Positions 1 to 64,000 of a DNA stretch of 64,000 nucleotides are shown here, one piece after another. The position numbers and the translations under genes are program-made. The DNA is from Antonospora locustae (taxonomy: Eukaryota > Microsporidia): positions 62,001-126,000 of the forward strand of contig CM017452.1 of NCBI GenBank assembly GCA_007674295.1. Direction: 5' to 3'. Positions within the stretch are counted from its first letter, which is position 1, and every line of letters begins with the position of its first letter. The notes beneath the pieces are model-generated. The model saw only the letters and a list, made by a program, of their open reading frames with translations. It was not told where the DNA came from and ran no database searches.

Positions 1-486
1 GTGCGTTTCTAAGTGTGGGGTACTTGAGTTTTCGTTCCAAGTTGAATTCCGCCAAGAGCACCTCCGCTCCCTTATTCCACGTATGCTTGTTGAATCCAAG
101 GGTGGACGTCAAGAAGATCGGGGGAAGTTGTAGCGACTTCTCAAGGACAGTGCTCATGCGTGTGTTTATGTCCTGGGCTTCCGGTCTTGACTCTAGAAGC
201 ATTTTGAAATGTCGTTCAAGAACAGCATTTCGCTCCGCTATTCTTTTCTCTATGTTGTTTACAATTTTTACATATTTTCTTATTACACTTCTTTTTGAAT
301 ACTCGCAGAAGCTCTTTCCAGACGCCTTTCTCATGGTGTTCGGTGAATTTTTTAACAAAACAACAATTTTTGCAACGGGATACAGAGACAACAAATTGCA
401 CACGACGATTCCCACCGAAAACTTTCCACTCTGCAATAAGTTATCTTTAGACGCGGTAATTGCGCATAAAACAAGATAGAACGCAT
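1..486 (-). CDS. Partial gene off the left edge, probably frameshifted near its start
   Basis: On the minus strand a frame stays open from about position 505 to the window edge with no stop, so the 3' end lies outside. The first in-frame ATG is at 334 (111 residues to the edge). The frame is also open upstream of it and encodes plausible protein, including the hydrophobic run FYLVLCAITASKD, which resembles a signal peptide. The only ATG carrying this genome's usual CCCC start signal is at 486, one frame away, right before that hydrophobic run. A single-base indel just after that ATG, or a tiny spliced first exon, would explain this. The remainder is helical and charged (IEKRIAERNAVLERHFKMLL). 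I do not recognise the family. The frame and direction are fairly sure; the 5' end is not. Confidence 0.5.
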
Positions 487-520
487 GGGGCTTGTGAAAG
501 ACATATCTTTTTTTCTAGGT

Positions 521-1702
521 TTATTGTCCATATTTGCAGATCTTGGCACCTACCGTGTAAGCTATGTTTGCTACTGCAAAGAATAGCACAATCATACTAA
601 ATAACGTGTTTGTTCGACTTTTCTTTGTGTTTCTGAACGTCAAGTAGTAGAAACCAGGAAATCCCAGGTTTATGAGCGAGGAAAAGACTCCGCCTACTAG
701 GTTGAATGTGCTGTACTTTCCTTGTGAATCAATGCACACAAAAAGGTACATTACCAGCATCAGAAAGATTGAAAACGTACAGCGCACATACCAGAACCTC
801 ATTTCTGTGGCATATTTACTGTTAAAAATGCATAAGCCGTAGTGTGTTCCTGGATGACTGTGCAGGGGAATGGTGAATACAAGCGTAATAACATAGAAAA
901 TCCTCATAGACAACGAGAGGCAGTCATCTGGCAATAGATTGAGAATGTTCTCCTCTTCGTTTATTTTCATGCCAAACATCATTCCGCACACCATACCAAA
1001 TGCAGAGTAGATGAGCACAGATGTTCCCAGTACAGCAAGCATGATGCCCTTGAGAGCGCGCATACTGGTCTTCTTCAGGCCATTTTGCACAGAAAGGATG
1101 TTTTGGTGGCATGTATAGCTGAAAACAAATGTTCCGAGATCAGACACATAGTCTCTTGACTGAGTAACAATCACCAACTTCGCGGCATGCAAGCGACCCA
1201 CTTCTGTTGTGAAGCGATATGCACATAGAGAGATGATAAGAACTACTGAGCCAACACCTAGCAATGAGAAGAGCCTCAGTGAGCGAATGTTCCTGACAAG
1301 CGTGAACGGAGTTGCAAGTATAACAAGAGCAAGCAATGCAATATAGTAGCTCTCGGTGTTGAAAAAGTGCTTCAGAAGAGTTTTCAGCACTCCCTTAAGA
1401 AGATGCATGTATATGATGATCACTGAGTAGCACTTGAGGAATATCGCTGCATTGGCAGCTGTTTTTAGAGACGGTATTCTTGTGTTACATGCAAGAGACG
1501 AGATGTCTGTCTTTGTTCCAGAAGCGCTATTCAGATCTACATACAGGACCAGTCCAAAGTACGCCACAACTGCGGACATAATGGAAATGGCGAGCGTAGG
1601 TGCCATTCCATACTTCATAAAGAGATACGGGTACTTTATGAGTGCAGCCCCTACAACCGTTTTCAGTAAATTTACGTAGACTGAAGCCATCTCTGAGTTC
1701 AT
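521..1702 (-). CDS. Amino-acid transporter, AAAP/APC-type permease
   Basis: This is a polytopic membrane protein of about 393 residues with roughly ten or eleven hydrophobic segments. It opens with the transporter-like segment VYVNLLKTVVGAALIKYPYL, typical of the amino acid/auxin permease (AAAP) family, whose first helix carries a similar N-L-x-K-x-x-x-G pattern. Such proteins move amino acids across the plasma or vacuolar membrane, and microsporidia use expanded sets to take nutrients from the host. I chose the ATG at 1702 because CCCCTA directly precedes it; an ATG at 1729 would add nine residues. The upstream open frame to 1930 has no ATG. It is divergent from hexokinase with about 0.3 kb between them. 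Substrate and direction of transport cannot be read from the sequence. Confidence 0.8.
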   Translation of the reverse strand: MNSEMASVYVNLLKTVVGAALIKYPYLFMKYGMAPTLAISIMSAVVAYFGLVLYVDLNSASGTKTDISSLACNTRIPSLKTAANAAIFLKCYSVIIIYMHLLKGVLKTLLKHFFNTESYYIALLALVILATPFTLVRNIRSLRLFSLLGVGSVVLIISLCAYRFTTEVGRLHAAKLVIVTQSRDYVSDLGTFVFSYTCHQNILSVQNGLKKTSMRALKGIMLAVLGTSVLIYSAFGMVCGMMFGMKINEEENILNLLPDDCLSLSMRIFYVITLVFTIPLHSHPGTHYGLCIFNSKYATEMRFWYVRCTFSIFLMLVMYLFVCIDSQGKYSTFNLVGGVFSSLINLGFPGFYYLTFRNTKKSRTNTLFSMIVLFFAVANIAYTVGAKICKYGQ

Positions 1703-2021
1703 TAGGGGATAGGGGCCTTTCTCTTCCATGTAGTAACAGACATGTCTTCTGATGTATGGCAGCAAGGAGGAAGCATGTTTTATGCTGCTAAGATCTGCTG
1801 TCCTACCAGAAGACTTTTTGGCATCTTTAGCACTTTTAACATAGGCTCTGCACAGCACGAAAGTCACAGTACAAAGCGAAAGATAAGCAAATGCCCCTAC
1901 GTCTTCGGTGCAACACTGCAGTGGCACCACAAAACCAAACCAGTCTTTATGCTATATTTGTATCCATTTAGGAAATTTGTGATTAAGGTACAAATATAGC
2001 AATGCATCCCCCCTTCAAGGT

Positions 2022-3437
2022 ATGAGGATGCTTTTGATCTTTGCAAATGTTCTCGCTTCATTCAACATGCAGTGCGATGATGATGAAAAAGCTCTAAAGC
2101 ACAGCAAGGCGACAAAAACCACCGGCCTCTGGGAAAATACAGATTCCTCCATTCGCCATGCAAGCGAGGACACAGCCAGCAGCACCGGAGACATTATGAG
2201 AAGAAACCCCTATGAGGCATTCTATTTAGAAGACAGGTGCAAGATCAAAATTGCGAACTCGTTCGAATGTTCTCTTCAAAAAGCCCTGGAAGAGGGGCAG
2301 GCGCAGAACAGTATGTTCATTGAAACACACGTGAGGGTACCATATGGTATTGGGCCAAAAGCAACAGATACGGAGAAGACAACGCTTGTTGTGGACGTGG
2401 GAGGAACATATCTGAAGATATGCTTGATACAAATGTGCAAGTCGGGATCCTACAGCTTTGTGAAGGATGTAGAGCACTATTCCATTCCAAATGCAGGTGT
2501 AGAGAAAATGAGCATGTGGAAGTGGGTTTCAGACATAATTAAGTTGTACCTTGGAGAACACGTACTCAGCGTGTATGACGGAGCCATGACGCTCTCATAT
2601 GCTGTCTCTCATGACAGTATAAGCACAGGCACTGTCATAAGCTGTGGAAAAAACTTTCCTTTCAGAGAAAGCGACTTTGTGGGGTGCAATCCTATTGCAG
2701 CAATAAACAATGCATGCAAGTGCGCAGGGCTGAGGGTGACGTTTCGAGCTCTTCTGAACGACGCAACAGCAACAGCACTTGCCTCCCTGATCAGGAGCAA
2801 GGACACAATATTGGGAATTGTGCTGGGCACGGGGACAAACGGCGCTGTAATTGTTCATGACACAGAACACAGCTCTCAGAAGATAATAAACACTGAATGG
2901 GGAAGCTATGAGCACTGTGCAATCAACATCACTCAATTTGACAGAGAAATAATGGACGAGATGAAGGCTAATGGCATCAAGTTCAACAACCTCGATGCGC
3001 TTATTGGCGGATATAAGTTTGTTGAGCTTGTGAGGAGAACGTGTATGGCGATGGGTATCAAGGAAAATGGGGACTTCAAGCTTGAATACTTGCAAGAGTT
3101 GCTTGAAAAAAGCAGGTCTACAAATCAGAGGCTTTCAGCAGAAGAGCAGAATGTGGTACTTTGTATCGAGGCAATAAAGACACGTACTGCATCAATTCTT
3201 GCGTCGCTTGTGCTTGGTGTTGTGAAGATGCGCATACGTAACGGAATGCCAATGAAAAAAGCTTGTGTGTGTCTGAACGGCTCCGTTTTTGAGAGCGAAT
3301 ACGACAGAAGTATCATAGCAAAAGAGGTGGCGCATCTACTCGCACTCGAAAACATCAACAAGGACGTGGTTGTGTGGGATTTCATAGCTGAAGCGTCGCT
3401 CGTTGGCTGTGCATACGCTTCCTTCTTAGTTGAGTAG
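2022..3437 (+). CDS. Hexokinase with N-terminal secretion signal
   Basis: It phosphorylates hexoses with ATP. The 471-residue protein starts with a hydrophobic signal-peptide-like stretch (MRMLLIFANVLASFN, residues 1-15), then a polar linker to about residue 110 before the kinase fold. Visible hexokinase motifs are the phosphate-1 loop DVGGTYLK (125-132), LLNDATATALAS with the candidate catalytic Asp (244-255), GTGTNG (269-274) and TEWGS (291-295). The glucose-binding loops are clearly diverged from yeast or human enzymes. Secreted hexokinases are known microsporidian effectors thought to act in the host cell. The start is an ATG preceded by a six-C run. It is divergent from the transporter, with CCT-theta downstream on the same strand. 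Confidence 0.92.
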   Translation: MRMLLIFANVLASFNMQCDDDEKALKHSKATKTTGLWENTDSSIRHASEDTASSTGDIMRRNPYEAFYLEDRCKIKIANSFECSLQKALEEGQAQNSMFIETHVRVPYGIGPKATDTEKTTLVVDVGGTYLKICLIQMCKSGSYSFVKDVEHYSIPNAGVEKMSMWKWVSDIIKLYLGEHVLSVYDGAMTLSYAVSHDSISTGTVISCGKNFPFRESDFVGCNPIAAINNACKCAGLRVTFRALLNDATATALASLIRSKDTILGIVLGTGTNGAVIVHDTEHSSQKIINTEWGSYEHCAINITQFDREIMDEMKANGIKFNNLDALIGGYKFVELVRRTCMAMGIKENGDFKLEYLQELLEKSRSTNQRLSAEEQNVVLCIEAIKTRTASILASLVLGVVKMRIRNGMPMKKACVCLNGSVFESEYDRSIIAKEVAHLLALENINKDVVVWDFIAEASLVGCAYASFLVE

Positions 3438-3616
3438 GGATCTTGCGGTGGCAACTTGTGGATTCGATTAGCAATGTTGCATGGCATGCCGCTGTCAAAA
3501 CGCATCGTGTATTGTGTGCTGTTAAAATTTCTTCATTCTTCATTTTCGTGCAAGTAGTTTGATACGTCCTTGGCAGATACACAGCTCGCTCCAGCGCAGC
3601 GGCAGAACAAGTCTGC

Positions 3617-3633
3617 AAAAAATTTTAGCCCTA
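3617..3633 (+). promoter_or_regulatory. AAATTT-CCC start signal of the CCT-theta gene
   Basis: AAAAAATTTTAGCCCTA sits immediately before the ATG at 3634. It matches the AT-core plus CCC element seen before most genes here and rules out the upstream open frame beginning at 3559, which has only a TTG codon. Confidence 0.7.
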
Positions 3634-5163
3634 ATGGATCTAACGACAACAGGCTTAGGAAGTCTACTGAATGCTAAGACTAAGCATCAAGTTAAGGTTT
3701 CAGGCCTCATACAAAAACTGTGTGAGATATCTCGCTTTGTGAAGGATTCGCTTGCAGGCCACAAAAAGCTCATAATTGACAGCTACGATAGAGTGGTGCT
3801 AACAGCGCAGCCACAGAAGATATTCACCAACATGAACATTCCGCATCCCATAGTCAAACTGCTTGTAAATGACATTGAGAAGATCAACACAAAAGGCGAC
3901 AGTGCCATGTACTACATGCTGATCGTCTCCTCGCTTTTGAGTGAGGTTGGCGATCTCGTGAATCGTGGTGTATACCCGAAGGTGCTGCACATGGTTCTCA
4001 GAGACGTAAGAGACCGAGTTTTGGTTGAGCTTGAGAAGATTGAAAGAAAAAGGGTTTTGGTGCGAGGGCGAGGCACTTCCGCTGAGGAAAGTGCGAAGAA
4101 GCCGCTGGACGTGGACTCGATAACCAAGGAGACGGAGATGATGAAAATTGATGGATGCAGACCAGACAGCGACAAAAACGAAGACGATGAGAGCGGAGAC
4201 ATTGCAGGGTGTCTTGAGTTTATGAGAAACAAGCAGATTGAGAGACTGGTCTGGGACTCACTGAGGATTACAGACAAGTCTGAGAACATCAGAGTGTTCA
4301 AAGTAAACGGAGGGTGTCTTTCTGAGAGCTATGTTGTCAATGGAATGGTTTTTGGGAAAAGTGCGGTAGGGCTTGTCAAGGAGAAGACAAACTGCAGAAC
4401 AGCAATATACAACTGCCCCATTGACATCATACTGACTGAGACGAAGGGAAATATTCTTTTCAGCAATGCAGACGAGATGCTGAGCTTCAGCAGCAGCGAG
4501 GAGGCAAGAATAAAGAAGTTTGTCGATGATATCAGGGCGGATGTTGTCTTTTGTAACGGGACAATCAGCAACCTGTATCTTGACTTTATGAATGCGAGAA
4601 ACATCCTTGTTTTCAAGGTGCAGTCCAAGTTTGACCTCGCACGAATCAGAGAAATATGCGGCGGGTCAATATCGCAGAGACTTGTGCAGATGGACGAGAG
4701 CCACATGGGGAGTCTTGAGAAGGTCGAGATGTACTACGAGGGAGGAAAGTGTTACACAAGGTTTGTTGGCTGCGAAAGCAGAATAGCGACAATAGTTCTG
4801 AAAGACCCACTGATGATCAACTGTGAGGAGTACGAGAGGGAGATAGAGAACTGTCTGAGGGCCATAAAAAACAGATGTGCCAGTGTTGTGCGTACGGAAG
4901 ACGTTGCAAGGGCCGCAAGGAGCGTCATGGATGACCTCAAGAAGGAGTGTAGCAACCAAAACAGAATCATCTACGCAAGACTGGCACGCATTTTTGACGA
5001 TGTTGCTGACATTCCCGTACTCTACGAGGGTGTCTCCATGGCAATAGCATCTGCGCTTGATCTTGCGCGTCTGCTTCTAATAACAGATGACTACCTTATC
5101 GCGCAGGAGAGCAACCTTGACATAAAGCCAGGGCAGAGTAGGCACTGGGATGAGGATCCCTGA
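3634..5163 (+). CDS. CCT8: T-complex chaperonin subunit theta (CCT8-like), degenerate nucleotide motifs
   Basis: This is a subunit of the cytosolic TRiC/CCT ring that folds actin, tubulin and WD proteins such as Cdc20. The apical part is recognisable (AIYNCPIDIILTETKGNILF, residues about 249-268), as is the acidic WDEDP tail typical of theta; the length of 509 residues is close to the family norm of about 550. The nucleotide site is unusual: the GPNG loop reads SLAGHKK (39-45), TNDxAT reads TAQPQK, GDGT reads GDSA (88-91), and no GGGA loop is visible. An acidic insert with DSDKNEDDESGD lies mid-protein. The start at 3634 is set by the upstream AAATTTT-CCC signal. Subunit identity is fairly secure; other CCT subunits are less likely. 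Confidence 0.85.
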   Translation: MDLTTTGLGSLLNAKTKHQVKVSGLIQKLCEISRFVKDSLAGHKKLIIDSYDRVVLTAQPQKIFTNMNIPHPIVKLLVNDIEKINTKGDSAMYYMLIVSSLLSEVGDLVNRGVYPKVLHMVLRDVRDRVLVELEKIERKRVLVRGRGTSAEESAKKPLDVDSITKETEMMKIDGCRPDSDKNEDDESGDIAGCLEFMRNKQIERLVWDSLRITDKSENIRVFKVNGGCLSESYVVNGMVFGKSAVGLVKEKTNCRTAIYNCPIDIILTETKGNILFSNADEMLSFSSSEEARIKKFVDDIRADVVFCNGTISNLYLDFMNARNILVFKVQSKFDLARIREICGGSISQRLVQMDESHMGSLEKVEMYYEGGKCYTRFVGCESRIATIVLKDPLMINCEEYEREIENCLRAIKNRCASVVRTEDVARAARSVMDDLKKECSNQNRIIYARLARIFDDVADIPVLYEGVSMAIASALDLARLLLITDDYLIAQESNLDIKPGQSRHWDEDP

Positions 5164-5530
5164 ACCTTCTTCACGAGGGCCTTGCTTTGTGATTTGAATG
5201 TGCTGTGCTGTTCTGGCTCGAAAGAACTCTGTTTCAAAAATAAACTCTTTTAATCAATATCCAGTGTTTTTTCGGGGTGAAGATGCCCTAAAAAAATGCC
5301 CAGGCGCTTGCTTTTGGCACATTAGCGCTCCAGCCTTTGGACTCTCTTAGATCCGCTTACATTAGGAGGGCGCTGCACAATATATTTTTGCTGTTTATGC
5401 AAGACTCATGTGCGTGTAGACAACTGTTGTGCACATGCGGAGACGACTGATGTTCATGGAGCAGGTGGTGCCATGTCTTAGTGAACTTTGTTTTATTGAG
5501 GTTCTCTTAAGTGCGAGAATGTGACTGCCC
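5164..5530. other. Intergenic spacer
   Basis: This 367-bp spacer lies between CCT-theta and the cohesin gene. I see no open frame with a start signal and no tRNA. It contains a short imperfect hairpin around GGCGCTTGC...AGCGCT near 5310-5335 and a T-rich stretch after CCT-theta that may serve 3' end formation. TGCCC directly precedes the next ATG. Confidence 0.5.
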
Positions 5531-7705
5531 ATGGAAAGAAACCCAAGTTCAAGTGCGGCGTATGTGCACAGCACCGAAAATGAAAACGAGCTTTACTTTA
5601 GCGAAAACAGCACAATGAGCGTGGAAAAGGAAAGCTCCGTTTATTTAAACTCTCTTGTGTCCAACGAATACAGCATTCAGACAGTATCAAAAACGTACTT
5701 GCAGGACGACAACTCGGCTTCGGCAACGAGAAAGAGCTCTGACGATAGTGGCTGCCTTGCTCCAGTAGAAACTCCTGCTGGTGTCTTTGCCGCAGAAGAA
5801 CAGCGCGATGAAGGGAAGGTCGACTGGACAGATCCCAGTCTTCTTGAGAGACTTTCTGTCAGTAACATTGCTGCTGCACTGAAGGATGAGAGCTTTGATG
5901 CATTTATTTCTCTTGTGCGAAGCTCTGTGGCGACTCTTAGAAAACCTGTGGTAGCTACTCTTTTCAAGATTCTCAACAAAATTTCTGTGGACGTTTCCGC
6001 TCTTGTCAAATGCACGACTGAAAGCATGCGGAACATGCGCTATGCATCGACGTTTTTGTGTTGCGAGCTACTAAAGACCAGAACAGGGGCAACGAACAAG
6101 GATATCAGCATGCTGCTGGACAATGTTCTAGTAAGAAGACACCGAGACGTGGACCCAAGCATCAGGTCTCTGTGCATAGCGTCGCTGGTGGACATTTTTG
6201 TGGCGCGACCTGAGCTTGCGACACTCCGTTATCTCGACATATTTGCTAAGTCAATAGCTGACAAGAACGAGACAGTGAGGCGCAAATCTGCAAAGGCCTT
6301 GAAGAAGATGCTTGGAATGAAGACAAAGATGTCTCTGAAGACATTCTATTTGAAGAACCTGAGGATGATTAGAGAGATAGCACAGTTTGACAGGTGCGAA
6401 TCAGTCAGAAGCGAGTGTGCAGGCCTCCTCTTTCTGCTCTACAAAAACGGGTTTGTAAAGAAGGATGCGTGCTACATCGTTCTGCATATGGCAGATGACA
6501 ACACATTCGGCGAGATTTTCAAAGAGATCAGAAACGACCTGCATGGGGCGGGCCGTAGGGAAAAAAGAGGTCCTGAAAACAACATTTTGCTTCCCATAGA
6601 TGCACTGCATGAGCTGCTGGGAATTAACGAAAAGGCGCTTTATCTGTTGAAGTTTAGCCAGGAGAATCTTAACGAGTATATCGAAGACACAATACGCGAC
6701 ATCTCGTGTGTTCAGGGCTGCAAAAATGTGTTTGCATGCAGACTGAAGATGCTATCGTTGATTTGTCTTCCAAACACCCCGCTGCACTACTTTGTGGAGA
6801 TTCTGGGTATTGTGAAGGAGAGTCCAGAAAACATAGGCCTCGTTGTCGAGTGTCTGATGCGCACCTCTTTGCGGGCAGAGGACGAGAAGACCGATGAGAT
6901 CGTAAAAACGTTGTTCAACCTGAACCAAAACTTTCAAAACGGAATTCTTGATTCTTTTCTGAGGTTGCTGAAGCAGATAAACGGGGCAATAGCGACATAC
7001 TACATTGATATGATCCTTAGTGAGGAAACATGCGTCGATGTCGCAAAGTACTTTGACGTTTCCCACTTCAAAAGCAGAAACGTCATGTTTCAGTGCTACT
7101 GTTTCCTGTGGCGTGCGATAAGCGGGGACTTCGGCGAGACTGAGCTTGATGGCAGGTTTGACGAGGACCTTTCGGGGCTGCTCAACTTCCTTGTCTTTTT
7201 CAAAGAGAAGATGAGTGACACTGGTGGAATGGGCGACGTCATTCGGGCGTTCTACAACAAGCTCGAGGACTACGTGCGCAGATACATAGAAGCGAGGAGC
7301 CTGAGCTTTGAAGAGCTGAGCGAGGTGAACCGGCTCGCAAAGAAGGGCATCCTTGCAGGCGTGGGATTCGCGAAAAAGGATCTCATAAAGGAAAAGATGC
7401 TCGAGGACTTCTTTTCAAGGCTGTGCAAGTCAAGAAAGCTCAACCGTGATCTTGCAAGGAGAGTAGCACGTGAGACACGGGGCACAAGCGCCTTTGACTA
7501 CCTGAGAAACTGCGTGGGTAGCGATGTGGAGGCCGTCTGCGAGTTTTTTGTCGCGAGCCTGAGTATGAATGAGGCGATCTACTTGGAAAGCAAGAGCCAC
7601 ACGAGAAAGATCAAAAGCGTGCTGCTCAGAAAAATAAACAGCAAGCGAAAAAGTGACTTTCCAAGCAGTCCCATTCGTGAAAACGAGGACATCCTCAGTT
7701 TGTAA
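5531..7705 (+). CDS. Cohesin subunit Scc3/STAG-type HEAT-repeat protein
   Basis: This 724-residue, mostly helical protein has a stromalin conservative domain (SCD) signature at about residues 198-262: VRRHRDVDPSIRSLCIASLV, then YLDIFAKSIADKNETVRRKS. STAG/Scc3 binds the kleisin and holds sister chromatids in the cohesin ring; the SCD is its hallmark. The protein is much shorter than the usual roughly 1,000-1,200 residues, as expected for a reduced genome. The first 100 residues are polar and probably disordered. The ATG at 5531 follows TGCCC. A condensin HEAT subunit (Ycg1) is the main alternative, but the SCD pattern favours STAG. Confidence 0.75.
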   Translation: MERNPSSSAAYVHSTENENELYFSENSTMSVEKESSVYLNSLVSNEYSIQTVSKTYLQDDNSASATRKSSDDSGCLAPVETPAGVFAAEEQRDEGKVDWTDPSLLERLSVSNIAAALKDESFDAFISLVRSSVATLRKPVVATLFKILNKISVDVSALVKCTTESMRNMRYASTFLCCELLKTRTGATNKDISMLLDNVLVRRHRDVDPSIRSLCIASLVDIFVARPELATLRYLDIFAKSIADKNETVRRKSAKALKKMLGMKTKMSLKTFYLKNLRMIREIAQFDRCESVRSECAGLLFLLYKNGFVKKDACYIVLHMADDNTFGEIFKEIRNDLHGAGRREKRGPENNILLPIDALHELLGINEKALYLLKFSQENLNEYIEDTIRDISCVQGCKNVFACRLKMLSLICLPNTPLHYFVEILGIVKESPENIGLVVECLMRTSLRAEDEKTDEIVKTLFNLNQNFQNGILDSFLRLLKQINGAIATYYIDMILSEETCVDVAKYFDVSHFKSRNVMFQCYCFLWRAISGDFGETELDGRFDEDLSGLLNFLVFFKEKMSDTGGMGDVIRAFYNKLEDYVRRYIEARSLSFEELSEVNRLAKKGILAGVGFAKKDLIKEKMLEDFFSRLCKSRKLNRDLARRVARETRGTSAFDYLRNCVGSDVEAVCEFFVASLSMNEAIYLESKSHTRKIKSVLLRKINSKRKSDFPSSPIRENEDILSL

Positions 7706-7813
7706 AGAAGCTTCGAAAATACAGAGACACCACTTCTGCAGTCAGTACCGAATAAAGACCAGCAGACGTTTACCAAAGCCTTTATTTTCTCTACAAAGCT
7801 TGTTATTTAAATG

Positions 7814-9592
7814 TCAGTGCTGCCTTATTTTGTATCTGCTGAAACGTTCGAGCTTCTTCACAATGCTGAAGATTCGTTTTCTTTCCCTCTCGACAAGCCG
7901 TTTTTTGATTTGCTCCAGGAGCTCCGCCCTGTATTTGACGATCTCCTCCGCGTACTTTCTGATGCTGCATGCCTCCGTGCACGGCCCGCTCTTTGTGGAC
8001 AGAGCTTCGCTACAAAGCGTGGTGCTCCCAAGAAGGCTTTCTGAAAGGAGAGCGTCTTGTCTGCAGCCGGGATCCACAGAACGCTGGCTGATCCTCTGTG
8101 TCTCGCCATCTGCAGATGATGTGATGGGCTTCGACATAAAAGGATCGTCAACTTCGAGGGACGACGTGTCTGCAGAGCAGAAGCTACTGAGTGTGGGTCG
8201 CTCTTGCTTTGGACCTCCTCTGGAGCCCCTTCGCCTCGGCGTAAACGTTATTTTCTTTCTTTTTTTTCTGCTTTTCTGTGATACTGTGCTTTCAGTTGTC
8301 GCAGTCTCCGAAAAGGCGCTGCTTTCCGGAGCGCCCTCTCCCGAGGACACTGCGAAGGAGGCCTCTTCCGCATCTGCACTCAAGCTTTCGCGTCTGGTGC
8401 TTCCACCACGGCTTCTGCTCAAATTGGCAGGCACAGACTCCACCGACACTGTGATATTCTTCGACACCTCCGCTGTGCGTATCACATTTTCGGAGTGCGT
8501 CTCGAAGCTGAGGCAAAGATCTCTGAACGGTGTTGACACAGCGTGCCTTGCCTGCTTTTTTCGGAGTGTTTCTGGTGTTCTCAGCGCACTCTCATTCGCA
8601 TCCTTGTTGAGAGAGACAATCATCTGGTCGATGCTGCACGCAGGGCCTTTGTTTTCGTCAGACCACTTTGTCGTGTCGCCACTTTCGTCAGATATCTCAG
8701 GCAACTCCCAAACAGGCTTTGGCAGGTCCTGCTTTGCGTCGCCGGCATCACTTTCACCATGAAAGCCTGCTCTAGATGCTGGTGGCGGCGTTTTAGGTGC
8801 TTCTTGTCCAGTGCTTTCTGCTTTGCTACTCTGAAGTGGCGCTCCGCTTGCCGCAGCCAGCACCTCAATGCATCCGTCGAACTTTGCAGCCTCATTGTAC
8901 TCCTCTGTCGCATTCCGAGTGCAGACCTCGCTGGTAATACATGAATTACTCACAGTTTCTCTCTCCACAATGTCAGTTTTAATCCCTTCTTGCACTAGGC
9001 GTTCTCTGATGCTTGTGTCTCTGTTGCCGTCTACAAGAACCTTCAGATTGTTGTTGTTTTTGATTCGCAGACACAACATGCTGCTCTCAAGCGAGAAAAA
9101 CTCCACCGACTCGTACTTAATTTTGAACACCTGCTTGCCAGCATTGACTTTCAAGTCACTCGTGTTCAGAAATATGAAGCCGCGCTCCTCAACAGGCACC
9201 TCCTTGTCCTGAAACCAGAGCTTCAACACTCTTGCACACACAAGTTGTCCTTGGTCTGCATTGAACATAACGAGAAAATTCTTGCAGCACCAGTCAAAGC
9301 TCTCTGCATTGATCTTCAGAAACTCCTCCTGTAGTCTTCCAAATATGCGGTGTTTTCTAACAACAGAGACGGGAAGAACCTTGTAGAGGAAGAGCACGAA
9401 TTCCTGCTGCGAGTCCAGGTCGCTGCACTTCTTCAGGATTGTGTAGATGACTGAAATGTCGCTCAGAAGAATCTTGAGCACGATTGTTTTATAGTTCTTG
9501 TCACCCTTTATTTGGCGGTTCAGTGCAACGATCTCCTGGTACGCGTTTGTTCCATCTTTTAGAGTGTTGAACGTCTGCAAAATGCTGTTCAT
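7814..9592 (-). CDS. Orphan with Red1/SYCP2-like layout (helical N-terminus, beta module, disordered middle, C-terminal coil)
   Basis: This is a 592-residue protein not recognised by direct motif. Residues about 1-120 look like a helical repeat module; about 135-195 is beta-rich (RGFIFLNTSDLKVNAGKQVF). A long Ser/Thr/Glu-rich disordered middle with a basic patch (RKKRKKITFTPRRRGSR) follows. The last about 50 residues are a strong coiled coil (YRAELLEQIKKRLVERERKR). This order resembles meiotic-axis proteins Red1/SYCP2, and the neighbouring gene encodes cohesin STAG, but this is inference from layout only. The chosen ATG at 9592 lacks a CCC signal; the frame is open further upstream without supporting signals. 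It is divergent from the zinc-knuckle gene with 88 bp between start codons. Confidence 0.6.
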   Translation of the reverse strand: MNSILQTFNTLKDGTNAYQEIVALNRQIKGDKNYKTIVLKILLSDISVIYTILKKCSDLDSQQEFVLFLYKVLPVSVVRKHRIFGRLQEEFLKINAESFDWCCKNFLVMFNADQGQLVCARVLKLWFQDKEVPVEERGFIFLNTSDLKVNAGKQVFKIKYESVEFFSLESSMLCLRIKNNNNLKVLVDGNRDTSIRERLVQEGIKTDIVERETVSNSCITSEVCTRNATEEYNEAAKFDGCIEVLAAASGAPLQSSKAESTGQEAPKTPPPASRAGFHGESDAGDAKQDLPKPVWELPEISDESGDTTKWSDENKGPACSIDQMIVSLNKDANESALRTPETLRKKQARHAVSTPFRDLCLSFETHSENVIRTAEVSKNITVSVESVPANLSRSRGGSTRRESLSADAEEASFAVSSGEGAPESSAFSETATTESTVSQKSRKKRKKITFTPRRRGSRGGPKQERPTLSSFCSADTSSLEVDDPFMSKPITSSADGETQRISQRSVDPGCRQDALLSESLLGSTTLCSEALSTKSGPCTEACSIRKYAEEIVKYRAELLEQIKKRLVERERKRIFSIVKKLERFSRYKIRQH

Positions 9593-9680
9593 GCAACTTT
9601 TTTTCCGTGTGCTTTTATGCAGCAGCAAGGAGGAGATACGGCACTCGGAAGTACAAGTGCCGAATATTCTTAGCAGGGGT

Positions 9681-10358
9681 ATGGTGAACGAAAATGCATA
9701 CAAGCAGTATGGAAGCACGCTGTTTTCGCTTGCAAGACAGAGTAAAGACAACACAGTCGACCTGGAGGATCCGCTTGTCATGGCCTTCACGGATGGCTTT
9801 CGTCTGGACATGAGCGATGCGCACTCGCAGTTGGAGCTTGTCACGCTTCTCTTTCATTCTGTGGATCTCGAAGTGCAGAAATGGGGCAAAAACGAGCCTG
9901 TTGATGAAGGATGTGTGACGCGTTATTTTGCAGATAACGTTCTGTGTTACACATGCGGCCAGATTGGGCACCAGGAGAGGCGGTGCCCACGCAACACTGG
10001 CCCGTTCTGCATTCTCTGCGCGAGCGAGGGACACTACAAGTACAACTGTCCTCAGCGTGTGTGCCTGAGCTGTTACAAATGCGGTCACATTGCGAAAGAT
10101 TGCCGTGAGAAGAGTGATCGAAGAAGATACGCGATGTGTAGACAATGCACAAGTGGTGAGCACTCCGTGATGGACTGTCCGTTGGTGTGGAGAACGTACA
10201 ATCTCATCAGAATGCCTCGTGGAAATGTTGCAAAAGCCTGCCCGCTCTGTCTTTCTTCGAGGCACTTCGTAGACGATTGCAACTCCAGACGAACGAAATT
10301 CTCAATTTTCTCTTCAGACTTCTGCAGAATTGCGCAGGTGAGCTGCAGAAAGAAGTGA
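9681..10358 (+). CDS. Air1/Air2-type zinc-knuckle protein (TRAMP RNA surveillance)
   Basis: This 225-residue protein has five CX2CX4HX4C zinc knuckles at about residues 89-102, 110-123, 128-141, 153-166 and 187-200. It also has the segment CPLVWRTYNL between knuckles four and five, as in Air1/Air2 (ZCCHC7). Air proteins bridge the poly(A) polymerase Trf4/5 and helicase Mtr4 in the nuclear TRAMP complex that marks aberrant RNA for the exosome. The first in-frame ATG of the knuckle frame with sensible protein after it is at 9681; the open frame further upstream has no supported start. TAF13 follows 33 bp downstream on the same strand. Confidence 0.85.
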   Translation: MVNENAYKQYGSTLFSLARQSKDNTVDLEDPLVMAFTDGFRLDMSDAHSQLELVTLLFHSVDLEVQKWGKNEPVDEGCVTRYFADNVLCYTCGQIGHQERRCPRNTGPFCILCASEGHYKYNCPQRVCLSCYKCGHIAKDCREKSDRRRYAMCRQCTSGEHSVMDCPLVWRTYNLIRMPRGNVAKACPLCLSSRHFVDDCNSRRTKFSIFSSDFCRIAQVSCRKK

Positions 10359-10376
10359 GCAGGGCTCAGACCACAC

Positions 10377-10391
10377 AAAAATTTGGTCCCC
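10377..10391 (+). promoter_or_regulatory. AAATTT-CCCC start signal of TAF13
   Basis: AAAAATTTGGTCCCC abuts the ATG at 10392, a textbook example of the start-proximal element in this window. The upstream in-frame TTG at 10383 lies inside the element and is unlikely to be used. Confidence 0.7.
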
Positions 10392-10703
10392 ATGAGAGAG
10401 AAGCGAAAGCTATCATTTCTGAAGGAAATCTCACAGATGATGTACGGCTGTGGCGACATAAGCAATCCATGCCACGACACAGCCGATCTCGTGCAGGAGT
10501 ACATGATGAGCTATGTGAGCGAGATTCTTGTGCAGACACACAACATGGCGAAGATCAAAGGAAAAACGAAGACAGATGACCTGCTCTACTTTTTGAAAAA
10601 AGACCCAAAGAAATATACGCGTGTGAAGGAGCTTCTTGTGATAAGCGAGGAGGTGAAGAGTGCGAGAAAGGCGATTCACTTTGAGGGGTTTGAGAAGGAG
10701 TGA
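10392..10703 (+). CDS. TAF13: Transcription initiation factor TFIID subunit 13
   Basis: This 103-residue histone-fold protein reads FLKEISQMMYGCGDISNPCH near the N-terminus and then MAKIKGKTKTDDLLYFLKKD. Both are strongly typical of TAF13 (TFIID 18-kDa family), which pairs with TAF11 in TFIID. It spans almost exactly the histone fold and little else, so it is a minimal version. The start at 10392 is fixed by the AAATTT-CCCC element. It lies just after the zinc-knuckle gene and convergent with the KE-rich gene downstream. Confidence 0.9.
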   Translation: MREKRKLSFLKEISQMMYGCGDISNPCHDTADLVQEYMMSYVSEILVQTHNMAKIKGKTKTDDLLYFLKKDPKKYTRVKELLVISEEVKSARKAIHFEGFEKE

Positions 10704-10795
10704 GCAGATGTTCGAGAGCTGCAGTGTAGCGAAGAGCAGAATAAACGCTTTCTGCAAAGAGAAAGACAGAGACGAGAAAGTCGACTCAAATCATT

Positions 10796-11680
10796 TTAGT
10801 TTTTTCTTCCGCCAAAGCAGTATCCAAGCACGAAGAAGGCGATGCAAAGAACGATGGCGATGCCTCCATAGAACAACATTGCACTGCTGCTTTCCTTCTC
10901 AGCCACAAATAACGGTATTTTTCCTCCCTTGTCTGCCTTTTTCTTGCAAATTGCAAAAAAATGATCACAGAAAAACACCTTCCAGCTCTTTAGAGTTCTA
11001 CTTAACCCGTCTAGGTACTTGGTCTCTTCCTTAGCCTTCTTGATATTGTCTTCCAATATTGCACCGTCTGACTTCCCGCTCTTCTTCTTGTTGACATCCT
11101 CGTTAAAGGTCTTCATCATATCGCGAGCTTTGCTGATTCGGCTCTCGATGTCGATGATACGCTGTCCCAGATCACTCACACATTCCTTGTAGCCCTTTTC
11201 GTCATCGCTATTATTTTTTGCCTTCTCGAGGACTTTACTGAGAGCTTCTTCCACCTCCTTTTCCCTTGTTTTGATGGCCTTAATTTCATCTTTCCATGTT
11301 TGCTTTTCAGAATCGGTAGCTTTACTCTCCTCGTTGTCTGTATTTGTTTTCTTCTTGTCATCCTTTTTCTCAGGATTGGCCTCCTCCTTCTTGTCATCCT
11401 TTTTCTCAGGAGTGGCCTCCTCCTTCTTGTCATCCTTTTTCTCAGGAGTGGCCTCCTCCTTCTTGTCGGCATCTGTGCCATCCTTATTAGCGTCCTTTTC
11501 AGAAGGGTTGATCTTTACGGACATCACGGATGTATCTGAGCTGCTATCGCTGGTACTTGCCATCTCTGAGTCTAGCGCTTCAGATTTGATGATGTTTGTG
11601 GAGCTCTCCTTCTTGTCATTTTTCTTCTGCATGCTCTCAAGAAAAAGAGCTGCTAAAAAAACGATCGAAAATTTGTTCAT
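10796..11680 (-). CDS. KE-rich single-pass membrane protein with tandem repeats
   Basis: This 294-residue protein has an N-terminal signal-peptide-like segment (MNKFSIVFLAALFLES). A very Lys/Glu/Asp-rich middle follows with three 12-residue repeats of the type KKEEATPEKKDD, then a coiled region with two Cys. The C-terminal transmembrane helix (IAIVLCIAFFVLGYCF) is followed by a short basic tail. The topology is that of a type I surface or endomembrane protein. No family is recognised; lysine-rich repeat proteins occur among microsporidian spore-wall and polar-tube components, so a spore or surface role is possible but unproven. Expression should be good: a six-C run sits just upstream of the ATG at 11680. 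Confidence 0.8.
   Translation of the reverse strand: MNKFSIVFLAALFLESMQKKNDKKESSTNIIKSEALDSEMASTSDSSSDTSVMSVKINPSEKDANKDGTDADKKEEATPEKKDDKKEEATPEKKDDKKEEANPEKKDDKKKTNTDNEESKATDSEKQTWKDEIKAIKTREKEVEEALSKVLEKAKNNSDDEKGYKECVSDLGQRIIDIESRISKARDMMKTFNEDVNKKKSGKSDGAILEDNIKKAKEETKYLDGLSRTLKSWKVFFCDHFFAICKKKADKGGKIPLFVAEKESSSAMLFYGGIAIVLCIAFFVLGYCFGGRKN
11351..11470 (-). repeat. In-frame 36-bp tandem repeat, about 3.3 copies
   Basis: Units start at 11351, 11387 and 11423 and are nearly identical, with one A/G difference between unit one and the others (Asn versus Thr in the protein). A partial fourth unit begins at 11459. It encodes KKEEATPEKKDD-type units in the KE-rich membrane protein. Such near-perfect units suggest recent expansion and likely length polymorphism. 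Confidence 0.95.
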
Positions 11681-11819
11681 TGGGGGGTGCTGGAAATCTT
11701 TTTAAATAATTTTTTTCTGATAAATCTGCCAAAAAAGGCAGCTGAAGTTGAAAGACACCAAGTATATCAATACGCTGTACGGAGGGGTGCTGGAAACTTC
11801 AGGCTGTAGCGGTGCGAAT

Positions 11820-12080
11820 TTATTCAACGAGCCTCTTTATCTTTTTGATTTTCACATCTCCCTCGATGCGTGCTTTTCCGCCCTTTGGCATAAGCATCAC
11901 CATATTGCATCCAGGGCATGTCCGTCTTGTCTGCGAGTGAGAATATGCGAGGATGATGATGTCGCAAGACTTGCAGCGCAGGTAGAGAAAGTAGCTGTTG
12001 TTCTGTGGAATGAGTCTCTTTCGCTTGCACGTGGTACGCAGCTCCTCGGCAGTTGGAAACGCCAAGTCCTTGATTGCCAT
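11820..12080 (-). CDS. RPS27: 40S ribosomal protein eS27
   Basis: This 86-residue protein has the eS27 zinc ribbon: CKSC, then SHSQTRRTCPGC, and the conserved C-terminal GGKARI. The N-terminal KDLAFPTAEE also matches the family. It is a small-subunit component. The start codon at 12080 is preceded by AAATTTCCCCCCCTGCA, one of the strongest signals in the window, consistent with high expression. The upstream gene on the same strand ends only 18 bp away, so this promoter element overlaps its stop codon. Confidence 0.95.
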   Translation of the reverse strand: MAIKDLAFPTAEELRTTCKRKRLIPQNNSYFLYLRCKSCDIIILAYSHSQTRRTCPGCNMVMLMPKGGKARIEGDVKIKKIKRLVE

Positions 12081-12099
12081 TGCAGGGGGGGGAAATTTT
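12081..12099 (-). promoter_or_regulatory. AAATTT-CCCCCCC start signal of eS27
   Basis: On the minus strand AAAATTTCCCCCCCTGCA runs into the ATG. It fills the entire 18-bp gap and touches the TGA of the upstream gene, so transcription of eS27 must start within or beside the preceding gene. Confidence 0.7.
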
Positions 12100-12473
12100 C
12101 ATTCTTCCCCATCGCTCGGAAAGGTTACTGCCTCGTCGTCCTGTGCAAGTAGGTGAGGCAAGTGCCGCCCGCGGTGCTCTTCACACGGTGCATTCTGAGC
12201 AGCGTCCTCTTTCACGAAGCTCTTCCCCTCGATACGGTAGAACACAGCACATCGCCTTCGCTTGTTCACAACAACGAGGCGAGTTTCCCACACTTCAACG
12301 ATCTCCTCTGCGAGGTGCCGATAGCGGTCTGGGTCCTCAACACACTCTGCATGCACAAAGTAGACGGCATCGCTGCTAGTTGTGCCGCTGAACGGCTTCA
12401 GAAGCCGGTCTTTGTACAAGAATTCTTTTATTCTGTGGGCAGGCGTCGTGTAGTTGTCGATTATCAGGATCAT
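12099..12473 (-). CDS. Small orphan protein
   Basis: This 124-residue protein starts at an ATG directly preceded by CCCCG, which supports expression. The first about 90 residues look globular (MILIIDNYTTPAHRIKEF and WETRLVVVNKRRRCAVFYR are alternating beta/alpha-like); the last 30 are polar and acidic and probably disordered. There is no signal peptide or membrane segment. I do not recognise a family. It sits between the V-ATPase c'' gene and eS27 on the same strand with gaps under 20 bp. Confidence 0.7.
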   Translation of the reverse strand: MILIIDNYTTPAHRIKEFLYKDRLLKPFSGTTSSDAVYFVHAECVEDPDRYRHLAEEIVEVWETRLVVVNKRRRCAVFYRIEGKSFVKEDAAQNAPCEEHRGRHLPHLLAQDDEAVTFPSDGEE

Positions 12474-12489
12474 CGGGGCACGTGCACTT

Positions 12490-13023
12490 TCACGTCTTAA
12501 AAAGCGATTCCGCCTTGAACGTCAGAAAGATGCCGACAACAAATCCAAGGACGCCTGTGATCGTAGGTATCAGTTCAAGCATGACGAGCTTTGAGAACGC
12601 ATCGGGATCCTTCCCGTCTACAACGCTTATTGCGGCGCACATCATTCCGATCGATACGGACGAGTAGTAAGTTGCGAAGCCGACGATAACTCCGCTGCAG
12701 CCGAGAAGCAGGTTGTATAGCCTGGCGCCGTCTCCATTGATGCTCTTGTGCACAAGGAGCCACGAGAAACCGAAGCCAAGAAGTGTGTTGAGCTCGCACA
12801 TGATCACGCCAAGGAACGAGTGCTTTGCGATGCGGGGAAAGAGGACCGACGTGGCTGGAACGGTGCTGAAGATGCTGTTCAGTGCGGTTGAGTTTCCGAC
12901 GAGCGCAAGAAGCAGGGAAGAAGCAACGCCTATCTGCTTTGTGGTGGTAAACGTCGCGCTATCGACGTAGAAGCAGCCCAGAATGGCCGCACAGTACGCG
13001 AAGAAGAAAAGTCTGCCCAGCAT
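12490..13023 (-). CDS. VMA16: V-type ATPase proteolipid subunit c'' (Vma16-like)
   Basis: This is a rotor-ring proteolipid of the V0 proton channel, acting in acidified compartments. The 177-residue protein has about five hydrophobic helices. Two carry an acidic residue in proteolipid context: GVIMCELNTLLGFGF, matching the essential Glu helix of c'', and KLVMLELIPTITGVLGF, matching the last helix. The c and c' subunits have a different arrangement, so c'' is favoured. I placed the start at 13023, where CCCCTCG precedes ATG; an in-frame ATG at 13092 would add 23 polar residues but lacks a signal. The next gene starts divergently only 67 bp away. Confidence 0.82.
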   Translation of the reverse strand: MLGRLFFFAYCAAILGCFYVDSATFTTTKQIGVASSLLLALVGNSTALNSIFSTVPATSVLFPRIAKHSFLGVIMCELNTLLGFGFSWLLVHKSINGDGARLYNLLLGCSGVIVGFATYYSSVSIGMMCAAISVVDGKDPDAFSKLVMLELIPTITGVLGFVVGIFLTFKAESLFKT

Positions 13024-13090
13024 CGAGGGGATCGCAATTGTTTTGCAATTTGAGAAGGTTCTGCCATTGTGCAGCGGATGCAGAAAGCCC

Positions 13091-13333
13091 ATGGAAGAGC
13101 TCAGGCTGTTTTTTGATGCTCTCAGAGATGGCAACGAAAACCCTGTCGAGGTGGTCCGTAGCGCGCTGAAAAGAAGACGAGAAGCGATATCTGTGCTTCA
13201 GAAGGAGGCGATGCTCAGCAAGGACGAGTGTGATCGACGGCTTTCCGAGCTTCACAAGCTAACGCTTCTAAGCGACAAGATCGACAAGCTGGAGGAGGAG
13301 CTCAGGCGGTGCTCGTTTCGGCAACACACATGA
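13091..13333 (+). CDS. Small coiled-coil orphan
   Basis: This 80-residue, highly charged, helical protein (KLTLLSDKIDKLEEELRR near the C-terminus) has its ATG directly preceded by GCCC. It has no signal peptide or membrane segment. Its size and coiled-coil nature recall small subunits of kinetochore, Mediator or tethering complexes, but nothing allows a choice. It shares a 67-bp bidirectional promoter with the V-ATPase c'' gene and is convergent with eL29, 16 bp apart. Confidence 0.7.
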   Translation: MEELRLFFDALRDGNENPVEVVRSALKRRREAISVLQKEAMLSKDECDRRLSELHKLTLLSDKIDKLEEELRRCSFRQHT

Positions 13334-13349
13334 AAGACGCAGAAAAAGT

Positions 13350-13544
13350 TTATTGCTGAGGCCCGTGCTCTGCCTCGTACGCTGCTCTTCCGATGTTGTT
13401 GTATTTTCTTGAGTAGAGCATGTTTCTCAGATATTTATGGTTCAGGCCACGAAATGAGGGTGCAGACTTCTTCACTTTTTTGATGCCATTACGGTGGTTC
13501 TTTCTGTTCTGGTTGTGGTTCGTGTGGTTTTTTCTCTTCGCCAT
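13350..13544 (-). CDS. RPL29: 60S ribosomal protein eL29
   Basis: This 64-residue basic protein begins MAKRKNHTNHNQNRKNHRNG and continues with RGLNHKYLRN, which are signatures of eL29. It is a large-subunit component. On the minus strand AAAAATTTCTGCCC directly precedes the ATG at 13544. It is divergent from the HSP20 gene with only 59 bp between start codons, so both use overlapping control sequences. Confidence 0.95.
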   Translation of the reverse strand: MAKRKNHTNHNQNRKNHRNGIKKVKKSAPSFRGLNHKYLRNMLYSRKYNNIGRAAYEAEHGPQQ

Positions 13545-13558
13545 GGGCAGAAATTTTT
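13545..13558 (-). promoter_or_regulatory. AAATTT-CCC start signal of eL29
   Basis: AAAAATTTCTGCCC runs directly into the ATG on the minus strand. The opposite-strand HSP20 gene has its own CCC before ATG 46 bp further on, making a 59-bp bidirectional promoter. Confidence 0.7.
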
Positions 13559-13603
13559 GTTTGCCAAACTCGTCGAGTCTTGTTTGCTGATGACTCCGTA
13601 CCC

Positions 13604-13930
13604 ATGTTGGAGAAGGTGACGAGCAAGTTCAGCCCAGCGGTGAAGTATCACGACGAAGGAAAGAAGATGACGCTCAGCGCGATAATTCCAAAGGAGGCAC
13701 TCGAGACGTACAAGGTCTCTGCTGATGGAAGGACGATTACGCTGAAGTACGACCACAAGAAGGAACATAAGGCTGAGGGAACGTATTCGATGGAGTCGTA
13801 TTCGAGAAGCTACTCACACACAACGGATCGCGAGATAAAAAGCTGCGATGCAAGAATCGAAGGCGAAAATATGCTTCTTGTTGATGTGGTCTTCGAAGAG
13901 AAAAAGGAGCCAAAGAAGAAGCTTCACTAA
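13604..13930 (+). CDS. Small heat-shock protein, HSP20/alpha-crystallin type
   Basis: This 108-residue protein shows the beta-sandwich pattern of an alpha-crystallin domain: KYHDEGKKMTLSAIIPKEAL, then ADGRTITLKYDHKKEHKAEG, then SYSRSYSHT and a final strand ending in acidic-basic EEKKEPKKK. Such proteins are ATP-independent holdases that keep unfolding proteins soluble. The ATG at 13604 is directly preceded by TACCC; the frame is open upstream only from a TTG. Its stop codon overlaps the stop of the convergent gene by 2 bp. The p23/CS-domain family is an alternative with a similar fold. Confidence 0.75.
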   Translation: MLEKVTSKFSPAVKYHDEGKKMTLSAIIPKEALETYKVSADGRTITLKYDHKKEHKAEGTYSMESYSRSYSHTTDREIKSCDARIEGENMLLVDVVFEEKKEPKKKLH

Positions 13931-14646
13931 AGAATCCTTCTATGTTTCATTTCTGGAAATCGCAAGGCTCCGCTTTGGTCTGCAAAGAGCTCCTCAAAGC
14001 ACGTCTCGCAGACGCTTTTTTTGCTTGGTGGAAGAATTGGGTCTTCAGAGGTGACGATGTCTGCAGAGGCCTCTCTGCAGACACTGCAGAGAGGCCTTCG
14101 TCTGGACACGCAGTTCAGAAAAAGTTTCGCTCTGAAGCTGTGAACAACAGAGCGTCTCCAAACAATAAAGCGCAGTCTTCGTAGGCCGTCAAAAAATGAG
14201 AATCCCGGGACGACGCTTATTTCTGAGATTTTTGTGCGTATGTCTCGTGTCGCGTATTTTCTGGTGTCGAGGATCGCATTCAGCTGTCTACGAAGAGAAA
14301 CACTTTCAGGCTCGAGAAAGATTACATTTTCTACAAGAAAAAACGCCATTCGCATGTTGGTGCACAGCAAGGATGCGATTTCACTTAGAAGGACGTTATC
14401 TGGAAATGCGAATGTCCATGCCACCTTTTTTGCTTCTTCCACAACTCCTTCAAAGACGTAGGTTATATCGCTACAATCACCAGGCTCTGCGCTTGAAAAT
14501 CTTCCACGCAAGTGAGAAACGGGAAATTCTGGCTTTGTGCTAATTTTTGTTAAGAAAAACGAAAATGAACTGGGCTTCTCCTCCACTTTTAGTTGCTCGC
14601 TTCCTTCACGTGGATGAAGAATCTTTCTAAAGCTTTCCAAGGACAT
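13927..14646 (-). CDS. Orphan with C-terminal four-Cys metal-binding motif
   Basis: This 239-residue protein has its ATG at 14646 preceded by AACCCTCG. Near the C-terminus it has CSVC (187-190) and CETC (213-216), a pair of CxxC knuckles likely to bind one zinc ion, followed by an aromatic/acidic tail. The body is mixed alpha/beta with no membrane helix or signal peptide. No family is recognised. It is convergent with the HSP20 gene; the two stop codons overlap (13927-13930). Confidence 0.7.
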   Translation of the reverse strand: MSLESFRKILHPREGSEQLKVEEKPSSFSFFLTKISTKPEFPVSHLRGRFSSAEPGDCSDITYVFEGVVEEAKKVAWTFAFPDNVLLSEIASLLCTNMRMAFFLVENVIFLEPESVSLRRQLNAILDTRKYATRDIRTKISEISVVPGFSFFDGLRRLRFIVWRRSVVHSFRAKLFLNCVSRRRPLCSVCREASADIVTSEDPILPPSKKSVCETCFEELFADQSGALRFPEMKHRRIL

Positions 14647-14770
14647 CGAGGGTTTATAAACAAAATAAATGCATCGCGATCCTCATTGCCTTTGTGTACA
14701 TGAGCAGAGAGATGCAAACAAAGAGACTGAATTCCAAGAATTTTTATTTATCAAAGCGGGTTGTGTGCCG

Positions 14771-15268
14771 TTAAAAAGGCTTCGGCGTGTACGTCAAAAG
14801 CAGCAGGGCAAGAAAAGCCAGAGGAAGGAGAAAGAGAAGCGACGACCGGCCTTTTTTTCTTCTCTCGTATTGCAAGTAGCTTCTTACCACTTCTACAAGA
14901 ATCTCACTTTTTCTTGCACGAAGGTCGCTCTTGTCTGCCACTGGGCCCCGTTTCTTTGCTTCAGAAAGGATAAGTTGTGTTTTTTCTCTGAGATCGTCCA
15001 CAAAAGAATGGAAGGGTTCCCTGAAAGAATCGAAATCTTTGAATTCGTAGTCCGCGTAGAGAAAGTTTCTTCTTAGATCACTCACATAAGCGACAAAATC
15101 ATCCACGATCATCGGGATGACGTATTTTACGTCTTCTGCGCAGATGTAACCCTGAGAAGACAGCAAATCCAATTTCTCTTGAATCTCTTCTTTCGGAACA
15201 AGACCCCTGCCATACTTCAGCCGCAGTTCTTCTTCCAACTTTTCCATATGCGTTGTCGGAGAGTGCAT
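14771..15268 (-). CDS. Tail-anchored orphan membrane protein
   Basis: This 165-residue, helical, charged protein ends in a single hydrophobic segment (SLLFLLPLAFLALLLLTYT, about residues 142-160), the topology of a C-tail-anchored ER or vesicle protein with a cytosolic N-terminal domain. SNARE-related proteins of this size (Use1/Sec20 type) look similar, but no SNARE layer is clear. The start is an ATG at 15268 that overlaps the TGA of the upstream Mpe1-type gene (TGATG) and is preceded by GGGCCC, so its start signal lies inside that gene's coding end. An ATG at 15247 would drop seven residues. Confidence 0.7.
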   Translation of the reverse strand: MHSPTTHMEKLEEELRLKYGRGLVPKEEIQEKLDLLSSQGYICAEDVKYVIPMIVDDFVAYVSDLRRNFLYADYEFKDFDSFREPFHSFVDDLREKTQLILSEAKKRGPVADKSDLRARKSEILVEVVRSYLQYERRKKGRSSLLFLLPLAFLALLLLTYTPKPF

Positions 15269-16023
15269 CAGGGCCCTTGTTGTTCCATCGTAAATCGTTC
15301 AATTGCTCTTTCAAGCTCTGCGTCTGCGCTTTTACTGGAGATTGCTGCTGAGCAAAGGACGCAGTGCTCCCCTACTTCTGCACATCCATCGCAGAACGCG
15401 TGTCCGCAATCTGCTCTGACGGGACTTGCAAGAATTGAATTGCAGATGGGACAAAGGAATCCACTGGGTGCTGCAGCGCGGATACTCTGCCGTACTTTGT
15501 TCCACTCTTGAGTTTGAGGCTGCACCTGCACAAGACCACCTGTTGTGACTAACTTTGACGCAGCTTCTGGAATTTGATCCGACGAAGTGGGAATGAGAAA
15601 TGCACGAGGAATTCCTGTTGGCCTTCTGATTCGCACGATGTCGTAGCTCTTGTCGTTGTTTGTTGGGCAGAATTGAATGTAATGGCCCTTTTGTCCACAC
15701 CTGAAACACGTATAACTTGGCGGAGGTTGCCTGAACCCCTTTTTGTGTTTTATAGATTGTCTCTCCTTCGCAGGCCGCGACTTCACCATCCACAGTGGGA
15801 CTCTTTTAACAATAATGCTGCTATTTCTGTAAATCATCTGGTCATCTCCAATTTCTTCGCCTGTATCAACTTCGTAGAGCAGAAGATCAAAATCTTCAGA
15901 AAGCATCTGCTTTTGTGCAATTATTTCAGACCGAAGTTCCCATCCCTGTAGTCCTGCACCTTCAAACGTAATCTTTGTGAAGTTCTTTAGGGATGCGAAC
16001 TTGTAATTTATGACGGAAACCAT
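15268..16023 (-). CDS. MPE1: DWNN/zinc-knuckle/RING protein, Mpe1/RBBP6-type
   Basis: This 251-residue protein has the domain order of Mpe1/RBBP6. A ubiquitin-like DWNN domain spans 1-76 (INYKFASLKNFTKITFEG), a CCHC knuckle 106-119 (CFRCGQKGHYIQFC) and a RING-type domain 191-224 (CPICNSILASPVRADCGHAF...CVLC). Mpe1 is a subunit of the cleavage and polyadenylation factor and contacts the pre-mRNA polyadenylation site. It is compact compared with yeast Mpe1 (about 440 residues), but every domain is kept. The ATG at 16023 is preceded by AGCCC. Its stop overlaps the next start codon. Confidence 0.93.
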   Translation of the reverse strand: MVSVINYKFASLKNFTKITFEGAGLQGWELRSEIIAQKQMLSEDFDLLLYEVDTGEEIGDDQMIYRNSSIIVKRVPLWMVKSRPAKERQSIKHKKGFRQPPPSYTCFRCGQKGHYIQFCPTNNDKSYDIVRIRRPTGIPRAFLIPTSSDQIPEAASKLVTTGGLVQVQPQTQEWNKVRQSIRAAAPSGFLCPICNSILASPVRADCGHAFCDGCAEVGEHCVLCSAAISSKSADAELERAIERFTMEQQGP

Positions 16024-16199
16024 GGGCTCATTTTAGTGTGGTTCTCTTTTTATAAACTGGTATTCTAACTTAATTATTGTGGTTTGAAACAAGAATTCAG
16101 AGTTATGATTCCGTGGTGATTGGTCCTGAAAAAATAGACAAAAGGAGGCAAAAGGAGATTCTGTATAAAATATAAAGTGGATGTTTTCATGAATCTAGT

Positions 16200-16532
16200 A
16201 TGGAAAACGCGATGGTGACAACTGGAGAACGAGGAAACAACAAGGGTGCGGAAAAGTGTACCACAGAGACAGGTACTGTATGTAAAAAGTCTCTTGTAAT
16301 ACCACCTAACACGATGGTTCTTGATGTAGAGGACGTACTTTACTATAACGAGAACAAAAATGCATACAATAGCAATAAGCGCTCACCCTACCTGATCTAT
16401 CTAAGCTCTGATTTTCGCACCGAGATTAAGAGACGCACAAGAAACAAGATGGCTTGGATTATTCTGTACGTTGTGATTGGAATGTTCTGCTTTCTTGTTC
16501 TTGCATTTCTGCTACGACTTGTGACGAAGTGA
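16200..16532 (+). CDS. Small tail-anchored orphan
   Basis: This 110-residue protein has a polar N-terminal half, a short segment with aromatic residues (DVLYYNENKNAYNSNK) and a C-terminal transmembrane helix (IILYVVIGMFCFLVLAFLL) followed by a basic tail. No family is recognised. It lacks the CCC signal common here; instead TATAAAATATAAA lies about 20-35 bp upstream, suggesting a TATA-type promoter. It is the last credible gene before the AT-rich block. Confidence 0.65.
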   Translation: MENAMVTTGERGNNKGAEKCTTETGTVCKKSLVIPPNTMVLDVEDVLYYNENKNAYNSNKRSPYLIYLSSDFRTEIKRRTRNKMAWIILYVVIGMFCFLVLAFLLRLVTK

Positions 16533-16778
16533 ATTTTTTAAATTTTTGGCTCTTTACAATCCGCACCGAAAAGTTCCAGTGACCTGAGATGGATGATGCT
16601 CTTGCGAGGAAAGTTTTCTGCCTCAAAAAATAAAAAGTCATACGCACGGGGATGTTTGCGCTGACGTCTCTCCCTTTCAGTAATCAACCAAAAAGCAATA
16701 AATAAACACATCCTTATAGCACTTTAAAAAATTCATCGGTCTCTCTGATTCGATGTGCTACAGCAAAGAGAAGAGATC

Positions 16779-17400
16779 GTCATCAGGCAAGTATTAGGGT
16801 TAAAATCTTCTTTCTTCGCGAACTTTCTACAAAGAAGATTAAACACACAAGACGTTTTCACCGGACATTGTCATCAATTAGGGTTTAAAAGTTCTCTTGC
16901 AAAAAGAAGGACCTCGATATATCCCAAGGAACCTTGGGAATGTGAACAGGTTTTCCAGTAAGACGAGGTGTAATATGTATTTTTTGAGCACTCCCTTTTA
17001 ACTGCACACTTACGTTGTACTTATCGTCCCTCCTTAATGGGTTGTATTTTCGTTTTTGCAAATCCATTCTTAACTGAAGAACTTAGGTCAAAAAAGGTTT
17101 CTGTGGTATTTCCAGCCACTGATTGTTGCAAATTATTGCAATGACAAGCGGTTAGAATCTTTTTATAACAGAAGAACTCAGATTTTGTTTTTTTTATAGA
17201 ACTTAAAACGTGATATACTAAAGATACCCTGGAACGTGAAATCCTTTAACCTTTAAAAAATTCGCGGTTCAAATGGTTTTCGAATCAAACCACCTGTCAA
17301 AGATACACAATTGCGAGCGATTTAATTAAGACTTTCTTCTAATGGTTAAATACGGTTTAAAGCAGAATATTTCTTACAAAAGAAGAGATGGGAATTGTGC
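16779..17400. repeat. Cluster of decayed short repeats at the left margin of the AT-rich block
   Basis: Related segments recur near 16779-16845 (GTCATCAGGCAAGTATTAGG...), 16870-16915 (GTCATCAATTAGGGTTTAAA...), 17135-17180 (TGACAAGCGGTTAGAATC...) and 17340-17390 (ATGGTTAAATACGGTTTAAA...). Each continues into an A/G-rich ACAAAGAAGA-like stretch. Identity falls from left to right as AT content rises. No complete element is visible. Confidence 0.4.
16885..17067 (-). pseudogene. Short ORF, possible gene remnant
   Basis: This 60-residue frame with ATG at 17067 has non-random, protein-like composition (KYNPLRRDDKYNVSVQLKGS, then HITPRLTGKPVHIPKVPWDI). It has no start signal, ends abruptly and lies among decayed repeats. 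It could be the leftover of a gene or mobile element, or chance. No family is recognised. Confidence 0.25.
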
Positions 17401-18995
17401 AATGTAAAAAACATGAAACATCTCTCAGAGCATTCTTTTCTTAGCATTCTTATCATGGTTCAATGTCAAATTTTACAGTTCAGGTTTCATGCAAGTAACA
17501 TCCATTCTCGTTCATAAAAAGGAACCTTTCTTTTCATTCAGAACGCAATACACCTTTAACATATTAAGGTGAATAGAAAGATCTCTTTATGCTGTAAAAT
17601 AAGGTTATTCGCACTTAATAGCAAGAAATGCGTTGTTTGTGGAAGTGCATAACTAACTAGAAAGTACATGTAAAGACAGAAATAAAATGCGTGTTGTTAC
17701 AAATTCTGCCAGAATGCGATATAAATAATTCATTTTAGTTTAAGTTTAGTTTAAGATATGTATTAAAAGCTCCGTGACATTTAGGAAACATGTCTGTATA
17801 AAAATAAAATGTGGCTTGTCTTGCTTGTTGGAAAAGCATAAGCATTTTATAAGAATGATCAATTTTTCGTGTGAGGATAACGTTCAACCTATAGGTGGAG
17901 TTAGTATAAATACAAGAATCCCTTCCTATATAACGTATTATTAAATTCTTTTTATACCAGTTGTAGTATTTAGAAAAATCAACACACATAGATCTTACAG
18001 TAGGGTTAACATAAATTTTCTTTATGGAAGAGATCCTTGTTTGATTAACTTCTTATCTATCTAATTCAAATTAATTTAAACTGGTTTTATGCAAATATTA
18101 AATTACATTAATTAGATTAGTTAACTTATAGATTTTATCTTTATTTTATTAGATGGAAAGAAAACAACTATAATTGATCTATCTTATTTGTGTTTGAAAT
18201 GCTCACGGTTAATATTTTCATACAGTAAACATTTTAAATTTAAGCATTTTGCTTCTATAATTGAGGAATATTAAGAAGAAAGAGAAAGCCAGAGATTGGT
18301 TCTACCAAAAAATAGTTATCACAAGGAATGAAATGTAAATAAATATTATAAAGGTACTTATTATATATTGTAAATCTTTATATACGTATGTAGTTTACAT
18401 GAAAAAAAATAATAAACATCCTTTCTACAATATAACATTATTAAACAAGACCTTGAACCAAAATATGAAGCTGACAATGTTATACCAACATTTTATTCGT
18501 CGAGATGGTTTTTAATGAAAAATATCTTTCAAGTAACTTTTGCTTTATTGTAAAATTCCAATAATAAACTTTTTTGAAATTTAAAAATTTTATCTCTTTA
18601 TTAGTAATTGGAAATGAAATTAGAGTTGATGCCTGTGTCTGATTTTGTGAATTCCATAAAATGGCAATTTTGTCAATAAATCATTACTACAAGAAACCCA
18701 GTACTCGACAACCAGTTTTGAAGACATAAAACCAAGTTCATTCGTGTATCTCACGTCCACATGATGGAGTTTAACTGCTTAATCAGAAGTTGTTAATAAA
18801 ACGTGATACTTCCAATGAATGTTGGTGCTACAAGCACATTATAACACGATTAAAAGACGTTGACTTGTATTATGTTAAAATATTGCTTGTGTAGTAAATA
18901 CATACGAATATAAAAAAGGTTTTAAAATTCCTAAAAATAAAAAACTAAACATACTTATTCACTGTTAAATCAAATTAAGCTTACTTTTTTTTATC

Positions 18996-19074
18996 ATGTA
19001 ACAGTTTTATTAACATTTCCATATTGGAAAACTTCAATAAAGCATCTTCAGGGTTGCAAATTCATCATGTAAAT
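18996..19074 (+). repeat. Dispersed repeat family A, AT-decayed copy
   Basis: TGTAACAGTTTTATTAACAT leads, followed by TTTCCATATTGG and GGGTTGCAAATTCATCATGT. It aligns over about 78 bp to the GC-richer copy at 57694-57768; several differences are C to T or G to A here. Confidence 0.65.
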
Positions 19075-22000
19075 ATTACATTAAATTTTGGAGTTCGCCA
19101 AGCCTTTATGTTTGTCACTACTCGCAACTTTCGTACTCGTTTGTAAAATAATGATTCCTATATTCATGTATGTTGCTACTATCGTCGCCACCTGCAGATT
19201 ATGTTAGTTATTTATCAATCAATTTAAAAGCACAAGATTACATTATTAACTTAAATATGAAATATAGTAAATTATAATTTCATTACACATAGTTAAAAAT
19301 ACAGTCCATGTATTAACAATAGGAAATATATGAAAAGAAATGAATAAGTAAGTTTTAAATAGACTTAAACATCTTTCAGAAACCTAAAATACATGTTCAG
19401 TTTCACAATAAGTAAGTAAAGTAGATTTATTTACAAATAATATAATGAAACAGAGTTGGTTGGTATTATCATCATGTATTTACTTTCACTAATATTACTA
19501 TAAAAAATTTTGTTAATAACATTACTTAGAAACTAATAATAAATAAAGCTGTATTTATAGTTTTTATATCCATTGTTTAATTCGTTCATATCAATTATAG
19601 TTAAACAGGGTCTCTTGCGGAGTATTTCACAATGAGCATTTGGCTATAACCAATATGCTCTTTCTAGATTAAAATAATTAAAATTAAATTTATTCTTCAT
19701 TAGAAATGATTTCTCGAAATGTGTCATAACAACTTCTTTTTGGCCATTTTGTACCAAAAAAGTTGAAATATTTTTAAAGTATATATTTATTGGCTGAAAC
19801 ATAGACTAATGCTTTTAACTAAAAAATAAGATGAAACAAAATATATCTGATATGGTGTATAAATTCTAAATTTTCTTTAAAACAAATGCATATTTATGAT
19901 TTTTAAGTAATTAATGAAATGTTATGTCTACTAAATTAAATAAAATATTCTAAAATTTGAAGTATTTTTTAATGTGTATGAAATTATATATATGATTTTT
20001 ATAGGAGCTCATTTAACCTTATTAATGATAATTTCCAAATACTTCTAAAGTTATAGTTTTTTATTCAGAAAGACCATTCCGTTAGACCTAAATGGTTATT
20101 AAGAAACAGTCTGCTGAAAATCGTTTTCAGAATAAAATTCAACAAACCTTCCCACTATTGTGTTCAATTATTATCAATAAATTTAACTTAATATAAAAGA
20201 TACAAATTTATAAAATAATAATAGTAAATAAAAATGTACTATGCATTTTTCCATAATGTCTCTTTTGATACATGGTATATATAATTTTATATTTAAAATG
20301 ATCACGAATAAAAAATAAAGGTGACAACAAACAAGATCTTAGTATAAGAGAAATTTATTAGATTATTTAAGATTATTAAGAAACTATGAAAAAGCATAGT
20401 TGTATTTTACAGTTATAAGTTTTTAGCTCTATGTATAGTATGAGACTTGAATTTTCAACTAATACAAATTTTTTATTTTTTTGTATGTATCTAACGAATA
20501 TTTTTTAATAAATGCCAAAACTAGATTTACTTAACTTTATTGATACATAAATTCACATTTTTATGGTTTAAAACTAGTAAAGATGATTTGTTTATGCAAT
20601 ATATAGTGAAAAATAGTTTCTAATGTTTCATATCTAGTGAACCTATTTTTAAAACTTCAGTATATATGTACGTAGAAAAATATATTTATTAGTTTAATAT
20701 CTTATTGATATAAACATATAAGTTTAATTAAAATATTTTTCTAAAGAACCTGGGCTTGTGAAACTCTCGTTATTAGTACTGTTTGATTCTGATACAGAGT
20801 GGCCCTTAACCAATAAAACAATCTTAATAAAGAGTTTTAATTTACGTATTAAGTGTTTATCAAGAATGAAAGTTTTAGATGAGGTTTAAATGATATTTTG
20901 TATTTGTTTTCATCTATTAACTAAAACATTTATATTGAAAATCTTTTTCAAATAAATAGTGTAATATGTATTTATACAATAGTATTAAATTTTTAGCTTA
21001 TGTATTTCAACTAATTATTTTATTGTATAAAAAAATTAGAATTAAGAATATAAACATATGTTTTAATTTATACTCTTTCAAACATAGGTTAAACTTTTAA
21101 TAAAAAAATATTTCAAGAAAAAACAATATAGACTATTAAGTAAAAATTACCTTCAGAAATAACTTTCAAGTTAAATAAATTAGTATTATAAACTATGCTT
21201 TCCATAGTATACATGTGAATAACCTTAATAAATAATAATTAACATTTTGGTTTATCATAAACTTACAAGTTAATATTTACCTAATTTAATCAAAATTATA
21301 TTTTATGTGTAATTATAGAAACAATTTGAAATATAAACTAAAAATAACTGAATTATCATTTTATAAACAGTAAAATCTTTTTATTCTTTTATTAATTTTA
21401 TTAAATTAGTAACGGTATTACTATTAATTAATAGATTTATATAATGTAAATATAGATTATTTTGCTTTACTAGGACTATAAAACTTGCGTAATTTCTTTT
21501 TAATCTTAGCGTATAATATTAATTGCTAATAGTAATCAATTGCTATTTAACAATGATCATTTGAGTATATTAAAAATAACGTTTTTAAATAAAACTTATC
21601 CTATCATCTTAATAATAATCAAATTACAAAAATCTCTTGTAACTAATTTCAGCATCTTTGTTTACATATATAATTTTTCACTTTTAACAATATTATGCAA
21701 AATAATCTCATCATGATACACAACTATTTTGTAATATAATCTTGTCTAATCATAATGTCATTAATAAAATGATAAAAACTTAACTTTGTTATAAATAATT
21801 ATGAATAGATTATTATCATAGCCTGTGCAAAAATAAATATTAAAAGTTACAAATTTTTAAGTTAATTCGTCAAACATAATTTACATATTAATAATACTAA
21901 TATTTATCATATACATAAATAGTATTTACATTATAGTTTTATATAATTCTACTTAAAAACATATGCTACAAAGAAACTCAGGTTATAAAGCTGTATTTTG

Positions 22001-22880
22001 AAACATACTTAAATATACTTTTTACTTTGTGATTATTGTAACTGAATAAATGAAAATAAATTACAATTTATTACATTATTACAAAATCACAGTTTTTCAT
22101 TTATAATAGCTATTAAGAAAAAGCAATGTGTAAATTTTTATTCATCTATATATTTGACTGTTATCATAATATACAAATATAAGAAATATTGTGTAACTGT
22201 TAAATGTTTTTCAGAAATTTTTAAACGAGTTATTTCATCATTTTTAATTATGATTTATAATACTAATTTTTTATTAAATTAAAATAACATAATAAAAAAA
22301 TATTTAATAAAACCTTTGGTTGATATATTTTAATATCTAAATCATTTCATTTAATTCAAAAAGGAAAATAATAAAATTTTAATTTTTTTAATTAAAAATA
22401 ACAATATATCACAATATAAGTTTTAACAATATGTTAATTATTATTTTAGTTGCAAATTTTTTAAACATTACTAAGTTCATTTATGCTAGGATTAAAAAGT
22501 AATTTTTTCATATATTATTATTTTAGTTTATAATAGATTTTTTATGTATTTTTTAACACTAATGATATGTTTTACATAAGTTAGTTTTGATATTACGATA
22601 GTCAATAAGCAGTAAAGTATATATTGAAATTGTTAAAAAAACTATATGTGTTTATGTTTTAATTTTATGAGAAGCCAGCCATTCTATACTTACATAAACA
22701 CAATAAACATAGAGTTATAAGTTATACAGTTTTTGAATAAAAAAACAATTATCTACAATTCTATTAACTCATGCGTCCGAGTTCTGAAAATATGTTTATT
22801 AAAACAGATGGAAGAATTATATGATTGGAAAAATCAATGATAAATGACATTACTCTAGGGCGCATTATTGTAGATCGAAA

Positions 22881-22937
22881 CCAAGTGGGATGATTTAGAA
22901 AGGTTCTCTAATGTGTAACTTTAATAAAACTGTTAAC
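22881..22937 (-). repeat. Dispersed repeat family A, AT-decayed copy
   Basis: Read on the minus strand it begins GTTAACAGTTTTATTAAAGT and continues through a TTAGAGAACCTTTCTAAATC segment to CATCCCACTTGG, paralleling the other copies with moderate identity. Confidence 0.45.
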
Positions 22938-24147
22938 TTAAAAAATAACAACTCTCACTTGTTCTCTAAATTAAAAGTATCTACTTATGGAAAACTTGTA
23001 GAACCTAGATAAATTAATTATATTATATATTATATAGTACACTTTCATTGTATTCATTTAAAGCGTAAGATTAAAAAGTAAACTTTATGTCTTTGTTCAT
23101 AAGACTTTATTATAAAAATATATTATTTTAGAATTATATATATACGTATATGTTTTATAAAAATAGTTAAACAGTTTTATTACCAAAATTCTAAAATAAA
23201 ATCATATGCTAAAAGCACCAACTGGTTATACCAAATTTTTTTACATCAATGATTTATATATAAATAAATATTAATTTGATCATGAAAATTATCAACATGT
23301 TGTTATAGTATATAAAAATCAGACATGTTTTATAAAAATAGTTGGTGAGTCATTAATTATATTATTTTCCACAAGACGTTATTTAATAACAATACACTAC
23401 TTAAGTTTATTAGATGAAAATTTTTTGTTGTAAAATTAATTTATTTTGTAACTTTAAATATAAGTTTTAGTTAAACATACTAATTTACATTATTTCTTAA
23501 ATTTTGCTATACATCATCGACTTATAAATTCATTAAATTACATATTTATTGAACAAATATAAATTTAAATAATACATTATTAACTATGTTAGATAATTAA
23601 CTTTCTATAATACTTTTTAACATTTTAAAACTATACATATTGCTAGTTTTTTATTAAATAATAAAGCATCAAATAAAAAGTTATTATAGGAAACAACTTA
23701 TGCTTAATATTCATTAAAAACCAATTTATTTTAAACTACGTTTATTACAATTTTATACTTTATTTTAAAAAAACAGCATTATGTTCTTTTTATTCTATGA
23801 TTTATCAAAATATCTACTAAGCTCTGGAAAGTGTTTGTTATTTATATAACAGTGCTTTTACAATTGTATTAACATATTAATTCAATTTTATTATTATATT
23901 AAAATTTATATAAATTTAAAGTATAAAAGCATTATATCTATTTACTAAAAAAGTTATAAATGCTATAAATTTTTCAAATCACCATTGTTGGCCACAACTT
24001 ATTTGGGCTGTTTAGGCACAAAACCTTTGAATTGTAGATTTTGTTAATAAAAAATTATCTAATTTTTTTATGCATATATTGATTAAATGTTTGAAGAAAG
24101 TACTACGAATTTAAATTTAAAAATAATGAAGGACTTTCCATAAATCA

Positions 24148-24205
24148 AAATGCAACAGGAACAAGTTAGGCTGTAACCAGAGAAGACACTTTAAGAAACA
24201 TACCA
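24148..24205 (+). repeat. Dispersed repeat family B copy
   Basis: It contains ATGCAACAGGAACAAGTTAG followed by GCTGTAACCAGAGAAGACAC and TTTAAGAAACA, closely resembling the copy at 39755-39805. Confidence 0.45.
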
Positions 24206-27200
24206 AATAGGAAGAGATAATAAATAATGCTCTTTATAAAAAAAATATAATAATGATAGCTGATGTTATGTTATTTAAAATGATACATTAGCTTATGATA
24301 TTTACTTATGTTTTTTGTTTTCACATTACGCAGATATAATATTATTCAAATGAATATACTTGTATTACATTTTGTATAACAAGTATGATGTTTCCTATTT
24401 TAATTAAAAATTTATGAATAAACAACATATAAAAAGGTTAATAGTATATATCCTCAAATTATCGAAGTTAATTTAATTTTGTACTTAATTTAATATATTA
24501 TTTTGTTATTGTTACCGTTACAATTTTATTCGATTAATATTTAAACATAATTTCTTTTTAAAATTGAACTATATCATCTAAAACGTTTTTCATTTTTACT
24601 TTTAATTTATATTTTGTTAAAATTAATTAGTAATATACTAAATTAAAATTTTTATTGGTTTTAATTTAATTTATTGAAGGAAGTTATCATTTTTTATAGT
24701 GTTTAGATGAAATAATTGTCATATATACCCAATTAACATTATTGATTATGTGCTATATAAAAAATATAAGCTTTACAATAATTTGAAGTTCATAATGTAC
24801 AAAATTATTACAAATTGTTTATCGTAGAATTTACTACTTATGAACACATATCTATATTTATTGTCTCTTTATCATCTAATTTTAAAATTATTGGTTAAAC
24901 AATGAAATAAGTACCATGTTGTTATACTACTATCATGTAATAAAATTACAAATATGCTGATTTTTTTTACAAAAATTTTTCAATTTTATTTTTTGAGAAG
25001 AACTTTATTCATATCTCATACAGGAAAATTTCCTGAAATTTCACATGGTATGGTTCACCTTATATTGTTGCATTCGAGCTCCTAGCTATAAGTATATATT
25101 GACATGTAACACGTTAGCAAATATAAATTTTTAGTATATTATTATTTTATTAAATAAAAAACATTAATTTAAGTTGACAATACAAATTTTTAGGTAAAAG
25201 TTAGTATAATTTATCTAAATTATATTGATAATCACTTTAATATTTAAATAATGATATTTAAAAAATTTATTTTTCTAGTATGTTATTTTGTTTAATTACT
25301 TGATTTATAGTAAAAATTATAATTATTTATTTCAATCTTTATAAAAATTTATTTATTACTTTTACCTATATAGTTTTTTAAAATTACCATAATAATATAA
25401 ATAAGTATAGATAATTTAAAAACTATTATAACTTACAAAGATTTTGTATATTTACGAATCTTTTTATTTAAATGTAAGTTGAATGAAAACATCATCGATT
25501 TAGACACCTTATAAAATTAAACAACATATACTATATTTTATATAGATAATCGCTATAATTTTAATATAACCTTTATCTAAAATAGAACACATGCGATATT
25601 AAAAAACCACTAACTAATAATCGTTTATTATATGGACCTTAAACTTTAGTTCCTATATTTTAGGTTAATGTTTATTAAAACATATGAATACTTATCAAAT
25701 GTTAAAAGAATAGTAACTAATATAAATAAAGCTATGTTAAGATAAAATGATCAATAAATAAGTCGTAAATAAAAGAAATGTCTAGTTAAATATGATAATA
25801 TTACTTTATAGCTGGTAATTAATGTTGCAGTCGATTTTTGAAAATTGTTTATAAAAATATCATTCTTATAGTTATGATAAAAAAGCTTATAAAATAAAAC
25901 TAAAATAAAATCATTTTATTTTTAAATTAAACTGATAAACAGTGATTGTAGATATCTATATTTACATTATGAAAAAATAAAAACTCAGAAAATGTCACGA
26001 TAACGTATAAATAATGTATTATACCTTGTAATGTTTTGGTTTTTATTTATGAACTTATGTTCAAAATTTTGTTAAACTATAATTAATTTTTTATCTCATT
26101 TTATTTAAGGAACTTGTTTTTTAATACAATTAATTAAAATACTGAAACTATTATAAAACTTTTTAACATTATTTTAATATTTAAAGTACTTTTGAAATAT
26201 TTTTTGAAAAGTAAATTTGAACACAAACATGAGTTTAAACTTTCAAATAACATTTACATTAACTAAATAATAAATCTTCAATCTTTTATTAAAATATATA
26301 TTATTTACTCATATAGCAAATTTATGTAGATTTACTTATAGTTATTTGTTATTTAATAATACTTTATAATTTGTTCCTATTGTATAGTTAATATAAAGTT
26401 CAATTATAATAACATATTATATTATTAATACTTTTAATAAATTTTAACTAAATAAAACAACTAAAATAAGAATACAACATATTTTGCTTAATGTAAATAT
26501 CATAAAAAACATCATCTATAAAAATACTATTTATTTTAAAGTAATATTTACACATTGTATAACTTTATTATATAATATTTTATTCATTGAAAATACATAC
26601 TTGATATCATATTATTTTTATTAATTAAATATAAGTAACTCTTTATTATAAATAGTTTCTATTTATAATACAAAATTATAAAAATATAATGTTAAAGAGG
26701 GAAAATATTTAATATTTTTAGAATAATTGATATGTTCTATAAATAAAATAGTATTTTTACATGAAACGCAATATTTTTGGTTATATTTAAATAAGAACAT
26801 AAGACGTATTTTTAAGAGTACACTTAGATGAAGAATGTCGCAAGAAGACGATCGCAAGAACAATGTTAGTAATATATAAGTATTTTTATATTTTCACTGG
26901 CAAACAAGTAGAGATATTCGTTCTAGTGACAGATTAAATATCTTGAAAAACAAAGTCATCGCATATATTCAACTGAAACTAGCAGACGTTTTGTACAGGA
27001 TTATTATAGAATGTGGATATTTGCTTACAAAACGGTTATCACAAAAAATATTTTTGAACTAAGCTTATTTTCTATAAACATTATAAAAATTCTTCTAGTT
27101 ATTTCTTGGATTATAATGTAGTCATAACAAGCTATCACATCATTATATAAAGTATTAAATTATTATTAAATATTTTTTTTATAAGTTAGATATAGATAAT

Positions 27201-27724
27201 TATTACTTTACATCTGAATACCTAGCGTCTAAAAAATTTTATTAATTAAAATATAAAAATAAACATCATTAAAATAATTGTAGTATATTTTAATATAATA
27301 CATAAGCTTTTTTTTACTTTATTATTATAATTTAACATATTAGTTTATTTATATCGCTTTCCAACAAAAAATAGATTAAAAAAACTTTTATAAAAAAATG
27401 TTCTTATATAGAAAGGACTGTTTCAATAATTTCCTACATTCATAGTAAAAAATCTGTTAGAGATAATTTCTAGTACCAGGCACAATAAACTTCATTAATT
27501 TTGTGTTTAACTTTTTTCTGTTGTAACATACAAAACCTTTATCTATAACAGATTTATTTTTTAAACAAGTTGTTGCTAATTTCTGTTTTTTAATATATCA
27601 TGTTATAAATACTTGCTACTCTTTTTGTTGTCTTCCTTTTATTTTAGCTTAAGTCAAGCTATGTTTCTATTTTAAGAGGAAAATTGATATAATCACATCT
27701 ATGCACTATTAAAACATTAAAGTA

Positions 27725-27862
27725 CCGTCAAAGCGGATACAATGGAGGAAGGCTCCAGCGAACACAGGATACTGACGGGATGTGTCTATAGAAGCCATCT
27801 TAGAAGCTCCACAGAGTGAAGAAGGACTAAATCTAGAAAATAATCCTGTGGGGCAAAATGGG
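27725..27862. other. GC-richer relic island inside the AT-rich block
   Basis: About 140 bp of near-50% GC sequence starts GTCAAAGCGGATACAATGGA and contains many purine-rich codon-like triplets, but stops occur in all frames. It stands out sharply from its surroundings and is probably a remnant of a gene or mobile element not yet eroded. Identity unknown. Confidence 0.4.
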
Positions 27863-30800
27863 ATAAATTACATTTTCCATTAATTTCATAATATTTGAAT
27901 AAATTATTACAACTATGATTTATAGACATGATAAAAACTACATCATATTTTCTTTATATTTTATTATGTATTTACAATTACCTAAACTTATGTACAGAAT
28001 TTTGAATTTAATTATTTATTCCTTATATTTTATATTTTCACTTATTTATAAATTATACAGAGGTATTAAAGTACTCTGTTTACACAGAATATTGTCATAA
28101 TAACATTAAAATTTTGTAATATTTTCATTGTTAGTTATTACGTTATCTTACTGTTATTATATTTAATATTTAAATATTTCTTTTGAAATTAAAATTATTT
28201 ATACTTTACTGCTTTATCTATTTCTTTTATTATTTCATACCAATATTTTGATTATGAATAAGATAGTTAGCCTTAAAATCCACTTTTATACTTACATTTT
28301 ACAAATCATACTCTTGGGCCATAATTTTATATTTATTATAATTTTAAATTAAAGATTCTTTATTGAGTAGAACTAGAAATTCAATAAACTTTGTCATGTA
28401 TGGTTGTAGCTCATTATGTATTTCATAGTTTAGTTCGCAATAGTATTTAATTTGTCATCCCACGATTAGTACTTATTATCCTTGAATGACAGTATGATAA
28501 TACCGTGGTGCTGCTTTGCCGTCTTTGATTGCTGCAGACTTTAATATCTTCTCTAAGAACATTGTTATTAGTAACTTATACAAAAATGTATTATGTTAAT
28601 ATCATAAATGTTATAAGTGATTGATGAAATTAACTTTAATATAAGTTTATACTTACAAACATATATTAAAGTGTATTATACAAAAAACTAATGGTATTTA
28701 AAATAATTTATCTTCTTTTGCTTGTTCAGCTTTTATAAAATAATTGTCTAGCAAATAAATTGCAAAAAACAAAATAAATATTAATCATAAAAATAGTAAT
28801 AAAAATATAGTTATTACTTTATATCAATATAAATTGTATAAATAGATGCCCAAATTATAAGTGTGCTATACTTATTACTTTTTAATAACTATTAATTTAT
28901 AAAAAGTTTTAAAACACAGTTTATCGATCTGTTGAAGGTAGTTCTTTTTGATAAAATATAAAATTTTTAATTTTAAAATATTGTATTTTATCATACTATT
29001 ATACAGTTGTAAACAATATTAAGGTAACGAATACTATAACTAAGTTATAAGAATTATATTATACAGGTTAATGTTTTTTACTTGATAACTAATTAAAATT
29101 AATTATAGAGGTTTAACTATATACAAAAAATAAAGTAGATATAATATATTTAAAAGCTAGCCCATATATGCAAATATTTAGAAAAAACATTATACTTTAT
29201 TAGAATAGATTAATTAACATTTGAATAAAGAATGCAATAAGATTACTTGACTCGTTTGTTAATATTTTATTGAAATTTAATATAAAAGCAACTTTGTTTT
29301 TTACTACAATGATAAAGCTTACACTTACAGTGTAAACAATTCTGTAATTAAAGCTCTATCTATAAAATAAATAGATTACATAACATGAAATACTAACATA
29401 AAAACATATAGTAGTATATGCAAATTTTTATTTTTCTATAAACAATATTCAAATAATTTCCATAACGTTACGAAAATTGACCATATTACATTTACGCATG
29501 CTTAAAATTCGTTTCTAATTTTATAATCATCTAAAAATATAAATTGGCTTTTATTTTCTCATGTTTTTTATATAATAAACTTTTCATATGTTGAGTCTGT
29601 TCAATAATTTAATAAAAACTATGTCAAAATGTATTTAGTATCTTAATGGAGATTATTTATATAACTATTGGTTGTAACTTCAATACATAATATACAAGAT
29701 TGTTTTAATTTAAGCTATGGATCTTTAAATTTTATGTAATACTTTGTGATCTTTGTGTATCATTTTTGACTTCTAAACTCAATTAATACGCACTTAATGT
29801 ATTTTCATTTTTAACTTTATGTTATTATTTTAATACACACATTTTAAATAATGTGACAAAAATATCACTTTTGTTTATACACTTTAATAACGTTTTATAA
29901 TAATATGTTTTTATGTTAATCTAAACGTAATATAGAATTTTACCGTTACTTTTATGAATGATATATTTATGTTCTTATATGTCTATTCTCCTTTGCAGAT
30001 GGATACTTTTATCAATACTTACTATATAAAAGCTACATTTCCTAAATTAAAACTGTCTATATACATAGATTTAAAAACATTATGATAATCTAATAACAGC
30101 CAGCACCATTTATATTTTAATTTTTAATTAGATAATGATTTACTACTATAGAGATACACCATTACTGCTGCTAATTTAGAATGTTAAGAAAGATTTGCAC
30201 AAACATAGTTTAATTATTTTATTGTTTTAATCTATTTAAAAGTCAACATAAAAGTAAGTATAATTTTAACAAAAGTCTAAATAATTAAATTTAAATTATT
30301 TACAGGTATATTTTCAATTAATCAATATATTTATAAAAGTTTTTAATAGCTAGAAAATTGCCTATAAACTAAAGAATAATTTCTAAAACAAATAAAATGA
30401 TACTGTATTTTTACTATTTTATGTTTTTACAAACTTTTCTGTATAAAAAGTAAAAATACAATAAAAGTTAATAAGTAAAATATAAATTTTGTTAAAATAA
30501 CTAGGATTAAGTATAATAAATATTATTATTAAAAATAGCATATAGAATAAAAAAGTAATTATTAAGTAACATTAGCAGGGAATTTAATCGGATTTGAGTG
30601 TTTTAAAAAAATATTCCTTTAAACAATATCTATTATTTCATTGATCGACTCATTTTTGCACTTCAGAGCATTTGCACTCATCTCTGCAAGCATACTAGTC
30701 TCGTAAATTACATGTATGCATTAGATTATCTTCTTTATTGGACTAGCTCTGTCAATATTTTCAATATATTGACGATTATCAAAGGAAATTTTATCGAATA

Positions 30801-31859
30801 CCTTGAATGAAAAAGTAGTTAATAATATAAGAACATAATAAGTAATGTGAATTAAAATGCAAACATCATTAAAATATATACTGTATAAAAATAGAAAATA
30901 TTTATATGACAAAATAAAAATAAATATGGAAACTTTGAAGTTTTATAAATTTAAAGATACAAAGTACTAAACATAGTATAATTTGTTTATGTTCTTCTTC
31001 AATTAAAGTATATTTTAAAAACTAAATAAAATATAAATAAGTACTAATAACAACTAAAAAATGTATCTTATATTAAGTTATTTTCAAAAACTCGTTTTTA
31101 ATTTTGAAATTTCAGATATGACATGAATTGTTAATATTTCATGTTTTATTTCTAATACGCACTTTATTCGATACTTGTATGTTATAGTAATCATATTAAT
31201 AATACAACAAAATAAGTTTTTTATAACTCGTAAGTTAAATTTTAAATTATATTTACATTACTTAATAACTAAATTTAATATTAATATATTAATATCAATA
31301 TATTAATCTTTTGTGTATAAAAATACATAACATAAGACAGTGTAAAGATTGTATGCATTTTATTACAAAAATTTTTATAACACATGTCATTTATATTCTT
31401 TATTAGATAATTAATATATTAAACTTATGTAACTGTGCGTATTAATATATACCTATATACAAATTACTATTTATCTGTAGTTTAAAAAGTAACAAAAAGA
31501 ATAACATTTATGTATTTTAATTAATACATTTAATTTTATTATGTGTTTTTTAAATTTACAATTATATTTATAGATTTATATCATAATATTTTATTTTAAC
31601 TTTATTTACCGTTTTTACCAAAATTATGAATAATTCTTTTTATTTTATAGACAATATTATCATTATACTGTAAAAGTATATATAGTCAACTTATTGTAAA
31701 TATTACTTATATTAACGTTGGCGCTTTTAATATCAGTTATTAGGTTTGTATTCAAATAGTATTAAACAATTATAATTAGTTAGTTTATTTCTAATATAAG
31801 TTATTATTTCTAAATATTTTTAACATATAACATATTTATTAGAATCTCAAAAAAGTTTT

Positions 31860-32010
31860 TCTGTGTAGTTAAAGGATGCAATAACAAACATATGTGAGCA
31901 ACCTTAATGGCAACAATAACCTTTCTGTGGTCGCCATCCATTTGGGTGAGCAACGATGCTCTGTAAGAAGATGAAAAATGCTGTTCATTGGGATTTTTTG
32001 TACAGAATTC
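31860..32010. other. GC-richer relic island inside the AT-rich block
   Basis: This patch (AGGATGCAATAACAAACATA, then GGTCGCCATCCATTTGGGTG) carries a minus-strand open frame of 76 codons (31810-32040) without a start signal. The reading is not protein-like enough to call a gene. Confidence 0.35.
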
Positions 32011-33340
32011 CCTAATTTGTAATTTTATTGATAAAATCATTTTCTCAAAAAATATATTACAAAAATTTAAAATTTATCATCTCATTTGTTTAATCATGTT
32101 CAATTTTATTTACAAACTAACAACTAAGTTTTACATAAGGTTACTTTGAAGTTTATTAATTAACAGAAATATTCTAAAGTTATCAGTTAAATCTTGCAAA
32201 AATATAACATATATTACGGGATTTACTGTACACATCTTTAAAAATTAAAATAAGTTTATTTACTGTTATTACATCATTAACATTTTTAATACAACTTTTT
32301 ATTTTCTATTAATGATTGTTGTATATCTTGTATAATTATAACTATTAAAAAGTAAAAGACTTATTTATAATTTTGAATATTGTATATATAGTCAAACTTT
32401 TCATTATAAATTTAGAGATAATATATTATATAATAATTTGTGTAATGTTTGTAAGGTTTAAAGAAATTGTCTCACCATAAAATTTTATTTATTTGTTTCA
32501 TTAATAATTTTAAAGTCTATGATTTTTATCTAAACTCGTTTAACTTTTTTTCAAATTCAAAGTTTTCTATAAACACCTTTTAAATTTAGATAATTCTGTA
32601 CTTTTGCAATTATCACAAATAGCCCTTAAATTTGGTGAAATACTACTTTACTAAAGCAGTCAAATTAATGACAAATATATGTTAAACATTTAAACAAGGA
32701 TATTTTAAAATACTGTGGCTAATAAATATACTTTTCTTATTAAATAATTGTTATTTTAATTAAAAATATCATGCTATGTTTAATTAAATTAAGATTATAT
32801 GAAAATACATAATAAACAAATAGATTTACAAAAAGTTTTTATTATATAAATAATTGATATAAATACATGAAATTGTTATGTATTAACACTTATTAAGTTA
32901 TAAATAATAAAAAATGTCTTAAATTTTTTAGAAGGTATTTTTAACTATATTTTTACTAAAACGTTTTATACGATTATTTCTATTATATTTAAAAAACATT
33001 TATTTAGATAAAGAAATGTATGTTTTACGGTAGAATTTGAAATAATATACATAAATTAACTTTTTTATAAAGTATTATACAAAGATATTTTTCTACAATG
33101 ACCTACCTTATGTTTATATTGTTATTGATAATAAAATGAAATAATACTGTATAACAATTGGTAATAAAATTAAACACATTATTAGATAACTTGTCACAAA
33201 AAATGTTTTATGTTTTTATATAAAATACACCTTATCTCTTCTATATATATAACTACTCTAGAAAATTATAATCATGCTTTTTGTTTCATATATAAACACT
33301 AACGTTAGCTATATTTAACATATTATTTCCCTATTTTTCA

Positions 33341-33416
33341 CAGTCACAATTTTATTGACAAACTAGCGACTTTATCATATTTCTAACAAAAAGTCCAGCA
33401 GTTGCGACTATCTGTG
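33341..33416 (+). repeat. Dispersed repeat family A, diverged copy
   Basis: CACAATTTTATTGACAAACT ... TTTCTAACAAAAAGTCCAGC ... AGTTGCGACT aligns with the minus-strand copy at 38806-38880. It ends just where a hydrophobic 98-codon frame (from TTG at 33402) begins; that frame is probably fortuitous. Confidence 0.5.
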
Positions 33417-34707
33417 TTTTTTGCTCTTAGATTTGTCTGTATGTGTTTAGTTTGTAATTTCTTGTATAATTTCTGCACATCTGTGGATGATGACATAAAA
33501 ATAAATGACTGTTTCTCAGCATTTTTGCTTATAATGGGTTTTCTGTTGAATCCCGTTCTCCTCTTAGGAGTACAACTTTTTCTATTTGTTATATTGCATT
33601 TTCAAATAATAAATTTAGAATGTGTTCTATGTATTTTACTATTCTTATTTTTTATAATAATATTTTGTATATTTTTTTGTTCATTATTACCATTATAAAA
33701 TAATGATATGTTTTTGCTCCATTCCTGTGATGTGATAGGATGTAAGAATAAACATACTTAAAGTGAAGATTGTAAAAAAATAACCATCTTCTTGTCATAA
33801 TATGAATACAAAAAGAAATTGTGCATTATTATAAGTCAAACCAAATATCTCTGTGAAGTAAATTGTAAATCTCATTTTATGCCGCAACTGGATAGAATGA
33901 ATATTTTTAGCTTGAATTCTCTATTTTAAAACTTTTTAATAAAACTGTTACTAAAAATAAGTGATAAAACAATCTTTTAAAAAATAAAAAATATACTATT
34001 TATATTCACATATAATACAAAGTATTTAAACAATGTTTTTAACGATAACATGATTTATTGAATTTAATTTGATGATAGTTGTTGATTATTTATACATTAA
34101 AGTTTAATGCCTAATGATTTGTTTTAAATAATATATGTATATATATTATTTGTCGCTAATTTTTTGAACAATTTTATCATTGTGATACTCCTTCGTTCAT
34201 GTTTAGAAGCCATTTATTTATCAAGTTCATTTTGTAACATATAAGCATTGTAATGCTTAAGTATTGTATATGATATAGTAAATCATCGAACTTGTACTAT
34301 GATAATTACTACATTTAAAAATTGATAGTTATTTCCATACATAGATAGTATGTAGCGTCTAATATAAAATATATTATTACTTATTTAAAAAATATATAAA
34401 TTAAATAATTAGTAGTAATATTATCTTTATTTAATCATACAATTCTACAGTTATGTATAAAGGTAAATTAAAGTGAATACTAAAGTTAATAATTCAACTT
34501 TATAATAAAAAGATGTACTTTAGATATACAAATATTTTGTTAGGTAAAAAATATGGATATTAATTTTAAAGTATTATATTATTTATTACAAGAAGATTTA
34601 ATAATTATTAGTAGAAATGTAAATATCACCTTAAAATAAAGACAAAGATTGTTATTTCATATAATAGTATATTTTTGTATTAAAAATTAAAAACACTTCT
34701 ATGAACT

Positions 34708-34776
34708 AAATGGGGACGCAAGAGTTGCAACTTTTAGTAAGCTTCCTGATTTAGAAATCATAATGAAATTGTTATC
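34708..34776 (-). repeat. Dispersed repeat family A copy
   Basis: On the minus strand it begins GATAACAATTTCATTATGAT and ends near GTTGCAACTCTTGCGTCCCC. It shares 19 of 23 bases with the 38806-38880 copy over the leading part. Confidence 0.6.
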
Positions 34777-34999
34777 TTTAAAAAAATTTAAAACATTTTA
34801 TATGTATTTATTAGTTAATTACTTCATAATTTGTAAAAAGTATATGGTAGTTGTAAAATAAAAATCAAAATGACTGTGATGTAAAATAATGTTACTAAAA
34901 AGTTAGGCAAAATAATTGTAGAGACATTATGTTTTATATTAATTTGTTATATTATTATTTTGTTTCTAGTTAACAATTTGATTTATATTAGGAGTTTTT

Positions 35000-36180
35000 C
35001 CTAAGGAATCGCGGCTGGTTGTGATCCATATCTCCCCCACGTTACATTTTGGTTCACGATCATAAATATTTTTAATGGTGGATTTGCTTGAATTTAATGC
35101 AGGTGCCACTGTATTCTTTTCTCCTAACTACTTACTGAAACATTAAATTAATTAAAACTCTTTTCTAGAATAACAAGCCGATCTGAACTGTACTCTATAT
35201 TTATATAATATACGATACGTGTAGAAAGCTAAAGTCTTAATCAGTATCTTGACCATGGCTGTTACCACGGTACAAAATCGTTGTGTTACATTACCTGAAA
35301 AAGCTTCCTAAATACAGCTGATTCCTTCTGTATATCGCTGCTGTTTTACAAATTTCTCAGAGCTTGACTAGGGTTGAAACTACTGCAAATAGTTAAATCT
35401 TTATCGTAGTATAACATTTACTTATTTATTTCATATAATTAATATTATATTACTTGCTTATTCTACGTACTATTATTTATTTCCTAATAAGTTAAATGAA
35501 ATAAAAATATGGTAATCAATTTTAACATTATTATGTGTTGTTCTTATTTATAGTAATCATACGTAATTTATAAAAGATCAGTAATATAAATCTGTTTTGT
35601 AGATACTTCAGCTAATATGAGACTATAACTTGTAACAATTATCCAATAATTGATGTTTTTTATTATTATGTGATTTTATTATTATGTGATTTTAACATCA
35701 TGGTTTTTTATATTTATAAGTCCTAGATTGGAAAACTTCTTTTATATAAAATAGCATCATTACAATTACATAAATTTCTCATTTTTAAAGTTACGTTTTT
35801 AATAAAATTATATAAATTACAAGTTAAAACTAAAGCTTTCCAATTAATAGAACATAACATGTGTATTATATAATTGATTTGGAACATTTTTTCTTGAATG
35901 TTTTGCTAATGTTATTCATGATAATAAACTCTCTACATATATTATGATACGCAATTAAAACTTTTTATATATTAATCATAAATATAAATAAGCACGTGGT
36001 CTTAGAAGGAGCGAAATGCAGCTAATCCATTATAATCTTGACGAAAATGTCACCTATCAGTGTTCAATCATTTTCCAAGAAAGCAATGATGCTCTGGGAA
36101 ATTACCTCGGTATAAGACCTTTTATAAACCGATGTGCAACGGAGAAATGTGTGTTGCAACCCTGGACACTTTAGATGCTT
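35000..36180. other. GC-richer patches within the AT-rich block
   Basis: Moderately GC-rich patches lie at about 35005-35065 (AAGGAATCGCGGCTGGTTGT), 35225-35390 and 35995-36180. Frames are interrupted throughout. The last patch ends in a repeat family A copy (36145-36210). I see no gene. Confidence 0.35.
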
Positions 36181-36210
36181 TCCTAATCTGAAAATCTTGA
36201 TAAATCATTT
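36145..36210 (-). repeat. Dispersed repeat family A copy
   Basis: On the minus strand: ATTTATCAAGATTTTCAGAT, then a TTAGGAAAGCATCTAAAG segment and GGGTTGCAACACACATTT. The last part matches GGTTGCAGCACACCATG of the 57.7-kb copy. Confidence 0.55.
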
Positions 36211-38805
36211 ATTTTAAAAAACATTTTAGAATAATATTTATCAAAAAGTAATTAAATTGTTCTTTAATATGTATTTCAAATTATACTCACCTTAACAATT
36301 TAAATGTATTAAAAAAATGTATTTAAATTAAAAACATCTATGTTTGATTTTTTTATATGTTAAAATGTTTTGTTTATAATAAAAATTGATAGTAGGCATA
36401 ACATACATTTTATCATCTTATGTATAAAATCACCAGCTGTTAAAGTGTATATTATTAATATAAAAAGAGGCCAAAGTATAAAAGATATACAAAATGAGTA
36501 TGCAGTAACTTGTTGGTGTGTTTTCAGATAAGTTTTCTGAGGTGTTGATTTTATTCAATAAAAACAAAATGATAATGTTAAATGGTTTAAAAAATTAAAA
36601 ATTCCAAAAATTTTTTGTTATAATTTTATTAACAAATCATCCTAAATGTGAATTTTAGACACAACTCTCAATTTTGAGATCCATATATGTTGTTTATTTA
36701 ATTTACAGAATATCTAGTATCACATGATGTGAAACACCTATCTCGCTTGAAAATGATGCAATTTGAAATTTAATACAACTCTTTTGACCCATTCATCATC
36801 TAAAGTGAATTCCCTATAATTCTGGCCCTCCTCCTAAAAGAAATTAATAGTTATAATTATATACCATGTTTATTTACTGCATATTTAACAACTTTTTCTA
36901 TAAAAAAGTATTGTATATGATAAAATAAGTTTATATATAGTATATAATAAATATTTCTTTATTAAATGTTAGACTAGAAAATTATAATATTAATGTCAAA
37001 TAAATCATATGTATGTTTTAAATATAAAACTATTTTTAAGTATAAAATTTTATTATTCATTTACCATAAACTGAAAATATAAAAAACTTGTTTTTATACA
37101 GTATATATGTATATGATGTTTTGAAAAATAGTAATATTTTTATAATTTATTATACATATTTCATTAATCTCTGAATAATATAACGATTTTTTGATTAATT
37201 ACCTTTTTATAAGAACATATTTATAAGAACATTGTGTTTTCATATTAGTGTTGTAAAATAGCTTTCATATAGTTTAAGTAGTGTTTGTGTTTAATTTCAT
37301 ATATAATACACATTGTTACAAAATGTTCTAATAATAAAAATTTAAAAACATATTTTATTTAAAAATATTTCGTCAGTAAAATATATATTTATTGTAAATA
37401 TAGGCGCATTCATATAAAAATAAAATAAATACATTATGTTGTATATATGGTCACTAATTTAACTACAAATATCCTTTTTGCTGATGCAAGTATATTGCTA
37501 CTAAGAGTAGTTGTGTACGATGATGGAGATGCTTATTAAGTCTAGAACCAAGAACTTTCACAGTTTACCTCATAATAAACATTTTTATTTAAAAAAGGAC
37601 CTTTTAAATAAATACGTTCTTTTAAAATTACATCTTAAATTAAAATTATTAAATGTTCATTTATTAGAACCATGTTTTAACGTATAAAATAAAAGTAATT
37701 TACTCAAACGCATACTTAAGATGAGTATTATATAATTTGTATGAACATTTTTCTTAGGTTAATTTATAAATAACGACTATTAATTAATATAACATCTTAT
37801 TATATGTAATCTTAATATGCAAATATAAATAATAAATTTTTTATTTACAAAAAAATCCTTAATAGATAAAAGTATTTGATAATATTAAACGAAAAAATTC
37901 TATGGTAAACCTATCCTTAAAATTGTTAAAAATGTTTTGTTAATCGAATCAATAATTCTATTGTGCCTAGTATATTTAAAAATTATTGAGTACAAACTTT
38001 TATTTAAATTAATAGTTACTAAATTGAAAATAAAGAAACAACTCTAATTTTACTACTGTATATTGACTTTAATGATATGATTTATAGTAAATTTTTGAAG
38101 TTCAATAGTGCTTTCAAATTATTTTGCGCTGAGCTTGTTTTATTTAAGTGTATTTTTTATATTTGATCTTTAAATACAAAACCATTTCGTTTTGATAATA
38201 CATAACATTTTATATTATTTTAAACACCCTCCAATTAATGATTTTGCTAGTAATAAAAGCTATAATAGTATTAATTTTGATAATAAAATTTATAAAATGT
38301 ACTTTATATAAATAAAAATATTTAAATTAAATAGTTGTGATTTTTATTTTATACAATTAAGTAAATTTTATTTTCAATTTTTAGTTACTATATAATTTAT
38401 GTATAAATGAATAATAAAATTAATATTACGAGCATTATACTTAAATAAAATGCACCATAACTTTATATAAACTTGTTTTATATAATTTGATGTATTTTAA
38501 TTTAAGTTTTTATTTGAATAAAAATATGTAGTAACTAATAACTTGTTTCATAAAGTTATATTTTTTTACTATTTATATGTATATAAAATTTTATAGGATT
38601 AAGTATAATAACATAAATTTAAAAATAAAACTAGTATTACAATTATACTTTTTAAAAATTAATTGGTTTTTTGTTAATTTAAAGCAACTTTATAGCATAA
38701 AAACCATGTAAAATTTTAAACTGGTTGTTATAAAGTATTTATTAGAACATTACATAATTATTTTTATTCAAAAAAACAAATAAGAGAGAGCCATTATAGT
38801 GAATA

Positions 38806-38880
38806 GGTACATGGTGAGTCACAACTGTTGGATGTTTTGAGAAACTTCTCTTATCTGGAAATTTTAACAAAATTGTTATC
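38806..38880 (-). repeat. Dispersed repeat family A copy, best preserved in the block
   Basis: On the minus strand it starts GATAACAATTTTGTTAAAAT and includes TTTCTCAAAAC, CAACAGTTGTGACTCACCAT and GTAC. It matches the 57694-57768 copy at roughly three quarters of positions over 75 bp with one gap, with transitions toward A/T here. Confidence 0.7.
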
Positions 38881-39754
38881 TAAAAAAAGAGAGATAATAT
38901 TTATAAAATTTCTACTTGGAAATATCCTTAACTTTGTCTAAATTACTGAAACATATTCATGTTAACTAATTTAAATTTCTAATAGTAAATTTATTTTTTT
39001 ACAAAATTTCAATATACAAAGTTTTTATAAAACACTTTTTATAAAATGTATGAACAAAAACATCTCCTAAAATAATACTTGAAAGTAATTGAATAGTAAA
39101 TAAAATGAATTAAATTGAAAGGTTTAGCAAGATTACTAGTGCTATTTTTTAGTAAACATATTATTGAATATTTGTTTATAGATTGATTAAGAGTTAACAA
39201 ACAAATTATTTTTAAAGTCACTATTTAAAAAATCTTAATAAATTGCATTGCTTTAATAGCTTTTTTATATTTTTAAAAAAGATTTTTATGTATATTTTTA
39301 AATAAATATAATACTTATTTTTTTGAAATAAATTAAACAATTCGCAGAATATATGTTATTACCATCTACGAATTTCTTTTTAAAATTTGACTATGCATCG
39401 TTTAAAATAAATATTATGAATTAGTTAAATCAATGTTTCTTTAATTTAGAATATGGTTTACAACTCGTGAAAAATATAAACCATTATATCTAGAGTATAT
39501 TCTTCAATTAGCTATAATATTTAGTATTATCACTAATTTTTTCAATAACACTAAATAAAACTATTTTCAAGATACTTCCTCATATAGTTATATATATGTA
39601 TTATATTAATATCTTACATATACATATGTACTTTATTATGTAAAAGTACAAACGTTTTCATATTTAACGTGCAAAAATTTATTTGAAACATATAATAAAT
39701 ACAAATAAATGAATTTAGCTATATAAATTTATAAGTGGATACAAAATAAAATTC

Positions 39755-39805
39755 ACGAGTCAAAGTGCAACAGGACGATGTAGGCGATAACTGTGAGACG
39801 CTTTA
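39755..39805 (+). repeat. Dispersed repeat family B copy
   Basis: AGTGCAACAGGACGATGTAG, then GCGATAACTGTGAGACGCTT and TAGAATAAC. It is similar to 24148-24205, and its second half recurs at 42348-42375 (GATAACTGTGAGACACTTTG). Confidence 0.45.
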
Positions 39806-41599
39806 GAATAACAAGTATTTATTAAAGCTGTTTCCTAAAAAATACAAAATAAAATGATAGAAGCTAAAAATTAATTATTAAAAAAAGTATTTTTCATCTA
39901 CTAATTTTAGTAAAATGCATGTTTTTTTATCAATTTAAATAAAATATGTAATAAAAACAAAATAGATTTATGACTATTATAAAATAAAAAATGCTTGATG
40001 TATATTTTATAATCTAATGACTTTATAGAATTTACACTAAACTAATGTATATTGATAAAAAGAAAATAATGTATAAAATTAGCGTTATTTTTTCAAAAAA
40101 GAGTTGTTAATGTCCAGAAAGCTTACAAAAGACTGCCAATTTGAGACAGTTTTCAGAATCGAACAAGATGAATTTCATCGCCATAATATACAGAATTCCC
40201 CATAATTACGTTATATTTGTTTGTGCCGTATATAATCCACTACAAGCAAAATCTATCCATGTAAGACGTCAGAAAATAGGTAAATATTGAAAAATAAACA
40301 TATACTTTGTTTGGTACATTTTTTTAAGTACGTTAAAGACAATTACAATTCCAGATCATAATGTAAGATTTCATATAAAACATATCATATATCTGTAGTT
40401 CTCTTCAGCTTAGCAATAAACATGGTATACATATACGAGCAATTACAATGAAAGAGGCACGCACAAAAGAATACATACTCCTCACCTAGGATTTTCATAT
40501 TAATATGGAGATAAAAATATGAAATAATAGAATACCATAACTGAGTTATTGATAGGAAGTTGACAAATTGAATTTTGAATGTACTAAAAGTTGACAATCT
40601 TTGGATATATCTTCTGAGTATGTGGCACCAACTTTCTAATGTCAAGAATATATAGAAATGTTAATAGTTTCCCTAGTCACTTAGTCTGTAGGGTTTTAGC
40701 TGATAAAAGTCAAATGGTATCTAACTCTGCGAAGTTTCTGCCTTTTTAATGTAGACTAAGAAAGAGGTTGTGATGAGAGAAAAAATTTGAAAATCTAATA
40801 TTAAATAATACTATAAATTTCGTGTCATTCATATTTCTCATACATTTATTTTAGATATAGTTGTCATTGTAAAATTAAATTTTATTATATGTGATTATAA
40901 AATATCTATATGGTTTATTCAGAAAGGCTCTTCTCTTTACATTTGAGCGTGAAACAATCTGTTAGAGAGCGTATACAAAACTACAATCAACAATTCTCGG
41001 CTAGCAACCAAATATGGTACAGTTCTCCATAGATAGGTTCCATATTATAAATGTAGGCCTTAATATTTTATAAAATATTATTATACATAAAATTAGTGTA
41101 TGTAAATAATGATTATTAAGAGATTTATGATACATATTTTACAAATTATTTTATTTTCAGTTAACCTTATGTTTTTACTTAAGCTTTTTATATTTATTAA
41201 TTTTTATTATATATATAAAGGTATTTTTGTACTTTTGTAGAAGTTTGTTTACAAAATATCTTTTGCCTTGTTAAACTAATAAGGATCTATAATATACAAA
41301 TTTTTTATAATGTTTCTCAGGTTATTGTTGTTAGTAACTTACTGTTTATCACTTTAATCAAATAACTTTGTAAAGTTATTTTTTTAAACAAAGAAATCAA
41401 TAACTAATTTATATTTATTTGAAATTATATCTGAGAATGGAATATCTGAATGTTGCATTGTTCCTCATATAATTTTGTTTTTTTATAGATAAAATTACTT
41501 TACTTTTTTATTATGAAACTGTATACAATACATTAAATTTTAATGATTCATTTACATGTTGTTAAAACAAACTAGTTCTCATTATTTTAACAAAAGCTT

Positions 41600-41810
41600 G
41601 TATTTAAACAAGAGCTTTTTCTTACCTCTGCGCTTTAAATTGCAAGCTGAGGAAGAATGCCGGCGAAGTATCCTTTGTTGCGAGAGGGGCTGAGCACAAA
41701 GTGTGAGAGCAACAAGATTTATTGTGTCTGGTGCTGAATAGAACTTCAGATGTTTCACGATAACCATTCGGTGTAACGAAAATGGCCTTTCTGGACAAAA
41801 TTCCTAATAC
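41600..41810. other. GC-richer relic island near the right margin
   Basis: About 200 bp with clearly higher GC (GCAAGCTGAGGAAGAATGCC, then GAGAGGGGCTGAGCACAAAG). A minus-strand frame of 61 codons (41582-41767) starts with ATG and is basic (ending RRGKKKLLFKYKLLLK). There is no start signal or recognised domain; it could be a decayed gene or element. Confidence 0.35.
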
Positions 41811-42413
41811 CCAAAAATACCAATATTTTCCTAATATTTTCTAATACTGTGTTAACATATTAAAAAGAGGAGTGGGGTTTGTTATAATAAAAAGCTTAAG
41901 AATATTGACAAAAGAATAATATATTTAACTTAGAGTTAAATTGAATATTTATTATAAGTAAACCATTGTGTTCAATTTTAAAAAAAAAAAAAGAGAAATG
42001 TTTGGATATTATGTGAATTCTAAGAATAGAGCTAAATAACTTTCATAATTGTAATGAATTTTTTATGTGTTTGAGAAGAGAATAATGAGCTGTTATATTC
42101 AAAATAAGAATGTTCTGTATTCTACTCTTGAGAGTTATCTTTAGTTTGTTGTGAAAGAGAGCGTATGTAGGGTATGAATCCATGTATAAAATGAATGTAT
42201 GTTTTAGATTATAAGTTAATGAGTTTTGACACTTGTATTTATGAATTTTTAATTTTATTACCATGTGGTTTTTATAAATAAAATTTTTACATAAAAAGAT
42301 CATTGTGCGTTTCTTTTTTTTTTTGAGAGAAATTATCACTCGTTTCTTGATAACTGTGAGACACTTTGTTCAAATGCTTTAAAAGAAGTGAAAATTTTGC
42401 AGGTAGAAAACTA

Positions 42414-42430
42414 TTAACCCTAACCCTAAA
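42414..42430 (-). repeat. Short telomere-like tract
   Basis: TTAACCCTAACCCTAAA contains two adjacent CCCTAA units, the complement of TTAGGG. Single TTAGGGTT-like sites in the opposite orientation lie at the other margin (16796-16803 and 16879-16886). It could be an interstitial telomere relic or chance. Confidence 0.35.
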
Positions 42431-42439
42431 ATACTTTAT

Positions 42440-43453
42440 TTTACATAAAAATAATTAACAAATTCTATTCGACTTCTTACTCTACATTATTTACATAAAA
42501 TATACTGCAATTTCATTATTTCTAACTTGATTATTATTTATTCGAGACTTATAAAAATAACTTTATACAATGTAACATATTGTACATATTCTTCATTCTG
42601 TCAGGATGTTTTGCACAAGTTTCTTCATAACAAAACCTTGTTGTACAAAAAAACTTATATGTGATTCAACAGAATACATAGATCATTTTAGAAATCTTCA
42701 CAAAAAACTACTTTGTTTTTATTTATTGCATAATAAAATAATATTTCAAACTCTTAAACTATAAATTAAGGGTAAAATATAAATATTTGTGTATGCATCT
42801 ATGCATTAAACTATGCGCATCAATGATTTTATTTATATTCACAAAGTTGAAGAGCCATCAGGGTTACAACAACAGGCGTATGTAAATCATTTATATTTCA
42901 TTCCCAATTATTGTTTTATCCCCCGTCGCAAAGATCATTTTATTTTATCTCACTAATTAATTGATATTAATAGTAGTAGAATCTGGAATGTAGTAAAGTA
43001 AAAAACAAAGTGGTTCGTAAAATTTTTAAATACTTTTTCTTTTTGCAAAAATAAACATTCAATGTATCATTAAAATAAAACGCTTTATGCAAAAATTAAT
43101 AAATTAAGCAAAGAAATCGACGTAGTTTTATGCACACGAGTTCTTTTGCTTGGAAATCCTATATTTTATTTTGGCTTTTAATTTTTCTAACAAACACAAC
43201 TTCTATTTTTTTGTTTTATCTCTTTTATTGAAGAATTCTTTCTAAAACTAAAACCCTTCTCATTAAGTTACCTACTTAGTTGCACAGACAAATAGACAAT
43301 AAAGCAGTGCATAAACAAACGTATTGTATAAATTCTACCAATTAAGGAAAAGCATGCGCATTTGTGCATTTTATTGCACAAAACAATGTTTAGTCATTGT
43401 TGCACACTCATCCAAGTATCTTGTCCCAGAGAGATAAAAAGAAGAAGAGTTGT
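42440..43453. other. Right margin of the AT-rich block
   Basis: AT-rich sequence without a gene. It contains T-rich tracts downstream of EF-1alpha (about 43150-43250), which is read leftward into this region, so transcription termination probably occurs here. Confidence 0.5.
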
Positions 43454-44890
43454 TTATTTCTTGCTCTTTTTAGATGTCTCAGCAGGTTTTGATGCAGCAG
43501 CTGCTTTTCCTTGTGTAATGGAAACGTCCGCACCAAGCTCTTCGCACTGCTCCTTTGTTAAAACCTCAACAATAGATCCAATTGCAACAATCTTCCCGCC
43601 ATCTCTCAATGCAAAGCGTGAGAGAGAAGGAAAGTCCTTGAGTACTTCCATAACAATTGGCTTTTGGGGGACGATAACACACAATGCGTTGTCTTTGTTT
43701 TGAATTGAATCAAACTCTGTGACAGGCTCCTTGTCCTTGGGTCCTTTCTTGTTGATAAACTTTGCTATCTTTGCAGGAACGTGGTGACTTCCAAGATCCA
43801 TCACCGGACAGTAGCCGGTTTTTATTCCCTTCGGATGTTCCACAACGATGACACGTGCCTTGCATGCCGGTTGAATTACACAAGGAGATGTCTTCGTATC
43901 CGAAATAACGTTTCCCTTTTTGATTTGCGTGAGATTTCCCTTTGCGCCCGATTTTAATGCAAGACCAATGTTCTCTCCACAAATAACTTCTTTCTGGTCC
44001 TGGCGGTGAATCTGCAGAGACTTTACTTCTCCAAATACATTTGCTGGCTGAATTGAGATGCTCATTCCAGGCCTTATCACACCTGTGTCAACTCTTCCTG
44101 TGTAAATTGTCCCAATTCCTGTTATTGTATGAATATCTGTAATCGGCATTCTCAATGGCTTTCCAATCGGCCTTTCGGGAAGATCACAGTAATTTAGGGC
44201 TCCCTCGAGCGTAAAGACCTTTTCCCCAATCAAATTGTTGTTAGCATCCTTCTTCTGCCATCCTTCGAACCATTCAAATTTCTCTCCATGATCAGCAATA
44301 TTGATTCCTTTTAGACCAGATATCGGAATGATTATCGGGTCCTTGTCCGGGTGAAGTCTTTGGGAAATGAAAAGCATCTCCTTCTTGATCCACTCAAACT
44401 TCTCCTTCTGCTTTTCCGGCGGGAACTCGTCCATCTTATTCACGCAAATTATAAGGCGTTTGATTCCCATAACGCCAGAAATCATGATGTGGTCCTTCAA
44501 CGTGGCCTTTGGTGATGTCGCAGCTGCAAAATCTGAAGCAGGCACCAAAGCAACAGCAACATCTGCTTGCGCAGCACCAGTCACCATGTTCTTGATGAAA
44601 TCCTTATGCCCGGGGCAATCAATGATGTTTGCATTGAACTTCTTCAGTTTGAATTCTTTCAACGTGATGTCGATCGTGATTCCACGCTTTCGCTCCGCAG
44701 CTGTGTTGTCGAAGAAGTACGCATAGGCGAACGTTCCCTTCCCATGAGAGTCAGCCTCTGCTTTGAGTTTGGTAAGTTGCCTCTGGTCAAATACGCCAAG
44801 CTGATACGCCAAATTGCCCATGGTAGTGCTCTTTCCACTATCCACATGGCCAATGATGCAGACGTTTAAGTTTGGCTTTTTTCCTTCCAT
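43454..44890 (-). CDS. EF1A: Translation elongation factor 1-alpha
   Basis: This GTPase delivers aminoacyl-tRNA to the ribosome. The 478-residue protein has GHVDSGKS (14-21), DCPGHKDF (91-98) and NKMD (151-154), followed by the two beta-barrel domains and a Lys/Ala-rich tail ending TSKKSKK. The length equals that of other microsporidian EF-1alpha proteins. It has the acceleration-type substitutions usual in this group but all GTPase residues. Upstream on the minus strand AAAATTTTTTTTTTGAACCC precedes the ATG. The gene sits directly against the AT-rich block, with its 3' end facing it, and is divergent from the mannosyltransferase. Confidence 0.98.
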   Translation of the reverse strand: MEGKKPNLNVCIIGHVDSGKSTTMGNLAYQLGVFDQRQLTKLKAEADSHGKGTFAYAYFFDNTAAERKRGITIDITLKEFKLKKFNANIIDCPGHKDFIKNMVTGAAQADVAVALVPASDFAAATSPKATLKDHIMISGVMGIKRLIICVNKMDEFPPEKQKEKFEWIKKEMLFISQRLHPDKDPIIIPISGLKGINIADHGEKFEWFEGWQKKDANNNLIGEKVFTLEGALNYCDLPERPIGKPLRMPITDIHTITGIGTIYTGRVDTGVIRPGMSISIQPANVFGEVKSLQIHRQDQKEVICGENIGLALKSGAKGNLTQIKKGNVISDTKTSPCVIQPACKARVIVVEHPKGIKTGYCPVMDLGSHHVPAKIAKFINKKGPKDKEPVTEFDSIQNKDNALCVIVPQKPIVMEVLKDFPSLSRFALRDGGKIVAIGSIVEVLTKEQCEELGADVSITQGKAAAASKPAETSKKSKK

Positions 44891-45036
44891 TTTGAAGGGT
44901 TCAAAAAAAAAATTTTAAAGTGCGCAAAGTGTGAAGCTCAAGAGCTGACCGTAGCAACCAGCAACTTGTTTTGCATCGTGTCGTCTCTGAAACCACAAAG
45001 GCGGTCGTTTCATAAGGTACAGCTACTCCTCGAAAC

Positions 45037-46026
45037 ATGAAAACATTGCAGGGCACGCTCGTTACAGCTGCGGCGGTGGCACTGCTCTGGTGCAAAGAAA
45101 ACGCAGTGATTCTAATGTTGTGTAGAAACTCGGACTTGAAGAATGCGGTGCAGAGCCTGGAATATTTTGAAGATACGTTCAACAGGACGTACGGGTACCC
45201 GTACGTCTTTCTGAACGATGTTGAATTCACAGAAGAGTTCAAAGATGGTGTGTCCAAAGTGATTTCCACTACCGCAGAGTTCGGAAAGCTCAGCCCCGAG
45301 GAGTGGGGCTTTCCGCCCTGGATTGACAAACAGAAGGTTGACCAGTCGAGGGAAAGGCTCGAGAGGGAGGGAATCATCTATGGCGGATCGCTGAGTTATC
45401 GTCACATGTGTCGCTTCTTCAGTGGTTTCTTCTACAAGAACGCGCTTGTAAAGCGCTACGACTACTATTGGCGAATTGAGCCTGGTGTGAAGTTCTTTTG
45501 CACGATGAACTACGACCCGTTTACGTTTCTCAGAGAGAAGAAGAAGGACTACGGCTTCGTGATAACGATACGCGAGTACATGCAGACGATTCCAACACTT
45601 TGGGAATCGACAATCGAGTTTCTTGGCCTCCATCGGCACCTTATCAAGACTGAAAGTCTGAAGTTCATGTTCGACGGGGCCTCCTCGTACAACGGCTGCC
45701 ACTTCTGGTCGAACTTCGAAATTGCGAGCTTCAACTTTTTCAGAAGCGCACTTTACGAGAAATACTTCGAGTTTCTTGACAGAAAAGGCGGTTTCTACTA
45801 CGAGCGATGGGGAGATGCTCCGGTTCACTCGCTTGCTGCAGCCCTTTTTCTGGGCAGAGACCGAGTGCACTTCTTCGAAGACATCGGATACGAACATCCG
45901 CCCTTCACGCATTGTCCGCGGTCGCCATCCCGGCTTGTGAGCTGCAAATGCAAGGCAGAGGCCTCCATCGACAACAACCCGTTCTCGTGCCTGAAGGAAT
46001 TTCTAATAGAGACACAATTCGTCTAG
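45037..46026 (+). CDS. KTR/MNT-family alpha-1,2-mannosyltransferase (GT15)
   Basis: It transfers mannose from GDP-mannose onto O- or N-glycans in the Golgi. The 329-residue protein has a short hydrophobic N-terminus (LVTAAAVALLW, signal anchor) and then classic GT15 blocks: YDYYWRIEPGVKFFC (about 148-162), MQTIPTLW, HFWSNFEIASFNFFR with the Glu expected to act in catalysis, and GGFYYERWGDAPVHS. It is shorter than yeast Ktr1 (about 390) mainly because the stem is reduced. Microsporidia make unusually simple O-mannose chains, for which this enzyme is the expected extender. The ATG at 45037 has no CCC signal. Confidence 0.95.
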   Translation: MKTLQGTLVTAAAVALLWCKENAVILMLCRNSDLKNAVQSLEYFEDTFNRTYGYPYVFLNDVEFTEEFKDGVSKVISTTAEFGKLSPEEWGFPPWIDKQKVDQSRERLEREGIIYGGSLSYRHMCRFFSGFFYKNALVKRYDYYWRIEPGVKFFCTMNYDPFTFLREKKKDYGFVITIREYMQTIPTLWESTIEFLGLHRHLIKTESLKFMFDGASSYNGCHFWSNFEIASFNFFRSALYEKYFEFLDRKGGFYYERWGDAPVHSLAAALFLGRDRVHFFEDIGYEHPPFTHCPRSPSRLVSCKCKAEASIDNNPFSCLKEFLIETQFV

Positions 46027-46135
46027 CAATAGACGAGCATTTATAAATAATTTATAGGTAACAACCGTGAAGTATATTTCAAAGGACATCGAGAGTGAAC
46101 TGTCGTTTATTACAGGCGCATTCAGGCTGCTCCAT

Positions 46136-46777
46136 TTATTTGCTTTTTCTATTATCAAGGCTAATCAATATCAAGTAGTCGCGCATCATTACGTAAACAT
46201 CCCGCACGACGGGTGGTGCGGAGAGCGAGTGCTCGTCAAGGAAGAGACGCAGTTTTAGAAATACGCGGCGGACAGCAGGGTCGCTTTCAAACTGAATTCT
46301 GAGAAGATACACGTAAATCAGGAGCGTCAGCATGTTCGAGTATCCCAGGATGATCAGAACAATGCAAAGGGGAAGGCAAAGAATCTCAATCAGAATCTTC
46401 GCGTCGATGATTCCTGCCTGTCTCGCAATAACAAACTGCGCGGCGCGGAACACCGGGCCCCGCCTGTGCCTTCCTGGGCGAGAAGCCAAAAAGTCGGCAA
46501 GATTGACGAGCGAGTTGATGTAGAACGGAACCAGTAGAATCCTCGGTGGCTGAGAGATAAAGAAGAGAATGCAGATGAACTCTGTCTTTCCGTATATCTC
46601 GCTCATTGGAAGGCCGTAGAGATTTGCGGCGTAGACTCCCACTAGCGAGGCTACATTCAAAAATGGAATCTCGATTCGAGGAACTCTGAATACTGCTCTT
46701 AGTACAAACGGCGTGAAATGCGCAAGGAAAACTGCCTGGCACATCAGCCACGCTTTCTCAATCTGTCGCTTGTTCAT
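46136..46777 (-). CDS. TMEM33/Pom33-family membrane protein
   Basis: This 213-residue protein has three to four hydrophobic helices and a C-terminal soluble segment RIQFESDPAVRRVFLKLRLF followed by DEHS. It matches the conserved tail of TMEM33/Pom33/Per33, which binds curved ER membrane and nuclear pores. A role in nuclear-envelope or ER shaping is inferred from the family. Minus-strand AAATTTGAAACCCCCGCA precedes the ATG at 46777. It is convergent with the mannosyltransferase about 110 bp away. Confidence 0.65.
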   Translation of the reverse strand: MNKRQIEKAWLMCQAVFLAHFTPFVLRAVFRVPRIEIPFLNVASLVGVYAANLYGLPMSEIYGKTEFICILFFISQPPRILLVPFYINSLVNLADFLASRPGRHRRGPVFRAAQFVIARQAGIIDAKILIEILCLPLCIVLIILGYSNMLTLLIYVYLLRIQFESDPAVRRVFLKLRLFLDEHSLSAPPVVRDVYVMMRDYLILISLDNRKSK

Positions 46778-46796
46778 TGCGGGGGTTTCAAATTTT
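46778..46796 (-). promoter_or_regulatory. AAATTT-CCCCC start signal
   Basis: AAAATTTGAAACCCCCGCA precedes the ATG of the Pom33-like gene on the minus strand, the same arrangement as at the ribosomal protein genes. Confidence 0.65.
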
Positions 46797-46846
46797 GATT
46801 CTAAACGTCGCCAAAGCGGGGTTCAAATTTGCACGTCGAGAGAGAC

Positions 46847-47254
46847 TTAAAAAAAGCCGCTTCGATTTGGGCCGTACGGCGGAAAGTGGTCCGGGTCTGG
46901 GTCGAAGCCTCTCGTCTTGTCCCTGGATGGAACAAGCGGATCAAATCGCGCGTAGCGAGGGAAACGCAGATCGTCTTTTTTGAGTATCCGTCTTCCAAAA
47001 ATAGGGTCGTCTCTTCCAACAAGGCTTCCACGCAAATGCCCATCGATGCTCATTCCGCTTGGATGGAGATCCGCACTTCCCACCCCGTCTCCGGGCGACT
47101 CCTCAAAGAAACGAAGAAACTCTGTGTAGCTGCATTTATCGCGCGGAACAACTTCCACTGTCTTTCCATCGCGCGAAACGAGAAATGTCTCCTCTGCTGT
47201 CTTCTCCACACGAAACTCCTTTCGGACCTCCTCCAAAAACTTCTCAAAATTCAT
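46847..47254 (-). CDS. PI31 C-terminal-type proteasome regulator
   Basis: This 135-residue protein has a C-terminal half that carries the PI31 pattern: a Gly-rich run, VGRDDPIFGRR, ARFDPLVPS and DPDPDHFPPYG. PI31 binds the 20S proteasome through this Pro-rich, disordered tail. The N-terminal about 65 residues are too short for a full FP domain, so this is a minimal form. The ATG at 47254 follows CAGCCCCA; a GTG upstream in frame is not a start. It lies 18 bp after eIF1A on the same strand. Confidence 0.75.
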   Translation of the reverse strand: MNFEKFLEEVRKEFRVEKTAEETFLVSRDGKTVEVVPRDKCSYTEFLRFFEESPGDGVGSADLHPSGMSIDGHLRGSLVGRDDPIFGRRILKKDDLRFPRYARFDPLVPSRDKTRGFDPDPDHFPPYGPNRSGFF

Positions 47255-47272
47255 TGGGGCTGCGTTCAACAC

Positions 47273-47629
47273 TCAAACATCATCGAAGGACACGTCCACA
47301 TTTCTGTAGTCCTCTGTAACTTCCCGAATGTACCCACCGTCTTTCAATATTTTCACTTCGTCACTTGTGTACTTTTGCTCGATGTAGCCTTTCTTCGGGC
47401 TGCTCTCCCGTAACACTACGAGAACCGTGTCAGAGACAAAAACACGCTCGCGCATCTGCATCTTCCCGCGCAGAGTACATAGTCGTCTCACTGAGTCTGA
47501 GCAGTCGACAAGAAAAGTACATTTTCCCATTTCTTTCACAACCGTGCCGTACACTGACTCGCCCTCAACTGCGAACACCATAGATCTTGAAACGTTTGTG
47601 CGCCTTCCTCTAAATTTGTGGCTTCCCAT
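47273..47629 (-). CDS. EIF1A: Translation initiation factor eIF1A
   Basis: This 118-residue OB-fold protein has VYGTVVKEMGKCTFLVDCSD, LRGKMQMRERVFVSDTVLVV and GYIEQKYTSDEV, characteristic of eIF1A, which binds the 40S A site and promotes scanning. The basic N-terminal tail (MGSHKFRGRRTN) and acidic C-terminal tail (VDVSFDDV) are both kept. The start at 47629 is chosen from GGGGCCCCG before ATG and from homology; the frame extends upstream only from GTG. Confidence 0.95.
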   Translation of the reverse strand: MGSHKFRGRRTNVSRSMVFAVEGESVYGTVVKEMGKCTFLVDCSDSVRRLCTLRGKMQMRERVFVSDTVLVVLRESSPKKGYIEQKYTSDEVKILKDGGYIREVTEDYRNVDVSFDDV

Positions 47630-47709
47630 CGGGGCCCCATCTGCTCGCAATGAAATTTGGCGTACGTCTGTAGGCACATCTGCAAGGAATTCTCAAAATA
47701 AGGACAAAG

Positions 47710-48585
47710 TTATTTGTTCGTGCTAAGAATTTTAAATATAAGATCCTGCACGAGGACGTCATAGAAGAAGTTACGATCTTCGTTTACAGCATTTCTATTT
47801 ATATAGCCGATTGGATCTTCAGAAAACTTGCTGAGAACATCCACGCGTTCTTTGCAGTTCTTAATCATCTCCTGCAACTCTTCGATCTTTCTCTTCAACA
47901 TGTGAATCTTCTTGTTCGAGTAAAGGATTGGAAAGTCAACGAGATCGTCCATCGCCATCTCGACATCGAAAACCTCCTTTTTGCTAAGATCAACATCCAC
48001 AAAGAGAGAGTCAAGTGGAAGCAGATGGTCACTGAGATCGAGCTCTTCCATTCTGAATGAATCTACATTAAATATTGCTTTTAGATCAGCGTTACAATGC
48101 ACAACCCCACGCTGCACTAAGTTATTCAGCCGCACGTATTTCCAAAGATCGATGAGAAAATTCGTTCTGCTCTCCGTGCGCTTATTAAGCAGCTTTTGTA
48201 GACCATCGCTCAGCCGAAACGTGTCTCGCAGATTGGCAAAGTCAAAAATGAGCTTTGCGCCTTTCATTCCATCAAGTCCATCCAACTCAAACGTATCAAC
48301 ACACACACGTCCCTTCACCCATTCAAATATCTCCGTGCGGTCTCCAAAGAACACCTGAATGTAGAAGCGCTTAAGAACATCGCTCATACGCAGCTCGGTA
48401 AAGTTGCGATAGTCGTTTATCACACGTCCGCTCACCTTCAGCGAGATGGGCGTCGGTTCCACGAAAATACGCAGCCGCTTTGTACATTTAATTCGTTGAC
48501 AATGCAATTCTTCGATAAGCAAACGTTGCCTGAGAACAGCCTTGTCCAGTTTCTCCTCAGCGGCCTTTAGTCTTTCATAATCCAT
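47710..48585 (-). CDS. SWI/SNF-type remodeller subunit, SMARCD/Rsc6/Swp73 family
   Basis: This 291-residue protein has the SMARCD order. An N-terminal helix is followed by KRLRIFVEPTPISLKVSGRV, a beta module (FYIQVFFGDRTEIFEWVKGR), and a SWIB domain around LIDLWKYVRLNNLVQRGVVH to AIFNVD. A C-terminal coil (KKIHMLKRKIEELQEMIKNC) ends the protein. It is a structural subunit of RSC/SWI-SNF chromatin remodellers. The start at 48585 follows AAAATTGCTACCC on the minus strand; the upstream in-frame TTG is not used. Confidence 0.85.
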   Translation of the reverse strand: MDYERLKAAEEKLDKAVLRQRLLIEELHCQRIKCTKRLRIFVEPTPISLKVSGRVINDYRNFTELRMSDVLKRFYIQVFFGDRTEIFEWVKGRVCVDTFELDGLDGMKGAKLIFDFANLRDTFRLSDGLQKLLNKRTESRTNFLIDLWKYVRLNNLVQRGVVHCNADLKAIFNVDSFRMEELDLSDHLLPLDSLFVDVDLSKKEVFDVEMAMDDLVDFPILYSNKKIHMLKRKIEELQEMIKNCKERVDVLSKFSEDPIGYINRNAVNEDRNFFYDVLVQDLIFKILSTNK

Positions 48586-48600
48586 GGGTAGCAATTTTCA
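48586..48600 (-). promoter_or_regulatory. AAATTT-CCC start signal of the SMARCD-type gene
   Basis: TGAAAATTGCTACCC directly precedes the ATG at 48585 on the minus strand. Confidence 0.6.
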
Positions 48601-48634
48601 AGCTTCGTCTGCACAAGGCCAGAAGAACGTCCAT

Positions 48635-50161
48635 TCAGGCACGCCTGCCTGCAAAATGCCGCTTATTTTTCAGAACGTAAATAAAAGCACAGACATGTGA
48701 CTTGAGCGGCATAGGAAAATATTGTTGCCTTTTCACAACATCAAAGTGTCTGCTTATTATGTCAATTGTTTCTTCGTAGTACGAACGATGCATCAGAATA
48801 AAATCGTAGTCCACAAAATTCAAGATGTTTTTGCTCAAATCAGCTATAAACGCACTGTGTTCGTTGACTATCAGCGGAAACTTCTCGAATCTCTTGTAGA
48901 TCTTAGGCTTGGGAATCTTAGAAAATATGTCTGGGTTTTCTCCGAGATCGCGAATATAGACACGTCTATTTGGAAGAAAAGGATATTTAGGCATCAGATA
49001 GGGCCATAAACAGTAGAAAATGCGAATATCCTTGCAGTGCCGGTTTCTTTTGTCCAGATCCTCGATTTCACTTTGCAGCAGAGATATTGAAGATCCGATG
49101 TTCTGATAGTAGAGACACACGTACACAGAGAAGATCATACTTATGAGGTAAACGAATAGAAACTTGTGTGTGCTCTTGGCAGCAATGATGTTGCAGAAAG
49201 GCACAATTGGCAGAATGAAACGCATCTCCTTGTGGCTAAGAAGCGAGTAGAACACAGCGAAGAGAAAAACAGATGCAGAGATGCCTGGAAAGTGTCTTCC
49301 ATGTCGAAAAGCAACGGGGAGTGTGATTCCAAGGAGTACAGCAGCGAAGAAAACGTGCGAAAACAGTGGCTGAGAGCCAAAGAGATTACTGACGCCGCTA
49401 AACACGTTAACCTTGATGAAGTTGAATGGCACAAGAACGAATTCTTTGTAGTAGAGTGAGTCGTTTATGACGAGGAGGCACAGAAACAGAAGAAGCTCTG
49501 GTACAAGTCTTTTCAGATAGCGATAAATACGGTGCTTCATTAGAAGCTTTACAAAGGGAAGAAGTGTGAGAAGACACGCGGAGGGCCTAATGAAAGATCC
49601 GTAAAGCACAATATATGCGAACATACGCAGACTACCCGGCATCTTTTTTTTTTCTACAGAAATTTCTCGACGAAACTTCTCCAAGAAGTAAAATGATGCG
49701 ATTCCCACAAGCATTTCAAATGAATTTATATGCGAGCGTGGTGAATACAGCCAGAGACCGTGCGAGAGTAGCGTAATGATGAATGCATCCACGTTGTGGA
49801 GGGCTGCAGTTTTGATTGCGAAGTAGTCGGTCATTGCGCTAAGTAGGCCATTGACTACTTTTGGAGCAGCGTATGCGATCCACATGTTCTCCAGCGCGTA
49901 TGCGAGGCTACTTGGAACTAGATAAAGCAGAACGAAGTTGATAGAGCGTATTCCAAGCATCCAGTCCCACGTAGGTGTGTATCGGCGTCCGAAGAAGAAA
50001 GGAATTGGCTCAATGTTCTGAAAGATTTCGTCAGGTTCGAAGACCGTTCTGATCAAAAATGCGTTCACTGTTCTGTAAACGAGTAGAAATAAAAAAAGAA
50101 GCCTATCGGTCGTCTTTAATTTGTATAAGATTTGAGACACGGCTGATTTCAGTGTGGCCAT
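48635..50161 (-). CDS. GPI mannosyltransferase, PIG-B/Gpi10-type (GT22)
   Basis: This 508-residue polytopic ER protein has the GT22 luminal loop near the N-terminus (FEPDEIFQNIEPIPFFFGRR, then TPTWDW) and the diagnostic SLLSHKEMRFILP motif. These enzymes add mannose to GPI precursors (PIG-B adds the third mannose) or to N-glycan precursors (Alg9/Alg12). The HKExRF motif is shared by all, and PIG-B is favoured by loop sequence and length. The ATG at 50161 is preceded by AAGCCC. With KTR it indicates retained mannosylation and GPI-anchor synthesis. Confidence 0.85.
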   Translation of the reverse strand: MATLKSAVSQILYKLKTTDRLLFLFLLVYRTVNAFLIRTVFEPDEIFQNIEPIPFFFGRRYTPTWDWMLGIRSINFVLLYLVPSSLAYALENMWIAYAAPKVVNGLLSAMTDYFAIKTAALHNVDAFIITLLSHGLWLYSPRSHINSFEMLVGIASFYFLEKFRREISVEKKKMPGSLRMFAYIVLYGSFIRPSACLLTLLPFVKLLMKHRIYRYLKRLVPELLLFLCLLVINDSLYYKEFVLVPFNFIKVNVFSGVSNLFGSQPLFSHVFFAAVLLGITLPVAFRHGRHFPGISASVFLFAVFYSLLSHKEMRFILPIVPFCNIIAAKSTHKFLFVYLISMIFSVYVCLYYQNIGSSISLLQSEIEDLDKRNRHCKDIRIFYCLWPYLMPKYPFLPNRRVYIRDLGENPDIFSKIPKPKIYKRFEKFPLIVNEHSAFIADLSKNILNFVDYDFILMHRSYYEETIDIISRHFDVVKRQQYFPMPLKSHVCAFIYVLKNKRHFAGRRA

Positions 50162-50238
50162 GGGCTTGAAGTTTCAAAATGTTTTGTTGATAAGTTTTAG
50201 GCTCTTAACGACTTTTGGAATGGTGGGCGTTTAAATTC

Positions 50239-50394
50239 TCAGAGATCAAAGTGCAATTCGCCCGGGTTGTTCTTGAGCAGATCGTTGGGATCCACACCAG
50301 TATCGTCTATTTTATATGGAGGACCAGAATGACTCTGCCCTCCCATGCAGATAACCATCGTAACAAGGCATGATACGTAAATTGCATGATTCAT
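50239..50394 (-). CDS. Tiny secreted peptide (51 residues)
   Basis: The ORF runs from ATG at 50394 to TGA at 50239. The N-terminus MNHAIYVSCLVTMVICMGG is a convincing signal peptide; the mature part is short, Pro/Asp/Asn-rich (SHSGPPYKIDDTGVDPNDLL, then KNNPGELHFDL). There is no CCC start signal, but ATAAAAG lies about 20 bp upstream. Size and layout fit a secreted effector or spore-wall peptide; no family is recognised. Short ORFs can be fortuitous, so expression evidence is needed to be sure. Confidence 0.5.
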   Translation of the reverse strand: MNHAIYVSCLVTMVICMGGQSHSGPPYKIDDTGVDPNDLLKNNPGELHFDL

Positions 50395-50658
50395 GCTTCC
50401 ATTCTCTTATCTACTTTTATATCTACAGCAGCATTTCTGACGTTTCAATCTTGTTTTACAGTGTTTCGCCTAGCGCCTTTTTTTTTGTACAGCAGGTGTT
50501 GAATGAAGAATGTAAGGCTTGATGACCTTCATCAGTGCTTTTATTCTTGTAATTAAATACAAATGCATCTTTCTAACACGGGAATTTCACTGTGCAATTT
50601 TGATTAATGCGCTACATACCAGTATTTGCTGCACACATACGCTGAAAAATGTGTCTGC

Positions 50659-51390
50659 TCAATTCAGAAGCAGCATTGTCTCGTAGTACCGCCTTAGATG
50701 CACTGGAAGCCCCTCCAAAAAGCTCTTGAAGTGCGAGTTCCTGAAAAATCTACTGTACGTTGCACAAAAATACATCGCGAGATACTTCAGTTCCGTGTTA
50801 CAGATTGCACTGCAAATGAAGTTCAGCGCATTTCTTCTCTCCATGTCAAGATGAAGCAGATTGCGCTTGAAGAGCACCGTTGGGACATGCAGCTCCAAGT
50901 TGCTTGACGTGAATGAGGAGACAAAAAGATGCGCCATGGGCGCAGAAATAGATATGAAAATCGTCATCTTCAGCTGCTTGTTCTCGCCAATATTCATCGT
51001 TCTACTCTGTTTCAAAAGTGCAAACGTATGAAATGCAAAAAGGTTGTTGAATCTTTCGGCGTCAAAAAGATAGAAGAGCTTTACAAGCTTGTCAAGGAGA
51101 ACGAAGACAGACTTTTTGTGTCGAATGTTTGTTTTTGGTTTCAAAATTTCTGTCAGAAGTGTGCTCAGAAGCTTTTCGGACGAGTCATAGAACTCTATGC
51201 AACATGATATCACAGAGACACATCTTTTTTCGTCTCTTGCGCGTTCCTTTTCATATTTCCGCAGAAAAGACACAGAGCGCTTGTAGAGTTGCTTTGTGCT
51301 TTTGTATTTTCTCAGAATAGCGTCGGAAAGCTTGTAGCACTTTCTGGAAAACGTAAACTGTGTCTTTTCCTCTTCTGATTTGCAAAACAT
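50659..51390 (-). CDS. Orphan helical protein, possible CYFIP/CYRI-like domain
   Basis: This 243-residue, almost entirely helical, basic protein has an internal stretch (FVLLDKLVKLFYLFDAERFN, then FHTFALLKQS) that resembles the helical Rac1-binding DUF1394 domain of CYFIP/CYRI, but only weakly. There is no signal peptide, membrane helix or metal motif. The ATG at 51390 has no CCC signal. It sits between PIG-B and Ufd2 on the same strand. The function is therefore open; an actin-regulatory role is a hypothesis only. Confidence 0.65.
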   Translation of the reverse strand: MFCKSEEEKTQFTFSRKCYKLSDAILRKYKSTKQLYKRSVSFLRKYEKERARDEKRCVSVISCCIEFYDSSEKLLSTLLTEILKPKTNIRHKKSVFVLLDKLVKLFYLFDAERFNNLFAFHTFALLKQSRTMNIGENKQLKMTIFISISAPMAHLFVSSFTSSNLELHVPTVLFKRNLLHLDMERRNALNFICSAICNTELKYLAMYFCATYSRFFRNSHFKSFLEGLPVHLRRYYETMLLLN

Positions 51391-51539
51391 ACATCGTCAA
51401 ATGGCATTTTGATATCCGCTGCCCTGTGACCAATCAAAGTTGCTCCGCTGCTCAAGCTACAGGCAGGGAGTTTGTAGAAGAGCAAAGAACAGCCGTGTTT
51501 CATTTGATGTGATTGATTTGCATGTGAGGAAGTAGAACT

Positions 51540-53840
51540 TCAGGTTCTCGAAGACCAATATTCATCAAGCTCCCTCTTCAAAGCTTCATCTACCACGTAG
51601 CCGTCCTTGTCAAGCACCTCCCTATTGAATGGATCGATGCCCGATGTCATTAGCAGCATGTCAAACGTAGACTTGTCAATCGTAGCGTTGCTTGTCTTCA
51701 GTCTCACTGGTTCCTTCATTGGCATGCATGTCACAGGGTCTATAAACTGCTCTGGCACAACAAGATCGTCCTCTATGTTATCTGATACAAGTGTCTCCGC
51801 CTTTTTTATCATCGCACTTAGCTCGTCCAGCTCATAGCTGCTCAGAATGAACTTCGTGTCACATATCTTGAGCGCCCTCTTTAAAAGACTCAGGTTGAAG
51901 TACATTGTGTCCTTGACAACCGCAATAAGAAAGATGTCTGAGTGCATGTGCATGTGCATGTAAAACATCAACATCTCACGCAGAAATTTCTTTGGCTCAA
52001 AGCCAATGTTCGTGCCAGATTCGGGGCACTTCAGCTCCGAACACTTGGGTCCAACGATTATTTTCAGGTTATAGTTCAAAATCGTCACAAACTGCGGAAG
52101 AATCTCCTTTTCAATAAAAAGCGATGGGTTTCGATCAATCAGATTTCTCAAAAGCTTAAAAAGCTCCCTGAGACAAAAAAAGGAGCTTTTTGCCTGCTGT
52201 ACCATCTTTGGATCGTGCTTCTTCTTTAGCTCCATAAGAGCACCCAGCCCTGTGCTGAGGAGACTTTCCAGGTCGCTCAGCGCGCAGCTAACGAACTTGA
52301 CGTTGTGTATGTCGTAGTCGGTAAGTATCCTGTTCAGATAGTACCGTATCGCCTTCCGCTCATCTGCTTCCATTCTCTCTACATCAATGTAGAACTTCAC
52401 AAGGAGACCACTGTCCACCTTGATCTTCGAGTGGAAAATTATTTTCACTACAGGCATCTTAGAGTGCAGGTTGAAGTCCACAGACTCGAGAATCCTTGCG
52501 CAGAGCTCCGAGCTTGGATCAAAACCAAAGCCATTTACAAGAAACTCGCCAAGATTGAGGTAAAAGGTCAGAAATATCTCAGGAACCGGGTGTCTCAGTG
52601 CGTAGTTGGACATGTGCTGCAGAAAGGGCTCCTCGGCAGTGCTTATTTCAGAATGTAGGATGATGCGGTATGCACTCATCATCGACTGCATCACTCTTGC
52701 CACTGCGGCATCCCTTGCGCTGAGGTACGAGAGCTGCATCGAGAGATCATTCATGTTCTCGAGCATTTTTGTGAAAGAAAGGTTTCCAAAAATCACCTTT
52801 GAAAAAAAAACCGCAGTTTGAAATGTGAATGGTTTCTCTTCCGTGCTGTCTTTTATCTCTTCACAACCGCGACCTTGCAGATCTACAAGAGGCTCGTCCA
52901 CAAACCACTTGATGTCAAAGTCTGTGAGACCCTTGCTGACGATTCCCTTGGCGAAATTGCCAAGTACACCATTCAGATTGAACGAATATCCATCGCTGAT
53001 AAAGCGCTGTCGGTCAAACATCATCTTGTTTCTCTCTTTGTTCTTCACATATACGACTCTTAGCCATCGAATGAGATTCTGCTTTATCAGGGGACTCTTC
53101 TTTATCAGACGTAGCAGCAACGTATACAAATCGTACTGGTAGTCCAGAATCGACTTTGTAAAGTTGTGTCCCAGTTCGCGCAGCTGGTAGGGCTCTCTGT
53201 CCAGAAGAAGCGCACATCCCTCTTCATTCTTTCTGTATATGAAGTGCTCCAGAAACGGGTCCACTATCGCAGACCTGCAGATATCCTCGCGGCGCAACTC
53301 CAGGCGAGTGCTCTGCTCTTCATGCTCGTAATCGAAGCTTATGTAGCAGTTATATTCATTGTAGTCAAGGCCCCATGCGTACTCTTTTGTAAATATCTTG
53401 TAAACATTGGGAAACTCGAGAATCTCATTAAGAACCAGTAGATACCTTGGGGCCTCGCTACTGACAGCCTTTATTCCCAGCTTGTAGAGCACAGGTGCAT
53501 AGATTCTCTCGTACTCGTCTAGTTCTGCCAGCTCTGCAAGCACGTGTTTAATCTCGCTAAAATGTGGAATTACAACTGTTGGTCCTGCGAGAATTATTTT
53601 GTCTTTTTGACGCACAAGTTCCGGGTTAAGCAACAGCAGCGAGGCGTACTTGAGAATGCTTCTTCTGAAGCTCTCTGCGTAGCTTTTTTTGTACTTACGC
53701 AAGATGTGTATTGCTATGGACCCCCGCGACTCCTCCCAGTCAGCCATGAGCTGCACGAAAAGAGAGTCTGTGTCGAAATGCATCGCCTTCTTACATTCTA
53801 CCAAAGCACCAAAGAACTCTCGCATTTCTTGTTGATTCAT
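51540..53840 (-). CDS. UFD2: Ubiquitin chain elongation factor E4, Ufd2-type
   Basis: This 766-residue protein has a large helical Ufd2 core and a C-terminal U-box at about 694-766: VPEQFIDPVTCMPMKEPVRL, then ATIDKSTFDMLLMTSGIDPF. Ufd2 extends ubiquitin chains on substrates handed over by Cdc48/p97 and feeds the proteasome. Yeast Ufd2 is about 960 residues, so this is trimmed at the N-terminus. The ATG at 53840 is preceded by CACCCAG. A PI31-type proteasome regulator lies in the same arm. Confidence 0.93.
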   Translation of the reverse strand: MNQQEMREFFGALVECKKAMHFDTDSLFVQLMADWEESRGSIAIHILRKYKKSYAESFRRSILKYASLLLLNPELVRQKDKIILAGPTVVIPHFSEIKHVLAELAELDEYERIYAPVLYKLGIKAVSSEAPRYLLVLNEILEFPNVYKIFTKEYAWGLDYNEYNCYISFDYEHEEQSTRLELRREDICRSAIVDPFLEHFIYRKNEEGCALLLDREPYQLRELGHNFTKSILDYQYDLYTLLLRLIKKSPLIKQNLIRWLRVVYVKNKERNKMMFDRQRFISDGYSFNLNGVLGNFAKGIVSKGLTDFDIKWFVDEPLVDLQGRGCEEIKDSTEEKPFTFQTAVFFSKVIFGNLSFTKMLENMNDLSMQLSYLSARDAAVARVMQSMMSAYRIILHSEISTAEEPFLQHMSNYALRHPVPEIFLTFYLNLGEFLVNGFGFDPSSELCARILESVDFNLHSKMPVVKIIFHSKIKVDSGLLVKFYIDVERMEADERKAIRYYLNRILTDYDIHNVKFVSCALSDLESLLSTGLGALMELKKKHDPKMVQQAKSSFFCLRELFKLLRNLIDRNPSLFIEKEILPQFVTILNYNLKIIVGPKCSELKCPESGTNIGFEPKKFLREMLMFYMHMHMHSDIFLIAVVKDTMYFNLSLLKRALKICDTKFILSSYELDELSAMIKKAETLVSDNIEDDLVVPEQFIDPVTCMPMKEPVRLKTSNATIDKSTFDMLLMTSGIDPFNREVLDKDGYVVDEALKRELDEYWSSRT

Positions 53841-54050
53841 CTGGGTGTTTATTTTCGAGTCCTTTCAATGACGCTACCAAACAAGCATCCGTGTCTGGGC
53901 AAGAAACACGTCCTTGCACGTAGCCATCGAACAACGAGTTCTTCGCTACCTTGTAGAGATTTGATACATATGCGTTGTTAATTTTATTGACAGGTGTTCA
54001 CGGGAAATTGTGGTGATACATTCTGTAGCCATAAGTTTCCGCAAGACTTT

Positions 54051-55142
54051 CTATCTGAAATCAATAGAAACCTTTTTCTTTGCTGCCTGCTCACTATCAG
54101 CAAGTTTCCAAAATTTCAGGTTCTCATCAGCAGAAACCGATGCCATCACCATCTCGTCGGGCGACAGCGCTATGTGGAGCACTCTTGCATCGTGCTTTCC
54201 AAAACTTGAGATGCAGTTCATACTGCTGACCTTCCATACACAGATGTTGTTCTGCACATACCCGTGCGATGTGATCATCTCCTTGTATCGCGACATAAAC
54301 TTTATGTTGCACACCTGAGACTCGACCTCCAGACATCTTTCCTCTCGTTTATCGTCTACATCCCAGAATCGGATGGTTTTGTCCTTTGTTCCCCCGCCAG
54401 TCGCCAGTATCGACGAGCGCCACGGGCACCAATCCATGGCCTTGACTGCACCCTTGTGCTTGCTTAGCGTGCACACTACGGAAGATTTACCAAGCTGGGA
54501 TATCTGTACCAGGTTGTCGTTTCCACCACTTGCAAGGTACTTCTTGTCAGGTGACCACTTCAGTCCGCAGACCTCCATGCTGTGTAACCGTAGAGACTGC
54601 ACAACCTTTCCTTCACGCATGTCAAAATGCTTTATTTTTCCATTTCTAAATCCTGCGCTTATCAGGTTGTTGTTCCATGAGAGCGACGGTATTCGAACCT
54701 TGTCCATGGATATTTCGTGTATTCTCTTCTGTGTTTCCTGGTCTATCAAGTACAATGTGCCGCTGCTTGACCCTACACCCAGTGTTGTGCTGTTTGTGCA
54801 CACCGAAGACACGTATCCGTTGTCGATGTACAGCGTCTCAAATACTTTCTTTGTCTGTGGATGGTACATATAGGCAGACTCATTCAGGCCAATTGTGACG
54901 ATGTTCTGTGGAGACCAGTCAAGAAGATTCAAGTAGTAGTCGTCCAGCATTCCCGGTGCATCCAGTATTTTGAAAGGAGACGTATCTATTTCCCTAGACT
55001 CGATGCGAGCAGACCGAAACCCTAAAGAAAGAGATGTGCTCGCCAGAATGTTGTCTCGTATTCCATATGACACGCTAGGCACACCTTCTGACCTTGCATA
55101 TCTTGGTTCTGTCTCGATAGGAAGGACGTATCTATTATTCAT
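54051..55142 (-). CDS. CDC20: Cdc20/Fizzy WD40 activator of the anaphase-promoting complex
   Basis: This 363-residue seven-bladed WD40 protein contains GLKWSPDKKYLASGGNDN, AVKAMDWCPWRSSILATGGG and the family hallmark TKDKTIRFWD. It brings substrates to APC/C at anaphase. I start it at 55142: on the minus strand a TATAAAAATTTC element and AACCC directly precede this ATG, and NNRYVLPIE just after it resembles a C-box. An upstream in-frame ATG at 55283 would add 47 residues (including MFWRMFCIICLCF) with no signal. The C-terminus DFR could stand in for the usual IR tail. N-terminal degron regions are nearly absent. Confidence 0.92.
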   Translation of the reverse strand: MNNRYVLPIETEPRYARSEGVPSVSYGIRDNILASTSLSLGFRSARIESREIDTSPFKILDAPGMLDDYYLNLLDWSPQNIVTIGLNESAYMYHPQTKKVFETLYIDNGYVSSVCTNSTTLGVGSSSGTLYLIDQETQKRIHEISMDKVRIPSLSWNNNLISAGFRNGKIKHFDMREGKVVQSLRLHSMEVCGLKWSPDKKYLASGGNDNLVQISQLGKSSVVCTLSKHKGAVKAMDWCPWRSSILATGGGTKDKTIRFWDVDDKREERCLEVESQVCNIKFMSRYKEMITSHGYVQNNICVWKVSSMNCISSFGKHDARVLHIALSPDEMVMASVSADENLKFWKLADSEQAAKKKVSIDFR

Positions 55143-55179
55143 GGGTTCTTCTCGTTTTGTTTTGTTGAAATTTTTATAG
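55143..55179 (-). promoter_or_regulatory. TATA/AAATTT and CCC start region of Cdc20
   Basis: CTATAAAAATTTC is followed 20 bp later by AACCC abutting ATG on the minus strand. It lies inside the longer open frame and decides the start codon in favour of 55142. Confidence 0.6.
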
Positions 55180-55364
55180 TCGCCGCCACGTTGCTCCAGG
55201 TGCAGACTTGAAAATATTACGCAGGCTTTAGCCATTTTTGAGATAAAACATAGGCATATAATGCAAAACATGCGCCAAAACATGGCATAGCATCGCTACA
55301 CAGGCTTAAAATACTTATTAGACCTAATTATGCGATAAGCCACCAAAATTGATACCCCAATCTG

Positions 55365-56372
55365 ATGGAAAAGAAGCTTTCAGAGACGGTCTTTTTTCTG
55401 AAAGATCTTTCTGTCGATGAGGAATACAAAATAATCAACAGTAAGGTTGCAGATGATCCGGAGCTGCATATTGTCAACGAAAACAGAAAGCATGCACAGC
55501 AGACGAGCGGAAACACATTTTACAGATCGTCAGATGAGCTCTATAGACCCACAAACCTGTATTATAAGGCACTAAATGCGGAGAATCACGACAATCGTTT
55601 GCAGTCGCTGATGTCTGCACTGGTATTTCTGAGCCCAGTCTTCAATTTTCTCCAGAACATGGAACTCAAGGTCGAGGAAAACATTTACAGAACACCTACT
55701 GTTTTGAAGATGTTGAGCGTGTCCAGATACTTCAGCAGCGAATATAGTGGCAACTTTCCAATTCAGAGATGGGATAGACTCGATGTTTCTGTATCTCCGC
55801 TGTTCAGCAACATATTTTACTTGTTTGAGGAGTTGCTGAAGCTTGTACACAACGATTTGATAAGGAGATACAAGTTTGTAGAGGATTCCTGGGAGGAATC
55901 CAGCACCCACATACGAGCGAAGAGCTCATATGCAGGGTTCTCGCCTATAGTTGACATATTTCATATAAAGCTCAAGTTTCAGTCGGAAAACACATCGCAG
56001 GCAAAGATAGAGAGCTTAAGCTCTCTTGAAGTTGACTGCGCAAAGCACGATATCGAAGAGTATCTGAAACAGTTTGACGGCAAAGCTTGTCTAGAGAGAG
56101 CGAGAAACATAGTTACCAAGTATCCACATGTCCTGACTATAAAGCTTTTTAACTCTGGCACAGCAAAGATTCCAGAGGAGGTTTCAATATCAAACAAGAA
56201 GTACACGATAAAGACATTGGTGTGTAATACAGGAGACAAATACATAACCTGTGTCAAGGACAAGAGTGGATACACACGACTGGGGACAAGTGTTTCCAAG
56301 ATAAAGGGCGCAGACTTGCCAACTCCTCTGCTAGCCTTTTACATTGCTACAAACTACGATTTTGACTGGTGA
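55365..56372 (+). CDS. Ubiquitin-specific-protease-like pseudoenzyme
   Basis: The 335-residue protein shows a faint USP fold. NHDNRLQSLMSALVFLSPVF aligns with the Cys box but has no Cys at the catalytic position. Near the C-terminus, YPHVLTIKLF and YTIKTLVCNTGDKYITCVKD align with the His box, where GHY is replaced by DKY, and LGTSVSKI plus LLAFY close the domain. Inactive USP domains occur in Sad1/USP39 (splicing) and Pan2 (deadenylation). No UBP zinc finger or WD40 part is seen, so identity is open. The ATG follows ACCCCAATCTG. Confidence 0.5.
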   Translation: MEKKLSETVFFLKDLSVDEEYKIINSKVADDPELHIVNENRKHAQQTSGNTFYRSSDELYRPTNLYYKALNAENHDNRLQSLMSALVFLSPVFNFLQNMELKVEENIYRTPTVLKMLSVSRYFSSEYSGNFPIQRWDRLDVSVSPLFSNIFYLFEELLKLVHNDLIRRYKFVEDSWEESSTHIRAKSSYAGFSPIVDIFHIKLKFQSENTSQAKIESLSSLEVDCAKHDIEEYLKQFDGKACLERARNIVTKYPHVLTIKLFNSGTAKIPEEVSISNKKYTIKTLVCNTGDKYITCVKDKSGYTRLGTSVSKIKGADLPTPLLAFYIATNYDFDW

Positions 56373-56438
56373 TTAAATCGAGTACCGCCCCGACAGCTAA
56401 CTTTTCGAAAAAACCAAGAAACGCACACAAACACCCCC

Positions 56439-57320
56439 ATGAATAAATTGATGAAGTTCTTTTACCGTGCCTTTCTTCTATTTCTAATTGTTCACTACAT
56501 GAGTGTTGCTGTGACTTTGCCGATCATAACATGTGCTGTGCATGTATTCAGCCCTCGATTGGCAATTTTGATTGGGTCCTTCTTTGCGTATTGGGCCTGG
56601 TCCATCTTTTCTTGCATTTTCAGAATGACCGCCTCAATCTCCTTTCCTGACACGCTAAAGCATCTTGAGAACTACCTTGTCATATCGAACCACATTGGTT
56701 CCTTCGACTTTATGATAATGAACGAGCTTGCAATTCCAAAGGGCATGCTCAGTAATCTCAAATACCTTATAAAGGACACTGCAATATACATTCCCGTGTT
56801 TGGAATCGGAATGAAAATGGCCGGATTTCTCTACCTAAAGCGCAATATCGAGAAGGACGAGGAAAGAATTGTAAAATATTGCAACTTCGTAAGGCGCACG
56901 AACATTCCTCTCTGGCTGATAGTGTACCCCGAAGGAACAAGATTTTCAGAGGAAAAGAAGACCAAATCACAGGAATTTTGCAGAAAAAGAAATCTTCCTG
57001 TCCTCAAAAACGTTCTTTTTCCGAGAACAGGCGGCTTTAGACTTCTGGCACAGAACTTCAGAGGCACACAGATAAAAAATGTCGTGGACCTTACCATATT
57101 CTTTGACTCACCCAGCGGCAAAGTCCCCTCCCTTTTTGATTTTTTGATTGGACGGGCTGAAGGCTATGCCAGAGTAAACATCGAAGTCACTGCTCTTGAA
57201 GACATTGCAGACTTTGATGATTTTGTCATAAAGTCCTTCGTGAAGAAGGACCAGATAATTGAAGCGTGGAAGAACGAGTCTCCCTATAGAAGCACAGAGA
57301 ATTCCTACACTAAAACGTAG
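56439..57320 (+). CDS. Lysophospholipid acyltransferase, LCLAT1/AGPAT3-5-type
   Basis: It acylates lysophosphatidic acid or a related lysophospholipid at an internal membrane. The 293-residue protein has N-terminal hydrophobic helices, the catalytic NHIGSFD motif (84-90, H-x4-D), FGIGMKMAGFLYLKRN (121-136), and YPEGTRFS (163-170), followed by LPVLKNVLFPRTGGF typical of the LCLAT1/AGPAT3-5 branch. All catalytic residues are present. The ATG at 56439 is directly preceded by ACACCCCC. It is 66 bp after the USP-like gene on the same strand. Confidence 0.93.
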   Translation: MNKLMKFFYRAFLLFLIVHYMSVAVTLPIITCAVHVFSPRLAILIGSFFAYWAWSIFSCIFRMTASISFPDTLKHLENYLVISNHIGSFDFMIMNELAIPKGMLSNLKYLIKDTAIYIPVFGIGMKMAGFLYLKRNIEKDEERIVKYCNFVRRTNIPLWLIVYPEGTRFSEEKKTKSQEFCRKRNLPVLKNVLFPRTGGFRLLAQNFRGTQIKNVVDLTIFFDSPSGKVPSLFDFLIGRAEGYARVNIEVTALEDIADFDDFVIKSFVKKDQIIEAWKNESPYRSTENSYTKT

Positions 57321-57693
57321 TCATTCGGGATTTTCACAGAAGACTTCATTTAGAAACCTCTTCTTTTATGAGTTTGTAGCTCAGAGTTTTTATGAATGGC
57401 ATTGCCTATCATGATGTGCATTACATAGAGTTTCTTAGACACTTAGCACGGTTGGCTCAATCTCCTCCTTCATTGCATACAAGCCTAGAAACTTGTTTGC
57501 TGCGATAATGAATGGTTATTGCGGATAGCATTGCTCTCGGAGTGTATTCAGTCTAAGTTGGCCATTTGCTCCAAGTTTTTAAAACAACAACTTGACACGG
57601 AAAATGGCATTTATGGTGCTGCACACTCTGCCTTCTACACTGCAACACTTATGAATGTGACCAACTTTCTTAAAATCTTTTCTGTCTTTTTTA

Positions 57694-57768
57694 GATAACA
57701 GCTTTATTCATATTTCCATTTTGGGAACCATCTCAAAACTTCTCACGGTTGCAGCACACCATGTGCAT
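57694..57768 (+). repeat. Dispersed repeat family A, least AT-decayed copy
   Basis: GATAACAGCTTTATTCATAT ... TCTCAAAACTTCTCACGG ... TTGCAGCACACCATGTGC. At least six copies of this family lie in the AT-rich block, in both orientations. Compared with them this copy has C or G where they often have T or A, so it is likely closest to the ancestral sequence. Confidence 0.7.
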
Positions 57769-58230
57769 TTCACACGGATTTGAAGCGGTAAAGATCCCGT
57801 TTTCAAAGTTTTCTTCTAATATGGAATGTCTTGACAACCACTCTACTTTTTGTGCTCTTCTCACGCATCTCATGTAGCGACTCTTCGTGTTTATTTTTCT
57901 TTGCACCTGTTATTTACCTTTCAGTTACCTTTATATTTTCTTCCTTCTATATCTAGAAGCGACTCTTTCCGTGTTTTTCCTTGTTCGCAACCACCACAGC
58001 TCTTTTAAAAATTTCTGTACGTCATAAGGTCTTTTTTTTTAAACCACACAAAGGCATTGCTTTCTCTTGATGTTGTGCTGCCCAGCAATCTGTGTAACTT
58101 ATGATATGGATAACACCTTGTTTACTGCATATAGCACATTTGGTAACTCAAAGTGCCATACGATACAGTGCTATATCGTAAAAATGCTGATAGCATTATC
58201 ATTCTACTCTGAGTCAGCATTTGCTGCATA

Positions 58231-58652
58231 CTATTGCATTTGAGGTGGATGCAGGTACGCAGCACACTTCACACAGGCGAAGCACAAACGCGCATTCATC
58301 ATACAGTAAACTAGATGTTCTAATTTCTCTGTTATATCTTCAGCAGTTTCAAAAAATAAAATAAATTGATGGCTTAAAAGATAAAACGGTAATATTAGAC
58401 TTTGAAATTCTGCACATACTTCTTCCACGCAAAATTCTATGTCACATATTCTAAGATTCAGGGCAAGTGACATAGAAAGAGAGTGTAACCAAGTGTGTTT
58501 TCAAAAGCATGCTGGACGTTAAAAAGAAGCTCTAAATTCCATGTCATCGGCTCTATTCGTTGTGCTCGTCCTCTCTTCAGTGCTGTCAAATCACCGCGTT
58601 GTTTCAAAGATACAACACTCTGTAACCGAAATGTTGTGTCGGAAGGTTTCAC
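58231..58652 (-). pseudogene. Possible frameshifted gene remnant
   Basis: Two overlapping minus-strand frames follow one another. The first (58652 to 58458, from GTG) ends NLELLFNVQHAFENTLGYTL; the second (ATG at 58473 to 58231, 80 residues) begins MSLALNLRICDIEFCVEEVC. They would join with a one-base shift around 58465. There is no start signal and no recognised family; chance is possible. Confidence 0.25.
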
Positions 58653-58685
58653 TTGGGACTTAACTGAGTATCACACGGGGATTGT

Positions 58686-61229
58686 ATGACTTTTTGCAGA
58701 CGCATTGTCTCCATCTCATCTCGTGACAAGCCGTGGCAAATGAAAATAGCTCTCTACGAGAACGCAAGCATGCTGTCGTCAGAAAATTTTTCTCAGCTGC
58801 TTGAGAACATTAGTGAAGGTCTCGACCATGGAAAAAACATAGATGTTGACACTTTACTACGAGACATTCTGAAAAGAGTCCACACCAACAACAAAACCAA
58901 GGTGTGTTTGCTTAATCTGGCACTCAAAGCTAGTAACTTTGTCCAGAAGCTGATGTGTAACCTTCTAAAGATGAAATTCCAGGAAAAGCATCGTCTGAAT
59001 ATATCACAGAACTTCTACTTCAATACCAGAATTAACACAGAAACAATTGAGAAAGTCATTGCATTTGCAAAAGAAAACATAAATAGCAGTTGTTGGGACG
59101 TAAAACTAAGGTCTCATTGTCTTTTGGAATTATTTGGAGTTAAGGGAAAAAGAGACGAGAACATTCTGCTCTTTGTATCCTACGTGTTTTCTAGAAACGA
59201 AGAGGACAGGAACAAGATTTTGCTGACATGGAGCAAAAAAGTAAAAAAAACGTATGATTCTGAAGCACCAGAGTCTGCCGCTATGCCAGATTGCTTGCAA
59301 CAAGAAAAACATCAAATTGCATGTACCCCGCTAAACACAGAAAGCAATACAGTGGCAAGAACAAACACCGCTTCGAATCTCTGGGATATTTGCATGGATC
59401 TTGAGCCACTTTTTATTCCAAAAATTCTACTTTCGGAGTTCTTTACAAAAGAAATGCAGCATATAAGAAACTACGATGTTGTAGAGAAGGTTCTAGTAAA
59501 TCTAAAATCTCACAAGGTCGTCTATGGACTATTTAATAAGGTATTTATGCAGGAAAAAAAAGGATACGGATACTTGGGAAGCATATTGACAAAAACATTT
59601 CGTGTAGAAGACATAGTGCACACAAAGGCTATTTTTCAACGTCTTTTTGCGGTAGACGAGATTATAGCTGAAACAACACTCAAAAGGTTTATAGTTGAAA
59701 CAGGATGCACTGCGATGTCCAGGCTCTTCTACATGCGTTGCAAAATAATAGACGGGAGATACATTGAGTCGTGTATAATCTGCAGAGACAGCATAGACAT
59801 TCTTGGCGAAAAGGTGCGCAACCTCGTGAAAAGCCACTATCTTCCTTTTCTTACTATGGAGTATGACATGTTTGAAAAAATTGTACTGATTCTAGAACGT
59901 GTTTCGTTTCCGTTAGAGAGCGCTGTTCCGTACTTGTTTACGAACCAAGACACCACTGATGAAAAAATCTTTGCAAAGCTCCTGTTTCTTTTGCAAAGAT
60001 GCAAGGATACAAAGCACGCTGTCCTTAGCATTTTCCACCGCATATTGAAAGGCATGCAGAAGCGAATGGAAAGCGAAATATGCACACTCAGTGCCAGGGA
60101 AACAGGTGTGATTCTTCTTAGAGATGGCGTTGTTACAATCTTCTTCAAACTTGTATCTGCAATGAGAAGCTTTTCCGAAATGGATGAATTTATAGGACTC
60201 TTCATTCATATTGATTGTGCTGCTTTCCTAGATATTCTTTTACCGTGTGATGGTAGAACCGTTGTGGATACGTTTTTGGTAAGGTCACTGAATAAGATAC
60301 ACGAGTACAAGCAGTGGCTTGGCGGTATTTACAAGCTGATACAGTCAAGGCTTCTGTCATCCAGCCAACTCCACTTGGACGATTATTGGTGTGCAGCGGC
60401 TAGAAAGCAAATTAAAATAAATGTGAACGATATTGTAGGCACAAGCGAAGATGCACTCCACAATAATGTCTTAGACAAGAATTGCTATAGCTTTGTAACA
60501 TCTGCACACCTGATCACACATTTGGTATCATGCAAAACCCCATTGATCTGTCCTGTGCAAATAGCTCTTGACTGCCGCGAAAAGTACAAAGAGGGCCTTG
60601 CACTAAATGACTCTTTTATAAGAATAAAAGTGGAAACAGGGAGAGTTTGTGTGTACGGTATTTTTTACCAATATGGTACCTATGGATCATATAAGCTATT
60701 TTCTTTGGTCTCCTCACATGGCGAAAAGCTGTGCCTGGGAATTACAGGAGGCGTCTACTTCATACAGTCAATTGATGGCGCCAGAAACAGCAGGCTTCTG
60801 CTTCTCGGAAGCGCAGAGTCTGCTCATCGGAGAAAGGTCGCGATAGAAGTGTATGGCTCTTCAGTGATACTGCACAGCTGCCTGGGAAAAAGCAACTTCA
60901 GGATAAGAGACGTTGCAGAAGTTGTTGTGGGAGAGTGCTTTAAGGGGGTTGTTTCAAGACTTGTTTTACACGATTCCTTTGGTTACTCAGAAAACCTGCT
61001 TGACGAGATGGGCAAATGTGAGTATTTTTTGCAAAGACTGCGATTTTTGGAAAAGAAGCTTGCTTATGCTGATGGATATGGCGTATACATGGACTCGTGC
61101 CGTCCCTACCACTTGACAAGGAAACAGATGGAAGTCAGCTTTTCTAACGTAATGTACATCAGAAACTCTGAATGGAGAGAAAACCGATTTGTGAAGGAAC
61201 GCCTTGACATGAAAGAATGTAGTTGCTGA
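58686..61229 (+). CDS. Large orphan, 847 residues
   Basis: This long protein has normal codon use and no recognised family. Residues 1-190 and 235-560 are helical, perhaps ARM/HEAT-like (CLLNLALKASNFVQKLMCNL). Residues about 190-235 are polar linker. About 610-780 looks beta-rich with repeated Gly/aromatic turns (VYGIFYQYGTYGSYKLFSLV, then CLGITGGVYFIQSIDG), reminiscent of a concanavalin-like or SPRY-type sandwich. There is no signal peptide or membrane helix. The ATG at 58686 is preceded by ACGGGGATTGT, not CCC; another in-frame ATG at 58740 is possible. It may be lineage-specific. Confidence 0.8.
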   Translation: MTFCRRIVSISSRDKPWQMKIALYENASMLSSENFSQLLENISEGLDHGKNIDVDTLLRDILKRVHTNNKTKVCLLNLALKASNFVQKLMCNLLKMKFQEKHRLNISQNFYFNTRINTETIEKVIAFAKENINSSCWDVKLRSHCLLELFGVKGKRDENILLFVSYVFSRNEEDRNKILLTWSKKVKKTYDSEAPESAAMPDCLQQEKHQIACTPLNTESNTVARTNTASNLWDICMDLEPLFIPKILLSEFFTKEMQHIRNYDVVEKVLVNLKSHKVVYGLFNKVFMQEKKGYGYLGSILTKTFRVEDIVHTKAIFQRLFAVDEIIAETTLKRFIVETGCTAMSRLFYMRCKIIDGRYIESCIICRDSIDILGEKVRNLVKSHYLPFLTMEYDMFEKIVLILERVSFPLESAVPYLFTNQDTTDEKIFAKLLFLLQRCKDTKHAVLSIFHRILKGMQKRMESEICTLSARETGVILLRDGVVTIFFKLVSAMRSFSEMDEFIGLFIHIDCAAFLDILLPCDGRTVVDTFLVRSLNKIHEYKQWLGGIYKLIQSRLLSSSQLHLDDYWCAAARKQIKINVNDIVGTSEDALHNNVLDKNCYSFVTSAHLITHLVSCKTPLICPVQIALDCREKYKEGLALNDSFIRIKVETGRVCVYGIFYQYGTYGSYKLFSLVSSHGEKLCLGITGGVYFIQSIDGARNSRLLLLGSAESAHRRKVAIEVYGSSVILHSCLGKSNFRIRDVAEVVVGECFKGVVSRLVLHDSFGYSENLLDEMGKCEYFLQRLRFLEKKLAYADGYGVYMDSCRPYHLTRKQMEVSFSNVMYIRNSEWRENRFVKERLDMKECSC

Positions 61230-61346
61230 TACGGACACCTACTTTTCTTACATTCCATTCACTATTCGGCATTATCAGGATGTGCACACAATGTGGTGTT
61301 TTCAAGGCATGCTACATCGGTAGATGTCAATGTCATCAAGACTCTG

Positions 61347-61829
61347 CTATTCGTTGAAGCGCCGCTTCAGTTTTTCCTTTAATTCGTCCATGTCAAGCGA
61401 CTTGCCATACTCTATAAACCGCCGAATTTTCAATAGCTCCTGTTCTCTTGCTTGGTCATAGTTGATGCTCTGCTCTCCGTTTTCTATTATTCTCACAGAC
61501 TCTACTCTTTCATTGCAAATCTGCCTGCAATTTACGTCCTCTAGATATACACCGCTCTTTGGATCTGTTTTGAAGCTAATCGTGGATTTGCATCCAGGAC
61601 ACTTGAACTCAAACACGTACACTTCGACTCCTAGGTAGTTCTCATAGAGAGATGTAGCTTTTGTTGCATGGAACTTTCTTCCTATTGGAATTTTCTCCGA
61701 GCATGTTCTGCAACACATGTTAAAAGGAACAGACAGTCGGACATTTGATCTGTCGCATACGTCTTTGCGAGACCTGTACCGCCTTGACATTTTCTCTATG
61801 TATTTCTGCAGCTTTCGTTTCTTAGACAT
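61347..61829 (-). CDS. YJU2: Splicing factor Yju2/CWC16 (CCDC94-type)
   Basis: This 160-residue protein has the CWC16 zinc core: VRLSVPFNMCCRTCSEKIPI, GRKFHATKA, then FEFKCPGCKSTISFKTDP. Two CxxC pairs bind zinc. Yju2 joins the spliceosome for the first catalytic step. I start it at 61829 (MSKKRKLQKY), which aligns with the family N-terminus and has ACAACCC just upstream; an ATG at 61952 would add 41 Cys-rich residues (CCGLLCFYFLLKCDCNQC) with no signal. It is short because the C-terminal coil is trimmed. Its presence implies that splicing persists in this organism. Confidence 0.88.
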   Translation of the reverse strand: MSKKRKLQKYIEKMSRRYRSRKDVCDRSNVRLSVPFNMCCRTCSEKIPIGRKFHATKATSLYENYLGVEVYVFEFKCPGCKSTISFKTDPKSGVYLEDVNCRQICNERVESVRIIENGEQSINYDQAREQELLKIRRFIEYGKSLDMDELKEKLKRRFNE

Positions 61830-62045
61830 TTCGTCTGGGTTGTAGGCCCGGTGCTTTCTATTTTCAATGCATTGATTACAATCGCATTTTAACAGGAAGT
61901 AAAAACAAAGCAGACCGCAGCACATTCTGTCCTTGTGTCCAAGGAGTTTCATAAGATGAGTTTGTAAGAAAGGAAGCAGACTTGTAGTCTGATGCTTGAA
62001 ACCGCAGGTTGCGTCATAAAAAAGAATGTTTTTATTTCAAGGGCA

Positions 62046-62210
62046 TCAATTGTCTTCGCATTCAGCAGATCCTTTGCTTTTGTCATCGCATTTTCCTGTT
62101 CCACATGACTTAGAGCTGCAGCTTCCTTTTTCTTCTCCGCTTCCTTGGCACAGTGACATATATACCATTCCAGTAATAAAGAAACACCAGATGCTTCTCC
62201 CGTAACTCAT
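62046..62210 (-). CDS. Tiny Cys-rich secreted peptide (54 residues)
   Basis: The ORF runs from ATG at 62210 to TGA at 62046. The N-terminus MSYGRSIWCFFITGMVYMSL is a signal-peptide-like segment; the mature part has five Cys in small polar loops (CQGSGEEKGSCSSKSCGTGK, then CDDKSKGSAEC). No CCC signal precedes it; CTATAAATA lies about 25 bp upstream. It resembles small disulfide-rich secreted effectors or spore-wall peptides in layout. No family is recognised, and the similarity to the 51-residue ORF at 50239 is only in architecture and promoter type. Confidence 0.55.
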   Translation of the reverse strand: MSYGRSIWCFFITGMVYMSLCQGSGEEKGSCSSKSCGTGKCDDKSKGSAECEDN

Positions 62211-62541
62211 GGAATGTGTTTAATTATGGTATTTATAGTTTTTGTTCATAAAGCTCAACCAGTAGAAAATTTGCCATGTATTCTCCTTTTCAAAGATACA
62301 GAACTGTGTTAAAAGGATAGCAAAATCACTAGATATGCAGCGTGTGCTGTGTACTGAAACAGAGAAATTTATTTCAAATAATGATGTAATACATCGTCGA
62401 AATTGGTTGTTTCTCAGCAAAGGCAGTTGCAAGTAAGTATTAGCATAGATACCTTCAATATTCGAATGCTGTTTTTGAAATGTTCTGAAGCATTACTTTG
62501 TCTGTTTTTTCTACTTCTGTTAACATAAACTATGCCCCTGA
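62211..62541. other. Intergenic spacer
   Basis: This 331-bp AT-leaning spacer separates the divergent Cys-rich peptide gene and the 127-residue orphan. The TATA-like element of the former lies at its left end. An isolated GTAAGTATTAG near 62433 resembles a microsporidian 5' splice site but no exon frame supports it. Confidence 0.4.
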
Positions 62542-62925
62542 ATGCGCCTCTTCGCAAAACCTGTTTTTAAAAAAACCTTGCTAGCGAAGATTCCACAATT
62601 CATACTATTTGTGGACCCAGGCTGTTCTGTTTCTCCAGAAGAGATCATTTTTTTGCAGACAGCATTTCCAGAGACAAATATAAAAAAGCTCTCACCAACA
62701 TATGACGGCGACGGCATACACTTTCTTGACAAACGCTGCAGAAGAAAATGCTCATGCACACAGCCTGACCTTATACTTCTGATAGACAACGTCTTTCGCT
62801 TCAACGTGGGTTGTTTTATGTTACTGGGCAAGGCGGAGATTTTGTTTTCTAGAAGATACTCTCGAAAGTTCTTCCATGACTCCCTTCTGCATTTCTCGTC
62901 ATGCGAGATTCGAAACGGGCTTTAG
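62542..62925 (+). CDS. Small orphan protein (127 residues)
   Basis: The ATG at 62542 is preceded by CCCCTGA, supporting expression. The protein reads as alternating strands and helices (IPQFILFVDPGCSVSPEEII, then PDLILLIDNVFRFNVGCFML), with a basic Cys cluster in the middle (KRCRRKCSC). There is no signal peptide or clear membrane helix. No family is recognised. It is followed 109 bp later by eL32 on the same strand. Confidence 0.65.
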   Translation: MRLFAKPVFKKTLLAKIPQFILFVDPGCSVSPEEIIFLQTAFPETNIKKLSPTYDGDGIHFLDKRCRRKCSCTQPDLILLIDNVFRFNVGCFMLLGKAEILFSRRYSRKFFHDSLLHFSSCEIRNGL

Positions 62926-63014
62926 ACAGAGCAGTCCATGCAAACGACCTTCCTGTTTCCTTTAGCGTCTTTAACAGGGCTCGGTCGGCTCTCTGAACGG
63001 AATGAAGCTATAGC

Positions 63015-63034
63015 ACAAAAAAAATTTTACCCCG
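63015..63034 (+). promoter_or_regulatory. AAATTTT-CCCC start signal of eL32
   Basis: CAAAAAAAATTTTACCCCG abuts the ATG at 63035. It lies inside a different open frame (62938-63150) and shows that frame to be non-coding. Confidence 0.75.
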
Positions 63035-63433
63035 ATGGAGCCGTATCTAAGAGTTCCCCGACAGAGGAAGACAAAGCACAAATTCAACAGATTTCACTCA
63101 GACAGGTTCAAGCGTGTGAAGAAGTCCTGGAGAAGGCCAAAAGGTATTGACAACCGTGTACGAAGAAAGCTCAGCGGTGCAATAAAGATGCCCAACAAAG
63201 GCTATGGAACAGACAAGCTTGCAAAGCACATGGTCCACGGTGGCTTTCGACTGGTCCAGATACGGAATGTCGGAGACCTTCTTCCCCTTATTTCTCAGAA
63301 CAGATTCTACTGTGCAGAAGTTGCACACTCCGTGGGTGCCAAGAAGAGAATCGAAATCTTCTATAAAGCCATGGAATATGGAATACATCTGACTAACGGC
63401 AAGGCAAGGCTTGTAGAGGAAAATAAGGAATGA
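63035..63433 (+). CDS. RPL32: 60S ribosomal protein eL32
   Basis: This 132-residue large-subunit protein contains KHKFNRFHSDRFKRVKKSWR, RPKGIDNRVRRKLSG, PNKGYGTDKLAKHM and the C-terminal TNGKARL, all eL32 hallmarks. It is complete at both ends. The start is fixed by the AAATTTT-CCCC element directly upstream, the clearest example of the signal in the window. Confidence 0.97.
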   Translation: MEPYLRVPRQRKTKHKFNRFHSDRFKRVKKSWRRPKGIDNRVRRKLSGAIKMPNKGYGTDKLAKHMVHGGFRLVQIRNVGDLLPLISQNRFYCAEVAHSVGAKKRIEIFYKAMEYGIHLTNGKARLVEENKE

Positions 63434-64000
63434 TTTCGACAGTATGAGCAGCATTTTCCAGTCAAAGAATATCCAGTGATTTATAAATAAACGGATGCTA
63501 CTTTGCAATGAGTTACGAGATATCATTTTTTTCTTTTGGGTAGTGCTTGCAATAAGCACTCTTGCAAGTTGTCTGTGTGTATCAAAGTATAGAACACACT
63601 ACATTGCAAGTGCATCAGCATTCTAGCCTCTGTTTCCAGCATGTCCTTTTAAGTATCAAAGGCCATGTCTCTTGTGCTTGAGAAAAGACAAGAGATGTCC
63701 GTGTATTCTACACTCAACTTAACTCTATCTATGAAATACAAAGGCACTTCTATTTAAGTACTGTTGCTTGAACGCCTGTCGGCAGGGGCTAAAAGCCTTT
63801 CGAGTTTACGGCTTTTACACATGACATGTCAAGCATATTGCACCAGAGAGAAATTATGTTTCCAGGCTGTCTTGATTTTCTGAATTCCGTTGTCGCACAT
63901 TTGTGCCTTGCTAAAAGCAAAAGAGCTTGCTGCCAGGCATTTACTATGCGCTTCTGGCTTTTCTTCTATTTGTTTCGGATGCAAACATTGCTATGTTGTA
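63434..64000. other. Right-end intergenic region
   Basis: No credible gene. A 48-codon plus-strand frame starting at ATG 63857 runs off the edge, but it has no start signal and low-complexity Cys/Phe-rich content. A nested inverted repeat lies at 63765-63835. Confidence 0.4.
63765..63835. other. Nested inverted repeat, possible structured RNA
   Basis: TGCTTGA (63765-63771) pairs with TCAAGCA (63829-63835), TGTC (63777-63780) with GACA (63823-63826), and AAAAGCC (63791-63797) with GGCTTTT (63810-63816), all nested. The 71-bp span and 7-bp closing stem resemble tRNA size, but no T-loop TTCRA or anticodon arm of correct size is present on either strand, so it is not a standard tRNA. Confidence 0.35.

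Follow-up and report, generated by a model that had tools for sequence, protein, structure and literature searches.

An ultra-low-GC, gene-free block inside a chromosome

The window analysed here, a 64-kb stretch of DNA from the locust parasite Antonospora locustae, raises the question of what an ultra-low-GC block of about 25 kb (17800..43300), which lies internal to the chromosome and is free of genes, does between gene-packed arms. The first-pass annotation had proposed a regional centromere. As delimited by the GC profile and by open reading frame (ORF) simulation, the block had a mean GC content of 0.21 in 300-base windows, as against 0.45 in the arms, where the lowest value in any 300-base window was 0.33. 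In 1-kb windows, GC fell from 0.46 (15–16 kb) through 0.38 and 0.32 to 0.17–0.28 (18–43 kb) and returned to 0.45 (44–45 kb). The left edge was graded over about 2 kb, from 0.42 at 15.75 kb to 0.22 at 18.0 kb, and included a shoulder (16000..17800) in which GC dropped from about 0.36–0.40 to 0.29. The right edge was sharp (0.23 at 43.0 kb, 0.44 at 43.5 kb) and coincided with the end of a minus-strand gene (43454..44890), which we take from its translation to encode an EF-1-alpha-like protein. The last long gene of the left arm (15268..16023, minus strand) encodes a protein that appears by eye to have zinc-knuckle and RING-like motifs.

No ATG-initiated frame of at least 100 residues was found across 16,532–43,386. 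Counted from stop to stop, no frame in the block exceeded 108 residues, a length within the range of Markov simulations (mean 100, maximum 140). Frame numbers were somewhat above simulation, with 118 frames of at least 40 residues (101 ± 10.5 simulated) and 26 of at least 60 (15.6 simulated); GC islands overlapped six of the ten longest. None of the seven block frames scanned matched a Pfam family, and a frame in the left shoulder (16200–16532) gave one match, under its cut-off. Neither a tRNA nor an Rfam family at gathering score was detected in the entire window. These results bear out both the low GC content and the absence of genes that had been claimed for the block.

Dispersed elements in the block

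The statement that the block is not a tandem satellite also held, as the tandem units within it were just 14–22 bp long, with about two copies each. The best pairs of long direct or inverted repeats spanned only 24–54 bp at 70–92% identity, and such pairs often arise by chance. No retroelement gene was found in the block; the only RVT_1 match in the genome, on contig C2, belongs to the telomerase gene (Telomerase_RBD), and relics without a recognisable RVT_1 domain would escape this search.

The decayed dispersed repeats mentioned in the first-pass annotation do exist, yet they became visible only through profile searches. The block carries 13 copies of two decayed families, A (about 200 bp) and B (a core of about 70 bp), called from profile matches that were absent in simulated sequence (none in five databases per family). 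The family A copies in the block, which were also recovered by a profile built without the copies of the window, lie at 19496..19671 (minus strand, decayed), 20060..20260 (plus), 27404..27602 (plus), 37398..37612 (minus), 40914..41130 (plus) and 41594..41799 (minus), together with a weak fragment at 21543..21593 (minus; E = 0.0007, or 0.0011 with the profile lacking window copies). Genome DNA comparison gave 71–73% matches to the element at 40914..41130 on C7 (115.7 kb) and C8 (73.0 kb). The element at 41594..41799, with the highest GC content of the block copies measured (0.41), has a 98% identical copy on C13 (65.6 kb) and a 99% identical part copy of 135 bp on C16 (50.8 kb). Family B copies lie at 18998..19070 (plus), 22868..22934 (minus), 24998..25060 (plus), 36148..36204 (minus), 38809..38878 (minus) and 39776..39833 (minus). 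A further family B copy, in an arm spacer of the window (57696..57764, plus), is not AT-decayed (GC 0.39). Of the matches obtained, 2 of 18 for family A and 4 of 17 for family B were located in arms; additional arm copies of the elements were seen on C3 (133 kb), C5 (2.3 kb) and C9 (14.6 kb). No RNA structure was predicted for family A.

Besides these families, a 212-bp sequence (18700..18911) has a 99.5–100% identical copy on C10 (36.0 kb), at the edge of the low-GC patch of that contig, with unrelated flanks; inspection by eye showed no target-site duplications around the 212-bp piece. Pieces with 98–100% identity are common to C6, C10, C13 and C16, although these block-to-block matches have no matched arm control; they give only a hint of centromere clustering in the nucleus. 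Words of 8–12 bases pooled over three blocks contained no abundant shared motif. A/T words were in excess by up to about two-fold, and some rare words recurred, for instance one 12-mer with four occurrences where 0.03 were expected, spread over two of the three blocks. A relaxed (+1/−1) BLAST among blocks returned 5,569 rows, which were set aside: among the matches listed, nearly all had 56–59% identity over kilobases, a composition artefact.

A single low-GC patch on nearly every contig

To count such blocks across the assembly, we used GC point sampling, which gave a single low-GC patch on 16 of the 17 contigs; adjacent low samples on C3 and on C14 were each counted as one block. Half of these patches (8 of 16) rest on a single 300-base sample each, and the sampling gaps, mostly 20–24 kb wide and 28 kb in the terminal stretch of C17, could let a shorter second patch escape. 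At this sampling no second, separate patch appeared on any of the 16 contigs. If 16 blocks were placed at random by length, the chance of all falling on different contigs would be 2.8e-6. Their sizes were similar where they could be judged: the present block measures 25 kb, that of C1 at least 21 kb provided it is continuous, and that of C16 20–30 kb. Their places differed from contig to contig.

The exception was C9, where nine samples between 10 and 36 kb had GC contents of 0.20–0.39, an interrupted tract without a compact block, with additional low points at 70, 87 and 108 kb (0.28–0.29). The expectation of one block per chromosome was borne out on 16 contigs, none of which showed several at this sampling, and C9 comes close to being a chromosome with none, an outcome that the first-pass annotation had named as contrary to its proposal. 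Since the first 600 bases of all 17 contigs lacked a TTAGG array, the contigs are not complete.

A regional AT bias with no clear RIP skew

The AT bias was confined to the region: spacers in the arms had a GC content of 0.44 and four-fold degenerate sites one of 0.47. Since non-coding DNA of the arms is not AT-rich, the block appears to have a mutation regime of its own that drives it toward AT. In Neurospora crassa, the AT-richness of centromeres originates from RIP, for which the usual cut-offs are a TpA/ApT ratio above 0.89 and a (CpA+TpG)/(ApC+GpT) ratio below 1.03. The block would pass both, with values of about 1.04 and 0.99, compared with about 0.63 and 1.38 in the left arm. These indices have moved from those of the arms in the direction of RIP, yet they lie near 1, the level expected of unbiased AT-rich sequence. 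CpG was somewhat low (0.74, against 0.86–0.89 in the arms). The mutation regime of the block thus shows no clear RIP skew.

Genes for CENP-A-like and CENP-C-like proteins

The genome contains three histone H3 genes, two with a standard tail and one, on C14 (98 kb), with a divergent MARTAF tail and an insertion in loop 1. We call the latter CENP-A-like on account of its tail and loop; it has relatives in species including Gurleya vavrai, and the solved chains closest to it are plain H3. A CENP-C-like gene on C4 (203 kb) encodes a CENP-C_C domain that scored 33.5 bits (30.2 for the 395-residue frame; cut-off 29) and an N-terminal RHSK...EYW stretch that did not vary across an alignment of four sequences, of which one is identical to the A. 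locustae protein. Its best PDB match was the inner kinetochore subunit cnp3, a weak one (E = 0.025). Chromodomain proteins are encoded on C4 (208 kb; 61 bits), C10 and C5. A. locustae thus encodes both CENP-A and CENP-C, as identified from sequence; taken as such, these genes show that the organism uses centromeres of this type but do not mark the block as one.

The block as a candidate regional centromere

We consider a regional centromere of this A. locustae chromosome to be the best explanation of the block, with a probability of roughly two in three. Single patches on 16 of 17 contigs, similar in size where this could be judged, the regional AT bias and the CENP-A-like, CENP-C-like and chromodomain genes favour it, as does the mapping of Malassezia centromeres to GC troughs (PMC7025860). 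The proposal of the first-pass annotation is supported in part: it agrees with the sequence, including the lack of a satellite and of any retrotransposon reverse transcriptase found, except on C9. The absence of a compact block there and the single samples behind half of the patches weaken this reading, as do the different candidates in Microsporidia sp. MB and the negative outcome of a 2025 survey of Microsporidia (see below). In part of the block, H3 would give way to the CENP-A-like variant; the CENP-C-like protein would bind the resulting chromatin and assemble a single kinetochore on each chromosome. Chromatin state, rather than a DNA motif, would maintain the site, as suggested by the three compared blocks, which have neither a common satellite nor an abundant motif but only scattered decayed elements. 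AT-richness would then follow from a state with no genes, little recombination and AT-biased mutation, in which sequences landing in the block drift to about 20–26% GC. While the anatomy of the block, the single patch on each of 16 contigs, the repeat families, the regional base bias and the genes are observed, we infer CENP-A occupancy, a kinetochore and suppressed recombination at the block.

The block could instead be a gene-poor, heterochromatic, non-recombining compartment, such as a pericentromere or a domain of late replication, with no kinetochore of its own, the centromere lying beside it or elsewhere. AT-rich regions are indeed not centromeres in every fungus, and element copies occur in the arms as well; a single patch on 16 of 17 contigs is, however, what would be expected if the patches were centromeres rather than ordinary heterochromatin, and we regard such a compartment as unlikely. 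A regulatory or expressed region serving the infection programme, as the 2020 genome paper reportedly suggested for ultra-low GC regions, would accord with the slight surplus of frames. It is highly improbable in view of frames no longer than chance, eight scanned frames without a Pfam match over cut-off, and the lack of tRNA and Rfam hits.

We give equally little credence to a graveyard of mobile elements whose AT-richness stems from methylation with deamination or from a process like RIP. The decayed elements, the lowered CpG and the displaced dinucleotide indices would fit such an origin, but those indices sit at the level of unbiased AT-rich sequence rather than pointing to a TpA excess or a marked loss of CpA/TpG, the elements found are short and occupy a small share of the block, and the one RVT_1 gene found is that of telomerase. 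That foreign or poor-quality AT-rich DNA was joined into the contigs is hardly credible: apart from the incompleteness of the contigs, no point supports it, and the differing patch locations, the graded left edge and the less decayed arm copies of block elements all argue against it.

Relation to known centromeres

Such blocks are less novel than the first-pass annotation implied. In 2020, Chen et al. reportedly described ultra-low GC regions of about 25 kb and about 20% GC on 16 of the 17 A. locustae chromosomes, and are said to have tied them to host–parasite expression and not to centromeres. To these regions the present analysis adds the element families, the mutation regime and bias, and the CENP-A/CENP-C candidates, which are new here together with the per-contig count and its C9 exception. 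A 2026 paper (PMC13174016) mentions "similar regions in A. locustae" in its centromere discussion and likens them to fungal centromeres.

The A. locustae blocks resemble Malassezia centromeres (PMC7025860; in M. furfur, each chromosome is predicted to have one) in being an AT-rich minimum on each chromosome with no repeat structure. They differ in being 25 kb long, without an abundant shared motif and identified from sequence, whereas the Malassezia centromeres are 3–5 kb long, with a core of less than 1 kb and an enriched 12-bp motif, and were mapped by ChIP. The centromeres of N. crassa are likewise long and AT-rich, but comprise 150–300 kb of transposon relics (PMC4589918), whereas the 25-kb block has no retrotransposon gene that we could find and no clear RIP skew. 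The candidates in Microsporidia sp. MB (PMC13174016) are similarly gene-poor (30–82 kb), with one on most chromosomes and CENP-A present; unlike the A. locustae blocks, they have a high GC content, carry methylation and abound in LINE and Ty3 elements. A Microsporidia-wide survey of 2025, in which A. locustae is not named, detected no centromeric regions from GC content or repeats, and published proposals for microsporidian spindle-attachment sites include subtelomeric, epigenetic, holocentric and GC-high retroelement sites.

With one block on nearly every chromosome and genes for CENP-A and CENP-C, the question of spindle attachment becomes testable in a single species. If the centromere reading is confirmed, AT-rich regional centromeres would extend to a highly reduced, early fungal branch, and their absence from Encephalitozoon would reflect loss or an altered form. 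A more speculative extension, which we hold as doubtful, is that the centromeres of A. locustae constitute a mutational compartment of their own, in which short elements and fragments spread by copying between blocks, perhaps during clustering, and then drift toward AT without recombination-linked GC repair. The centromere of C9 might then be at an intermediate stage, either too recent to have decayed toward AT or disrupted by rearrangement, and the 16 other chromosomes together with C9 would display the ageing of centromere sequence.

An AT-rich, gene-free block without a satellite

In a 1-kb GC profile of the window (C6 62,001–126,000; the assembly has 3,170,203 bases in 17 contigs), GC was 0.17–0.28 per kb from 18 to 43 kb, the left edge of this block being a slope and the right edge sharp. 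The longest open frames in the block were no longer than those in simulated sequence. These results bear out the AT-rich gene desert described in the first-pass annotation. Frames of at least 40 amino acids were slightly more numerous than in the simulation (118 vs 101 ± 10.5), and GC islands overlapped six of the ten longest frames. Rfam (gathering scores) and ARAGORN gave no match across the whole window. A tandem-repeat search found no satellite in the block, in agreement with the earlier statement on this point. Outside the block, a 36-bp tandem repeat (window 11351–11467; 3.2 copies, 98%) lies within an open reading frame on the minus strand (10796–11680), which is rich in lysine and glutamate and hydrophobic at its start and end.

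Low-GC patches on the other contigs

All 17 contigs were sampled, with 600 bases per left end and, on most of them, 300-base points about every 20 kb; sampling was denser on C1 and part of C2 (10-kb stretches), on C16 (every 5 kb) and on C9 (extra samples). GC below 0.30 was scored as low, the lowest 300-base arm window in the window being 0.33. By point sampling, low GC was met at one place per contig on 16 of the 17 contigs. Eight of these patches were supported by more than one sample: C1 146–167 kb, C2 57–66 kb, C4 143–160 kb, C10 37.5–43 kb, C16 50–70 kb, the block in the window (C6), and C3 60–80 kb and C14 64–82 kb, in each of which a pair of low samples separated by about 20 kb was counted as one block. 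The other eight were each represented by a single 300-base point, with a GC of 0.27 at C5 100 kb and C7 125 kb, and within 0.16–0.24 at C8 75 kb, C11 64 kb, C12 64 kb, C13 57 kb, C15 22 kb and C17 20 kb. Under random placement by length, the chance that 16 blocks fall on 16 different contigs is 2.8e-6, given sampling gaps of mostly 20–24 kb (28 kb at the C17 end). A divergent H3–H4 gene pair (C1:167.4–168.3 kb) directly borders the C1 patch.

C9 differed from the other 16 contigs in that denser point sampling met no compact ultra-low block there. Nine samples from 10 to 36 kb alternated between GC 0.20 and 0.39, and the region from 61 to 125 kb had a GC of 0.28–0.38, with points below 0.30 also at 70, 87 and 108 kb. 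The latter region has lower GC than other contigs despite containing at least one gene. Two identical inverted copies of a 231-bp sequence (C9:14583–14813 and C9:63810–64040) reflect either a misassembly or a recent event (inverted duplication or conversion). TTAGG arrays were absent from the first 600 bases (left end) of all 17 contigs. Because some of these ends share similar sequence, as judged by eye, the contigs probably stop within subtelomeric repeats.

Element families and the mutation regime of the block

Between 21 and 40 kb, we counted 16 higher-GC islands, as compared with a mean of 1.1 in base-shuffled sequence, and several of them are accounted for by two element families, A and B. 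Recovered by profile search, these families substantiate the decayed dispersed repeats noted earlier. Family A (~200 bp) is sharply bounded on the TTTATTT side. Its profile matched 18 times in 349 kb of sampled sequence (including 3.4 kb of arm counted twice), 16 times where local GC was below 0.30 (54 kb), giving p = 1.4e-11 by bases and 0.00065 against non-coding arm DNA, the fairer background. Without the five seeds, 12 of 13 matches were in low GC (p = 0.0017, same background), and a profile built without the window copies recovered all seven of them (weakest E 0.0011). Additional copies of family A are at C3:133 kb, C5:2.3 kb and C9:14.6 kb. Family B (~70 bp) had 17 matches, 13 in low-GC sequence (p = 4.1e-8 by bases; 0.024 against non-coding arm DNA). 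Neither profile matched simulated sequence. The families are not block-restricted: five of the six arm copies have a GC of 0.39–0.49 and the sixth, on C9, 0.31, the block copies having 0.26–0.41 (measured in family A for 12 of the 16, in family B for all 13).

Some sequences are nearly identical between contigs. A stretch of 212 bp where the block begins on the left (18700–18911) recurs with 99.5–100% identity at the margin of the C10 patch. One of the family A copies of the window shares 98–99% identity with copies at C16:50.8 kb, inside the C16 patch, and C13:65.6 kb, between a low-GC sample (57 kb) and a normal one (78 kb). Therefore, some movement between blocks is recent. When the best candidates of a genome DNA search were scored, the C1 block also matched the C5 end, and the C2 block matched only itself.

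Non-coding DNA per se is not AT-rich in the A. locustae genome. Because the pooled arm spacers of the window have a GC of 0.44 (6,261 bases) and four-fold sites 0.47, the block has its own mutation regime. Relative to the column majority, 12 block copies of family A showed 61 G/C to A/T changes at 222 cells and 65 A/T to G/C changes at 669 cells, giving an equilibrium GC of ~0.26, a rough value because most of the copies behind that majority are themselves decayed. In the block, dinucleotide ratios were near neutral (TpA 0.99, CpA 1.08, CpG 0.74); relative to the arms, they were shifted in the RIP direction up to the level of unbiased sequence, not past it. We infer that the AT-richness is caused by weaker GC-biased gene conversion under suppressed recombination.

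Putative kinetochore genes and the centromere reading

A histone search of the genome gave 10 matches, including three H3 genes. Compared with its two ordinary counterparts, the H3 at C14:98 kb carries an insertion of five residues in loop 1, and its tail is divergent; a diverged tail and a lengthened loop 1 are hallmarks of CENP-A. Sixteen relatives were found, and all 11 that were aligned have a MARTAF/MARTAH start and a loop insertion of 3–5 residues. We read this variant as CENP-A. A frame at C4:203 kb contains a CENP-C_C domain above the curated cut-off and a conserved N-terminal RHSK...EYW stretch, which we take to resemble the CENP-C motif. Chromodomain proteins are also encoded, and the sole RVT_1 match in the genome is telomerase.

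The confirmed block, the patches on 16 of 17 contigs and the CENP-A- and CENP-C-like genes favor the regional centromere proposed in the first-pass annotation, whereas C9 lacks a compact block and none of these genes, nor the chromodomain genes, proves centromere location. Judged from sequence, the block is likely a regional centromere.

The ultra-low GC region itself has reportedly been published: Chen et al. in 2020 are said to have described it in the A. locustae genome (~25 kb, ~20% GC, 16 of 17 chromosomes) and tied it to host–parasite expression. The centromere reading has already been hinted at in print; thanks to the per-contig counts, the mutation regime, the two families of elements and the kinetochore genes, it can now be tested directly. 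For Encephalitozoon, CENP-A and epigenetic, perhaps subtelomeric, centromeres have been argued (PMC10158259). In the species of PMC12449221, the text of which does not name A. locustae, GC or repeats reveal no centromeric regions, and holocentricity is raised as a possibility. GC-high retroelement regions are proposed as centromere candidates in Microsporidia sp. MB (PMC13174016, which also mentions locally reduced GC in A. locustae). Hi-C is presented in PMC12558613, the main text of which does not mention centromeres. Fungal cases exist both for (PMC7025860) and against (PMC4589918) equating AT-rich minima with centromeres.

Two diverged NF-YC-type histone-fold paralogues were noted by eye at C9:62.5 kb and C2:218.8 kb. 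One H3 gene has an eL27 gene as its neighbour, whose protein and chain LZ0 of PDB 6zu5 (presumably the Paranosema locustae ribosome) agree at 127 of 127 residues.
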